From assembly GCA_026874595.1 (NCBI GenBank), contig CM049311.1:34513176-34577175 (forward strand): 64,000 bases of DNA, read 5' to 3'. Position numbers and translations under genes: made by a program. Below, piece after piece: positions 1 through 64,000 of this stretch (position 1 is the stretch's first letter; every line of letters starts with the position of its first letter). Source of the stretch: Sipunculus nudus (lineage: Eukaryota; Annelida; Sipuncula; Golfingiida; Sipunculidae). The notes under the pieces were generated by a model. It did not search any database, was not told the DNA's origin, and saw nothing but the letters and a program-made list of their open reading frames with translations.

Positions 1-937
1 CTTTCTAGTACGGATGCCAGCCTTGAACAAAAAATGCCATCGAAAGTTTTTTGGGTCTTGGACAGTCAACTTTAACTACAGTTTTATATGTACAGTTTAG
101 ATCATGAAAAGTTAACCCTTGTGTAACATTTCATATGAAGATATTCATGAAATGAATGAAATTTCATCCTTGTGAATATGAAGCCAACCAAAGTATTTAA
201 AAGTGATTGTTATAAAACATGCTTCAAATTAATTTATTGTTAATCATCTTAAGAAATTTACACTTTATTAAAAAATTTTAATTGTCATTCTAACCATTTT
301 TAAACCACAATTAGAAATTGGTGTTTGTCACAACACTTTTCAAACTAGAGATCCTCACCTTTCCAGAACAGAGTTGGTGCTGTCATCTGGTGAGTGAAAA
401 GCAAACAAATATTCAAAACCATTTTTACCTTTTTTTTTAATTATACAGCTTCTGCTGCCATCTGACAAGAGAAGAGTGAACTACATTTTCAGTTTAACCC
501 CTAAGATGTCTAAAACTGGGAATCTGGATCATCTTTGTGGAGGCCTAATATGTTACAGAAACCTACCCTCTGTACAATTTTTCCAAGCCTCGAGTGAGGT
601 TTTCAAGTGATCCCTGATTTGTTGGAAGCCTTTAGATATACTCTCACTTTCATATCAACATAAACTTTCTTGGCCAAACCTTGCCAGTTTTTTTTTTACA
701 TAAATAGCTAAAAGACATCACTGACATCACATTTATTGTTTCTTGTGTATAATTAAAACCTCTCCCCACAACCACCTTGGTTTAGTGACCACCTTTAGAA
801 TTGCAGACATTTGTTCACAGTCCCACTTCTGTTTTGCTCTTTATATAAGACCTCACTTAGCCAACCATCTTGAATATGTGACCACTTTATCAAGGTCCCT
901 TGGTGGTTGTAATTTTGACATTTTACTCTAAACTTAC
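1..937. other. Intron 5 of the reductase gene (partial)
   Basis: I see no further reductase exon. The stretch is AT-rich, with a GACCAC-type dispersed element near 755-920. One short minus-strand segment near 545-615 could be read as an exon (acceptor-like AAATCAG, donor-like GTAGGT), but its peptide does not match the family, so I do not call it. Confidence 0.6.
755..920. repeat. GACCACC-type short dispersed element, copy A
   Basis: It shares TTTAGTGACCACCT, then CTGTTTTGCTCTTTATATAA, and a closing GGTTGT block with 4529-4692. The element lies in the reductase intron and looks like a degraded non-autonomous DNA element. This copy has no clear termini. Confidence 0.6.
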
Positions 938-1031
938 CCTGTCTAAAGCTTTAAAGAGAGGGATGACTGCGTCGTTATACGCCTCCTGGGATGTCGCAAA
1001 TCCTGCCTTATATACTCCATTGTTAATTTCT
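938..1031 (-). CDS. GS-HQR coding exon 5 (last exon visible)
   Basis: The acceptor is CATTTCAG and the donor GTAAGT. The exon completes a Pro codon and encodes [15 protein letters not shown] and then [16 protein letters not shown]. It ends in phase 0. The motif starts the C-terminal helical domain of Xi GSTs. No stop codon is present, so the gene continues to lower coordinates. Confidence 0.9.
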
Positions 1032-4000
1032 CTGAAATGAACAGAACAACCCCTTATCTCATATGATAATCAGAAAGTTTTACCACAGAGGAACTGCTGG
1101 GCATAGTGGATCTGGTACTGTTTTCTATTGCTTGCAAAGATTCAGATCATAAGAATCATTTTGAAATAAAATTACTGTTAAATTAATTCTACGGTTAGTT
1201 GTCCAGATTGTACTGATCTTGCACAAGGCTCTGACAGTGAGTTAGCACAATTAAAACATAAAAAAACACACAGCATGGGATTATTATACACAACTTAAGA
1301 ATATATGTAAAGAATATCTCAAACTAGATAACTAATAATTTTGGCTCTTGCATGCAAGTTATTATTATTATTCATTATAATTTTGCATGATGGACTGTAC
1401 AAAGCATGAGGCCTTCATAAATATATGGAACATTGTTTGAACAAAATAAAAAATACATTAACAGAATATCTATAATGATTCTTAACTATATCTGAATCCA
1501 CACAAAAAATTAACGAGAATTTCATTGGCCCATACCATATAATTCTAAAGTTTTTGGGTGGGAGTCTGTTATTCAGAAATTGCATCTAACAAATCAACAA
1601 ACAAATCATGAAAACATAGGTGAAAACATAACCTCCATTATTAAGGTAATATATATATATATATATTACTACTTCAAGTTTAACTGAAATAAATATTATT
1701 CTATGACCACAATAAATAAATATTATATAAGTCCTTGTTTTAATATAATGAATCAGTATATAAGTGATAAATCATACGGGTATATCCATGAGTTGAGTTC
1801 TTCAATTTCAGTCTGGAGGTGCTCTGGGTACAAGTCTAGGTTCCTTTGTTCCTCTGTCTCACAGAAATCTTGGAATTCACAGTTAAACATGCGGATTATC
1901 TCACTGGATTCATTGTTGACAATTGTTTTCTTCTGCTTGTCCCACAACACAGGGACAGTGTAGCTCCCACTGTATGCTGTAACAAAATGATATTGAGTTA
2001 TATCCATAAAGAATATTATGTCCATAAAGTTACTGAAGCTACAGTATATTAGACAAATGTATTACATCTTATATGATTTACATTTTTATTGAAAACACAC
2101 AAAGAAAGGTAAAAAATAAAATATTGCCATCGGCACTGATTTCTGATTTTTTTGCCTAACAAGAAATCTTGCACATTTTGCACCTTTCCTATAAGCTAGG
2201 CTCTCCAAATCACAGAGGAAAGTTTTAAAAATGATCTGCTCCTTCCATAATATTGGTTCCAGGGTCAATAAAACTATTAATTTTCTGGTTGGTCTTAAAT
2301 GTATACACATAGTGTAATGTAAACATCACCTGGGTTAATGGATATAAAACACTGTCATATGCTTGAGCAGGGTACCAGACTATGACTATTAGTACATACA
2401 TGGGTCAGCCAGCTTGTACACATCACCCATCTTCTCACAGTTGTTCACGGTGTCCAACGTGCATTTTGGTTTCTGAAAGAGAATTATAAAAGGGATTGCA
2501 AGCTGACAGAGTGGGTGTATGTGTTATTGTATCCAGTGGTGTCAATTTATCTTCAAATTTCTGGAGTTGGAGGGTAATCAAACTGGTATCTTATATAACT
2601 TTTATTGTCTGTGTAACACATTTCAAATATAATACAATTAAGTATATATTTTTCAAATAAGGTATTTTAAATAGGTTACTTCTATACCAGTTTAGATATA
2701 TTATTTTTCATACAGGACTCATATGGAACATAAGTCTGTAATTCTAATTGTTAATATATTTCATTTCCAATATATAAATATAATTCTCTGAATAACAGGG
2801 GGATGATTACATTGCCAATCCCTTGTATCATGATAATGTAACACCTTTGACCAATTGTCCACCTTAGTCATGATACTGGCTTTTATTTCAAAATGCATAT
2901 GGTGAAAGTACTGTGGTTGGCTCCAAATTTGTGAGATTAGAATTTCCACTTATTTTTTTAAACAATAATTAATTTCCACTTATTCTGTGTTTCATGAGGG
3001 TTCCACTTTTGTGATCTCACCATACATTAATCTACACACAGCATATCTATTATTACATGAAATAAATATATTAAAGAATATATTAAAAAATCAAAATGAT
3101 TGGATAGAAACCCAGGTGAAAACTGAATAAACAGTAATAACTGTTCATAAATTTGAACATGTGCTGATTTGCCTATAATCAAATTCATGCAAGATAATCA
3201 ATTGGTTAGTAATTATAGAGAGTTTTATGAAAATATGTGCCTTCATTGGCTGGCATTTAAAAATTAAGAATTGTGATAACAAACATATTCTATTAGTTAT
3301 TAGTAAAATAATATTTAACATGTTTGTGTTCTGGTAGCCAGTCATAATGTTCACATAAAAATCTAGTGTTTGAAACATTAAAATCTAGAAATCAGCAGAG
3401 AGTTCAAGTAGGATTGTGATGAACATTATTAGGTTTGCAGAAAAAGTCTGTTCCCAACACCCCTTATTGTTCCATAAGTTTTTCATGCAGCTTTGGTCAT
3501 TTAAGAGTTTGAATGGATAGTGTTGAAAGGTTAACTTAAAGTCTGTAAGTAATTCTGACTGCAACCATGGATCCAGGATTTTTTGCAGGGAGGGGTCAAC
3601 GGGTGTCATGCATAAAAAATGTCCAAAAGTAGGTTGCTGATTCAGAGCAAGGGGGGTGAGGGTTTCAACCCCAAACCCCCCCCCCCCTCTTGATCCACAC
3701 CTGGAATGAGTACTAAAATGAGTACTTCTGAGTACTAGATTTCACACACGGAACTCAAGTACTCATACAGGATTACAAGTTGGCATTTTCAGACATTTAA
3801 ATAATTACTCATCAGGGTTCCTGCAATTCTTAGCAAAGCAAATTTAAGACCTCTTAAAGACTTTTAAGGACCAGCTGACAGAAACTTTAAGACCTTTTTA
3901 ACTTCTTAAATGACCAGACTGTGCTTTCAAACTACTGAAGATCTGAAATGGTGATCACTTCAAATCACCATCATTTATCAGTGGAGAAGGCCATAGAATC

Positions 4001-7000
4001 TACTGAGATCTTTCTTTGACAAGTAACCACAGCTACTTCTCCTAAACTGTCTCACTGAAGCTAACGTTCAATCACTGAACTGTTTGTGCACATTCATTAT
4101 ATCAGGATGGGTAAAATCAAATTTAAGACCTTTTTAAGACCTATGTCAGGATTCCTGATATTTTTAAGACCTTTACAATGCTAAAATCAAATATAAAACT
4201 TTTTAAGACTTTTAAAGGCCCCTCAGGAACCCTGACTTATATAGGCATAAACTATGCTTGGGAGTATGTTGTGTTTCTAACTCATGTAAATAAGGTGTGC
4301 TTGCACAATTAAGTGTCACAACATCCCTTTACCAGTTTAAATGCCCGGTACCTTAAAATTAAAATCATTAGGACTTCCCTAATGCTTGTAGAACATAGAG
4401 CATACTAGAAAACACATTAATAAATTCACATTTCCCAATTTTTTGCACAGATTAATAATTAAATTGTAGAGTGTCGGCATGGCAATTAGGACCGAAACAA
4501 GTTTTCAAGCACTCAGGTTTGTAAGACGCAGTAAAACTTCACCTGATGACCACCTCAGTTTAGTGACCACCTCAAAATAACAATCACTTCAGGGTCCAGA
4601 TTCTGTTTTGCTCTTTATATAAGACCTTGCTTAGATGACCTCATTGAAAATATGACCACATTATTGGTTGTCATAATATCAGGGTCTGACTGTACTAACA
4701 GTACATGAGTCCATATTTTAACTTGAGTACTCTTATGTGTGTGCATGTATACATTAAAGTGCTGCTGACTTTTATACAGTTTATATCCATTTATACCCAT
4801 TGAGCTTTTGGCTTATGCTGGTCAAAATAACACAGTTCTGCTATGAAACAAAATTATACATATTTTTGTTTTCCATTTATATTTTTAAAATCTTGCCATG
4901 GCAACAAGTATTCAAATTGAGTTGTTATAGCCATCGTGTATTCAGGTCCCATATTTGGTAGTCATTTGAGCCCTTAGCCTAAAGATTACTAAGATCTGAG
5001 TCCATGAGGTAATACCTAATTACTGGTAGTGCTGTGTTCAAAAAATTTGCTACATATGTTTACATCAAATTAGTGTTAATAAGTAAAGCTGACTTTTACC
5101 TGGTCTGTGAATTTCCATCCTACTCCAGAAACTAGATGCCAGTCGACAACAGTGTAGCTAATGACATTCTCCAGTCCCTTCAGCTTACGAACAATAAGTG
5201 TTCTGTGGGCCCACGGACAGGCCAGGGACACATACAGGTGATAGCGGTCCTTCTCAGGTGTAAAATCAGTGGAGCCATCAGCTGCAATGAATTAATTTAG
5301 AAATATATTCTGGCATGATTATATCTGACTTATGACACAAATGGTTCAGTCCAGGTAAGATTTCATATAAGGGAGTTTTTTTTAATGTTATTTTTTTTTT
5401 TGTGTAGCCTAATATTACAATTACAGTTGTATACTGTTATAATGAAATTCTTGCAATAGGGTGGATAGCCATTGTAGTGCAGTTTTCTGTATGACTGGTT
5501 TCAGAACACAATGTAAGCCCTATTAGTCCCAAATAAACAACAACTGAGCAGTGTTCTTGGCTTAATATTAGTAAGTTTGTGTGCAGACCCAATAAGTAAT
5601 CCATCCACTTTCAATCTTTTATTGATACAAAGGAAATTATTTCAAAATCATTAAATAATTACAAATGATAGATTCAGATAGAAGTATAATTGAAATAATG
5701 GGAGTAACAGCATGGTAGGTTTATACTCAATCTTAAAGACTTCTGATTTTTTTAAATTATCATTATAACTGCTATATATCACCAATATCAGTTATATATT
5801 ATATATATTTCTATAGTTATATATATTTTAAAGCAAAAAAGCATACTGATCACAGTATTTCCCGAGCTTGTACAAGAAATTTTGAGTTCAGTCAGTTGCC
5901 ACTTCAGAGACTATATTGCCCATAAAACCCTTAAAACCCATAAAACCCGGGTTTACCAGGGTTTACCCAATAAAACCCACTTGGCTGGGTTTTATGCTTA
6001 ATACCTGGGTTTTGCCCAACCCTGCTTACTAATAATGAACCTCAGTCTTCGACCTTCATATTGGCTTGTGCAAAAAAGGTGTAAATACACAAAGAAGAGT
6101 AGCTACTTAATCACCCTTGGCCTGATAGTCATATACAGAGAGTACAAAATTATGATCTGTTTACCTGTTTGGGATGAACTAGCATATAAATGCTCAAAGA
6201 GTCCACAATCTGTGCAAAAAATTTGATCATAAATATTTGCCTACTACAATGGTGCTGGTTTTCAAATCGTATGAGAAACCTTAAACTCAGCTATTCAATA
6301 CCTATTCCATAGAATTTATGTGATTTAAAGAGTAATCTTTGTTTATATTAATGAATTTAATTCTTGTTAAGATTAGAATAGTTCTGATAACATCTTTGTG
6401 TTGGGTGTATGGGCTTGTTTATCAACAACTTGTTAGTAAACACGGCAGTGTTGACAAACAGAAAAAACATATAACCTGAGGTTTTTGGTTACATATATAT
6501 GGAAATTGCAAGGTCACTAGTTCCAAAACGCTGTTTGCAAAACTCTTTTCAATCTTACCACCAGTTGTCCTGTTTTACATGGTTGGATTATTTTGCCAGA
6601 CCACCATGTTATTAAACATACACTGGGATATAAACAAATCAAACAACCTGTGTGTGGTAGGATCAGTGGTTTTTTCTTTTGCCTATTTTTATAATATGTT
6701 CAAGGGATTATCTTTAGTTAATATATACAAGATATTTTAGAATAGGCTCCTTTCAGCTATAAAGAATATAAAATAACAAAGAATGAATGAAACAATCTCA
6801 TATAAGACTTAATTTTATCTTACATTCAATATCCATACATTTGTAGTGTCCTCAGTGGTACTGGGACCGAGCAAAGGGTCAGAAAGTGCATGGTTTACTC
6901 TATATGATACATTAGTACTGAAACAAATTTAAAAAAAAATATTATGTATTTCCATTAATCACCACATCGTGAGGTTATCTTGGTTATTTTAGCAGTGTAT

Positions 7001-8143
7001 TGTAAGCACATGCAAGGTTTGCAAACTGACTTGTGTATTGCCATAATGTAAGATGAATCAATTCATCTTGCTAGCTGCCTGGTGATACACAATTCTAGTA
7101 CCTGTCACATTTGTCATTAGTCATGACTGAAATCAGTGGAGTCCACTGGTGCAGTATTTCACAGACCTTTAACAGACTTATATAATGGTTATTTGCTATT
7201 TGTATCATAAATCTTATCTTTTTACATAAAAAAAGACTTTTCAGAGAAATCATCATTGACAGTTTCTTAATTTACAGAATATAGAAAAGTACAGCTAGAG
7301 TCATATGTTATTATTTGTCTTAAGTTATTGTTAGTCTTTGGAAGTAATAAGTGCTGTGTCATGATGACTAAACTGTGAGGTATTAATGAAATCTTTCGTG
7401 TATTATTCACATCCACAGTCCAATCTGGCTGCATATACATGTATGGAAAACAAATACTTAATTTATACATTATAAAATAAATAATTTAAACAATTCAAAT
7501 ATACCTTGGGATTTTGTAAAAGGAATTAAGAAATACATTCATAAGGGATTTCTGACATTGAGTCTATAGCACACATTTTCTCATTGGGAGCTATCTTTGA
7601 AAAATAAATTTAAAAGATTAACATTCTTAAAATGAGGCAATGTGGATGAAAAAACTTGATGGTTGGAAAAAAGGAAACTTGATTATTAAAGGGCGGCAGT
7701 CATATTATGAGCAGGGCCCTAACAAGGACACAACTACAAGGTGTACATAGGTGATGGCAGGTCGCGGGTTCACGGATCTTTATCATATTCAACTAACGGT
7801 CTATCCAGCATATTTGAAAAGACCACGCCCCTTTGTGCATTAATTAAATGGGTTCAAGGGCATAATTATTGACTTATACTGTTGGCAGTGTTGATAATAG
7901 CATCTAAATTGCTAAATTAAGTAAATTTGGGTAAGATATTGGTTTTTTTTGTGTGTGATTTTTAATAATCACTTAAAAATTAATTAAATATTAGCAAAAA
8001 TTCCACTCTCTCCTTGGTGAATTACCCGATTTCTCAAATACAGTGGATCGAAACTTCAATTTACCTTTCACCCAGTTCCTGAAAGCCGATGCTTTCCTGA
8101 CGAATTCTCCTTTCTTGTTTACATACTTCAAAACGGTCGACAT
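938..8143 (-). CDS. Glutathionyl-hydroquinone reductase (Xi-class GST), 5' five exons, partial
   Basis: Spliced gene on the minus strand. The coding exons are 8143-8065, 5281-5100, 2472-2400, 1976-1778 and 1031-938. Their lengths (79, 182, 73, 199 and 94 nt) keep one frame and give 209 codons. The enzyme family reduces glutathionyl-hydroquinones with glutathione in the cytosol or mitochondria. Visible family marks are [19 protein letters not shown] with catalytic Cys about residue 48, then [23 protein letters not shown] (glutathione-site Glu/Ser, residues ~132-140), and [19 protein letters not shown]. The start ATG has A at -3 and no in-frame alternative was needed. Family members are about 310-330 residues, so roughly the last third (the helical C-terminal domain) should lie beyond position 1. 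I did not find the next exon in 1-937. The family is best known from bacteria, fungi and plants and is absent from vertebrates. The introns make this a resident animal gene, not contamination. Confidence 0.9.
1778..1976 (-). CDS. GS-HQR coding exon 4 (glutathione-site block)
   Basis: The acceptor is TTGTTACAG and the donor GTATGATT. The exon encodes [31 protein letters not shown], and the acidic helix ending NSWIYP. VPVLWD supplies the cis-proline strand and ESSEI the glutathione gamma-glutamyl contacts in this family. It is the best-conserved segment seen here. Confidence 0.92.
1977..2399. other. Intron 3 of the reductase gene
   Basis: AT-rich spacer between exons 4 and 3 with no recognisable content. 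The short open frames here overlap exon-edge read-through and have no family signature. Confidence 0.7.
2400..2472 (-). CDS. GS-HQR coding exon 3
   Basis: The acceptor is CTCTTTCAG and the donor GTATGT. The 73-nt exon encodes [14 protein letters not shown] and then GDVYKLADP, leaving one base that joins exon 4 to form Ser. The ADPxYSG junction is where family members carry the loop before the VPVLWD strand. Confidence 0.85.
3813..4234. mobile_element. 422-bp MITE with CAGGGTTCCTG terminal inverted repeats
   Basis: A perfect 11-bp inverted pair, CAGGGTTCCTG at 3813-3823 and CAGGAACCCTG at 4224-4234, bounds a segment full of TTTAAGACCTTTTTAAGACC-like words. The flanks ACTCAT and ACTTAT match at 5 of 6 bases and may be a decayed target duplication. 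CAGGG-type ends and small size suggest a hAT-related non-autonomous element. The superfamily is an inference. Confidence 0.75.
4529..4692. mobile_element. GACCACC-type short dispersed element, copy B
   Basis: The ends CAGTAAAAC and, inverted, GTCTGACTG give an imperfect ~25-bp inverted repeat (a CAGT-AAAC/CTGAT-TGAC pattern). The body repeats GTGACCACCTC and carries the TTTGCTCTTTATATAAGACC block shared with 755-920. It is non-coding and about 164 bp long. Confidence 0.6.
5100..5281 (-). CDS. GS-HQR coding exon 2 (active site)
   Basis: The acceptor is CATTGCAG and the donor GTAAAAG. The 182-nt exon completes an Ala codon and encodes the start of the thioredoxin-like domain, with [15 protein letters not shown] and, further on, SYTVVDWHL. 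The CPWA cysteine is the nucleophile that distinguishes Xi-class enzymes from omega GSTs (CPFA/CPYA). Confidence 0.92.
5925..6025. repeat. AAAACCC/GGGTTTT-rich imperfect palindrome
   Basis: AAAACCC words alternate with GGGTTTT words around a CCCGGGTTT centre. The sequence can fold on itself. It does not form a regular telomere-like array. Confidence 0.5.
6400..6740. repeat. Dispersed repeat related to the interior of the 22.8-kb element
   Basis: It shares CTTGTTTATCAACAAC, then GTTGACAAACxGxxAAAACAT, AAGGTCACTxGTT and TTTTCTTGCCTATTTT-like blocks, in order, with 23100-23440. The terminal repeats of the 22.8-kb copy are not evident here, so this copy is probably truncated. Confidence 0.65.
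8065..8143 (-). CDS. GS-HQR coding exon 1 (start)
   Basis: It encodes 26 residues beginning [14 protein letters not shown] and ends with one base of the next codon before a GTAAATT donor. The ATG at 8143-8141 sits in AACC-ATG-T context with A at -3. The lysine-rich start resembles the N-terminus of family members, where a conserved Phe-x-R stretch precedes the thioredoxin fold. Confidence 0.85.
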
Positions 8144-8265
8144 GGTTCCTTAACTTTCTAAATTCACCTTCCCTGCTCACTGGGTCAGGCGATTAAAAGC
8201 TGACAGCTATTTTTATGGTCAGTTCCAGTTTGGTACTACATATATTACATGCATGTACACTAGTG
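8144..8265. promoter_or_regulatory. Upstream region of the reductase gene
   Basis: Immediately 5' of the start codon on the minus strand. No TATA box, splice acceptor or other defined element is evident. Any 5' UTR and promoter must lie here or inside the adjoining repeat. Confidence 0.3.
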
Positions 8266-8700
8266 CTTGTGGCCAAACTGTGCAATTTGTGGGCCGAACA
8301 AATTATTGGGTCATGAAAAATGGCCCGAACACAGTGAACATAAACAACTCGGCAAGCAGCTATATTAGTCGCTATTGAACATCATGGTATCATGGCTGGC
8401 TATGTCAGGCGGTTACTTCGTATACTTTGTACAGAAAACTTTGTGCAGGAAAGAAGAGGAACCTCTCACGTACTGCCGACGCCATCCAGCCCCTTTTATC
8501 CGCAGGAGCCATACTTATAACTAGCCAAACGACTATTAGTTGTCATGGCAACTGCTGACCTGCCCAAGCAGTGTCTTCTTTCGTTTGCTGTCGTCCGCAG
8601 GGTTCAGGATCGAATCCACCAGAGGACTGTTGATTCTTTATTACTGAATAAATGAACTGAATAAATCTCAATATATGTTATTATTCAATATTTTTTTCGG
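8266..8700. repeat. Dispersed ~450-bp repeat, copy 1
   Basis: It matches 14165-14208 plus 18427-18810 in order: a GGCCAAA...GGGCC start, TCATGAAAAATGGC, GAACACAGTGAACATAAAC, ATGGCTGGCTATGTCAGGCG, GAAGAGGAACCTCTCA, and GTACTGCCGACGC. Both copies end in a TGTTATTATTCAATAT tract. A short frame inside is preserved between copies but resembles no family I know. Confidence 0.75.
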
Positions 8701-9559
8701 TTTTATTCAGTAATACTTATAGCAATATTTCACAGACACAAATAAACTTTGCAATTTTATTGATAACTTTGAAACAAGGCATGCAGTGACGTCCTCTATG
8801 AAGAAACTTTTTAACTATAACACTTAACAGTATTAAAAATGGGGATATACTAAAACTATAATATATTATGGTATACAGAGTGGCAGATCCAGAGGGGAAG
8901 GGGACCCTTCCTCCCCCCCCCCTTGTTTTTTAGCCGAAACAACCTTTTTTAGGGTTTCAAACTTAATTTTGCGGCCTGGCCTGGACCCCCTCCTTCCCGG
9001 ATCATAGAACCATTTTATAGTTTTCCTTTAGTCTTCCTGGGTTTGATCATCCCCTTTCAATAATTCTGGATATGCCCCTCATATATGTAATAATAAATAG
9101 TTTAGCCTTTAGTCGAAGTGTGGGTAAAGAGTAAGAGTGACGCCTTTTTGAGGACTAATATTTTTCACACAGGTTTCGAAGCGAATAATCAATCAAAACG
9201 ATTATGTATGCACATGCAAAATAGACATATTATCCAGAAAAAATGTTGTAGTCCTGTCAGGGATGTAAAAGACGGGACACGAAGTGGCGGACAGCATTAA
9301 AACTAAACCTTGTGCAGTGAACAAGTGTCAACAACCCGCTTACCTTTACCATTTTAGCGTGATGTACACGTCAGACTGAATGTAATCTGTCAATATATTA
9401 AGTATAATTCTTTACAGCAAATTTCATAGTAATACAGAAGGTACATGAATAAATCGATTAATAATCTATCATCCTTCGTTTTTCTTCTTTCAATCATCGA
9501 ACATGGTTTTACAACCAATTCCTACAACTAAAATGAGGGAATATGTGGAGCAGAAATCT
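8701..9559. other. Non-coding spacer
   Basis: AT-rich, with a short C-run near 8913-8925. The one 60-codon frame at 9118-9300 has no recognisable motif. Nothing else is supported. Confidence 0.5.
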
Positions 9560-10850
9560 GTGTCAAATTAAAGGGAATTTCGGCGTCTGAAGGTGCCCCT
9601 CGAAGTCTGGTTATGGCATTGAAGAAGATCTACCAGTGGTTACAACAAAATGGTATAATGAATTATCAAGTTGTATATAGGCGGTAGGGTTGTGCTGGTT
9701 CAAATTGTGCTTCGTTTCATTTTAAGAAGATTAAGGAAATCGCAAGGATAAGGAAGAACAACAGGAATTCAGAGTGTTATGAAGAAAAGGAAATATAAAT
9801 TGTAGCATTTCTTTCGATGAGACTGGAAGTATTGTTAAAGGTCTGAAAAATCATAAAGCGGTATAGGCATAGATAATATACCTAATGAGGTATTGAAATC
9901 CCATCACGTTATGTTGATTTTGTACAGATTCTTTTCCCATTCAAAGTTGTTTTAAAAATGGAGTAGTGCCATCTCTCTAGAAAAAGCTGTCATATCGCCG
10001 ATATTTAAGCCCGGAGAAGATGAAATTGAGCCGTTAAAATAAAGCTTACTGTCATCTGTCGGAAAAATCTATAGTGCGCTTTGCTAATTTGAGAAAGAAG
10101 AATCGCCAGTTATAGTGATCTCTTAATTAGGTCGTATAGCAGAAGAGCAAAACGGATAAAGCATATGTATAGATCTTGCAAGAAGAATATTTTTGCTTTA
10201 TCATGTATTATCAGAAATAGATTAGATAAAGGATTAGACACGTTTGTTTTAAAGACATGGAAAAGGCGTTTGATCAAATACATAGGGACTTAATGTTTTA
10301 AGGTTGTTAGAACTGAAAATTGATGGGAAATTGAATATTGCCGTTGAAGCCATGTATTGTCACAATACCGCATATGTACATATCAGGCAAATTTTAATAC
10401 CACTCCCTTTCCTGTTTGAGTTTGATAGGGAAATCCGCTTTCCCCGATTTTGTTAAATGTTAAAATAATGAAGTAACTACAGTAATAAATTCTTTAGATA
10501 TGGCTTTCAAAATCTGTGGGGAGAAGGTAAGCATTTTGATACACGCCGATTATATGGTTCTCATTGCCCCTTAGGCACCGGCACTGCAATGTATGCTATA
10601 TACATAAATTGAAAGTTGGTGTAAATTTTTCAGCTGTCTCCTAATTAATCCTGGATAATGTTATGCATTTAAGAGAATGTGGGGAAACTAGAAACAATGT
10701 GAATTTCTCATTAAATGGCGTTTCTTTGGATATAAAGTGATTAAGTATAAATATTTAAGTTTCTATTTCGATGAATTTATGATACATTATACAGGTACTT
10801 ATATTATAGCCGATTCAAGTTCAAGAGCACTTGGAGAAACAAGTCATGGG
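9560..10850 (+). pseudogene. Decayed LINE reverse transcriptase
   Basis: Conceptual translation across frames and stops gives, in order, IDNIPNEVLK, AVISPIFKPGEDE-like residues, KDMEKAFDQIHRDL (motif A, AFD), ILIHADYMVLIAP (degenerate motif C, normally YADD), and YKYLxFYFDEF. This order is that of non-LTR retrotransposon ORF2 proteins. Many frameshifts and stops show it is dead. No endonuclease domain, 5' end or poly(A) tail was identified. Confidence 0.8.
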
Positions 10851-11019
10851 TCATGACGCTCAGCCGAGTGACATGTTGACAGTATGTCCTCGGACAGGAA
10901 ACTAATTAAGATAATATAGGTGGCATCATCATTCATGCATATTAGCTTAAGTTCATCAAGACCCATTAGCTAACCAAATTTGATGACAATCCAACCAGCC
11001 TTTCCTGCGGAACCTAGCA

Positions 11020-13330
11020 ATTTGTGTGTATTTTTCATTACTTCTGGGATGCTCAAACATACCCCAAAACTCTGAGAATATAGGTAACAGTGACCCAATT
11101 TCAGGTTTTGATGGGAGAACTTTTGAGGAATTCTCAGGATGGCCAGTGAGAAGATTCTTGGTCCAATGGTTATCATTTGTGCTCTACTTTGGTATAAAAT
11201 TTTCAAATATTCTAGGGTGTGCTTATGAGCCCTACTGCTCAAAGATTATGGGTAACAGAGACCTAATTTCATGTTTCCGAGGAGACTTCATGGACCTCCC
11301 TGGATTTTAAGTTAGAAGATTCTAGGTCCAAGGGTTATAATTTGTGTCCTGCTTTGGTATCAAATTTTCAATTATGCTAGGGGTGCTTATAAGCCCCATA
11401 GCTCAGAGAATATGGGTAACAGAGACCTAATTTCAGGTTTCCAAGGATAATTTTTATTGACCTCCCTGCCCTAATATCAGACGGCCGCATCTTTGAAGGT
11501 CTCAAAAATAGAGAAAAAAAATCATTAAAAAAAATGAAAAAATACAGGTGGCGCCACCAGTCAGCAGGAATTGATGAAACACTACATGTTGAATATGCAT
11601 GCAAAAATCATGGTCATCAATGCAATGCATGGCAATCAATGAACTATTTGCTGAGATACTAGAGCTTTTGTATCAAATTTTCAGTTGTTCTTGGGTGTAC
11701 TTCAAAGCCCTAAAGCTCAGAGATTATGGGTAACAGAAACCTAATTCCAGGTTTCCAAAGAGACTTTTAATGGGCCTCCCTGCATTTCATGATAGAAGAT
11801 TCTAGGTCCAGTGAATAAGAATTGTGCCCTGTTAACATATGACCGCATCTTTTAAGGTCTCAAAAATAGAGAAAAAAATCGAAAAAAATACAGGTGGCGC
11901 CACCAGTCTGCAGAAAGTGAAGAAACGTTCCATGACCAATGTCCATGCAAAAAATCATGGTAATCAATGCATTAGTTGTTCAGATACTGGAGCTTTTGTA
12001 TCGAATTTTCCATTATTCTGGGGGGTACTTCGGAGCCCCGTACCTCGAAGAATATGGGTAACAGAGACCTAATTCCAGGTTTGCAAATAGACTTTTCATG
12101 GGCCTCCCCGCATATTAAGAGAGAAGATTATAGGTCCAGTTGTTATGATTTGTGCTTTGTTAACAGATGACCACATCTTTCAAGGTCTCAAAATAGAGAA
12201 AAAAAATCGTTAAAAAATCGAAAAAATACAGGTGGCGCCACCAGTCTGCAGAAACTGATGAAACATTCCATGACTAATATCCATGCAAAAAATCATGGTT
12301 ATCAATCGTTAGTTGTTCAGATACTTGAGCTTTTGTATCAAATTTTCCATTATTCGGGGGGAGGGGGTTCTTCAGAGCCCCGTACCTCGAAGAATATGGG
12401 TAACAGAGACCTTATTACAGGTTTTCAAGGAGACTTTTCATGGGCCTCCCTGCATTTCAAGAGAAAAGATTCTAGGTCCAGTCCTTAGGATTTGTGCCCT
12501 GTTAACAGATGACCGCATCTTAAGAGGTCTCAAAAATAGAAAAAAAAAATTCATAAAAATTCACAAAAATTCAGATGGCGCCACCAAGAGGTCTCAAAAA
12601 AAGAAAAAAAAAATTCATAAAATTCACAAACATTCAGATGGCGCCACCAGTCTGCAGAAACTGATGAACATTCCATGACCAATATCCATGCAAAAGATCA
12701 TGGTTATCAATGCATTAATTGTTTAGATACTGGAGCTTTTGTATCAAATTTTCCATTATTCGGGGGGAGGGGGTTCTTCAGAGCCCCATAGCTCGAAGAA
12801 TATGGGTAACAGAGACCTTATTCCTGGTTTCCTCAGAGACTTTTCATTGGCCTCCCTGCATGTCAAGAGAGAAGATTCTAGGTCCAGTCCTTAGGATTTG
12901 TGCCCTGTTAACAGATGACCGCATCTTAAGAGGTCTCAAAAAGAGAGAAAAAAAATTGAAAAAATCGAAACAAAAATACAGGTGGCGCCACCAGTCTGCA
13001 GAAAGTGATGAAACATTCCATGACCGATATCCATGCAAAAACATCATGGTTATCAATGCATTAGTTGTTCAGATACTGGAGCTTTTGTATAAAATTTTCC
13101 ATTATTCTTGGGGGGGGGGGTACTTCAGGGCCCCTTAGCTCGAAGAATATGGGTAACAGAGACCTAATTCTAGGTTTTCAAGGAGAATTTTTTCATGGAC
13201 CTCCCTGGATGTCAAGTTAGAAGATTCCAGGTCCAGCGGTTACGATTTGTGCCCTGTTAACGGACAGACGGCCGGACGGCCAGACGGCCGGACGGACGAC
13301 CGACAAAGGGTGCCGGAGAAGTATGGAGAG
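11020..13330. repeat. ~343-bp tandem array with GGTGGCGCCACC palindromes
   Basis: Units carry a purine-rich AAAAATAGAGAAAAAAA segment, GGTGGCGCCACC, CCATGCAAAAAATCATGG, a G-run, GAATATGGGTAACAGAGACC and AGATTCTAGGTCCAG. The palindromes start at 11547, 11893, 12231, 12574, 12637 and 12981, which gives spacings of 346, 338, 343, a 63-bp local duplication, and 344. More degenerate ~170-bp half-units precede them from about 11030. The array closes with GACGGCCGGACGG-rich sequence at 13258-13312. The open frames inside are by-products of the repeat. Confidence 0.9.
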
Positions 13331-14164
13331 CTTTAAAGAGCGCCATCTTGTGACATGGTACAGAGCAGGGCCATTCCATATTTCTTGGGGGTGTTCACAG
13401 TTTTTGTCCTCTATCGGGATGGTAGCTGAGAAGGGGAGGGTGGGGGCCATCTTGTACTGAGCGTAGATATATTAAAATTATAACATTTTGGAACCGATCA
13501 GAAAGGATTGACTCGCATAGACTAACAAAGAAACAAATTGATTGGGGTTATACAGTAGAAAAATAGCTGATGTGCTAATGTGGCAAAAATACTTGATAAT
13601 ATAAATATCATAAAATACGTTTTCGGAAATAAAGAGTTAATAAAGCCATGAAAAAGATAAATTTGCCTTTTAAGGAAAATGGTTTACAGATGATACCAAA
13701 AAGCCAAAATTTAGGAAATTTTAATTAATAAAAAGAAAAAAAATTTGTAACAGTATTATATTTGAAAATGAATTTTTGTAGGCGTAAAATGTCTCTGGTG
13801 GCTCAATTTCTTTTAAGAGTAGAAACTGGTCGTTTTTGCTAATGGCTGACTAGTCTACGAAAGCTTAAGTCTAACGAAAGAATTTGTAAATTATATTAAC
13901 AACTGTAGCGAAGTTGAAGAAATTCAGGAAAAAAATGTATATTTATTATCTAATCATGATAAACAGATTTGTTTATATTTATTCACGGCATGGGATGTTG
14001 GACATTCACAAATACTTAATCATATATAAGTATAATTTAACATATGGTTAAGGAGTGTCTTTGTAAACATTGTACAAGACACTACAATACTTAAAGTATC
14101 TATCTAATCTATCTAAACTGTCTATCTGTCAGTCTAACAATCGTTGTTCTTATATTCGTTCTTT
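13331..14164. other. Non-coding spacer
   Basis: The first ~120 bp may be the tail of the preceding repeat. The rest is AT-rich with no coding or RNA signal. Confidence 0.5.
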
Positions 14165-14208
14165 GGGGCCAAATTACTTGCGGGCCAAACCGTTTGCCGA
14201 TCAAATTA
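14165..14208. repeat. Dispersed repeat copy 2, left fragment
   Basis: GGGGCCAAATTACTTG then GGGCCAAACCG and ATCAAATTAAT correspond to the first part of the 8266 repeat. The rest continues at 18427, which shows the 4.2-kb element is inserted in this copy. Confidence 0.65.
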
Positions 14209-15162
14209 ATAGGCCATGGGCTAGTGGGGGTCATAGTGCACCCCCCTTGTGATTTACTTTAATGGGTATTTTCATGTAGCCCTAGGTCTAACAATTCAGA
14301 AAATTGATGTTGCCAGCAAAAAAACTGGGATGGAAGATACCTCCCATGGACTTTTTAATAACGCCTACTTTTACAGCTGGAGGCAGATAATTAGGGGTAT
14401 GGAAAATCCAAACAACCCTAACTTTGCAACTCTTGACCAAAATATTTCAAATGACCACTTGCCTTGTCAAGATATACCAGTTCATGCAAATGATATGCAA
14501 ATTTATTTTGTGAAAAGGTCACTAGAGGTCAAAAGGTCACAAACAAAAAGTTTGAAAAGAAGTAGTGATTACCCCGCGGTTTGTAAGATATTTCTGCACT
14601 TTTAGATACTTTTTGTACGTATTGCTGGATGTGCCGAATAGGAGTAAGGCAAATCTAACAAGTGGTACTTTGAAATCTTTCACTGAATCTTTGCAAATGA
14701 CCAGCAAAGATTATATTTGTGTGTTTCTATAAAATGAAACAAAAATCATGCAAATATTTTCATCGAAGCGTTTGTTGGAGTCAAAAGTAAACAAAGGTTG
14801 ACCTCACCAACACCATAGCTGTTTGTTACACATATTCGTTATGAAGCCTGCCATGAAATTTTAATATTGAAACAAATGGATATTTCTTTCTATCTTTCAA
14901 TTAACACATTTCCAGTTAACATTTATCCTAATTCTTACCGGTTTGTATCATATATCATGACAGTTATATGTTCTTAGATATTTGTCACTGGTTCATTGAT
15001 CTCTGCTAACAGCAAAACCCTTAATTTGACTTGTAACAGCCATAATATTATGGGGGGGGGGGATAAATACGCTTATATCACATATATCCATTTCTATCAC
15101 TAGTATACAATATATGTTATTATATTTCATATTATAATTGATAATTAAATCTCTCATTAATT
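14209..15162 (+). repeat. Left inverted arm
   Basis: Includes a 118-codon open frame at 14249-14605 whose first ~70 codons recur in the right arm on the other strand. The frame is carried by the arm sequence and has no known domain, so I treat it as non-coding. Confidence 0.8.
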
Positions 15163-15299
15163 ACATATGATTAATATTATATCTCACCTGGATTTATTAC
15201 TGAGTTCGTCATAGTATAATAATTGTGATAATTGCAGTTTTATTAATGAAGCGATCTTTTATACTTATACATTAATGGCCTGCCTCCGTACATTTTGGC

Positions 15300-16250
15300 G
15301 GACTTTGGTAGTCTAGTTTATTTTATATATGGACCTCTGTCAGTCATTTGGTTTAACTTATGACTGTCTGTAAGTCTATTTGTTGGCTTGTCATGTCTAT
15401 TGTCTATCATCTTGAACGAAAAAACTCTCTGACGGGCTGGCTCACTATCTAACCGGTACACCTGTTTCTCATTTTGACTCTGATCAAATGACTCTCTCTC
15501 CTGCGGTACATCATACTTTCTGTTTGAGTTAATGTCTATCTCTCTGACTAAATATCTGACTGACAGACAGTTTGTGTTTTTAGTATTCGAACAACTGCAT
15601 AGTCCATAATAATACAGAAACACTGCCATTTGGATGGGCAGTAAGTCAGATTAATACACATAGTCAGTAGATAGTCAGATACGACAGTCAGACCAGTTAT
15701 CGACAGTCAGACCAGCTATATCTCTGGGAGGATATTTGCCTGATAGTCAGATTGATGACTATAGCTCTAGCGGTGTTCAGTCTGTTTGATTAATTAGCTA
15801 ACACTCTGGTAGTCCAGCTGTCTTTATACCAATGTTTCTGGTCGACAGGTGGTCAGTTATTTTCTGACTACAAGACTGGAAATCCACAAGACGGTGTCCC
15901 CTTTGTTCAACGATACATAAATGCAAGAGCCAGAGCTTTAATCATCAATCTGACTATCAGGTATATATCGTTCCAGAGAACTAGCTAACTAATCGTCTAG
16001 GAGACAACACACCAGATAAATAATAAATATATCAAACAGGCTGCCCTTCAGAGAGCAGGTCAGTCAGAAAGACCATGACAGATGAACAGCTAGAGTCATA
16101 ACTAGGTGTTGGAAATGGTTTGCCACCAGAGCTAGTCAAAATCAAATCAGATATCAGTGACTGCCTGAGAAGCTTTGTGTAGGTCTATCTGACTGTCCCT
16201 TCTGCCTATCTACTGACTGTCTATGGTAGTCTGACTGACTGGCAACCCTA
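15300..16250. repeat. Degenerate CTGACTGTCT/AGTCAGAC-rich tract
   Basis: CTGACT, CTGTCT and their complements recur irregularly for nearly 1 kb inside the inverted-arm element. The strand bias switches near 15650 and again further on. It looks like an old, heavily mutated simple repeat. Its open frame at 15318-15629 has no domain. Confidence 0.6.
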
Positions 16251-16337
16251 CTGGCAGTGTTTCTGTATTTTTCAATGGAATATGCAGTTGCTCGAATACT
16301 GTTACGAAGACAAATTTTTCAGGGGAAAATTCTGGGC

Positions 16338-16405
16338 CGATCCGGGATTCGAACCCATGTCGGTGGCGCACATGCCCGGCGTTCCAATCGCTTCGCTAGA
16401 AAAGC
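16338..16405 (-). repeat. tRNA-derived SINE head (pol III A and B boxes)
   Basis: On the minus strand, TAGCGAAGCGATTGG (16398-16384) resembles a tRNA A box. GGTTCGAATCC (16355-16345) is an exact B box about 30 nt downstream, in a TGGG/CCCG T-stem context. The acceptor stem cannot be closed, so this is not a working tRNA gene. It fits a tRNA-derived SINE. Confidence 0.65.
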
Positions 16406-16679
16406 AAGCTTCACTAGCGAGACAGTTCGGTCGGCTTTTATGTAAACCCGTAACACACCCCCTCTTAAGAGCGTTCTGCTATCAGAATAAGATTAATTGT
16501 CCAAGGAGTCACACTTTTGTGAGCTTATTCCCTGGGCCATAAATATAAAGATCGCTTCATTTCTAAAATTGCAATTTTAATCAATTATCACAATTATCAT
16601 ACTATCGTCATCGTCTGTGTCATATTTTGTTAGCGTGATAACATTGGAACGATTCATCAATTTTTCATGAAATTTAAAA

Positions 16680-17450
16680 TTTAAATTGTTTCTACCCAAA
16701 TCTTGGAGGAGTTCGAAAACCGGTGACCTTATCTTTCATTATCCCCCATAAATTTTTAAGTATTGTATATTTTTTTCCTCATATTTGAAACGCTTATTGT
16801 TCAAATCAAGTTCCTTAAGGAGTTTGAAACCTGGTGACCTTGACCTGGATCTTCAAGGTCAAATCAGTCAGAATAGAAAGTATTTGTGAACATTATTACT
16901 TTTGAACCACCCAATATATTTTCATTGAATTTGACTTGTGAAATGTCTCTGCCAAAATCTCGGACAAGTTCGAAAACTGGTGACCTTGACCTTCAACATC
17001 ATGGTAAATTGGCTAAAACAATTATTTGTGAACCCGATAACTTTAGAAATAGCCCATATTTTCCCCTCAAATTTGAAACACCAATGTTTTAATTAATTCC
17101 CTTGAGGAGCTTGATAACTGGTGACCTTGATCTGGATATTCAAGGTCAAATCAGCAAGAATAGAAATTATTTTGAACGCTATAACTTTTGAATCACTTGA
17201 TATATTTTTATGAAATTCAACTTCTGAAATGTCTCTACCTGTATCTCGGACCAGTTAAAAATCTGGTGACCTTGACCTTCATCATCAAGGTTATATTGGA
17301 TAAAAAAAAAATTGTGAATCCGATACCTTTTGAAGTGTCACATATTTTCCCTCATATTTGAAACACTATTTATTAATAGAGTTTCTTGCGGAGCTCGATA
17401 ACTGGTGACCTTGACCTGAATCTTCAAGGTTAAATCAATCAGAATAAAAA
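16680..17450. repeat. ~145-bp tandem repeat with GGTGACCTTGACC
   Basis: Six units near 16700, 16815, 16970, 17115, 17260 and 17400 share AAxCTGGTGACCTTGACC followed by TTCAAGGTCAAAT-like or CATCAAGGT-like text. Alternate units resemble each other more, which suggests a ~290-bp dimer. A related family recurs at 47160-47700. Confidence 0.75.
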
Positions 17451-17644
17451 ATAAAATCCCAGATCAGATCATAACTTGGTAACCTTGATCATCATCATAC
17501 AAGGTAAAATCTTTAGAAATGCAGGATTTAAGTTAACACCAAACTTTTGAAGGGGTCCATTTTTTCCCTCAAATTTGGGAAAGTTAGGCTCGTAGTGAGG
17601 GGAGACATATAATTGATTTGTGTCACAAAAACAGATCCTCTATT

Positions 17645-18426
17645 TATTGAGAGAATTAATCATCAATTATTAAATGAATTATAATAACTAATATATTCTC
17701 TACTAGTAATAGAAATTGATATATGTGATATAAGAGTACATGTATTTATGCAACAAATAATAGATTGGCTGTTACTAGTCAAATTTAAATTAGGGATTTG
17801 CTGTTAACAGAGATCAATGAACCAGTGACAACTATCTAAGAACATATGTTACTGTCATAAAATAAGATACAAACTGGTAAAAATTAGGATGAATGTTAAC
17901 TGGAAATGTGTTAATTGAAAGAAAGAAAGTAACATACATTTGTTTTAATATTAAAATTTCGTGGCACGCTTCATAACGAATATGTGTAACAAACAGCTAT
18001 GGTGTTGGTGAGGTCAACCTTTGTTTACTTTTGACTGCAACAAACACTTCGATGAAAATATTTGCATAATTTATGTTTCATTTTATAGAAACACACAAAT
18101 ATAATCTTTGGTGGTAATTTGCAAAGATTCAATGAAAGATTTCAAAGTACCATTGTTAGAAAGGCGAACATTTTAAGTGGTCATTTGAAATATTTTGGTC
18201 AAGAGTTGCAAAGTTAGGGTTGTTTGGATTTTCCATACCCCTAATTATCTGCCTCCAGCTGTAAAAGTAGGCGTTATTAAAAAGTCCATGGGAGGTATCT
18301 TCCATCCCAGTTTTTTTGCTGGCAACATCAATTTTCTGAATTGTTAGACCTAGGGCTACATGAAAATTCCTATTAAAGTAAATCACAAGGGGGGTGCACT
18401 ATGACCCCCACTAGCCAATGGCCTAT
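17645..18426 (-). repeat. Right inverted arm
   Basis: Reverse complement of the left arm, lacking the 14461-14655 segment. The join there reads ...ACCACTT then AAAATGTTCGCC, so the shorter form arose by deletion or the longer by insertion. Confidence 0.8.
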
Positions 18427-18910
18427 AAGAAGTCATGAAAATGGCTCGAACACAGTGAACATAAACCATTCTCCATGAAGCTGTATTAATCACCATTGTA
18501 CGTTGCGGTATTATGGCTGGCTATGTCAGGCGGTTACTTCGTATACTTTATTCAGATATTCTTGTGCCGAAAAGAAGAGGAACCTCTCATGTACTGCCGA
18601 CGCTATCCAGCCCCTTTTGTCCGCAGGAGCGACACTAAAGAAGCCAAACAATTAACAGTTGTCATGACAACTGCCAGCCTGCACTAGTAGTGGCTTCATT
18701 CGTTTGCCAACTTTGAATGTCCGTAGAACTCTGGTTCGAATCCACGAGAGGATTTTTTATCTTCATCACTTGCAACTTAAAAAGGCCCATTATCTGTTAT
18801 TATTCAATATCATTTTAGGCCTAACATTTTGTCCTATCACCGGCACAAACCAAATTTGCAATTATTTTTAACAGGTTTGTAAAATGTTTTGCAGTGGCGT
18901 CCTCTATGGA
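18427..18910. repeat. Dispersed repeat copy 2, right fragment
   Basis: It continues the 8266-8700 family: GTCATGAAAATGGC, GAACACAGTGAACATAAAC, ATGGCTGGCTATGTCAGGCG, and GAAGAGGAACCTCTCATG. A tRNA B-box-like GGTTCGAATCC occurs at about 18732 and is GGATCGAATCC in copy 1. A later GCAGTGGCGTCCTCTATG block is also shared with the sequence near 8780. Confidence 0.75.
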
Positions 18911-19309
18911 GAAACTTACTAACTATTCCAGTATTAAAATAGATGACGTATGACGTCAATAATAAATTCGCTAATAAAATCCCACAACAATCTTCATGTG
19001 GATCTTCATGGCCAAATATTGTTATAAATCATTTAGAGGTTTTCGCTCCTGATGTTAAATTTAAGAAAGATGTAGGCCTATAACCGATGCGCAAGGAGCG
19101 TAATAGAAGTCCCTTTTCAGTTTTTGTTGTTGTTGTATTTTTATAATGCCAGTGTGCAAATTATTTTCGGTTATATGACTGCTGTTTTGGGAGTTACGTT
19201 TTTTATGCCTATAACTTACATGGTCAGAGATTTTAATTATAGACCTATCCAATATAAAAGATACATTACATATGAATAGTTCTTTCAATCAGTACTTCAC
19301 AGTGTTCAT

Positions 19310-19390
19310 ATGCGAACCGTGGACCGAACAAATTATGGAGTCATGAAAATTGACCTGAACATAGTGAACATAAACAACTCTGCAGGTGGA
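19310..19390. repeat. Dispersed repeat copy 3, short fragment
   Basis: CGAACAAATTATGGAGTCATG followed by TGAACATAGTGAACATAAAC matches the junction region of copies 1 and 2. It supplies a second uninterrupted version of the insertion site. Confidence 0.6.
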
Positions 19391-21398
<2,008 letters not shown>

Positions 21399-21429
21399 TT
21401 ATACTGTATATCACTACACACGTCTTTTA

Positions 21430-21975
21430 CAGTTCAGGCAGATATTTCATAAAAAGGATCCAAAATATATTCGTGCTGCCACGATAATCAGAAGGCTTTT
21501 GACTGTGGCACGATGGCCTTCTATAAGATTTTTAAATTAGGAATTGAGGATAAATTTTAGGCTTATTGTTCCTTCGTACACTAAAGTTCAGAGCGCGGTT
21601 CAGGTGGATAGTTATAGAAGTAGATGGTTGGATGTTAAACAGTCTGTACGGCAGTGCGAGTTTTTGGTGTATAAAATGATGATTTCTTAAAAGAACTGCG
21701 AGACTCTAAATTTGGAGCCTGCATTGATGATGACGTGGCGCTCCTGTCGCCCACACCCGAGGGTCTTCAAAATATGATCAATATATGCCATGATCACAGT
21801 TCAAAATAGCGTTTTAACTGCAATAAAAAAATCAGGTATTCTTACGTTTTAGGAAAGTGTGTTCTAACGTTTAATAAATAACATTCAAAGCGAGCGTGGT
21901 TTTTAGGAAAAGACTTGATTCAACAGGCGAGGAGTTCTGCGCATCTTAGTGTATATTTCTTGCTGAACAATATTT
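21430..21975 (+). pseudogene. Second decayed LINE reverse transcriptase fragment
   Basis: Across frames it reads [20 protein letters not shown] (motif A region), then SVRQCEFL (from a GVRQGC-type motif B), then IDDDVALLSPTPEGLQNMI (motif C region), then FLGKDLIQQARSSAHLSV. The order and wording fit non-LTR (Jockey/CR1-like) reverse transcriptases. Stops and frameshifts are numerous. It differs from the 9.5-kb remnant. Confidence 0.8.
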
Positions 21976-22822
21976 TGAAAATACAGAATACGGATATACA
22001 TATATTACATTGATTTACATTTACAATTTATATATCTCATGATTATTGGTTTGTAATTTATAATGCTTTTGTATTACTTCTGTATTGATATTTTGACTTT
22101 TGATCTTCACTGTGACAGAGGAAATAAAGATTATACATCGCTCACACCGGCGTTATATAAACCTTTCTTAGCAGGAATTAACTACACTGCATTAATATAT
22201 ACTCAGAGCAAGCCAGAACTCACATATAAATGTGAAAATGAAACTTATAAAAGAAAAAAAAATAAGACATGTAAATGGCTGGCTTTAAGTGGATTAACTG
22301 TTTAAGGTGTACATGAAGGTTAAAAAACTGTTTTTACGATCTGCGTCCGTTCCCGCTTTTATGGATAAAGGTAGGCAGACTTACAGGTGACTGACACTTT
22401 TAAGACATGGACCGTACACTGCATCCGTGTTGTCCATGCACGTCTCTGAGGCCGAATCCTTTAATGTACGACGAGGCCTAAACTATAGGAGAGTTGAGAT
22501 TGTTCAACACTTTTCAGGTTATTCAGCTAGTCACAATGCATACAATGTAGATTAATTGTAAGGTAGATTGTATAAGATCTTGAACTGACCATTTATCTTG
22601 ATTTACCCTTGGGGTACTGGGCTGGCAAGGCGACAGTCACACGGGTAGGACTTCAATGTGATGTTATATACACCTGTCACCCCCTAGTAAGAGGGTATAC
22701 GTTTGTATCTGTTAATTAGTATCATCTTCCTCAGATTACTCAAAAGGCCGATATTATTAAACAGGGTTCACAATAATAAAATGTCCAATGCCATTATGGA
22801 AATCGTAACACATTTATGAGGA
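21976..22822. other. Non-coding spacer
   Basis: An 80-codon frame at 22063-22305 shows no domain, signal peptide or relative that I recognise. Nothing else stands out. Confidence 0.45.
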
Positions 22823-23627
22823 TTAAGGCAAAAAAAAAAATAAAAAGGTATGGTTCTCAGGCACTTTTTTTTCAGAAATCCATGCGTGCGGGCGGTATTT
22901 TATTTTTGACTTTTTGTATGTTTTGATTAAAAATGTAATATTAACAGGGAAAAGCATGCATATAACAATGTTTTTCTGTTAAAGGTGCCAATTCACAAAC
23001 CTTTTGAAAAAGAATTTATGGGATTTCTTGCTTGCTCTGTGTATATATTAATGATCTAAGGGTAGTTTTGGTTGTGAAAAGTTATTATAACGCCTTTTTG
23101 AAGGATGTATGAACTTGTTTATCAACAACATGTTTGTAAACAACAGAAATGTTGACAAACGGGAAAACATGTAACCTGATGTGGTAGGTATATATATACA
23201 GAGTTTGAAAGGTCACTTGTTTCAAAGCGCCATTTTCTAAGCTCTGGCTTATATGAATTGCTGCCAGATGCCTTTGTAGAGTATGTTTTTATTTATTTTG
23301 GCGGGCCCTCACGTATTCTAAACACACTGATAAGAACAAAATAAGCAGCCTGCATTCAGTGATTTTCAAATTTTCTTGCCTATTTTCATAAAAGCTCCAA
23401 CGGATTGACTTTTGTTTATAAAGATCAGATAAGTGATTGGGCCCCTTTAACAGGTAAAAGCACTACATAACAAAGGAAATCGTATCAAAATTGTATTACT
23501 TTATCTTCATAAAAGATGAAAATCAATGTAAAAATGTTTGATGCGGGGGGGGGGGGGGTTAAAATTGACGAGGGCGGTGCCTGAGAACCATACCTTTTAT
23601 TTATTTATTTTTTTTTTTTTCGCCTAA
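22823..23627. mobile_element. ~805-bp non-autonomous DNA element with ~43-bp inverted ends
   Basis: The left end reads TTAAGGCAAAA...AGGTATGGTTCTCAGGCAC. The right end is its inverse, GTGCCTGAGAACCATACCT...TTTTCGCCTAA. An 18-bp core (AGGTATGGTTCTCAGGCA) is perfect. The interior is non-coding, carries the block shared with 6400-6740, and has a G-run near 23545-23558. No target duplication is obvious. Confidence 0.75.
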
Positions 23628-23819
23628 GGGTTACAAAACTATTTATTTTATGATTCGTACACATACACAGTTAACCAGCATAAAAAGGATAGACCATAAA
23701 CATGTCAGTAGTAAAGCACCTGATGGCTGTGTGATAAGCTAGACACTGGTTGTCAGTCACAGTCATATGACCTCTTGTGTTACAAGGGACTGTCCATTCT
23801 GAACCGGGTGGTTCCTTAT

Positions 23820-24069
23820 GCAGCGGTTATACACTGAAGTCAATCCAGATCTCCTTGGTTTTACCGTTGCCTTGTGCAATAGATTTTTTTAGGGAGGAAA
23901 AGGGCTTCCAAAGGCCAAGAATTGTTATCAGACCGGCGAGAGCGTTGTATTGCACTGTGCATCAAACCAGTGAGAGCGGGGTGGCAAAACCCGGAGGATC
24001 TTGCTGTGCGAAGCAGCGGTTAAAGCGAAGGAGATATAGAATGACTACAGTACAGTGTATAACCGCTGC
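23820..24069. mobile_element. ~250-bp foldback/MITE-like element
   Basis: GCAGCGGTTATACACTG at 23820-23836 is perfectly inverted at 24053-24069. Inward similarity continues for about 40 bp more (AGTCA, ATCTCCTT and TTTAxCG blocks) after a short insertion in the right arm. The ~130-bp loop is non-coding. Confidence 0.7.
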
Positions 24070-25500
24070 TTGAGGGTTGTACACAGTGAGCAAATCCGTA
24101 TATATAGTGATTTCAACGTCATTGCACAGGAAGGCAGCATACGTACTGAAATTAGTTGAACCATTTAAGATGCACCTGCATGACACACCTATAAGATCTT
24201 TGATTGTACCCGTCTTTATCTTACAGGAGATTCAACCTCAAATTGGTATAACAGACGGGCCCTTATGCTACATTCGTTACCTTTACGATTTATGGTGATC
24301 ACCAGATGTCAGGTGGTGCAAATGACTTGCAACCTTTCCGTACCCAGTTAAAAGGATAAAAGGCCAAATAACCGGAAATTTAGGTTGTCATAGTAACCAA
24401 GCAGGAATTGATTTATGGTATGTTCCATGTCACGTTTGTTCAATCTTATTTGACACTAACAATTATTATTTTTACTTGTAAAATCTTGGTTTCATTATTG
24501 GTTTCCTGGATGCCGTCATTGCCACATATAAAGGTGAAGGTCTCCAGGTGGGACAAATAAGGTTACTCCAACAAGCCCCAATTCGCAAGGGGTGTAGCCT
24601 ACATACCAGTAAGACCACGAGTCGAACGCCACTTTCCACTTATCGATTTGTGTTTACCATATTAATCCCTGAAGTAATGATTTCAGCATTAAAGCACAGT
24701 AATTGTTCATGCTATAGTAAGCAGATTTGAAGAAAGTGGACATTACAAAATCGGTCCCCTAGATACCAGGAACGCAGGCAGGAACGAATCTTTAATCAAT
24801 TTAATTAATCTAAAAACAGGCCCGGGGTTTATCTGATTGGTTATCACCTCAACCCAATGCCCAGTGTCCGGTGCCCACTTGCCCATGACCGCATCAAGCA
24901 AGAACTAATCACACTATAACATTAAACAGCCCCTTACTGTGCTTCTATTTAATCAAACAAACACTCCACCCCTCACAGGTTATATATCTATATAGTAAAG
25001 AATTCATACTTTATTAAGGTTAAATGATGTAGTTATATGTAGGATTGTATAGATCATGGTAGGTCCCATTTATACATAATTAAAGCACATATTGTGCCAA
25101 ATTATTGTGCATAATTAAAGCACATATTGTTTACAAATATGGTATAGAAAAAAACACATCTATATAAATAGTAAAGTCACGTGGATAATACCAAACTAAT
25201 CATTAAATTCCTATACTCCTGGAATATTGTTGTTTCCACGTTCTATTATGCAGAGAATGCATGTGTTTTTAATGTTAACATATTAAGATTTTTCCCTATA
25301 CTTGACGCCAAGGCATATAATAAATCATTCTCGCATCATCACTAAAAAAAACACGTTCGGAACACTGTTAATTGTGCATTTACTATAGCTGGATATAAAT
25401 AATCAATATTTAAATTAATAAAACAAAGGCATGTTTAATTTCTTGAAGATAAATATAATCACAGTGTTGAACATTTTTTAATTATTCATTTTGTTTTCGA
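24070..25500. other. Non-coding region 3' of the channel gene
   Basis: AT-rich. A GCACATATTGT segment is duplicated near 25084 and 25120. Short open frames lack any signature. Confidence 0.5.
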
Positions 25501-25502
25501 TT

Positions 25503-25521
25503 TTTATTATGCATGTTTATT
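25503..25521 (-). terminator. Polyadenylation signals of the TRPV-like gene
   Basis: Two AATAAA hexamers on the minus strand (25521-25516 and 25508-25503) lie 15-33 nt after the stop codon. They imply a very short 3' UTR. Confidence 0.65.
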
Positions 25522-25535
25522 ATAAATTTGTAACG

Positions 25536-27617
25536 TCAGTTTTTCTCGTCGACTTCAAGATACCATACTGTAATTTTACTTCCGTCTTCACACGTGGCCG
25601 TTTCTGACGTCAGAGCCCGGTGACTTAGGGCGCAGCATCGTGGGAGCCGACGAGCCAAAAGCTCCACACTGGCCCCGCGAGATTTGAGCCACAGTAATTC
25701 TTTCGCCGCGTAACCGTCGTTATAAGTATTAGACATGGCTCCTATTAGCATATTCATGATCAGTACATAAGCTAATATTGTATACAACACATAAATGGAG
25801 GTGGAGAATTCGGGTACACGGCCTTCACTGTATGTTTCCAATCCCCCAAGGCCAGTCATTGCGAAGTAAAAGTTCACAAAAGCATTACCGAATGGTTTGA
25901 GTTCGTCGGTGAGACCTGCGGGGGCTTCCTGAAACAGGACAATCATAGCCAGAGTAAAACCAACCATGATGAAAAGGCTCATGATTAAGAACCGGAGAAT
26001 ATCCCCAAAGAGGATGCGAATAAACATCTCAATGGTGTAAGCGGCCGTACTGTAAGCCAGCAGGAAGAAGAGACAAGAATACCAGCTGCAAATGAGACTT
26101 ATACTTAATATGATGTCTTCGTTAGAATTACCTGTAAGATGAACAATGAACCAAATTATGTTAAACAAATGTCCTAGTGAAAGTAAAAAGCGTAGGTGGT
26201 TGGATTTCCTTATGACAGCCAGAGGTACCTTGTAGGAATCGGTAGTACGCATCCTATTCATTATTATTTTAATGACCTGAACCATGTCACGGAGTTCTCC
26301 GAGCATAATTAATACCGACCACACCACCGTAAAACAAGCTCCGAACATAAACGCCCTAGAGGTAGGGGTAGTGTAGGCCTGATCCAACGGCACTTTATAA
26401 GATCCTGTCGCGTTTTGGTTGTTGTTTAATGGTCTGTGCATCGCACAATAACTCAGGAATACCACATACACCAAGTGAACCAAGGCCCAGCCGATGAACC
26501 AATAGAAGTATTGCTTCCAACGGAGATTTAGCAAGGTTTTAATAGGGGCTAATTTAAAAGCCGGAAGTACGTCATCATCTTCCAAATAGAGGATGAGCTC
26601 ACTGACATTTGGCCGGTTGTTCGGTGCTACCATCGTGTCGATCTCCGAAAGTTCGTATAGGGAGATACCGGTGTTACCGTAAGTCATCTGAGGAAACCGG
26701 TAAACATCATCCATGCTCAACAAATCCCCCAACGCTTCGGGGCTTCCTATTTTAGCTGCAAGTGTTATGGGTGTGTAACCATCATCGTTCCTCGCCTTCA
26801 GCAGGTGACAGCGCATGCGCGCCCGCGCCTTCCTTCCTACCGGATTTACTTTATCCCCATGGACTCTACACCACCACCTAACTGCCTCGGTGGATGATAA
26901 GAGATACTTGAGCATCTCGCTGGCTTTTTCCGCGTCAGTTTTGTAATATTCCACCAATGAGTGAACAATGTTGTTTCCAGTGGTTTCGTCCTTATCGTCC
27001 AGCTTAGCCCCGTACCCGATAAGATCACAAAACACTTCCTTCTGCCCAGCCCAGAGAGCCAACGTTAATGGTAATCCACTCACTTTCTTTAAGTTGCAAA
27101 ACAGATCCCCAGTTGTTTGAGTAGCAAGCAGCTCCAACCTCTCATCGTCATCGAGGAGGATAAACATCTTCTTTATGATATCCCTGTACCCATTCACAGC
27201 CGCTAAATGCAGTGCTGTCAAGCCGTTGTGGTGCTGCTTTATGATTTTACCCATTATAACGCTTTTTCCAAGTGCGTCAATAACCATTTCGGCGGCTTCG
27301 ACGTTCTTGTACAAGAGTGCTATGTGCAGAGGCGTCTCGCCTGTTGAACCTTTTATAGCCGGCATCACTTTATCCTTGTAATGATCTTTTAACAGATCCG
27401 TTAAGACTTTGAGCCTGTTGTTATAATGGTTTTTACACACATAGAAGAATTCCTCCTTTTTCACCTGATTATCGCTTGCGTTCTCCGTTAAGCTCTTCTT
27501 GTAAGCTGCCACGTCGTTCCCCTCAATGTCACCGTCTGGCCAGATTGTTTCGTAGAAGAGGGATGTGATCACGTTCCCCTCATCGGGACCTACTCTTTTC
27601 GAGCAATCACACGCCAT
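25536..27617 (-). CDS. TRPV-like cation channel, intronless
   Basis: A 693-residue plasma-membrane channel of the TRP vanilloid type. The N-terminus has ankyrin repeats (GETPLHIA ~93, GLTALHLAAVNG ~132, GLPLTLALWAG ~181, NNIVHSLV ~215, DGYTPITLAAK ~279). Six membrane segments lie near 370-392, 422-440, 476-495, 502-521, 540-562 and 607-631. The pore helix and filter region is FYFAMTGLGGLE (~583-594). After S6, ELLWLKSRGASVELLARR places a tryptophan (~643) where TRPV proteins have the TRP-helix W. NAT at ~402 is a possible S1-S2 glycosylation site. The longest open frame begins at a TTG 21 codons upstream, so I chose the first ATG (27617), which has A at -3 and G at +4. The gene is a single uninterrupted frame and visibly more GC-rich than its flanks. 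The ligand and subtype cannot be assigned. An upstream spliced exon is possible. Confidence 0.92.
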   Translation of the reverse strand: MACDCSKRVGPDEGNVITSLFYETIWPDGDIEGNDVAAYKKSLTENASDNQVKKEEFFYVCKNHYNNRLKVLTDLLKDHYKDKVMPAIKGSTGETPLHIALLYKNVEAAEMVIDALGKSVIMGKIIKQHHNGLTALHLAAVNGYRDIIKKMFILLDDDERLELLATQTTGDLFCNLKKVSGLPLTLALWAGQKEVFCDLIGYGAKLDDKDETTGNNIVHSLVEYYKTDAEKASEMLKYLLSSTEAVRWWCRVHGDKVNPVGRKARARMRCHLLKARNDDGYTPITLAAKIGSPEALGDLLSMDDVYRFPQMTYGNTGISLYELSEIDTMVAPNNRPNVSELILYLEDDDVLPAFKLAPIKTLLNLRWKQYFYWFIGWALVHLVYVVFLSYCAMHRPLNNNQNATGSYKVPLDQAYTTPTSRAFMFGACFTVVWSVLIMLGELRDMVQVIKIIMNRMRTTDSYKVPLAVIRKSNHLRFLLSLGHLFNIIWFIVHLTGNSNEDIILSISLICSWYSCLFFLLAYSTAAYTIEMFIRILFGDILRFLIMSLFIMVGFTLAMIVLFQEAPAGLTDELKPFGNAFVNFYFAMTGLGGLETYSEGRVPEFSTSIYVLYTILAYVLIMNMLIGAMSNTYNDGYAAKELLWLKSRGASVELLARRLPRCCALSHRALTSETATCEDGSKITVWYLEVDEKN

Positions 27618-27681
27618 TATAATACACTTTTTCCCAATAAACGCTTGTCTGTCATCTGTTTTCTTGTGAAAGAAGGACAAC

Positions 27682-27708
27682 CTAACCGACTCGCTCTGGT
27701 GTTGTCAT
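27682..27708 (-). promoter_or_regulatory. Short upstream ORF before the channel start
   Basis: An ATG followed by seven sense codons and TAG ends about 65 nt before the chosen start codon. If it is within the transcript it could dampen translation. Whether the mRNA includes it is unknown. Confidence 0.35.
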
Positions 27709-27844
27709 CACAAAATGAATGTGATCAATTAAAATCTCGTAGCAGATGTTCCTCATCAAGAGGGGTTGCCCATTGATGCCCATACGGACCACATGAAAAG
27801 AAGAAAATGCATATAAATAAATAGGTAATAACATTAAAATTACA

Positions 27845-27848
<4 letters not shown>

Positions 27849-27907
<59 letters not shown>
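27849..27907. repeat. (TA)n microsatellite
   Basis: About 58 bp of pure TA repeat, roughly 230 bp upstream of the channel start codon. Confidence 0.95.
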
Positions 27908-27909
<2 letters not shown>

Positions 27910-28124
27910 GCTGTGTCATTCCTCAGGCACACACACTGAAATGGTCAAATATATGTATGTTCATCTGAATAGGTTGGATTAAGCTGGGGTGAGCACTGCT
28001 GAAAGCTCTACATTCGAAACGTTATTGTCATACAGTATTATGAAGTCTAACTATGTATGGCAATGCTCCCCCTGCATTGTAGGGCTCTTTCACTATGATG
28101 TATTTAATTTTTATATGTATTATA

Positions 28125-28129
<5 letters not shown>

Positions 28130-28167
<38 letters not shown>
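28130..28167. repeat. (TA)n microsatellite
   Basis: A pure TA run of about 38 bp. Confidence 0.9.
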
Positions 28168-28171
<4 letters not shown>

Positions 28172-29930
28172 AGTGTAGTTAATTGGACACGATGATGAAC
28201 AGTTACTTAAAATGTTTATTTAATTAAATGCCTTCCCTTTTTTGCGGATATAGACTGAGACGTTTGAGAGGATAGTCTGCTAACTTAAAAATACAGGCGA
28301 CCGTGAATGTTATAAACTATCCTCGTTTTAGTCCAACGCGCAGTGGAAATATATGATTTCCCAATCCAAACATCTCCAGTCATAGCTTTGACCCTTATAT
28401 GAGACCTCCAATATTTTCATTTATACAAAATATAACATTATCTGTGTGCATAAATACGCTGGTCCTTCAGTGTGTACTTACTTTTCTGAGTATCCATGGT
28501 GAAGATAAATATATATGCGTGTGTGTATATGTCATGTCTCTCCCCTGGTGGATTCACGTTAGATTTCTATAAACCTTTTATGTCTTCCTGTATGCGCGGC
28601 TTACCTGGCTAACGTTCGGGTAGAAAGACACCGTGTTTGCACCGCGTCGATATTGAGGTGATGTTTATTGAGCTCCCGTCATAACCAGGTCTGCAGCCAT
28701 ACTTGTGAGGAACCGCAGAATGTCAACAGTACCAATCGACCATAGCACTCTCGAGAACTCACATCTCCAATTAAAACCAATCAGTGTTATTTAAATCTTT
28801 TCCTTGAATAAATCTGGGGATGCACGAGTTTTTATGGTTCCTCATGAATTAGTTGACAGTCCATGACATGGCAAGCCTCAGTGGTAGAGTTCAGGTATAT
28901 ACATATACATTGACTTATGTGGCTCTTGTTTGGACAGGTCCGGTGGCCAAGAGTCATTACGCACACCGCTCACTACAAACCAGGGCAGTATATTATGTTC
29001 ATATCAAGCTGTCAGTGGATGACCTGTTGCCATGGAGTAACGTTGTAAACAGATCAAACAATAAATTATAAATGTCTTTAAATATATACAGAGTTCAATA
29101 ACCTTCTGTGAGAGAGCTCAGGTTCGCTGTCAAGCCCTTTCCTTAGCTCAATGGAATAAGTGCACGTAATTTTGTTCTTGAGGTCACTACAGTTAGATTG
29201 TGTCCTAAAGCAGATTCAAGCCATTATAGTGTCAGCTGAGGGAGTTAATTAACAGATACAATATTCGAATTGGCGATATGATATTTAACCTTGCAAATCC
29301 TACATGATTCAATTTATGAACGAGCGCAAGAATTTCTTACCCTGTTCAGAAATATGATCTTATAATTCTTAACAATTCAAAACATGCAGCCTATTGACCA
29401 CAATATATGCCAGTTAATCAGTTCTGCGGTTCCAGTCATGACTAAAATTGAATTAAATCTTTATTATTTATTTAATTTGTTCAATTAATATTTTTAATTA
29501 AAATATAATATATAGTAAATTAAAGTAAGTTCTATACTTTTTAATTATAAATAGAATATTGGAATAAGTTATTATACCAATCAGTGTTATAGACCCCCAA
29601 TCAAGAAAAAGCGCGGCTTCGAGGCCCTGACCTGCATGGAGTGATGTATTTGCATGAGGCAATCACGGCATCGAAAAATTCCCGTGTCAATCATGGATTC
29701 AACATTCCGAATTCATGACAAATTGCAAAACGTGTTTACACCGGTACCTATGTAGCAAATATATATACACATGTTTATATGTTAAATGGTATTTAAGAGT
29801 TACTGATCTAACCATTATGCCAGTTACCTGCTATCGAGAGAACGTAGTAAAAAGCATGTTCATGTTACTGGCAATTATGTACTCGAAACGTTAAGGAGAT
29901 ATAATTCTGAGTATGATGGGTTGATACATA
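28168..29930. other. Non-coding region upstream of the channel gene
   Basis: No exon or RNA gene is supported. Two tRNA A-box-like words (near 28870 and 29140) lack B boxes. The 29440-29570 stretch is strongly AT-rich. Confidence 0.5.
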
Positions 29931-29939
29931 TGAGATGGA

Positions 29940-30560
29940 GTTCAAATATAAATCCACTCCTGAGATATGTGCAATTTTCATCCATTTATGGATGAACGTT
30001 ATCCAAAGTGTATTGAAGTGGTGCCACCAAACTTATGTACGAGATTAAGGTATCAAAGACCTTTGGACATGCACAATTTCAGGCGGATTCGTCAAAACAC
30101 TCATGAAATACATGCGTGTGTGTATTCTACGAATACGTGATTATAGGTGGCGCCACCTGTCACGTGTACGAGAAGAATGATGTCCAGGATGGCTGGACAT
30201 GCCAAATTTTAGACCGATACATTGAACCATTCCTGAGATGTGAGTGATTTTCAACTAATGCAAACGCACGGACGCCATGCGAAAATGATTGCAGATGGCG
30301 CCTCTTGAGTACGACATGAAGGCATCCAAGATCTATGGACATGCACATTATCAGCCCAATGCATTGAACCACTCCTGAGATATGGGCTTTTATCACTAAA
30401 AAACCGCACAGATGGACAATACGCAAAAAAAAATTATAGGTGGTGCCACCAAACTTTGTAAGGCACTAGTTCACCTGTGACCAGATAGTAATGCCGGGTT
30501 TCAGAAAGATCGGTCTAGGGGCCTCAGAGGACATCTCAGGCAACGAAGGCGGCGCCAAAC
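29940..30560. repeat. ~118-bp degenerate tandem repeat with GGTGxCxCCACC
   Basis: Units share CCACTCCTGAGATATG, a GGTGGYGCCACC-like box (30012, 30146, 30290 and 30436 regions) and GGACATGCACATT. Four to five units are recognisable. The box at 30146-30157 is the same 12-bp palindrome as in the 11-13 kb array. Confidence 0.7.
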
Positions 30561-31235
30561 TCCGTTTTGGCAGACACAATTATTCCATTTTACAGACTCA
30601 ATAACCTTGCTGGTTCGTGCCCTTGCTTCGATCCCGTACAGTTTGCATTAATGTTGTTACAAATTTTATTTTTTTTACAACATGTTCCAGTGTAGCCTTT
30701 ATAAGAATATATATCTGTTTTCATAAGGGCCTTGTAATACATAAAGAAATCCTAATGTATCACTGTCCTATCAGTTCATTAACCTAAAATAACATCATAG
30801 AATTGGAGGATATTAAGCGAAAACGCAGTGACGTAAGCACAGCTAAAGTCTAGGTTCAAAGTATAGCAGAGTTACCTAGTGAACAGTATGAAGCAGAGTG
30901 GCTATATGTTTAAAAAAATTGATCAAAAGCATAGATAAAGTACTATAGCGTACAAAATAAGGTAAAATTGATGTGTAACTGAGTACATAAACGACTAGAA
31001 AAAAATGGGACCATGGAAAAATGAGTGATGCTCAGATATTAGTATATTAAAAACATTTCAATGTCTTACCCAGTATTCTTTTATCCCGAAGTCCGTAGAA
31101 CAATATAATATTATCATATAAATTTGGCTTGGCCTGATGTTGAACTGATGTAATAGTAATTGGTAAAATATAATTAAGTGAAATAATGCAGAGATTTACA
31201 ACAACAGTTAATGGTTACACACGTTGGTTAAACTT
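30561..31235. other. Non-coding spacer
   Basis: AT-rich with no recognisable gene or repeat. Confidence 0.5.
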
Positions 31236-31538
31236 CTTTTACACCGGGCCTACGTAGAGTTGCGGATTGCAGCGTACCGAATGCGCCCAAAATATGATGC
31301 GTACTCATGAAAAAATGTTGCTTCGCGCTGGATCAGCGTAGTCTCTCAGTAGGTTATGCATATGCTGGCGTACGATGACGTAGTTCGTCAGATTGACGTA
31401 GGGTATAGCGTACTCTTAATTGCTAAAGGCATGGCGTACAGAGCGTACAGTAGCGTACAATACCATAGTGTTGCATAAAAACAGCAGACTTTCTGCGTCC
31501 AGTGCTCTATACGCCGACAATACGCGAAAAAAAAAAAA
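31236..31538. repeat. GCGTAC-rich patch ending in a poly(A) run
   Basis: GCGTAC or close variants (TGCGTACT, AGCGTACA) occur at least six times within ~200 bp. A ~13-bp A-run at 31526-31538 abuts the first unit of the large array, so this may be the end of an inserted element. Confidence 0.5.
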
Positions 31539-33331
31539 ACTAGACGACCATAGGTCGAACGCTTGCCGGAAATCGGAAGTGAAACACAGACGGTAGGGCA
31601 GAACATATTGTCGGTTTTCTATTAATAGAATGACTCTCAGGGACATTGCTGAGAATATGTGGCCCGTAGAATGACAAATGAACAGGCAAGCAGACAAAGC
31701 TGACAACAAAAGACGAACAGACAGACATACTGACTTTGTGAGACAAGATTGACACCAGATGACATAACCTGGTGATTGAGAAGATTCAAAGGAAGAAAAT
31801 GAGTTATAATTTATGTAATTTAGATTTATAGTTTTGGAGGTATGGGGAATTAATGATATACTTGGGAGGCTCGACTGTAGCGCCTTCTAGCAGACATATT
31901 CCGAAGACGACAAATGCGTTTCGTATTATTAGTGTATGACATCAGATGTCCCAGTTTCAAAAGGATTCCGTCAAAGCTGTGGCCTGTCGAATGCTATATG
32001 TAAGGCGTAAGAACCAGCAAGCAGGCACTTTGAGGGTAACGGACAAACAGATTGACACACTGACAAAGTGACAGAAGATTGAAACCATATGCCTTAATCA
32101 GGTTATGGAGAAGACTCAAAGGAAGAAAATAAGCTATAGCTTATGTAACTGAGGCTTTTGGTGTAGAGATATGGCCAATACAATGGTATGTGTGGGAGGG
32201 TCGTGTGCAGCGCCCACTAGTGGCCATATCAGGAAAATGAAAAATTAATTTCTAGAAATTAGTGTAAGACATAAGATGTAATAGTTTCAAAAGGATTCCG
32301 TCAAAACTGTGGTCTATAGAATGCTATATGTGAGACGCAAGAGCCAACAAGCAGGCGAATTTGAGGACAACTGACAAACAGACGAAAACACTGACAAAGT
32401 GACTCAAGATTGAGTCCAGATAACTACTCAAGGTTATGGAGAAGACTCAAAGGAAGAAAAAAAGCTACAGTCTATGTAACTAAGGTTTATAGTTTTGGAG
32501 ATATTGCCAAAGCATGATATGTTGGGAGAGGTTCGAGTTCAGCGCCCCCTAGCGGTCATATCCGGAAAATGAAAAATTGGTTTCGAGATATTAGTGTAAG
32601 ACTTAAGATGTAATAGTTTCAAAAGGATTCTTTCAAAACTGTGGCCTGTAGAATGCTATATGTGAGACGCAAGAGCAAGCAGGCGAATTTGAGGACAACT
32701 GACAAACAGACGGACACAATGACAAAGTGACACAACATTGAGACCAGATGACATTATCAGTTTATGGAGAAGACTCAGAGAGAAAAAATAAGCTATAGTT
32801 TATGTAATTGAGGCTTTGGTTTTTATAGATATGGCCAATGTAATGATATCTGTGTGAGGGTCGTGTGCAGCGCCCCCTAGCAGCCATATTCAAAAAATGA
32901 AAGAACAATTTCGAGATAATAGTGTAGGACTTATGATATGTCAGTTTCAAAAAGATTCCTGCAATAATGTGGCCTTTGGCGCAAGATGAATGAAATCTCG
33001 AAATATCTCTATTCACGAGATATTTTACGAGATACTGCAAGACTTGTAATAAAATCTTGTAGTACTAGTTGAATGCTACCTGATGCAAAAAACTAGATCA
33101 CTCTAGCTTTAAAACTGACAAAGTGAGAAAAATAAGATCCCTTATTTTCGAATATCATGACTTTTCCCCAAAAAATTGTAACCATGGTTACGGCAAATTT
33201 GAGTCAGCTACACACCAGATGACAGGCCTTGGAATGACGATTAAAATGAGCTATTGTGGAAGTAGATACGACTAATAGTCACAAAGATATGAAGAAAAAA
33301 ACGTTTTGAGAAGTTTTGACGACCTTGACCT

Positions 33332-33344
33332 TGACCTTTGACCT
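33332..33344 (-). promoter_or_regulatory. DR1 nuclear-receptor-like element
   Basis: The minus strand reads AGGTCAAAGGTCA, a perfect direct repeat with one-base spacing, followed by further AAGGTCA half-sites. The same slot recurs in each array module, often with one change. It may simply be repeat sequence. Confidence 0.4.
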
Positions 33345-33452
33345 ATTTTAACCAAAAACAATAGGGCACCTAGAAATTATGTTTTCAAACATCCCTGTAA
33401 GTTTGAAGGTTATTGTGGCAAAATTGTGGCCAGGAGAGTGGTGACAAACAAA

Positions 33453-36163
33453 CTAGACGACCAGAGGTCGAGCGCTTGCCGGAAGTTGAAATGACAGACA
33501 GACGGACAGACAGAACATATTGTGGGTTTTCTATTATTTGAATGACCCTCAGCGTTTGCTGAGAAGTTGTGGCCTGTAAAATGACATATCAGACAAAGCA
33601 ACGAGGAAGCAGACAAAGCTGACAACAAAAGACGAACAGACAGACATACTGACACATCTGTGATAACAGATTACAGACAAAAGCGCCGAATGTGAAGAAG
33701 AGCAAAATTAGCGATAGTTTATGTAGGTAAGGTTTATAATTTTGGAGAGATAGCCAAAACATGATATGTTGGGGAGGTGAAAGTGCAGCGCCCCCTAGTG
33801 GCTATATCCGGAAAATGAAAAATCTGTTTTGAGATATTAGTGTAACACATAAGATGTACCAGTTTTAAAAGGATTCCTGAAAAAAAAAAACTGGCCTGTA
33901 GAATGCTATATATGAGACGCAAGAACCAGCAAGTAGGCGGATTTTAGGACAACTGACAAACAGACACACTGACAAAGTGACACAAGATTGAGACCAGATG
34001 ACATTACTAGGTCATGGAGAAGACTCAGGGAAAGAAAATAAGCCATAGTCTCTGTAATTGTGCCTTTGGGTTTTAGAGATATGGTCAATATAATGATATG
34101 TGTGTGAGGGTCATGTGCAGCGCCACCTAGCGGCCATATCCGGAAAATAGAAAAAATGTTTTGAGATATTTCTGTAAAACATAATATGCATCAGTTTTCA
34201 AATGCTTCTTTAAAAACTGTGGCCTGTAGAATGCTATATGTGAGACGCAAGAACCAGCAAGCAGGCAAATTTGAGGACAAGTGACAAACAGACGGACACA
34301 CTGACAAAGTGACACAAGATTGAGACCAGATGACATTATCAGTTTATGGAGAAGACTCAGAGGAAAAAAATAAGCTATAGTTTATGTAAATGAGGCTTTG
34401 GGTTTTAGAGATATGGCCAATGTAATGATATGTGTGTGAGGGTCGTTTGAAGCGCCCCCTAGGTGCCATATTCAAAAAATGAAAAAACAATTTCGAGATA
34501 CTAGTGTAGGACTTATGATGTGTCAGTTTCAAAAAGATTCCTGCAATAATGTGGCCTTTGGCGCAAGATGAATGAAATCTCGAAATATCTCTATTCACGA
34601 GATATTTTACGAGATACTGCAAGACTTTAATAAAATCTTGTAGTACTTGTTAAATGCTACCTGATGCAAAAAACTAGATCACTCTAGCTTTAAAACTGAC
34701 AAAGTTAGAAAAATAAGACCCCTTTATTTCGAATATCCTGACTTTTCCCCCAAAATTTGTAACCATGGTTACGGCAAATTTGAGTCAGCTACACACCAGA
34801 TGACAGGCCTTGGAACGACGATTAAAATGAGCTATTGTTGAAGTAGATACGACTGAAAGTCACACAGATATGGAGAAAAAACCGTTTTAAGAAGTTTTGA
34901 CGAACTTGACCTTGACCTTTCACCTATATTAACCAAAAACAATAGGGCACCTAGAAATTATGTTTTCGAACATCCCTGTAAGTTTCAAGGTTATTGTTGC
35001 AAAATTGTGGCCAGGAGAGTGGTGACAAACAAACAAGAACCAGCAAGAAGGCGAATTTGAGGACAACTGACAAACAGACGGACACACTGACAAAGTGACT
35101 CAAGATTGAGTCCAGATGACTACTCCAGATTATGGAGACGACTCAAAGGAAGAAAAAAGCTACAGTCTATGTAACTGAGGTTTATAGTTTTGGAGATATT
35201 GCCAAAGCATGATATGTTGGGAGAGGTTCGAGTTCAGCGCCCCCTAGCGGCCATATTCGGAAAATGAAAAATTGGTTTCGAGATATTATTGTAAGACTTA
35301 AGATGTAATAGTTTCAAAAGGATTCTTTCAAAACTGTGGCCTGTAGAATGCTATATGTGAGACGCAAGAGCAAGCAGGCGAATTTGAGGACAACTGACAA
35401 ACAGACGGACACAATGACAAAGTGACACAACATTGAGACCAGATGACATTATCAGTTTATGGAGAAGACTCAGAGGGAAAAAATAAGCTATAGTTTATGT
35501 AATTGAGGCTTTGGGTTTTAGAGATATGGCCAATGTAATGATATCTGTGTGAGGGTCGTGTGCAGCGCCCCCTAGGAGCCATATTCAAAAAATAAAAAAT
35601 TATTTCGAGATACTAGTGTAAGACTTATAATATGTCAGTTTCAAAAAGATTCCTGCAATAATGTGGCCTTTGGCGCAAGATGAATGAAATCTCGAAATAT
35701 CTCTATTCACGAGATATTTTACGAGATACTGCAAGACTTTAATAAAATCTTGTAGTACTAGTTGAATGCTACCTGATGCAAAAAACTAGATCACTCTAGC
35801 TTTAAAACTGACAAAGTTAGAAAAATAAGATCCCTTATTTTCGAATATCATGACTTTTCCCCAAAAAATTGTAACCATGGTTACGGCAAATTTGAGTCAG
35901 CTACACACCAGATGACAGGCCTTGGAATGACGATTAAAATGAGCTATTGTTGAAGTAGATACGACTAATATTCACAAAGATATGAAGAAAAAAACGTTTT
36001 GAGAAGTTTTGACGACCTTGACCTTGACCTTTGACCTATTTTAACCAAAAACAATAGGGCACCTAGAAATTATGTTTTCGAACATCCCTGTAAGTTTGAA
36101 GGTTATTGTGGCAAAATTGTGGCCAGGAGAGTGGTGACAAACAAACTAGACGACCATAGGTCG
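33453..36163. repeat. 2.7-kb block, duplicated at 57254-60026
   Basis: Both copies begin CTAGACGACCAGAGGTCGA and run through the same order of monomers with scattered substitutions. The second copy is ~60 bp longer because of a local duplication near 58690-58765. Confidence 0.85.
33787..33801 (-). promoter_or_regulatory. CTCF-core-like box (exact consensus match)
   Basis: The minus strand reads CCACTAGGGGGCGCT, which satisfies every position of the commonly used CTCF core CCASYAGRKGGCRSY (consensus from memory). It occupies the same slot in the monomer as about 40 related boxes. Binding is untested. Confidence 0.5.
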
Positions 36164-37927
36164 AACGCTTGCCGGAATTCGGAAGTGAAACACAGACGGA
36201 CAGACAGAACATATTGTCGGTTTTCTATTAATGGAATGACTCTCAGGGACATTGCTGAGAATATGTGGCCCGTAGAATGACATATGAGACAAAAGAACAG
36301 GCAAGCAGACAAAGCTGACAACAAAAGACGAACAGACAGACATACTGACTTTGTGAGACAAGATTGACACCAGATGACATAAGCTAGTTATTGAGAAGAT
36401 TCAAAGGAAGAAAATGAGTTATAATTTATGTAATTTAGATTTATAGTTTACGAGGTATGGCGAATTAATGATATACTTGGGAGGCTCGACTGTAGCGCCC
36501 TCTAGCAGACATATTCCGAAGACGACAAATGCGTTTCGTATTATTAGTGTATGACATGAGATGTCTCAGTTTCAAAAGGATTCCAAGCTGTGGCCTGTAG
36601 AATGCTATGTGTAAGGCGTAAGAACCAGCGAGCAGGCGACTTTGAGGATAATGGACAAACAGATGGACACACTGACAAAGTGACAGAAGATTGAAACCAG
36701 ATGCCTTAATCAGGTTATGGAGAAGACTCAAAGGAAGAAAATAAGCTATAGCTTATGTAACTGAGGCTTTGGGTGTAGAGATATGGCCAATACAATGGTA
36801 TGTGTGTGAGTCATGTGCAGCGCCCACTAGTGGCCATATCCGGAAAAATGAAAAATTTATTTCTAGATATTAGTGTAAGACATAAGATGTAATAGTTTCA
36901 AAAGGATTCCGTCAAAACTATGGCCTACAGAATGCTATATGTGAGACGCAAGAGCCAACAAGAAGGCGAATTTGAGGACAACTGACAAACAGACGAAAAC
37001 ACTGACAAAGTGACTCAAAATTGAGTCCAGAGGACTTCTCCAGGTTATGGAGAAGACTCAAAGGAAGAAAAAAGCTACAGTTTATGTAACTGAGGTTTAT
37101 AGTTTTGGAGATATTGCCAAAGCATGATATGTTGGGAGAGGTTCGAGTTCAGCGCCCCCTAGCGGCCATATCCGGAAAATGAAAAATTGGTTTCTAGATA
37201 TTAGTGTAAGACTTAAGATGTAATAGTTTCAAAAGGATTCTTTCAAAACTGTGGCCTGTAGAATGCTATATGTGAAACGCAAGAGCAAGCAGGCGAATTT
37301 GAGGACAACTGACAAACAGACAGACACACTGACAAAGTGTCACAAAATTGTGACCAGATGACTACACTAGGTTATGGAGAAGACTCAGAGGAAGAAAATA
37401 AGCTATAGTTTATGTAATTGAGGCTTATAATTTTGGAGATATGGCCAAAATATGATATGTTCGGGAGGTTCGCATCCAGCGCCCCCTAGCGGCCCCATTC
37501 AAAAAGTGAAAAATCGATTTCGAGATATTAGTGTAGGACTTATAATATGTCAGTTTCAAAAAGATTCCTGCAATAATGTGGCCTTTGGCGCAAGATGAAT
37601 GAAATCTCGAAATATCTCTATTCACGAGATATTTTACGAGATACTGCAAGACTTGTAATAAAATCTTATAGAACTAGTTGTGCTACCTGATGCAAAAAAT
37701 TAGATCACTCTAGCTTTAAAACTGACAAAGTTAGAAAAATAAGACCCCTTATTTTCGAATATTATGACTTTTCCCCCAAAACTTGTAACCATGGTTACGG
37801 CAAATTTGAGTCAGCTACACACCAGATGACAGGCCTTGGAATGACGATTAAAATGAGCTATTGTTGAAGTAGATACGGCTAATAGTCACAAAGATATGAA
37901 GAAAAAATCGTTTTGGGAAGATTTGAC
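36011..37927. repeat. ~1.9-kb higher-order unit, copy 1
   Basis: The unit from one GACCTTGACCTTGACC box to the next. It holds four ~330-bp monomers and closely resembles 37928-39834. Monomers at the same position match better between units than neighbours within a unit, which is the hallmark of a higher-order repeat. Confidence 0.85.
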
Positions 37928-39834
37928 GACCTTGACCTTGACCTTTCACCTATTTTAACCAAAAACAATAGAGCACCTAGAAATTATGTTTCTCATCATC
38001 CCTGTAAGTTTCAAGGTTATTGTGGCAAAATTGTGGCCAGGAGAGTGGTGACAAACAAACTAGACGACCATAGGTCGAACGCTTGCCGGAATTCGGAAGT
38101 GAAACACAGACGGACAGAAAGAACATATTGTCGGTTTTCTATTAATGGAATGACTCTCAGGGACATTGCTGAGAATATGTGGCCCGTAGAATGACATATG
38201 AGACAAAAGAACAGGCAAGCAGACAAAGCTGACAACAAAAGACAAACATACAGACATACTGACTTTGTGAGACAAGATTGACACCAGATGACATAAGCTA
38301 GTTATTGAGAAGATTCAAAGGAAGAAAATGAGTTATAATTTATGTAATTTAGATTTATAGTTTACGAGGTATGGCGAATTAATTATATACTTGGGAGGCT
38401 CGACTGTAGCGCCCTCTAGCAGACATATTCCGAAGACGACAAATGCGTTTCGTATTATTAGTGTATAACATCAGATGTCTCAGTTTCAAAAGGATTCCGT
38501 CAAAGTTGTGGCCTGTAGAATGCTATATGTAAGGCGTAAGAACCAGGAAGCAGGCGACTTTGAGGATAACGGACAAACAGATGGACACACTGACAAAGTG
38601 ACAGAAGATTGAAACCAGATGCCTTAATCAGGTTATGGAGAAGACTCAAAGGAAGAAAATAAGCTATAGCTTATGTAACTGAGGCTTTGGGTGTAGAGAT
38701 ATGGCCAATACAATGGTATGTGTGTTAGAGTCATGTACAGCGCCCACTAGTGGCCATATCCGGAAAATGAAAAATTCATTTCTAGATATTAGTGTAAGAC
38801 ATAAGATGTAATAGTTTCAAAAGGATTCCGTCAAAACTGTGGCCTACAGAATGCTATATGTGAGACGCAAGAACCAACAAGCAGGCGAATTTGAGGACAA
38901 CTGACAAACAGACGAAAACACTGACAAAGTGACCCAAAATTGAGTCCAGATGACTTCTCCAGGTTATGGAGAAGACTCAAAGGAAGAAAAAAGCTACAGT
39001 TTATGTAACTGAGGTTTATAGTTTTGGAGATATTGCCAAAGCATGATATGTTGGGAGAGGTTCGAGTTCAGCGCCCCCTAGCGGCCATATCCGGAAAATG
39101 AAAAATTGGTTTCGAGATTTTCGTGTAAGACTTAAGATGTAATAGTTTCAAAAGGATTCTTTCAAAACTGTGGCCTGTAGAATGCTATATGTGAGACGCA
39201 AGAGCAAGCAGGCGAATTTGAGGACAACTGACAAACAGACGGACACAATGACAAAGTGACACAAGATTGAGACCAGATGACATTATCAGTTTATGGAGAA
39301 GAATCATAGGGAAAATAAGCTATAGTTTATGTAATTGAGGCCTATAATTTTGGAGATATTTCCAAAACATGATATGTTGGAGAGGTTTGCACCCAGCGCC
39401 CCCTAGCGGCCGAATCAAAAAAATGAAAAATTGATTTCGAGATAATAGTGTAGGACTTAAAATATGCCAGTTTCAAAAAGATTCCTGCAAAACTGTGGCC
39501 TCCAGGGCAAGATTACTGAAATCTCGAAATATCTCGTTTGACGAGATATTATACGAGATATTGCGAGACTCTTAATAGAATCTTGAAGTACTAGGTGAAT
39601 GCTACCTGAAGCAAAAAACTAGACCTCTGTAGCTTTAAAACTGACAAATTTAGAAAAATATCAGCACTTTTCCCCAAAAATGCGTTACCATGGTTACCGA
39701 GTCAGTTATTGAGTCAGCTACACACCAATAGACAGGCCTTGGAATGACGATTAAAATGAGCTATTGTTGAAGTAGCTACGACTATTAGTCACAAAGATAT
39801 GAAGAAAAAAACGTTTTGAGAAGTTTTGACGACC
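37928..39834. repeat. ~1.9-kb higher-order unit, copy 2
   Basis: Repeat of the preceding unit with small differences. Its last spacer has a better-preserved AATATCTCG/CGAGATATT hairpin near 39525-39550. Confidence 0.85.
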
Positions 39835-39949
39835 TTGACCTTTGACCTATTTTAACCAAAAACAATAGGGCATCTAGAAATTATGTTTTCGAACATCCCT
39901 GTAAGTTTCAAGGTTATTGTGGCAAAATTGTGGCCAGGAGAGTGGTGAC

Positions 39950-40045
39950 AAACAAACAGACAGACAAACAGACATACGCAACTGAGTAATATGCTTGCCG
40001 AAATCTTTGATTCCGGCAAGCAACAAACAGACAGACAGACAGACA
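39950..40045. repeat. (CAGA)n with GCTTGCCG hairpin
   Basis: GACATACGCAACTGAG, then a stem GCTTGCCGAAATC/GATTCCGGCAAGC with loop TTT, then (CAGA)n. It closes array I and is the same minisatellite as at 52440-52710 and 57060-57253. Confidence 0.75.
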
Positions 40046-40110
40046 GACTAGACGACCTGAGGTCGAACGCTTGCCGGAAGTTACCGGAAATAAGACAGCG
40101 AAATAGATGG

Positions 40111-42313
40111 ACAGTTACTAGGCAGACAGACAGGAAACATTTGGATCTGATCAGATGAAAAACCTCTATCATGGGGAAAACAGTAGCACATATGAATAAG
40201 GTCTTGCTGATTTTCAAAAGTCAAAGAGGAGTAGACAGAGAGACAGACAGAGAGACAGACAGACAGACGGATAGAGAGACATTAATAGTGTTATTATTAG
40301 TAGCCATCCTATACAGGATAATCCATTTTTGGACAGAAATAAAAATAATGGAAGTCCAACTGAATCCTTGGCAGTTCTATTCTTGAGTGCTGGAAATAAG
40401 AAAAGCACTGAAAAAGAAACTTGAAGAGTTGAACGTCCAGAATGCCGAAATGCAAGCGAAGCCGCGTTCGTGTTAGACAGAGACCCGACCTCTGGGTAAG
40501 GGAGACGTGACCTTTCATTCCTGGACAAGCTAGGTGCCTATCTAGACCATCCTTTAAGGTCGCGGCTTAAATAAGGGCTGTCCTTGAAGAAAAAAGGTTA
40601 GCCGGTCAGCCTGCGTCCGGGAATTATAAAATTCCAAGAAGTCCTGCCCATCACGGATTAACTGTAATGTCCCCTTGGTGTAAGTTATCTGTTATGTGAA
40701 ATTTAATATATGTTAAAAAATTGGAATCTTTGGTTAAAAAAGGAAAGCGGTGATTTTTAAGGAGTCTGAAGTGGTAAGTAATAAGATAAAAAATTGTGAG
40801 GCCCTAGTTCCGTGGTGGGTTTGGACTTTATATATAAAAATATATTCTGGCATGAGAGAGGGGTGCTGTCAAATTTTTTGGCGCCTGCCGCACGTTTGTG
40901 AATAAAACGGTACACTTGACACGGGCGCGATGGAAATTTAAGAGGAAAGGTAGTAATCCCAAGCCGTAGTTGAGTTGTTTTGACCCCAGAGTTTGCAGTC
41001 CTAGCTGAAATAGGCATGGGACGGGCTCTTTTTTAAACCCGGAACGCCAGAAGAGGCTGGAGATTGAATGAAGGATTGGGCCATTTTTTTATCCGAAAAA
41101 CCTGGGAATTGACAATTAAAAAAAATGACAGGGACCTTCTCAGCCCGTTCCAGCTCAGGGAACGGTCATTAGAATATTGTCGGGAATCCATATTATCCTA
41201 CCTGTGGGCTGGGACGGTCCAGAAAACCGCAATTATACGGGTATCCATAAAATTGTATGTCAATTTTTGTCATTAATAAATACATATACATCTATAACGC
41301 GGACAGCTGGAGAATTCGCGGAGAATTCATCATGATGATTTTATTAAATGTGAGCAAAGGTACAATTTATTTTTTGTATCATATTTCCTTAAGAACCTGT
41401 AAATTTGATATCCTGCATGGTTTTGTTACGGTTTGCACAGTAAACTGTTGAAAAAATATATAGTGTTTAGCGTTTTCGTCTGATGTAAGATCGGTAGTCA
41501 ATGTTAGCTGGTGATCCAGATTGGTGTTAGTGGCAGTCCCACATTGTTTGCGCTGGTTATTATTTCGGTAATTTAACAGTGAATAAATGTCTTTAGAGTA
41601 ATATAGTGGTAGATTTTAAATGATTTTAACGTGTAATTAAAAGTATCATTGCATATAAAATCTCTCCGTGAATTGTCCGGGAATTCCCCGCGTTTACATA
41701 TAAACGCATTTACCAGCCGTATGAAAGTTTTTGTCCGCTTTCATAATGTTTGCCGTGCCCCGGACACAAATTTAAGACGAGATGGACTAAACCCCGCCCC
41801 GGTAGGATTGTTTGGACTCTGAAGAAACGAACCCTCGCAGGAAATGCGGTGGGACGGGCTCTTTCTTATTCGATGAACGCTCGAAAAGAGTGGTGAATGA
41901 TTGAAAAAATAGGGTCATTTTCACTGTCATCTTGAATAACGGAATAAATATTTTTTTTTTTTAATTCATAGAGACTTGGTCATCCAATAACAGCAGAAAA
42001 AAATGTTCTTTCAAATGTTGTGTGGTGTCCATTGTAGCCTCGCCCACCGCCGGGATCCAAAGAGAAGCCTGGATTTTACTGCAAAAAAAACACAAACACC
42101 CCCCCCCCCCCCAAAAAAAAACAAAAACAAAAAAACTTTTATTCATTTTATTTTTATTTTTTATTACTGGATGTAATTGAATATCATGGTTTATTTATAA
42201 AAAAATAAGATGCAATTCATTGAATGAAAAGAGATTTTATTAAATATATTGATACATGTTTATAACAGTTTGATATTTGATTTTTTTTTAATTTATAGAC
42301 AGACAATTTGTTA
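40111..42313. other. Non-array spacer between arrays
   Basis: No gene is recognised. A GGGACGGGCTCTTT segment occurs twice (near 41020 and 41850) with similar following text, so an old repeat is present. A (GACAGAGA)n run lies near 40236-40270, and poly(C)/poly(A) runs near 42097-42135. Confidence 0.5.
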
Positions 42314-44175
42314 CCTCAAATCTGTACTCATGGTCCAACATGCATGTATTTGGTGTTCTTAGACCCATTTTAGGGTGTATATCCATGATAACAAGATAAT
42401 ATTACCTCGTTCCCACCAGCAAACATTTCAAGCCCCCAGAAAGCTGATTTCAGCTGAGGACAGTATATGGCTTATTATACACAGGCAAATAGTGTTTTGG
42501 ACCGCCTCATCTCCACCAGACTCATCACACACACCTGGTTTGGCTATCATTGCAATCCATTTACACCCACTGGCTGGAATCTCAAAGCATTTGGTTCAAA
42601 TCCCACAGAAAAAAAATTAGGGCCAGTTTGAATTTCCAAATCTGGACACAGTGGACATAGTGATATACAGAAAAAATCCATTTTTTCCCCTCAAATCTGT
42701 ACTGATGGTCCCACAAACCTGGTTTTGGTGTCATTAGGCCCAGTTTAGTGTGTATATACAGGGAAACAAGATAATATTACCCTGTTCCCACAAACAAAAA
42801 TTTCATGCCCCCAGAAACCTGATTTCAGGCCAGTTTATGCTTATACACAGTGAAACAGGTTCTGGCCCCCCTCATCCCCACAAAACTCAACACACACTCC
42901 TGGTTTGGGTATCATTGCAATCCATTTACACCCACTGGCTGGCATCACCAAGCATTTGGCTCAACTCCCTCAGAAAAAAAATTAGGGCCAGTTTGAATTT
43001 CCAAATCTGGACACAGTGAACATAGTGATATACAGAGAAAATTCATTTTCCCCCCTCAAATCTGTACTGATGGTCCCACAAACCTGGTTTTGGTGTCATT
43101 AGGCCCAGTTTAGGGTGTATATACAGGGAAACAAGATAATATTACCCTGTTCCCACAAACAAAAATTTCATGCCCCCAGAAACCTGATTTCAGGCCAGTT
43201 TATGCTTATACACAGTCAAATAGGTTCTGGCCCCCTTCATATCCACAAAACTCAACACACACTCCTGGTTTGGGTATCATTGCAATCCATTTACACCCAC
43301 TGGCTGGCATCACCAAGCATTTGGCTCAACTCCCTCAGAAAAAAAATTAGGGCCAGTTTGAATTCCCAAATCTGGACACAGTGAACATAGTGATATACAG
43401 GGAAAATCCATTTTTTTTACCTCAAATCTGTAATGATGGTCCCAAAAACATGGTTTAGGTGTCATTAGGCCCAATTCAAGGTGTATATACAGGGAAACAA
43501 GATAATATTACCCTGTTGACACAAACAAGAATTTCAAGCCCCCAGAAACCTGATTTCAGGCCAGTTTATGCTTATACACAGTCAGATAGGTTCTGGCCCC
43601 CCTCATCTCCACAAAACTCAACACACACACCTGGTTTGGGATCATTGCAATCCATTTACACCCACTGGCTGGTATCTCAAAGCATTTGGCTCAACTCCAT
43701 CAGAAAAAAAATTAGGACCAGTTTGAATTTCCAAATCTGGACACAGTGAACATAGTGATATACAGATAAAATCCATTTTTCCCCCTCAAATCTGTACTGA
43801 TGGTCCCACAAACCTGGTTTTGGTGTCATTAGGCCCAGTTTAGGGTGTATATACAGGGAAACAAGAAAATATTACCCTGTTCCCACAAACAAAAATTTCA
43901 TGCCCCCAGAAACCTGATTTTAGGCCAGTTTATGCTTATACACAGTCAAATAGGTTTTGGCCCCCTTCATCTCCACCAGACTCTCCACAAACACCTGGAT
44001 TGGGTTTCATTGCAATCCATTCACACCCACTGGCTGACATCTCCAAGCATATAGCTCAACTTCTTCAGAAAAAAATATAGACCACTTTGAAGTTTATCAA
44101 ATCTGGTCATAGTGGTTTATGCAGAAATCAATTGTTCTGATCTCAAATCTGAAATAGTGGTCATAGAACATTGGT
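42314..44175. repeat. ~365-bp satellite, five units plus a partial
   Basis: CTCAAATCTGTACTGATGGT starts at 42314, 42689, 43054, 43420, 43784 and (degenerate) 44141, so units are 375, 365, 366, 364 and 357 bp. The middle units are the most alike and the outer ones the most diverged. It shares no monomer with the flanking arrays. Each unit has a same-frame ~70-96 codon open frame, but length and frame vary at the ends. Confidence 0.93.
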
Positions 44176-44540
44176 TGGTTCTTGTATGATTTTATTCAAT
44201 TTACAATCAATATGCAGGAAAACCTGGCATTTTATTTTACTTCAATACACCAACAATAAACAATCTAAGGACAAGTGAACAGGCTACCATACATATCTTA
44301 GGGAAAGGAAAACAGCAAAGGTTGTTTACATTGAGGACACATGGCAACCAGGTGGTTGGCGCTGGTCTGTGAAGCTTACGAAGCAGCAATCAAAGGAAGA
44401 CGATAACAACACAATAGAAGTCTTCTTCATGGGCCATCGCACACCCATAGAACACGGCTCCAACTGTCAAGTGTAATGCCCCTGCCGACATTTACTATCA
44501 CATACTGCCGCCACTTATGGTCACGGCAATAGGATGTACT
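44176..44540. other. Spacer with array-edge remnants
   Basis: Mostly unique sequence. CTGCCGCCACTTATGGTCACGG near 44505 is a decayed form of the GC-rich cassette of array II, so the array edge is here. Confidence 0.45.
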
Positions 44541-45165
44541 TTTTTATTTGAAGAAAAAACGATCCCAGATTTGACGAAACTTACAATATAAACACATAAT
44601 GTGACCGAGAGTGTTAGACGCTATCGAATGCTGAAAACTAAAGGTCTTCAGCATTAAAATAACAGAATTATAGGCGTATCTTTGAATGGTCCCATGTTCT
44701 CGTTTGACAAGAAATGATGCGAGATATGACGAGATATTCAATTTTGTCACTTCAAACTAGTCAATAGAATCTTGAACAATAGAAAAATAAAATCTCTGGC
44801 ATTCAAATGACAGAGATATAGACATTTGTTCGAATTCTCGAATATTCTCGTTTGGCGGGAGATGGTACGAGATGTGGCGAGATATAAGTTATTATCTTGT
44901 TAAGCTCCCAAAACGCAACAAAATGCTGAAAACTGCTCCTCTTTAGCCGAAAAGGTGACCAAGTTATATGCATTTCTGTGAAATCTCGTAATTTCTCGTT
45001 TGACGGAAAACAGAGCGAGATTCTACGAGACTTGCAATTAACTGCATTAGTGGCAAGGGAATGCTACCTCATGCAGAAAACTAGACACTTGTAGTATAAA
45101 TATTAACAGAGATAGAAGCAAAAAACTTATTATTTTCAGATTGCCAAGTTTTACCCCAAAATTTG

Positions 45166-45179
45166 GTTACCATGGTAAC
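45166..45179. promoter_or_regulatory. X-box-like palindrome
   Basis: GTTACCATGGTAAC is a perfect 14-bp palindrome that fits the RFX/DAF-19 X-box pattern RYYNYYATRRNRAC. The same sequence is at 45611-45624. Most other modules have GTAACCATGGTTAC or GTAACCATGGTAAC at this place. Confidence 0.45.
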
Positions 45180-45910
45180 AGCAGCGCAAAGCTACATGTA
45201 CGCAGGAATAAGCCGACGATCCTAGTTTCAGATAAGACAGTAAACATTGTGCCACGTTTAATATTTTTTTTGGTATTGCAGAAAAATGGTAAGTTGCAGT
45301 GTTTCCAGTACCACGCCCCCTGGTGGCTAATTTCAAAAAATGAAAAAACAAGTTCGAGATAATACAAAACAACAGAAAATATGTCACTTTCAGAACCTTA
45401 GCTGTAAAACTGCGACCTGTAAATCGTATTTAATGAAATCTCGAAAAGTCCCATTTGACGACACATGGCACGAGATTTTGCGAGACTTACATTAATTTCG
45501 CATAGAGCATATTAAATGCTACGCATTGCAAAAAACTAGGCCTCTCTAACTTAAAAAATGAGAAATTTGGAGGGAAATTTTCGAATTTTCTGATTTTCCC
45601 CCCAAAATACGTTACCATGGTAACCATTGACCGGAAAAATTTGCCAGCACTTGGAAAGCTAACATAGTGAGGAATAAAATGAGCTACAGATTATGCGGCT
45701 ACGATTATTATTGACGAAGATATGAAGAAAATAAAGATTTTAGGTTTTTTGGTGACCCTGACCTTGACCTTTGACCGATCATCACCAAAAACAATAGGCT
45801 CCGAGGAGAACAGATCTTACAGTTTATGTATAAGTTTCAGAGCGATTGCTTAAAAACTGTGGCCTGTAGCGCGTGTACATACAGACAAACAGACAGACAA
45901 ACAAACAAAC

Positions 45911-47934
45911 TAGACGACCATAGGTCGAGAGCTTGCCGGACTTAAATGACAGACAGATGGACAAACAGGACAAACTGACGGTTTTCTATCAATTGAATGA
46001 CTTTTAAAGCGATTGCTGGAACGTTTGGCCTGTTGAACGACATATATCACACAAAAGAACATGAAATCAGACATAGCTCAAAACAGACAAATATACTGAC
46101 ACACCTGAGATAACAGACTACTAGTGAAGGTAGAGTTTATAATGTCGGAGATATGGCCAAAAAATGATATGGTGTGGAGGCTCTACCGCAGCATCCCCTA
46201 GCGGCCATATCCCAAAAATTAAAAATTTCTTTTGAGATATTATTGTAAGAAATGTTCCAAGATGTATATATTATTGTAAGAGATGTTCCAATTCCAAAAG
46301 GATTCCTTCAAAACTGTGGCCTGAAGATTGCTAACTGTAAGACGCAAGATCCAGCAATCAGGCGAAAATGAGGATCACTGACAAACAGACAGACATACTG
46401 AAAAACTGTGGCCTGAAGATTGCTAACTGTAAGACGCAAGATCCAGCAAGCAGGTGAAATAGAGGATCACTGACAAACAGACAGACATACTGAAAAAGTG
46501 ACACAAGAATAAGACCAGATGACTAACTCAGATTATGGAGAAGATTCAAAGGAAGACAATAAGTCATAGTGTTTGTAATTGAAGTTTATAGTTTTGTAGA
46601 TATGGCAAAGAAATATATATAGGGGAGAGGCGAGTGCAACGCCCCCCTTTTGGCAATATCCAGAAAATGAATAATCTGTTACTGTAAGATGTAAGATGTA
46701 ATAGTTTAACAAGTGACCCATGGGTCATGACTCTCAGCTGCCAAGCATGACCTGCCACATCATGGGCTGAGATTCACAACTTCCAGTCACATTTTGAAGA
46801 ACCAATTTGCCAATATGTTGAAATTTTCTACGACAACAGAAATATACATCACCTATGTCTGGTTAAAACACAGTGACTTGATGGTCTAAGGAAAAATGAA
46901 TGATTGTTAAGCTATCAGTAACTATTCCCATAGCTTTCTTGATACCTGTCAGTCTCAAAAGAAACACCATAAAGGGCAAATATAAGATAAAAAAAATAGC
47001 AAAAATCAAGGAAATCCATGCAAGAATTATTGAGAAACGGGTGCTTATAAATATGAAGTTTGAATCTAATTGAGTGATGCATAGATGTGGCATATGTGAA
47101 AGACTGAAGGTTTGGGTTGAACAGTTTCACTTGCAAAATGTTCACAACCATTTAGAATAATTAAGTAATGTGTCCTTGACCTTTGACCTTTTGAACTCGA
47201 CATCGATAGGCTTCTTCCCCTATTGGTAGGTAAGCCATATATGACAAATGGAAGGTATAGATTGAAAAGTTTCCTGAAAATGACTCCACACAAAAAGTGG
47301 GTGCAGTGAACTTGACCTATGACCTCAAAATCAACAGGTCTTTTCCCCTGTTGGCAGAGAAGCGATATCAGTGCTGGGAAGTTTGGAATGAAATGTCTAG
47401 CTTGAAATGTTTTCACAACTTTTTAAAAAAATTGGATCCTGTGACCCTGATCTTTGATCTTGTGACCTAAAAATCTATAGGATTCTTCTCCCTCTTAGTA
47501 GGTGAAATATATGTAAAAGTTCAAAGAATTGGGATGAAAGATTTGGCTTAAAATGCATCCACAGGCATTAAATAAAGGGACTCCTGTGACCTTGACCTTT
47601 GACCTGTTGACTTCAAAATAATTATGATTCTTCCCCTGTTGGTAGATGAGCTGTATGTGAAAGATGGAACGTTTTGGATGAAAATTTTAGCTAAAAGAAT
47701 TATTTATGGGGGGTGCATACACACCCTGTAACTTCGAGAATATAGGTCAGTGACCTAATTTCAGGTTTGCAAGGAGATCATTTTAGAACCTCTAAGACTA
47801 CATAGGGTTCATGACCCTAGCCCGTACAGTTACGATTTGTGCCCTGCTAACAGACGGACGGCCGGTCAGTAGGATGGACAGATGGAAGGACGACGGACAA
47901 AGACCCATCTCTATAGCCCAGCATGACTGAAACT
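45911..47934. repeat. 2.0-kb block, duplicated at 60009-62041
   Basis: Both copies start TAGACGACCATAGGTCGAGA and end GCATGACTGAAA, with a few percent substitutions and small indels. Each contains two ~100-bp tandem copies of the AACTGTGGCCTGAAGATTGC segment, the ~140-bp repeat, and a GACGGACGGCCGG tail. Confidence 0.9.
47160..47700. repeat. ~140-bp tandem repeat with CCTTGACCTTTGACC
   Basis: Four units near 47170, 47310, 47445 and 47587 share TGACCTTGACCTTTGACC, a CAATAGG-like word, TTCCCCTxTTGGTAG and GATGAAA. The family resembles 16680-17450. A copy of the whole set lies at 61260-61800. Confidence 0.75.
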
Positions 47935-49208
47935 CAAAATTCAAAGGTTTTACCCCAAAAATAGAGAAATCTGGCAATAGCGCACTTTGGCACCTATGCG
48001 CAAAAATAAGCCCATGGACCCTAGTTTAAGGTGCTGTGATGGAAATGGCCCAATGTTTAATAGTTCTGGAGGTATAGCACCAAAACAAATTTTCATGTTT
48101 TTTCATCTGCAACGCCCCCTGGCGGCCATTTCCAAAATCTGAAAAACCCGTTTCGAGATATTCTTCTGTTACATAAAATATCTCAGAGTCAGTAAAATTG
48201 CTGCAAATTTGAAAAATATCACGAAATTCCATGATTTCTCCCCAAAATTGCGTAACCATGGTAACAGCGAAATGAGGCAATTTTGCAGTGTTGGAAGTGG
48301 CCTTGCAGTGGCAAATAAAACGGGCTACAGATTAGGTGCCTACGGCTATTTTTGACGAAGGTATGAAGAAAAAACCGTTTTTGAGCTTTTGGGTGACCCT
48401 GACCTTGACCCTTGACCGATCATGACCAAAAACAATAGGCTCCGAGAAGAACCGATTATACACTCTATCTATAAGTTTCAGGACGATTGGTGCAAAATTG
48501 TGGCCTGTAGAGCGGGGACATACAGACAAACAAACAAACGGAACTGATCAACATACTTGTCGAAATCTCTGATTCCGGCAAGCAATAAATTATAACGCGA
48601 CAGAAATGGCAAACCGGCCCGCAAAGAGTGCCTGTGGTCACTTATCTTATACGGCGAACGCTATAATTTTTGCAGTCACGGGAAAGCGTGTCTGTCTTTC
48701 ATACTAAAACGCGTGCATGCATGCGTGATGGCATATGTATTTGTGCATGCGGGTTTTAATTTTTACAAAGTTGCTAAAATTTGTGGGGACCGTGTATGAT
48801 TAAACAAAAGAGGCCATGGGCAGAAAGGCCATGAAACGCCAATTCATATGGTGTACAGTTTATGTACCTAAAATGTGTAGTTTTGGAGATATGGTTAAAC
48901 AATGATAGTAGGTACGGGGTTGCAGTGCAGCGCCCCCTAGCGGTAATTTTCCAAAAACTGAACAATTGCTTTCGAGATATTAATGTATGACGTAACATGT
49001 ATCAGTTTCAAAAGGATGCCTGCATATCTGTGGCCTATAGGGCATGTCACCGTGAAATCGCGAAATCTCATTCGACGAGAAACGGTGCGAGATTTTGCAA
49101 GATTTTTGGTTGGATCACCGAGAACTCACCAAGGGCTACAAGATGCAAAAATTTTGACCTCTCTAGCATAAAAACTGACAGAGTTAGAAGCTGAAAACTG
49201 CATATTTT
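47935..49208. repeat. 1274-bp tandem unit, copy 1
   Basis: Starts at CAAAATTCAAAGG and repeats at exactly 1274 bp. It includes a CTCF-like AACGCCCCCTGGCGGCC box, a GTAACCATGGTAAC palindrome, TGACCCTGACCTTGACCC, and an AGCGCCCCCTAGCGG box. It differs from copy 2 at few positions, for example 48007 and 48069. Confidence 0.93.
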
Positions 49209-50482
49209 CAAAATTCAAAGGTTTTACCCCAAAAATAGAGAAATCTGGCAATAGCGCACTTTGGCACCTATGCGCAAAAACAAGCCCATGGACCCTAGTT
49301 TAAGGTGCTGTGATGGAAATGGCCCAATGTTTAATAGTTCTGGCGGTAGAGCACCAAAACAAATTTTCATGTTTTTTCATCTGCAACGCCCCCTGGCGGC
49401 CATTTCCAAAATCTGAAAAACCCGTTTCGAGATATTCTTCTGTTACATAAAATATCTCAGAGTCAGTAAAATTGCTGCAAATTTGAAAAATATCACGAAA
49501 TTCCATGATTTCTCCCCAAAATTGCGTAACCATGGTAACAGCGAAATGAGGCAATTTTGCAGTGTTGGAAGTGGCCTTGCAGTGGCAAATAAAACGGGCT
49601 ACAGATTAGGTGCCTACGGCTATTTTTGACGAAGGTATGAAGAAAAAACCGTTTTTGAGCTTTTGGGTGACCCTGACCTTGACCCTTGACCGATCATGAC
49701 CAAAAACAATAGGCTCCGAGAAGAACCGATTATACACTCTATCTATAAGTTTCAGGACGATTGGTGCAAAATTGTGGCCTGTAGAGCGGGGACATACAGA
49801 CAAACAAACAAACGGAACTGATCAACATACTTGTCGAAATCTCTGATTCCGGCAAGCAATAAATTATAACGCGACAGAAATGGCAAACCGGCCCGCAAAG
49901 AGTGCCTGTGGTCACTTATCTTATACGGCGAACGCTATAATTTTTGCAGTCACGGGAAAGCGTGTCTGTCTTTCATACTAAAACGCGTGCATGCATGCGT
50001 GATGGCATATGTATTTGTGCATGCGGGTTTTAATTTTTACAAAGTTGCTAAAATTTGTGGGGACCGTGTATGATTAAACAAAAGAGGCCATGGGCAGAAA
50101 GGCCATGAAACGCCAATTCATATGGTGTACAGTTTATGTACCTAAAATGTGTAGTTTTGGAGATATGGTTAAACAATGATAGTAGGTACGGGGTTGCAGT
50201 GCAGCGCCCCCTAGCGGTAATTTTCCAAAAACTGAACAATTGCTTTCGAGATATTAATGTATGACGTAACATGTATCAGTTTCAAAAGGATGCCTGCATA
50301 TCTGTGGCCTATAGGGCATGTCACCGTGAAATCGCGAAATCTCATTCGACGAGAAACGGTGCGAGATTTTGCAAGATTTTTGGTTGGATCACCGAGAACT
50401 CACCAAGGGCTACAAGATGCAAAAATTTTGACCTCTCTAGCATAAAAACTGACAGAGTTAGAAGCTGAAAACTGCATATTTT
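49209..50482. repeat. 1274-bp tandem unit, copy 2
   Basis: Nearly identical to copy 3 over their shared length. Copies 2 and 3 share variants (AAAAACAAGCCC and GGCGGTAGAGC) that differ from copy 1, so they are the most recent duplicates. Confidence 0.93.
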
Positions 50483-51133
50483 CAAAATTCAAAGGTTTTA
50501 CCCCAAAAATAGAGAAATCTGGCAATAGCGCACTTTGGCACCTATGCGCAAAAACAAGCCCATGGACCCTAGTTTAAGGTGCTGTGATGGAAATGGCCCA
50601 ATGTTTAATAGTTCTGGCGGTAGAGCACCAAAACAAATTTTCATGTTTTTTCATCTGCAACGCCCCCTGGCGGCCATTTCCAAAATCTGAAAAACCCGTT
50701 TCGAGATATTCTTCTGTTACATAAAATATCTCAGAGTCAGTAAAATTGCTGCAAATTTGAAAAATATCACGAAATTCCATGATTTCTCCCCAAAATTGCG
50801 TAACCATGGTAACAGCGAAATGAGGCAATTTTGCAGTGTTGGAAGTGGCCTTGCAGTGGCAAATAAAACGGGCTACAGATTAGGTGCCTACGGCTATTTT
50901 TGACGAAGGTATGAAGAAAAAACCGTTTTTGAGCTTTTGGGTGACCCTGACCTTGACCCTTGACCGATCATGACCAAAAACAATAGGCTCCGAGAAGAAC
51001 CGATTATACACTCTATCTATAAGTTTCAGGACGATTGGTGCAAAATTGTGGCCTGTAGAGCGGGGACATACAGACAAACAAACAAACGGAACTGATCAAC
51101 ATACTTGTCGAAATCTCTGATTCCGGCAAGCAA
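50483..51133. repeat. 1274-bp tandem unit, copy 3 (first half)
   Basis: Stops at GATTCCGGCAAGCAA, where sequence switches to the hairpin minisatellite. Confidence 0.9.
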
Positions 51134-51248
51134 CAAACATACGCGGGTGATCAACATGCTTGCGAAAATCGAAGATTTCCGGCAAGCAACAAACAGACAT
51201 ACGCAACTGACCAATATGCTTGCGGAAATCGAAGATTTCCGGCAAGCA
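51134..51248. repeat. GCTTGCGG hairpin minisatellite, CAGA-poor version
   Basis: Two hairpins (GCTTGCGxAAATCGAAGATT then TCCGGCAAGC) separated by CAACAAACAGACATACGCAA. It forms the junction between the 1274-bp and 1460-bp blocks. Confidence 0.75.
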
Positions 51249-52441
51249 ATAAAGTATGGACTATGCCTCCAACATGTATGATCATAGATGGGGCCCGGAG
51301 AGGCCGTCACGGACCGCTGCACACGCCGGCCGCCCACCGTAAGGACCCTGCCGCCACTTGCGGCGACGGCAAGTGTCTTCGTGGTATGGCGAAAAACGGC
51401 GCGAGATTTGACGAGACTAACAATGTGACCCCTGAATGTGACTGCGGGTGTCAGCCGCTATCCAGCGCTGCAAACCATGTGTCTGTAGCGTGAAAAATGA
51501 CAGAATTATAGGCATTTCTTTGAATGGTCACGTGTTCTCGTTTCACGAGAAACGGTGCGAGATATGACGAGACTTGCGATTGAACGGCTTAGAACTAGAG
51601 GGATGCTGTCTAACGCCAAAAACCAGACCTTTCTATCGCAAATATCAACAGAGATAGAATCTGGAAAACTCCGAATTTTCAGATTGTCAAGTTTTACCCC
51701 AAAATTTGGTAACCATGGTAACGGCAGCACAAAGCAACAGGTGTGAAGAGATAAGCCAATGTTCCTAGTTTCAGATACGACCAAAAAAAATGGTGTCACG
51801 TTTAATATTTTTTGAGATATTGCAGAAAAATGACATGTTACAGTGTTTCATGTACCACGCCCCCTGGTGGCTATTTCCAAAAAATAAAAAACTGATTTCG
51901 AGATATTTATAAATAACACAAAATATATCAATTTCAAAGCCATTGTTAAAAAAATGCAACCTGTAGGTCATATTTAATGAAATCTCGAAGACTCTCGTTT
52001 GACGAGAAATGGTGCGAGATTTGGAGAGACTTTCAGTTTTATCATGTCAAGCTGCCTATAAGGTACATAATGACCAAAACCAGACGTCTGTAGCTTAAAA
52101 ATTGACAAAGTTACAAAAAATGGTCGTGTTATTTCCAATTTCCATGATTTTTGCCCAAAAAATGTAACCATGGTAACGGCAAATTTAAGTAAGCTACATG
52201 TCAAAAGAAAGGCCAGGTGATGACGAAAAAAATGAACTATTGCAGAAGTGGATAAGCCTATTTATGGCGAAGTTATAGTGCAAAATCGTTAACCATACCT
52301 GTCGTGACCTTGACCCTTGACCTTGGAGCAATGTTGACCAAAAACAATAGGGCACCTAGAAATTACGTTTTCGAACATCCCTGTAAGTTTCAAGGTTATT
52401 GTGGCAAAATTGTGGCCAGGAGAGTGGTGACAAACAAACAA

Positions 52442-52480
<39 letters not shown>

Positions 52481-52533
52481 TACGCAACTGACCAATATGC
52501 TTGCGGAAATCGAAGATTTCCGGCAAGCAACAA

Positions 52534-52576
<43 letters not shown>

Positions 52577-52628
52577 TACGCAACTGACCAATATGCTTGC
52601 CGAAATCTTTGATTCCGGCAAGCAACAA

Positions 52629-52659
<31 letters not shown>

Positions 52660-52708
52660 TACGCAACTGACCAATATGCTTGCGGAAATCGAAGATTTCC
52701 GGCAAGCA
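51249..52708. repeat. 1460-bp block, copy 1
   Basis: Begins ATAAAGTATGGACT, passes through the GC-rich cassette, TCTCGTTTCACGAGAAA hairpin, TTGGTAACCATGGTAAC, a CTCF-like ACGCCCCCTGGTGGC box and TGACCTTGACCCTTGACC, and ends in (CAGA)n hairpins. It repeats at 52709. Confidence 0.9.
52439..52708. repeat. (CAGA)n plus hairpin minisatellite, three units
   Basis: Hairpins at 52499-52527, 52595-52623 and 52678-52707 alternate with (CAGA)n and GACATACGCAACTGACCAAT. Stems are 13-14 bp with a 3-nt loop (GAA or TTT) and one mismatch or bulge. Confidence 0.85.
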
Positions 52709-53899
52709 ATAAAGTTGTGACTGTGCCTCCAACATGTATGATAATAGATGGGGCCCGGAGAGGCCGTCACGGACCGCTGCACACGCCGGCCGCCCACCGT
52801 AAGGACCCTGCCGCCACTTGCGGCGACGGCGAGTGTCTTCGTGGTATGGCGAAAAACGGCGCGAGATTTGACGAGACTAACAATGTGACCCCTGAATGTG
52901 ACTGCGAGTGTCAGCCGCTATCCAGCGCTGCAAACCATGTGTCTGTAGCGTGAAAAATGACAGAATTATAGGCATTTCTTTGAATGGTCACGTGTTCTCG
53001 TTTCACGAGAAACGGTGCGAGATATGACGAGACTTGCGATTGAACGGCTTAGAACTAGAGGGATGCTGTCTAACGCCAAAAACCAGACCTTTCTATCGCA
53101 AATATCAACAGAGATAGAAGCTGGAAAACTCCGAATTTTCAGATTGTCAAGTTTTACCCCAAAATTTGGTAACCATGGTAACAGCAGCACAAAGCAACAT
53201 GTGCGAAGAGATAAGCCAATGTTCCTAGTTTCAGATACGACCAAAAAAAATGGTGTCACGTTTAATATTTTTTGAGATATTGCAGAAAAATGACATGTTA
53301 CAGTGTTTCATGTACCACGCCCCCTGGTGGCTATTTCCAAAAAATGAAAAACTGATTTCGAGATATTTATAAATAACACAAAATATATCAATTTCAAAGC
53401 CATTGTTAAAAAAATGCAACCTGTAGGTCATATTTAATGAAATCTCGAAGACTCTCGTTTGACGAGAAATGGTGCGAGATTTGGCGAGACTTTCAGTTTT
53501 ATCATGTCAAGCTGCCTATAAGGTACATAATGACCAAAACCAGACGTCTGTAGCTTAAAAATTGACAAAGTTACAAAAAATGGTCGTGTTATTTCCAATT
53601 TCCATGATTTTTGCCCAAAAAATGTAACCATGGTAACGGCAATTTTAAGTAAGCTACATGTCAAAAGAAAGGCCAGGTGATGACGAAATAAATGAGCTAT
53701 TGCAGAAGTGGATAAGCCTATTTATGGCGAAGTTATAGTGCAAAAACCGTTAACCATACCTGTCGTGACCTTGACCCTTGACCTTGGAGCAATGTTGACC
53801 AAAAACAATAGGGCACCTAGAAATTACGTTTTCGAACATCCCTGTAAGTTTCAAGGTTATTGTGGCAAAATTGTGGCCATGAGAGTGGTGACAAACAAA
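52709..53899. repeat. 1460-bp block, copy 2 (without terminal minisatellite)
   Basis: Matches copy 1 to GTGGTGACAAACAAAC, then switches to the TAGACGACCAGAGGTCGAAC module instead of (CAGA)n. Confidence 0.9.
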
Positions 53900-54474
53900 C
53901 TAGACGACCAGAGGTCGAACGCTTGCCGGAAATGGCCGGAAATAAGATAGCGAAACAAACAGGACAAACTGTCGGTTTCTATCAATTGAATGACTTTCAG
54001 AGCGATTGCTGGAAAGTTTTGCCTGTTGAATGACATATATCACACAAAAGATCATGAAAGCAGACATAGCTCACAACAGACAGATATACTGACACACCTG
54101 AGATAACAGACTACCAGAAAAAAGTTGGGAACGTAAAGAGAAGCAAAATGAGCTATAGTTTTAGTAGGTAGAGTTTATAGTGTCGGAGGTATGGCCAATA
54201 TATGGTAGAAGCCATATCCCAAACATTAAAAATTTCTTTTGAGACCTTAATGTAAGGAATAAGATGTTGTTCCAGTTCCAAAAGGATTCCCGCAAAACTG
54301 TGTCCTGAAAATTGCTAACTGGAAGAAGCAAGTTCCAGCAAGCAGGCGAAATTTAGGATCACTGACAAACAGACAGACACACTCAAAAAATGACACAAGA
54401 ATAAGACCAGATGACCTACTCAGATTATCGAGTAGATTCAGAGGAAGAAAATAAATCATAGTTTTCAATTGGCT

Positions 54475-55110
54475 ACACTGCTTTTTTTAAAGTTTTATTT
54501 ACCCAATCCCTCCTTATAAAACTGGCAGAAACCTACCATAGAATAATTCTTGTAAAGTTTAAAACAATCAGCTAAACAGTTTCATCATAAAACAGAGTAT
54601 AAGCTGGAGAGTCTAAAATTACATTTTCCCTTGTAAAAAACAGATCAATATAAGTGGCGCCATCAATACCTGAATTTCAGATATGACATATGAGACAAAC
54701 ATAGGTATAAAATTTGGTAATGACAGCTCTAGCCGTTTCTGAGATTTTAATTTTAGTTTGCTTTTTTGGACAGATGACTAAGTTCAACCTCCTGTTCAAT
54801 CTCCGAACTGAAACCATTCGAACAAACTTGAGATAGATTGTTCAAGAGTTCATTTCTTAGAAATATTGGACAATTTGGCTGGACTGTTTCGCAGAAGAAC
54901 ATTTTTTAAGCTTTTGTAGCTTTTTCCCTATAAAATCTCAGTAAATGCAGAAAGCCAAAAAATAAACAAAATACGATAGAGCTTTTCAGATGACTGTTTA
55001 TTTACAAAATAAAATTGGTAGTGCTAGTTCCCGCCGTTTTTGAGATAGCTATGGTTAACCTACAGACGACGGACGACGCTGCACCATAGCATAAGCTCAC
55101 AGATTCGCTA
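54475..55110. repeat. Segment foreign to the array monomers
   Basis: This ~635-bp stretch breaks the monomer pattern. It contains AAGTGGCGCCATCAA (related to the GGTGGCGCCACC box) and ends with CTACAGACGACGGACGACG, like the tails of the 13.3-kb and 47.9-kb repeats. It is probably a different repeat family inserted into the array. Confidence 0.6.
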
Positions 55111-55874
55111 ATAATTTGTTTCGAGATATAACTGTAAGACATAAGATTTAATAGTTTAAAAAAGATTCTTTCAAAACTGTGGCCTGTAGAATTCTATTAG
55201 TGAGACGAAAGAACAAAGAAGCAGGCGAATTTGAGGACAACTGACAAACAAACAGACATACTGACAAAGGGACACAAGATGAAGACAAGATGACTTAACC
55301 AGGTTATGGGGAAGACTCAGAGCAAGAAAAAAAAGGTATGGTTTATTAAATTGAGGTTTCTAGTTTTGGAGATATGGCCAAATAATGATATATTGGGGAT
55401 GTTCGACTGCAGCGCCCTCTAGTGGACATATCCTGAAGACGACATGTGCGTTTCGTGATGTTAGTGAATGGCATGAGATGTAATCGTTTCAAAAGGATTC
55501 CTCCGAATATCTGGCTTGTTGATTGCTATATGTGAGATGCAAGAACCAGCAAGTAGGCGAATTTGAAGATAACTGACAAACAGACAGACATACTGAAAAA
55601 AGTAACACAAGATGTACACCAGATGACGTTACCATATTTTGCAGAAGGCCAAGAGAAAGAAAATAAGTTACTGTTTGTGTAACATAGGTTTACTCTTACG
55701 GAAATATGTTTGGATGTTTGATTTGTTTGGATGTGTCTAGTGCAACGCCCCCTAGCAGCCATATCCGGAAAATGAAACATAAGTTTTGAGATATTAGTGT
55801 AAAACATAAGATGAAGGAACAAACATACGCGGGTGAACAACATACTTGCGAAAATCGATGATTTCCGGCAAGCA

Positions 55875-57068
55875 ATAAAGTATGGACTGTGCCTCCAACA
55901 TGTATGATGATAGACAGGGCCCGGAGAGGCCGTCACGCACCGCTGCACACGCCGGCCGCCCCCGTAAGGACCCTGCCGCCACTTGCGGCGACGGCGAGTG
56001 TCTTCGTGATATGGCGAAAAACGGCGCGAGATTTGACGAGACTAACAATGTGACCCCTGAATGTGACTGCGAGTGTCAGCCGCTATCCAGCGCTGCAAAC
56101 CATGTGTCTGTAGCGTGAAAAATGACAGAATTATAGGCATTTCTTTGAATGGTCACGTGTTCTCGTTTCACGAGAAACGGTGCGAGATATGACGAGACTT
56201 GCGATTGAACGGCTTAGAACTAGAGGGATGCTGTCTAACGCCAAAGACCAGACCTTTCTATCGCAAATATCAACAGAGATAGAAGCTGGAAAACTCCGAA
56301 TTTTCAGATTGTCAAGTTTTACCCCAAAATTTGGTAACCATGGTAACGGCAGCACAAAGCAACATGTGCGAAGAGATAAGCCAATGTTCCTAGTTTCAGA
56401 TACGACCAAAAAAAATGGTGTCACGTTTAATATTTTTGAGATATTGCAGAAAAATGACATGTTACAGTGTTTCATGTACCACGCCCCCTGGTGGCTATTT
56501 CCAAAAAATGAAAAACTGATTTCGAGATATTTATAAATAACACAAAATATATCAATTTCAAAGCCATTGTTAAAAAAAAATGCAACCTGTAGGTCATATT
56601 TAATGAAATCTCGAAGACTCTCGTTTGACGAGAAATGGTGCGAGATTTGGCGAGACTTTCAGTTTTATCATGTCAAGCTGCCTATAAGGTACATAATGAC
56701 CAAAACCAGACGTCTGTAGCTTAAAAATTGTCAAAGTTACAAAAAATGGTCGTGTTATTTCCAATTTCCATGATTTTTGCCCAAAAAATGTAACCATGGT
56801 AACGGCAAATTTAAGTAAGCTACATGTCAAAAGAAAGGCCAGGTGATGACGAAAAAAATGAGCTATTGCAGAAGTGGATAAGCCTATTTATGGCGAAGTT
56901 ATAGTGCAAAAACCGTTAACCATACCTGTCGTGACCTTGACCCTTGACCTTGGAGCAATGTTGACCAAAAACAATAGGGCACCTAGAAATTACGTTTTCG
57001 AACATCCCTGTAAGTTTCAAGGTTATTGTGGCAAAATTGTGGCCAGGAGAGTGGTGACAAACAAACAA

Positions 57069-57119
<51 letters not shown>

Positions 57120-57172
57120 TACGCAACTGACCAATATGCTTGCGGAAATCGAAGATTTCCGGCAAGCAACAA

Positions 57173-57203
<31 letters not shown>

Positions 57204-57253
57204 TACGCAACTGACCAATATGCTTGCGGAAATCGAAGATTTCCGGCAAGCAA
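55875..57253. repeat. 1460-bp block, copy 3
   Basis: Matches copies 1 and 2, with its own (CAGA)n hairpin tail (57060-57253, two hairpins). It is followed directly by the 2.7-kb block copy. Confidence 0.9.
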
Positions 57254-60026
57254 CTAGACGACCAGAGGTCGAGTGCTTGCCGGAAGTTGAAATGACAGAC
57301 AGACGGACAGACAGAACATATTGTGGGTTTTCTATTATTTGAATGACCCTCAGCGTTTGCTGAGATGTTGTGGCCTGTAAAATGACATATCAGACAAAGC
57401 AACGAAGAAGCAGACAGAGCTGACAACAAAAGACGAACAGACAGACATACTGACACATCTGTGATAACAGATTACAGACAAAAGCGCCGAAGGTGAAGAA
57501 GAGCAAAATTAGCGATAGTTTATATAGGTAAGGTTTATAATTTTGGAGAGATAGCCAAAACATGATATGTTGGGGAGGTGAAAGTGCAGCGCCCCCTAGT
57601 GGCTATATCCGGAAAATGAAAAATCTGTTTTGAGATATTAGTGTAACACATAAGATGTACCAGTTTTAAAAGGATTCCTGAAAAAAAACCTGTGGCCTGT
57701 AGAATGCTATATATGAGACGCAAGAACCAGCAAGTAGGCGGATTTGAGGACAACTGACAAACAGACACACTGACAAAGTGACACAAGATTGAGACCAGAT
57801 GACATTACTAGGTCATGGAGAAGACTCAGGGAAAGAAAATAAGCCATAGTTTCTGTAATTGTGCCTTTGGGTTTTAGAGATATGGTCAATATATAATATA
57901 TGTGTGAGGGTCATGTGCAGCGCCACCTAGCGGCCATATCCGGAAAATAGAAAAAATGTTTTGAGATATTTCTGTAAAACATATTATGCATCAGTTTTCA
58001 AATGCTTCTTTAAAAACTGTGGCCTGTAGAATGCTATATGTGAGACACAAGAACCAGCAAGCAGGCAAATTTGAGGACAACTGACAAACAGACGGACACA
58101 CTGACAAAGTGACACAAGATTGAGACCAGATGACATTATCAGTTTATGGAGAAGACTCAGAGGAAAAAAATAAGCTATAGTTTATGTAAATGAGGCTTTG
58201 GGTTTTAGAGATATGGCCAATGTAATGATATGTGTGTGAGGGTCGTTTGCAGCGCCCCCTAGCAGCCATATTCAAAAAATGAAAAAACAATTTCGAGATA
58301 CTAGTGTAGGACTTATGATATGTCAGTTTCAAAAAGATTCCTGCAATAATGTGGCCTTTGGCGCAAGATGAATGAAATCTCGAAATATCTCTATTCACGG
58401 GATATTTTACGAGATACTGCAAGACTTGTAATAAAATCTTGTAGTACTAGTTAAATGCTACCTGATGCGAAAAACTAGATCACTCTAGCTTTAAAACTGA
58501 CAAAGTTAGAAAAATAAGACCCCTTATTTTCGAATATCCTGAATTTTCCCCCAAAATTTGTAACCATGATTACGGCAAATTTGAGTCAGCTACACACCAG
58601 ATGACAGGCCTTGGAACGACGATTAAAATGAGCTATTGTTGAAGTAGATACGACTGAAAGTCACACAGATATGGAGAAAAAACTGTTTTAAGAAGTTTTG
58701 ACGACCTTGACCTTAATAGTCACAAAGATATGAAGAAAAAATCGTTTTGGGAAGATTTGACGACCTTGACCTTGACCTTTCACCTATATTAACCAAAAAC
58801 AATAGGGCACCTAGAAATTTTCTTTTTCATCATCCCTGTAAGTTTCAAGGTTATTGTGGCAAAATTGTGGCCAGGAGTGTGGTGACAAACAAACAAGAAC
58901 CAGCAAGAAGGCGAATTTGAGGACAACTGACAAACAGACGAAAACACTGACAAAGTGACTCAAGATTGAGTCCAGATGACTACTCCAGATTATGGAGACG
59001 ACTCAAAGGAAGAAAAAAGCTACAGTCTATGTAACTGAGGTTTATAGTTTTGGAGATATTGCCAAAGCATGATATGTTGGGAGAGGTTCGAGTTCAGCGC
59101 CCCCAAGCGGCCATATCCGGAAAATGAAAAATTGGTTTCGAGATATTAGTGTAAGACTTAAGATGTAATAGTTTCAAAAGGATTCTTTCAAAACCGTGGC
59201 CTGTAGAATGCTATATGTGAGACGCAAGAGCAAGCAGGCGAATTTGAGGACAACTGACAAACAGACGGACACAATGACAAAGTGACACAACATTGAGACC
59301 AGATGACATTATCAGTTTATGGAGAAGACATAGAGGGAAAAAATAAGCTATAGTTTATGTAATTGAGGCTTTGGGTTTTAGAGATATGGCCAATATAATG
59401 ATATCTGTGTGAGGGTCGTGTGCAGCGCCCCCTAGGAGCCATATTCAAAAAATGAAAAAACAATTTCGAGATACTAGTGTAGGACTTATGATATGTCAGT
59501 TTCAAAAAGATTCCTGCAATAATGTGGCCTTTGGCGCAAGATGAATGAAATCTCGAAATATCTCTATTCACGAGATATTTTACGAGATACTGCAAGACTT
59601 GTTATAAAATCTTGTAGTACTAGTTGAATGCTACCTGATGCAAAAAACTCGATCACTCTAGCTTTAAAACTGACAAAGTTAGAAAAATAAGATCCCTTAT
59701 TTTCGAATATCATGACTTTTCCCCAAAAATTTGTAACCATGGTTACGGCAAATTTGAGTCAGCTACACACCAGATGACAGGCCTTGGAATGACGATTAAA
59801 ATGAGCTATTGTTGAAGTAGATACGACTAATAGTCACAAAGATATGAAGAAAAAAACGTTTTGAGAAGTTTTGACGACCTTGACCTTGACCTTTAACCTA
59901 TTTTAACCAAAAACAATAGGGCACCTAAAAATTATGTTTTCGAACATCCCTGTAAGTTTCAAGGTTATTGTGGCAAAATTGTGGCCAGGAGAGTGGTGAC
60001 AAACAAACTAGACGACCATAGGTCGA
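57254..60026. repeat. 2.7-kb block copy of 33453-36163
   Basis: Same module order as in array I. A 60-odd-bp local duplication around GACGACCTTGACCTT near 58690-58765 lengthens it. Confidence 0.85.
57588..57602 (-). promoter_or_regulatory. CTCF-core-like box (exact consensus match)
   Basis: Identical to the box at 33787 and lies in the duplicated 2.7-kb block. Neighbouring monomers carry one- or two-mismatch versions. Confidence 0.5.
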
Positions 60027-62041
60027 GAGCTTGCCGGACTTAAATGACAGACAGATGGACAAACAGGACAAACTGACGGTTTTCTATCAATTGAATGACT
60101 TTTAAAGTGATTGCTTGAACGTTTGGCCTGTTGAACGACATATATCACATAAAAGAACATGAAATCAGACATAGCTCAAAACAGACAAATATACTGACAC
60201 ACCTGAGATAACAGACTACAAGTGAAGGTAGAGTTTATAATGTCGGAGATATGGCCAAAAAATGATATGGTGTGGAGGCTCTACCGCAGCATCCCCTAGC
60301 GGCCATAATCCGAAATTAAAAAATTTCTTTTGAGATATTATTGTAAGAAATGTTCCAAAATGTATATATTATTGTAAGAGATGTTTCAATTCCAAAAGGA
60401 TTCCCTCAAAACTGTGGCCTGAAGATTGCTAACTGTAAGACGCAAGATCCAGCAATCAGGCGAAAATGAGGATCACTGACAAACAGACAGACATACTGAA
60501 AAACTGTGGCCTGAAGATTGCTAACTGTAAAACGCAAGATCCAGCAAGCAGGTGAAATAGAGGATCACTGACAAACAGACAGACATACTGAAAAAGTGAC
60601 ACAAGAATAAGACCAGATGACTAACTCAGATTATGGAGAAGATTCAAAGGAAGACAATAAGTCATAGTGTTTGTAATTGAAGTTTATAGTTTTGTAGATA
60701 TGGCAAAGAAATATATATAGGGGAGAGGCGAGTGCAACGCCCCCTATTGGCAATATCCAGAAAATGAATAATCTGTTTCGAGATATTACTGTAAGATGTA
60801 AGATGTAATAGTTTAACAAGTGACCCATGGGTCATGACGCTCAGCTGCCAAGCATGACCTGCCACATCATGGGCTGAGATTCACAACTTCCAGTCACATT
60901 TTGAAGAATCAATTTGCCAATATGTTGAAATTTTCTACGACAACAGAAATATACATCACCTATGTCTGGTTAAAACACAGTGACTTGATGGTCTAAGGAA
61001 AAATGAATGATTGTTAAGCTATCAGTAACTATTCCCATAGCTTGCTTGATACCTGTCAGTCTCAAAAGAAACACCAAAAAGGGCAAATATAAGATCAAAA
61101 TATATAGCAAAAATCAAGGAAATCCATGCAAGAATTATTGAGAAACGGGTGCTTATAAATATGAAGTTTGAATCAAATTGTGTGATGCATAGATATGGCA
61201 TATGTGAAAGACTGAAGGTTTGGGTTGAACAGTTTCACTTGCAAAAAGTTCACAACCATTTAGAATAATTAAGTAGTGTGTCCTTGACCTTTGACCTTTT
61301 GAACTCGACATCGATAGGCTTCTTTCCCTATTGGTAGGTAAGCCATATATGACAAATGGAAGGTATAGATTGAAAAGTTTCCTGAAAATGACTCCACACA
61401 AAAAGTGGGTGCAGTGAACTTCACCTTTGACCTCAAATTCAACAGTTCTTTTCCCCTGTTGGCAGAGAAGCGATATCAGTGCTGGGAAGTTTGGAATGAA
61501 ATGTCTAGCTTGAAATGTTTTCACAACGTTTTAAAAAAATTGGATCCTGTGACCCTGATCTTTGATCTTGTGACCTAAAAATCTATAGGATTCTTCTCCC
61601 TCTTAGTAGGTGAAATATATGTAAAAGTTCAAAGAATTGGGATGAAAGATTTGGCTTAAAATGCATCCACAGGCATTAAATAAAGGGACTCCTGTGACCT
61701 TGACCTTTGACCTGTTGACTTCAAAATAATGATGGTTCTTCCCCTGTTAGTAGATGAGCTGTATGTGAAAGATGGAAGGTTTTGGATGAAAATTTTAGCT
61801 AAAAGAATTATTTCTGGGGGGTGCATACACACCCTGTAACTTCGAGAATATAGGTCAGTGACCTAATTTCAGGTTTGCAAGGAGATCATTTTAGAACCTC
61901 TAAGACTACATAGGGTTCATGACCCTAGCCCGTACAGTTACGATTTGTGCCATGCTAACAGACGGACGGCCGGTCAGCAGGATGGACAGATGGAAGGACG
62001 ACGGACAAAGACCCATCGCTATAGCCCAGCATGACTGAAAG
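60009..62041. repeat. 2.0-kb block copy of 45911-47934
   Basis: Follows the 2.7-kb block copy without a break. The join is inside the shared CTAGACGACCATAGGTCGA motif. Confidence 0.9.
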
Positions 62042-62775
62042 TCAGCTGAGCTAAAAATGATCCTTTCAAAACGGTGGCCTGTAGAATGCTATCAGTGAAA
62101 CTCAAGAACCAAAAAGCCTGCGAATTTGAGGACAACTGACAAACAAACAGACAAACTTACAAAGGGACACAAGATGGAGACAAGATGACTTAATCAGGTT
62201 ATGGAGAAGACTCAGAGGAAGAAAATAAGCTATAGTTTATGTAATTGAGGCTTATAATTTTGGAGATATGGCCAAATAATGATATACTGGATATGTTCGA
62301 CTGCAGCGCCCTCTAGTGGACATATCCTGAAGACGACAAATGCGTTTCGTGATATTAGTGTATGACATAAGATGTAATAGTTTCAAAAGGATTCGTCCAC
62401 ATATCTGACTTGTTGATTGCTATATCTAAAGTGCAAAAACTAGCAAGCAGGCGAATATGAGGATAAATGAAAAACAGACAGACATACTGACAAAGTGACA
62501 CTAGATGGAGACCAGGTGACTTGACCATGTTTTGAAGAAGACCAAGAGAAAGAAAATAAGCTATAGTTTGTGTAATATAGGTTTACTCTTACGGAAATAT
62601 GTTCAAAAACTGATTTTTTTAGAAGGGTCAAGTGCAGCGCCCCCTAGCAGCCATATCCGGAAAATGAAAAATAATTTTTGAGATATTAGTATAATACATA
62701 AGATGAAGGAACAAACATACACGGGTGAGCAACATGCTTTCGAAAATCGAAGATTTCCGTCAAGTAATACAAGTA

Positions 62776-62912
62776 ATAAAGTCTGGACTGTGCCTCCAAC
62801 ATGTATGATAATAGATAGGGCCCGGAAAGGCCGACACGCACCGCTGCACACGCCGGCTGCCCACCGTAAGGACCCTGTCGCCACTTGCGGCAATTGCACG
62901 TGTCTTCGTGAT
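62776..62912. repeat. Truncated 1460-bp block start
   Basis: Contains the GC-rich cassette, then switches near GTGATATGTATCAG into the 1274-bp unit. It shows a direct join between two block types that are separated elsewhere. Confidence 0.75.
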
Positions 62913-64000
62913 ATGTATCAGTTTCAAAAGGATGCCTGCATATCTGTGGCCTATAGGGCATGTCACCGTGAAATCGCGAAATCTCATTCGACGAGAAACG
63001 GTGCGAGATTTTGCAAGATTTTTGGTTGGATCACCGAGAACTCACCAAGGGCTACAAGATGCGAAAATTTTGACCTCTCTAGCATAAAAACTGACAGAGT
63101 TAGAAGCTGAAAACTGCATATTTTCAAAATTCAAAGGTTTTACCCCAAAAATAGAGAAATCTGGCAATAGCGCACTTTGGCACCTATGCGCAAAAATAAG
63201 CCCATGGACCCTAGTTTAAGGTGCTGTGATGGAAATGGCCCAATGTTTAATAGTTCTGGAGGTATAGCACCAAAACAAATTTTCATGTTTTTTCATCTGC
63301 AACGCCCCCTGGCGGCCATTTCCAAAATCTGAAAAACCCGTTTCGAGATATTCTTATGTTACATAAAATATCTCAGAATCAGTAAAATTGCTGCAAATTT
63401 GAAAAATATCACGAAATTCCATGATTTCTCCCCAAAATTGCGTAACCATGGTAACAGCGAAATGAGGCAATTTGGCAGTGTTGGAAGTGGCCATGCAGTG
63501 GCAAATAAAACGGGCTACAGATTAGGTGCCTACGGCTATTTTTGACGAAGGTATGAAGAAAAAACCGTTTTTGAGCTTTTTGGCGACCCTGACCTTGACC
63601 CTTGACCGATCATGACCAAAAACAATAGGCTCCGAGAAGAACCGATTATACACTCTATCTATAAGTTTCAGGACGATTGGTGCAAAATTGTGGCCTGTAG
63701 AGCGGGGACATACAGACAAACAAACAAACGGAACTGATCAACATACTTGTCGAAATCTCTGATTCCGGCAAGCAATAAACTATAACGCGACAGAAATGGC
63801 AAACCGGCCCGCAAAGAGTGCCTGTGGTCACTTATTTTATACGGCGAACGCTATAATTTTTGCAGTCACGGGAAAGCGTGTCTGTCTTTCATACTAAAAC
63901 GCGTGCATGCATGCGTGATGGCATATGTATTTGTGCATGCGGGTTTTAATTTTTACAAAGTTGCTAAAATTTGTGGGGACCGTGTATGATTAAACAAAAG
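62913..64000. repeat. 1274-bp tandem units, continuing past the window
   Basis: 62913-63125 matches the end of a 1274-bp unit and 63126-64000 the first 875 bp of the next. Its variants (AAAAATAAGCCC and GGAGGTATAGC) match copy 1, not copies 2 and 3. Confidence 0.9.

Follow-up and report, generated by a model that had tools for sequence, protein, structure and literature searches.

A Helentron-type transposon family in Sipunculus nudus with a predicted CTCF recognition site in its central tandem repeats

The repeat field between 31541 and 63775 of the window (the whole stretch analysed, 64,000 nucleotides of Sipunculus nudus contig CM049311.1) consists of clustered non-autonomous elements of the Helentron type (HINEs), whose central tandem repeats measure about 330 bp. 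A box some 17 bp long occupies a fixed place in these monomers, in a single orientation from 31.9 to 63.3 kb, and is described here as a putative transposon-borne CTCF recognition site that has probably been kept by selection on the element. The account that we consider likeliest, by a modest margin over even chances, is that of a HINE pile-up whose repeats mostly carry a near-optimal CTCF site, which CTCF would bind in vivo to the advantage of active copies. The parts of the field are as follows, in window coordinates.

31541..63775, minus strand: field of tandem and nested HINE copies, the element sense being the window minus strand (relative order of the palindrome, the subterminal repeats, the monomers, the core words and the GACA microsatellite; self-alignment)
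31654..32964, minus strand: central-repeat array of four units of about 330 bp, with intact boxes at 32209, 32541 and 32869 and a degraded one at 31877 (nhmmer, box search, matrix scan)
33564..34546, minus strand: central-repeat array of three units, boxes at 33787 (27.1 bits), 34119 and 34451 (nhmmer, box search, matrix scan)
35002..35658, minus strand: a pair of central repeats with boxes at 35236 and 35564 (nhmmer, box search)
36260..37573, minus strand: four central repeats, boxes at 36494, 36819, 37151 and 37478 (nhmmer, box search)
38174..39490, minus strand: four central repeats, boxes at 38408, 38739, 39070 and 39395 (nhmmer, box search)
45262..53399, minus strand: diverged modules, 19-bp boxes starting at 45311, 46189, 48110, 48928, 49384, 50202, 50658, 51855 and 53315, and a degraded one at 46636 (matrix scan, nhmmer)
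55174..63395, minus strand: further central repeats and modules, boxes at 55410, 55743, 56479, 57587, 57918, 58250, 59095, 59423, 60287, 60735, 62304, 62635 and 63300 (matrix scan, nhmmer)
32581..32593, minus strand: TTTCGAGATATTA, another conserved block, lying 40 bp from the start of the box
33178..33191, no strand assigned: palindrome GTAACCATGGTTAC of the element core, recurring across the field; we take it to resemble an RFX site
33327..33343, no strand assigned: GACCTTGACCTTTGACC of the element core, recurring across the field, presumably similar to nuclear-receptor half-sites
33455..33484, minus strand: example of the element 3' end, palindrome AGACGACC-AG-AGGTCG with subterminal repeat GCTTGCCGGAA; further 3' ends start at 31541, 36147, 38061, 40049, 45911, 53901, 57255 and 60009
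52499..52528, minus strand: example of the element 5' end, a hairpin formed by the subterminal repeat together with an inverted copy of it (GCTTGC ... TTCCGGCAAGC)
52449..52472, minus strand: GACA microsatellite (GTCY on the minus strand) adjoining the 5' end

A search of the window for AGCGCCCCCTAGCGGCC with up to three mismatches found 33 matches between 32209 and 63317, all on the plus strand, against 0.01 expected by chance (100 dinucleotide shuffles), which bears out the fixed place and common orientation put forward in the original prediction; the ten box coordinates that it gave are correct within 2 bp, and its two exact matches to the 15-bp core CCASYAGRKGGCRSY become four. That nearly every monomer has a box holds for most of them, with the exception of a full-length monomer (54016-54295) that has lost it and of the degraded boxes at 31877 and 46636, which score below 10 bits in a plain matrix scan. 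The diverged boxes lie in stretches of about 130-170 bp that can be aligned to the monomer profile, ruling out an independent origin of many of them; all were copied from one ancestral box, so that 40 boxes are not 40 independent events.

The likeness to CTCF sites was scored with counts taken as those of matrix MA0139.1, which underlie all bit scores given here. On these counts the core motif match in the boxes is well above background, scores reaching 27.1 of a maximum of 30.7 bits. Matches above 12 bits number 41 on the minus strand of the window (38 of them inside the field) and one on the plus strand, compared with a mean of 1.65 on both strands together in 20 Markov shuffles of the window; three plus-strand matches of 11-12 bits also lie inside the field. 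A plain scan puts 38 of 40 boxes above 10 bits, and the figure of 39 of 40 at 12.1 bits or more includes 46636, where the alignment passed over an insertion of 1 bp. When the best score of each of the 30 full-length monomers was compared with those of 450 shuffled monomers, 27 of the 30 had P<1e-5 and 16 exceeded the best shuffle (19.1 bits). Spot samples amounting to 48 kb showed a small excess, with 10 matches against 5.65 in Markov shuffles (maximum 10).

The monomers lie within elements having defined ends, which rules out a plain satellite. Both the window and three solitary whole copies elsewhere in the genome (L020, L024 and L025, with 4, 3 and 4 boxes) have inverted subterminal repeats about 11 bp long, GCTTGCCGGAA at one end and TTCCGGCAAGC at the opposite one. 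The solitary copies show the same internal order of parts as the field, and the CTAG at their 3' end is preceded by A-rich sequence, which is T-rich when read on the element strand. Both end features of HINEs are present, namely an inverted copy beside the 5' subterminal repeat, whose hairpin folds at -13.3 (40-nt stretch), and a palindrome at the 3' end (CGACC-NN-GGTCG), which folds weakly (-4.7). GACA runs and two to four monomers sit between the end modules, as expected for a HINE. The 11-12 bp subterminal inverted repeats with an inverted copy beside the 5' one, the GTCY microsatellite in the left flank, the satellite-like central tandem repeats, the 3' palindrome and the fixed orientation of arrays within the element are all shared with oyster Cg_HINE and Drosophila DINE-1, as these are described in PMC7492417 and PMC4067079. 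The central repeats of the oyster element are mostly 140-180 bp in the part of its description considered, whereas those described here are of about 330 bp and carry a CTCF-like box, and the term CTCF appears 0 times in the oyster paper. The Helitron domain PF14214 has 143 matches in the genome, of which seven lie in frames of more than 2,000 aa without a stop. A structured RNA in the monomer, such as a self-cleaving ribozyme, was rejected, Rfam giving no match in the field at the gathering threshold; the sole Rfam match at that threshold, a Vault RNA, lies beyond the field, at 18514.

The claim that the box is better conserved than its surroundings stands for its 12-bp core, AGCGCCCCCTAG, and fails for the raw 17-mer and for the last 5 bp as a group. 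Within the box only this core appears constrained: in five monomer sets, which overlap, it changes at 0.43, 0.65, 0.58, 0.51 and 0.41 times the context-matched rate. The 12-mer ranks 1/321 (the 17-mer 50/316) with 118 monomers, 30 from the window and 88 from outside loci, 20 in number, that had been chosen by the exact box; it ranks 5/321 after removal of the 29 exact-box copies outside the window (89 monomers) and 17/321 when the 59 non-window copies are taken by themselves. In loci selected through another word (47 monomers) the core ranks 58/291 raw and 37/291 when context-normalised, and 23/291 once the window monomers join them (77 monomers). The box was therefore rejected as the best-conserved word, a rank of 1 being obtained only with loci chosen by the exact box. 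Motif positions 7-18 are the 12 under constraint; positions 5 and 6 change often, even though position 5 is nearly invariant in the human matrix, and constraint across the whole 15-bp core was not found in the monomer sets of the window and other loci. The correlation of changes with matrix information was not significant (Spearman -0.44, P = 0.057). As to whether selection acted before or after insertion, core changes did not differ from those of other C/G columns between terminal and internal branches (Fisher P 0.10 to 1.0, five sets), the ratios in the box-independent set being 0.71 on terminal and 0.28 on internal branches.

A CTCF-like protein with 11 fingers is encoded in the genome, and its fingers 3, 4 and 5 equal those of human CTCF at helix positions -1, 2, 3 and 6; it matches the human finger region at 57% over 281 of 284 residues, and its closest solved relative is CTCF. 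By the finger triplets given in the available part of PMC8629902, the constrained 12 bp correspond to fingers 6-3 and the decaying positions 5-6 fall in the finger-7 triplet. Constraint thus stops where the finger-6 triplet stops, which argues against a rather unlikely alternative, although the best placed of those considered: that the box is a cis-element for another C2H2 protein or for the Helentron replication machinery and resembles a CTCF site through core overlap only. The confinement of constraint to the 12-bp core, with decay of the finger-7 part, can also be read in its favour, as can the 374 genome matches of the finger query, which indicate many C2H2 genes, and a second block, TTTCGAGATATT, which is as conserved as the box in the deep set, so that the box may be part of an element-internal signal. 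Against it, most of the 19 positions suit CTCF, and substitutions are biased to those that CTCF tolerates: 37 of them cost the matrix -2.10 on average, compared with -3.80 +- 0.44 in the null (0/10,000). Constraint is also indicated by a neutral simulation, which gave a mean of -4.1 +- 4.9 against 20.9 (0/400). Sites of EGR and Sp type presumably fit the box worse, as judged by eye. The CTCF motif is also common elsewhere in the genome: genome-wide, CCASYAGRKGGCRSY has 4,264 occurrences and its reversed control 41, a difference of about 100-fold; among the 100 CCA-type matches listed from the first 30 Mb of one contig, 16 appear to read exactly as the element's own variants.

It is improbable, more so than the action of another factor, that the box is carried along passively, as a CTCF-like word that arose by chance in the founding repeat and was kept by descent and homogenisation alone. 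All boxes are homologous, as this would predict, and the raw 17-mer is unremarkable, ranking 72/316 windows by changes and 42/316 by entropy among the 30 full-length window monomers, 152/316 and 186/316 in sets without exact-box copies outside the window, and 123/281 and 86/281 in the analysis built on loci selected through another word; constraint on the core is moreover weakest in the cleanest sample, chosen without the box. However, the 26.3-bit site of the consensus monomer has P = 2.9e-7 on an AT-rich background, which disfavours chance within one ancestral monomer, left possible by the original prediction; on a uniform background the value is 7.8e-9 per position and about 5e-6 per monomer. 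In the core, C/G columns change at about half the frequency of others (2.22 vs 4.08, P = 0.008; 3.0 vs 6.0, P = 7e-4), the core CpG has 2 + 2 changes against 5-14 per column in the monomer's other six CpGs, and homogenisation would not stop at 12 bp.

The exact box is present in 2,755 copies genome-wide, on both strands (1301 / 1454; reversed control 0), and full-length monomers were found in 19 of 20 loci picked by another repeat word. The boxes share one orientation because the element itself is polar, and its cause in the field is element polarity combined with insertion in tandem or nested form, rather than a designed boundary. A count of 97 of 97 in the same orientation is in part a product of the method, because the monomer profile includes the box, and the independent evidence is the order of element parts in solitary copies. 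That the cluster has been domesticated into a one-sided insulator or loop anchor is very unlikely and the least probable of the alternatives. It would fit the 38 of 38 field matches above 12 bits that face one way and the mouse Dxz4 tandem array, described as an orientation-dependent boundary (PMC6985041), but is opposed by the spread of the exact box over both strands genome-wide, by the same internal order in solitary copies, by the fragmented, locally duplicated and partly decayed state of the field, and by accounts, as far as their available text extends, of echinoderm boundaries without a CTCF motif orientation pattern and, in a review, of squid, where CTCF directionality was not identified. 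A dense one-sided cluster of insulators or loop anchors as a property of this locus, as originally proposed, is thus unsupported, the orientation being the polarity of a dispersed transposon, whereas the CTCF reading itself is strengthened by the near-optimal site, the CTCF-like protein with matching core fingers and the motif count.

If the transposon-borne site is kept through CTCF, the protein would bind the box in vivo and active element copies would be favoured through this binding, for example via open or unmethylated chromatin; the inserted sites would behave as ordinary CTCF sites, whether used by the host or not. A bolder and rather unlikely extension is that one rolling-circle family supplied strong CTCF-like sites in numbers comparable to all other sources (2,755 CCG-type vs 4,264 CCA-type), each insertion delivering a ready-made array of two to four same-facing sites; the loop map would then be largely transposon-written and polar at the element scale, and the site would be kept because CTCF occupancy holds chromatin open or unmethylated for transposition.

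Retroposons have been described as spreading CTCF sites in mammals. The present family resembles such transposons, mouse SINE B2 among them, in that a mobile element multiplies CTCF sites; those are retroposons with measured CTCF binding, whereas this is a rolling-circle DNA element with predicted sites. The ISX Helitron of Drosophila miranda likewise spreads binding sites of a chromatin complex (PMC4384637), but is described with a single MSL recognition motif in each element, with binding that is proven and with enrichment on one neo-X, in contrast to the arrays of predicted CTCF-like sites found here. The DXZ4 / Dxz4 macrosatellite is also a tandem array with one CTCF site per unit, X-linked, with 3-kb GC-rich units and proven binding, while the S. 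nudus element is a dispersed AT-rich transposon with 330-bp units and predicted sites; a macrosatellite of this kind, restricted to one or a few loci, was rejected, given the exact boxes and monomers dispersed over the genome. Among the titles and abstract openings covered, largely of papers outside subscription, none reported a Helitron or a molluscan satellite spreading CTCF sites. In the available text of squid, annelid and echinoderm work (PMC7854359 included) a directional function of CTCF is not established, and the matter is described as unsettled in spiralians and echinoderms. If CTCF binds here, the spreading of its sites would be shown for a rolling-circle DNA element, and thousands of natural, oriented and copy-numbered arrays would be at hand to test CTCF directionality outside vertebrates; in S. 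nudus, possible chromatin-boundary sites in their thousands may have been spread across the genome by a single transposon.

The ~330-bp monomers of the field carry the ~17-bp box at a fixed place. AGCGCCCCCTAGCGGCC has 33 matches at no more than three mismatches between 32209 and 63317, all of them on the plus strand (0.01 expected), which bears out the single orientation of the original prediction. TGGCCGCTAGGGGGCGCTG, its minus-strand reading with neighbouring bases, is near the consensus of the CTCF matrix (MA0139.1). At more than 12 bits this matrix finds 41 matches on the minus strand of the window (38 of them in the field) and one on the plus strand, and Markov shuffles of the window give a mean of 1.65. 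The proposed excess over shuffled monomers was recovered as well: the best site reaches P<1e-5 in 27 of 30 full-length monomers, and 16 of the 30 outscore the top of 450 shuffled monomers. Exact CCASYAGRKGGCRSY is present at all positions in four copies (33787, 55411, 57588 and 62305), not in the two counted originally.

Self-alignment and motif mapping resolve the field into repeated units, numerous truncated ones among them. On the plus strand, a full unit starts with a palindrome (AGACGACC-NN-AGGTCG), followed by GCTTGCCGGAA and two to four box-bearing 330-bp monomers, and then by GTAACCATGGTTAC, GACCTTGACCTTTGACC, AAAATTGTGGCC, a GACA microsatellite and, at its end, a hairpin with TTCCGGCAAGC. 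Read on the minus strand, this order is the HINE plan described for oyster Cg_HINE (PMC7492417) and DINE-1 (PMC4067079): a 5' subterminal inverted repeat with its inverted copy, a GTCY microsatellite, central tandem repeats, a 3' subterminal repeat and a 3' palindrome. Solitary whole elements with the same ends stand at three loci elsewhere in the genome (L020 and L025 with four boxes each, L024 with three), and the Helitron replication domain PF14214 has 143 genome matches, seven of them in stop-free frames of more than 2,000 aa. Judged by its anatomy, the family is a HINE. Since the units follow this plan and solitary copies exist elsewhere, the field is a dispersed non-autonomous Helentron that has piled up locally, and its boxes all face one way because they follow the element's own polarity. 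At 20 loci selected by the box, monomer matches hold 97 sites of at least 16.5 bits in one relative orientation and none in the other (seven lie outside), a result that is partly built in because the monomer profile includes the box. The full HINE core also bears the RFX-like GTAACCATGGTTAC and the nuclear-receptor-like GACCTTGACCTTTGACC at fixed places (33178 and 33327, recurring through the field), and several regulatory sites may be present in the element. Other features of the window are the following:

11467-13264 and 30016-30450: separate repeat family repeating the palindrome AGGTGGCGCCACC (18 matches at no more than two mismatches, both strands; 0.4 expected), resembling half of the insect-type CTCF motif
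14209-14460 and 18175-18426: 252-bp inverted repeat, 98.8% identity, arms separated by ~3.7 kb; they may be the termini of a DNA transposon
18514-18617: Vault RNA (RF00006), matched at 36.1 bits against a gathering score of 34
25536-27704, minus strand: 722-aa stop-to-stop frame whose architecture resembles a TRPV channel (ankyrin repeats plus an ion-transport match below threshold)
42314-44114, inside the HINE field: unrelated 365-bp tandem repeat, five copies, 90% matches, opposite GC skew
47934-51137: 1,274-bp head-to-tail units of ~99.8% identity, with more copies at 62907-64000 (~99%), a recent local amplification

The box had been described as better conserved than its surroundings, which holds for a 12-bp core (0.41-0.65 of the expected rate) and is not evident for the whole 17-mer, whose raw change count in the 30 full-length window monomers is unremarkable (rank 72/316). 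Among 17 representatives, including modules 65-72% alike, the core ranks 4/171 and the 17-mer 14/166; a second conserved block besides the core, TTTCGAGATATT (32581 and equivalent places, 40 bp from the box start), is the top conserved 12-mer of this deep set. For 40 boxes, on a tree built without the box, C/G columns show 2.07 changes in the box vs 4.49 in the flanks (P = 9e-5), 37 box substitutions cost the CTCF matrix less than when placed at random (-2.10 vs -3.80 ± 0.44, 0/10,000), and boxes simulated neutrally average -4.1 ± 4.9 vs 20.9 observed (0/400); how often a position changes does not correlate significantly with its matrix information (Spearman -0.44, P = 0.057). In 118 monomers (30 from the window and 88 from 20 loci picked by the exact box), the 12-mer ranks 1/321 and the 17-mer 50/316. 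When the 29 non-window copies with the exact box are dropped, the ranks are 5/321 and 152/316 (89 monomers) or, for the 59 non-window monomers alone, 17/321 and 186/316. With loci picked by another word, the 12-mer ranks 58/291 (47 monomers, 19/20 loci), and 23/291 with the window added (77 monomers), core C/G columns changing 2.22 vs 4.08 times (P = 0.008) and 3.0 vs 6.0 times (P = 7e-4), respectively. With columns corrected for their context class (CpG, CpA/TpG, remaining C/G, A/T), the core rate is 0.43 of expected in the window (rank 7/321), 0.65 in the box-independent set (37/291), 0.58 in both together (7/291), 0.51 in the window plus non-exact copies (1/321) and 0.41 in all 118 monomers (1/321). 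The three A/T columns of the core show a significant deficit in none of the five sets; put fairly, its C/G columns change about two-fold less than expected, and this effect weakens in the cleanest sample.

Constraint covers the 12 bp at motif positions 7-18, which are the triplets of fingers 6, 5, 4 and 3 in PMC8629902, where the finger-7 triplet NCA includes positions 5 and 6. These two positions change often, and position 4 is conserved (one change in 118 monomers). Of the two CpGs in the box, that of the core has changed 2 + 2 times and the second one 9 + 14 times; their positions correspond to the core cytosines 12 and 2 that PMC6222495 considers in connection with methylation. CpG is depleted to 0.66 observed/expected in the window and 0.70 in the field.

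A protein search gave one CTCF-like candidate, well ahead of the others, on contig C11 (67037659-67038510), within a 989-aa open frame, with 57% identity over 281/284 residues of the human finger region (runner-up 41%; 137 of 1,828 candidates scored). It has eleven C2H2 fingers, and its closest solved relative is CTCF. Fingers 3, 4 and 5 equal the human ones at helix positions -1, 2, 3 and 6, and fingers 6 and 7 differ. Many of the C2H2 matches listed for the CTCF finger query lie on contig C16, which suggests a local zinc-finger gene expansion. The constraint pattern fits a CTCF with unchanged fingers 3-5 and drifted fingers 6-7; another factor reading the core alone also fits.

Across 1,426,538,692 bases in 153 contigs, the exact 17-mer has 1301 + 1454 copies (reversed control 0) and a 19-mer from another part of the monomer 347 + 297; twelve 4-kb spot samples contained no monomer matches. 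The general motif CCASYAGRKGGCRSY occurs 2093 + 2171 times (reversed control 18 + 23), and 16 among the 100 places listed for it are the element's exact CCACTAG(A/G)GGGCGCT variants. In monomer-free DNA, matrix matches of at least 12.1 bits exceed column-permuted and Markov controls, unevenly: 10 vs 2.15 and 5.65 (max 10) in 48 kb of spot samples, 10 vs 0.88 and 0.85 in 31.7 kb of flanks, and 4 vs 0.77 and 0.55 in window 1-31000, where no site reaches 16.5 bits. From the C11 protein, the abundance of CCASYAGRKGGCRSY and this excess, a CTCF motif of vertebrate type appears to be in use in this genome.

Use of an individual array by the host as an insulator is possible, with no support here, and the one-sided insulator once envisaged at this locus finds none either, the box direction being that of a dispersed element. 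Chance within one ancestral monomer, also considered originally, is unlikely even allowing for ~1000 other noticeable motifs: all boxes are copies of a single box, not forty events, so the question concerns one 332-bp monomer, for which a 26.3-bit site has a chance of 2.9e-7 on an AT-rich background and, with a modest margin, ~5e-6 (7.8e-9 per position) on a uniform one.

The same-facing tandem sites recall DXZ4 (PMC3218863, PMC6985041), although the HINE is not a single-locus macrosatellite. In the annelid Dimorphilus, CTCF is the commonest open-chromatin motif, without clear directionality (PMC7854359). The literature search, within the text available to it, found no description of a CTCF-carrying Helitron or a CTCF-carrying molluscan satellite. 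Going by sequence, this Helentron family bears a near-optimal CTCF-like site in most of its central repeats, and the core of the site accumulates changes at about half the rate of matched columns, a constraint that does not differ significantly between terminal and internal branches. CTCF would bind the boxes, and copies with intact sites would have transposed more, perhaps because CTCF holds local DNA open or unmethylated. The HINE would then act like the mammalian transposons that spread CTCF sites and like the ISX Helitron of Drosophila, which spread MSL sites (PMC4384637).
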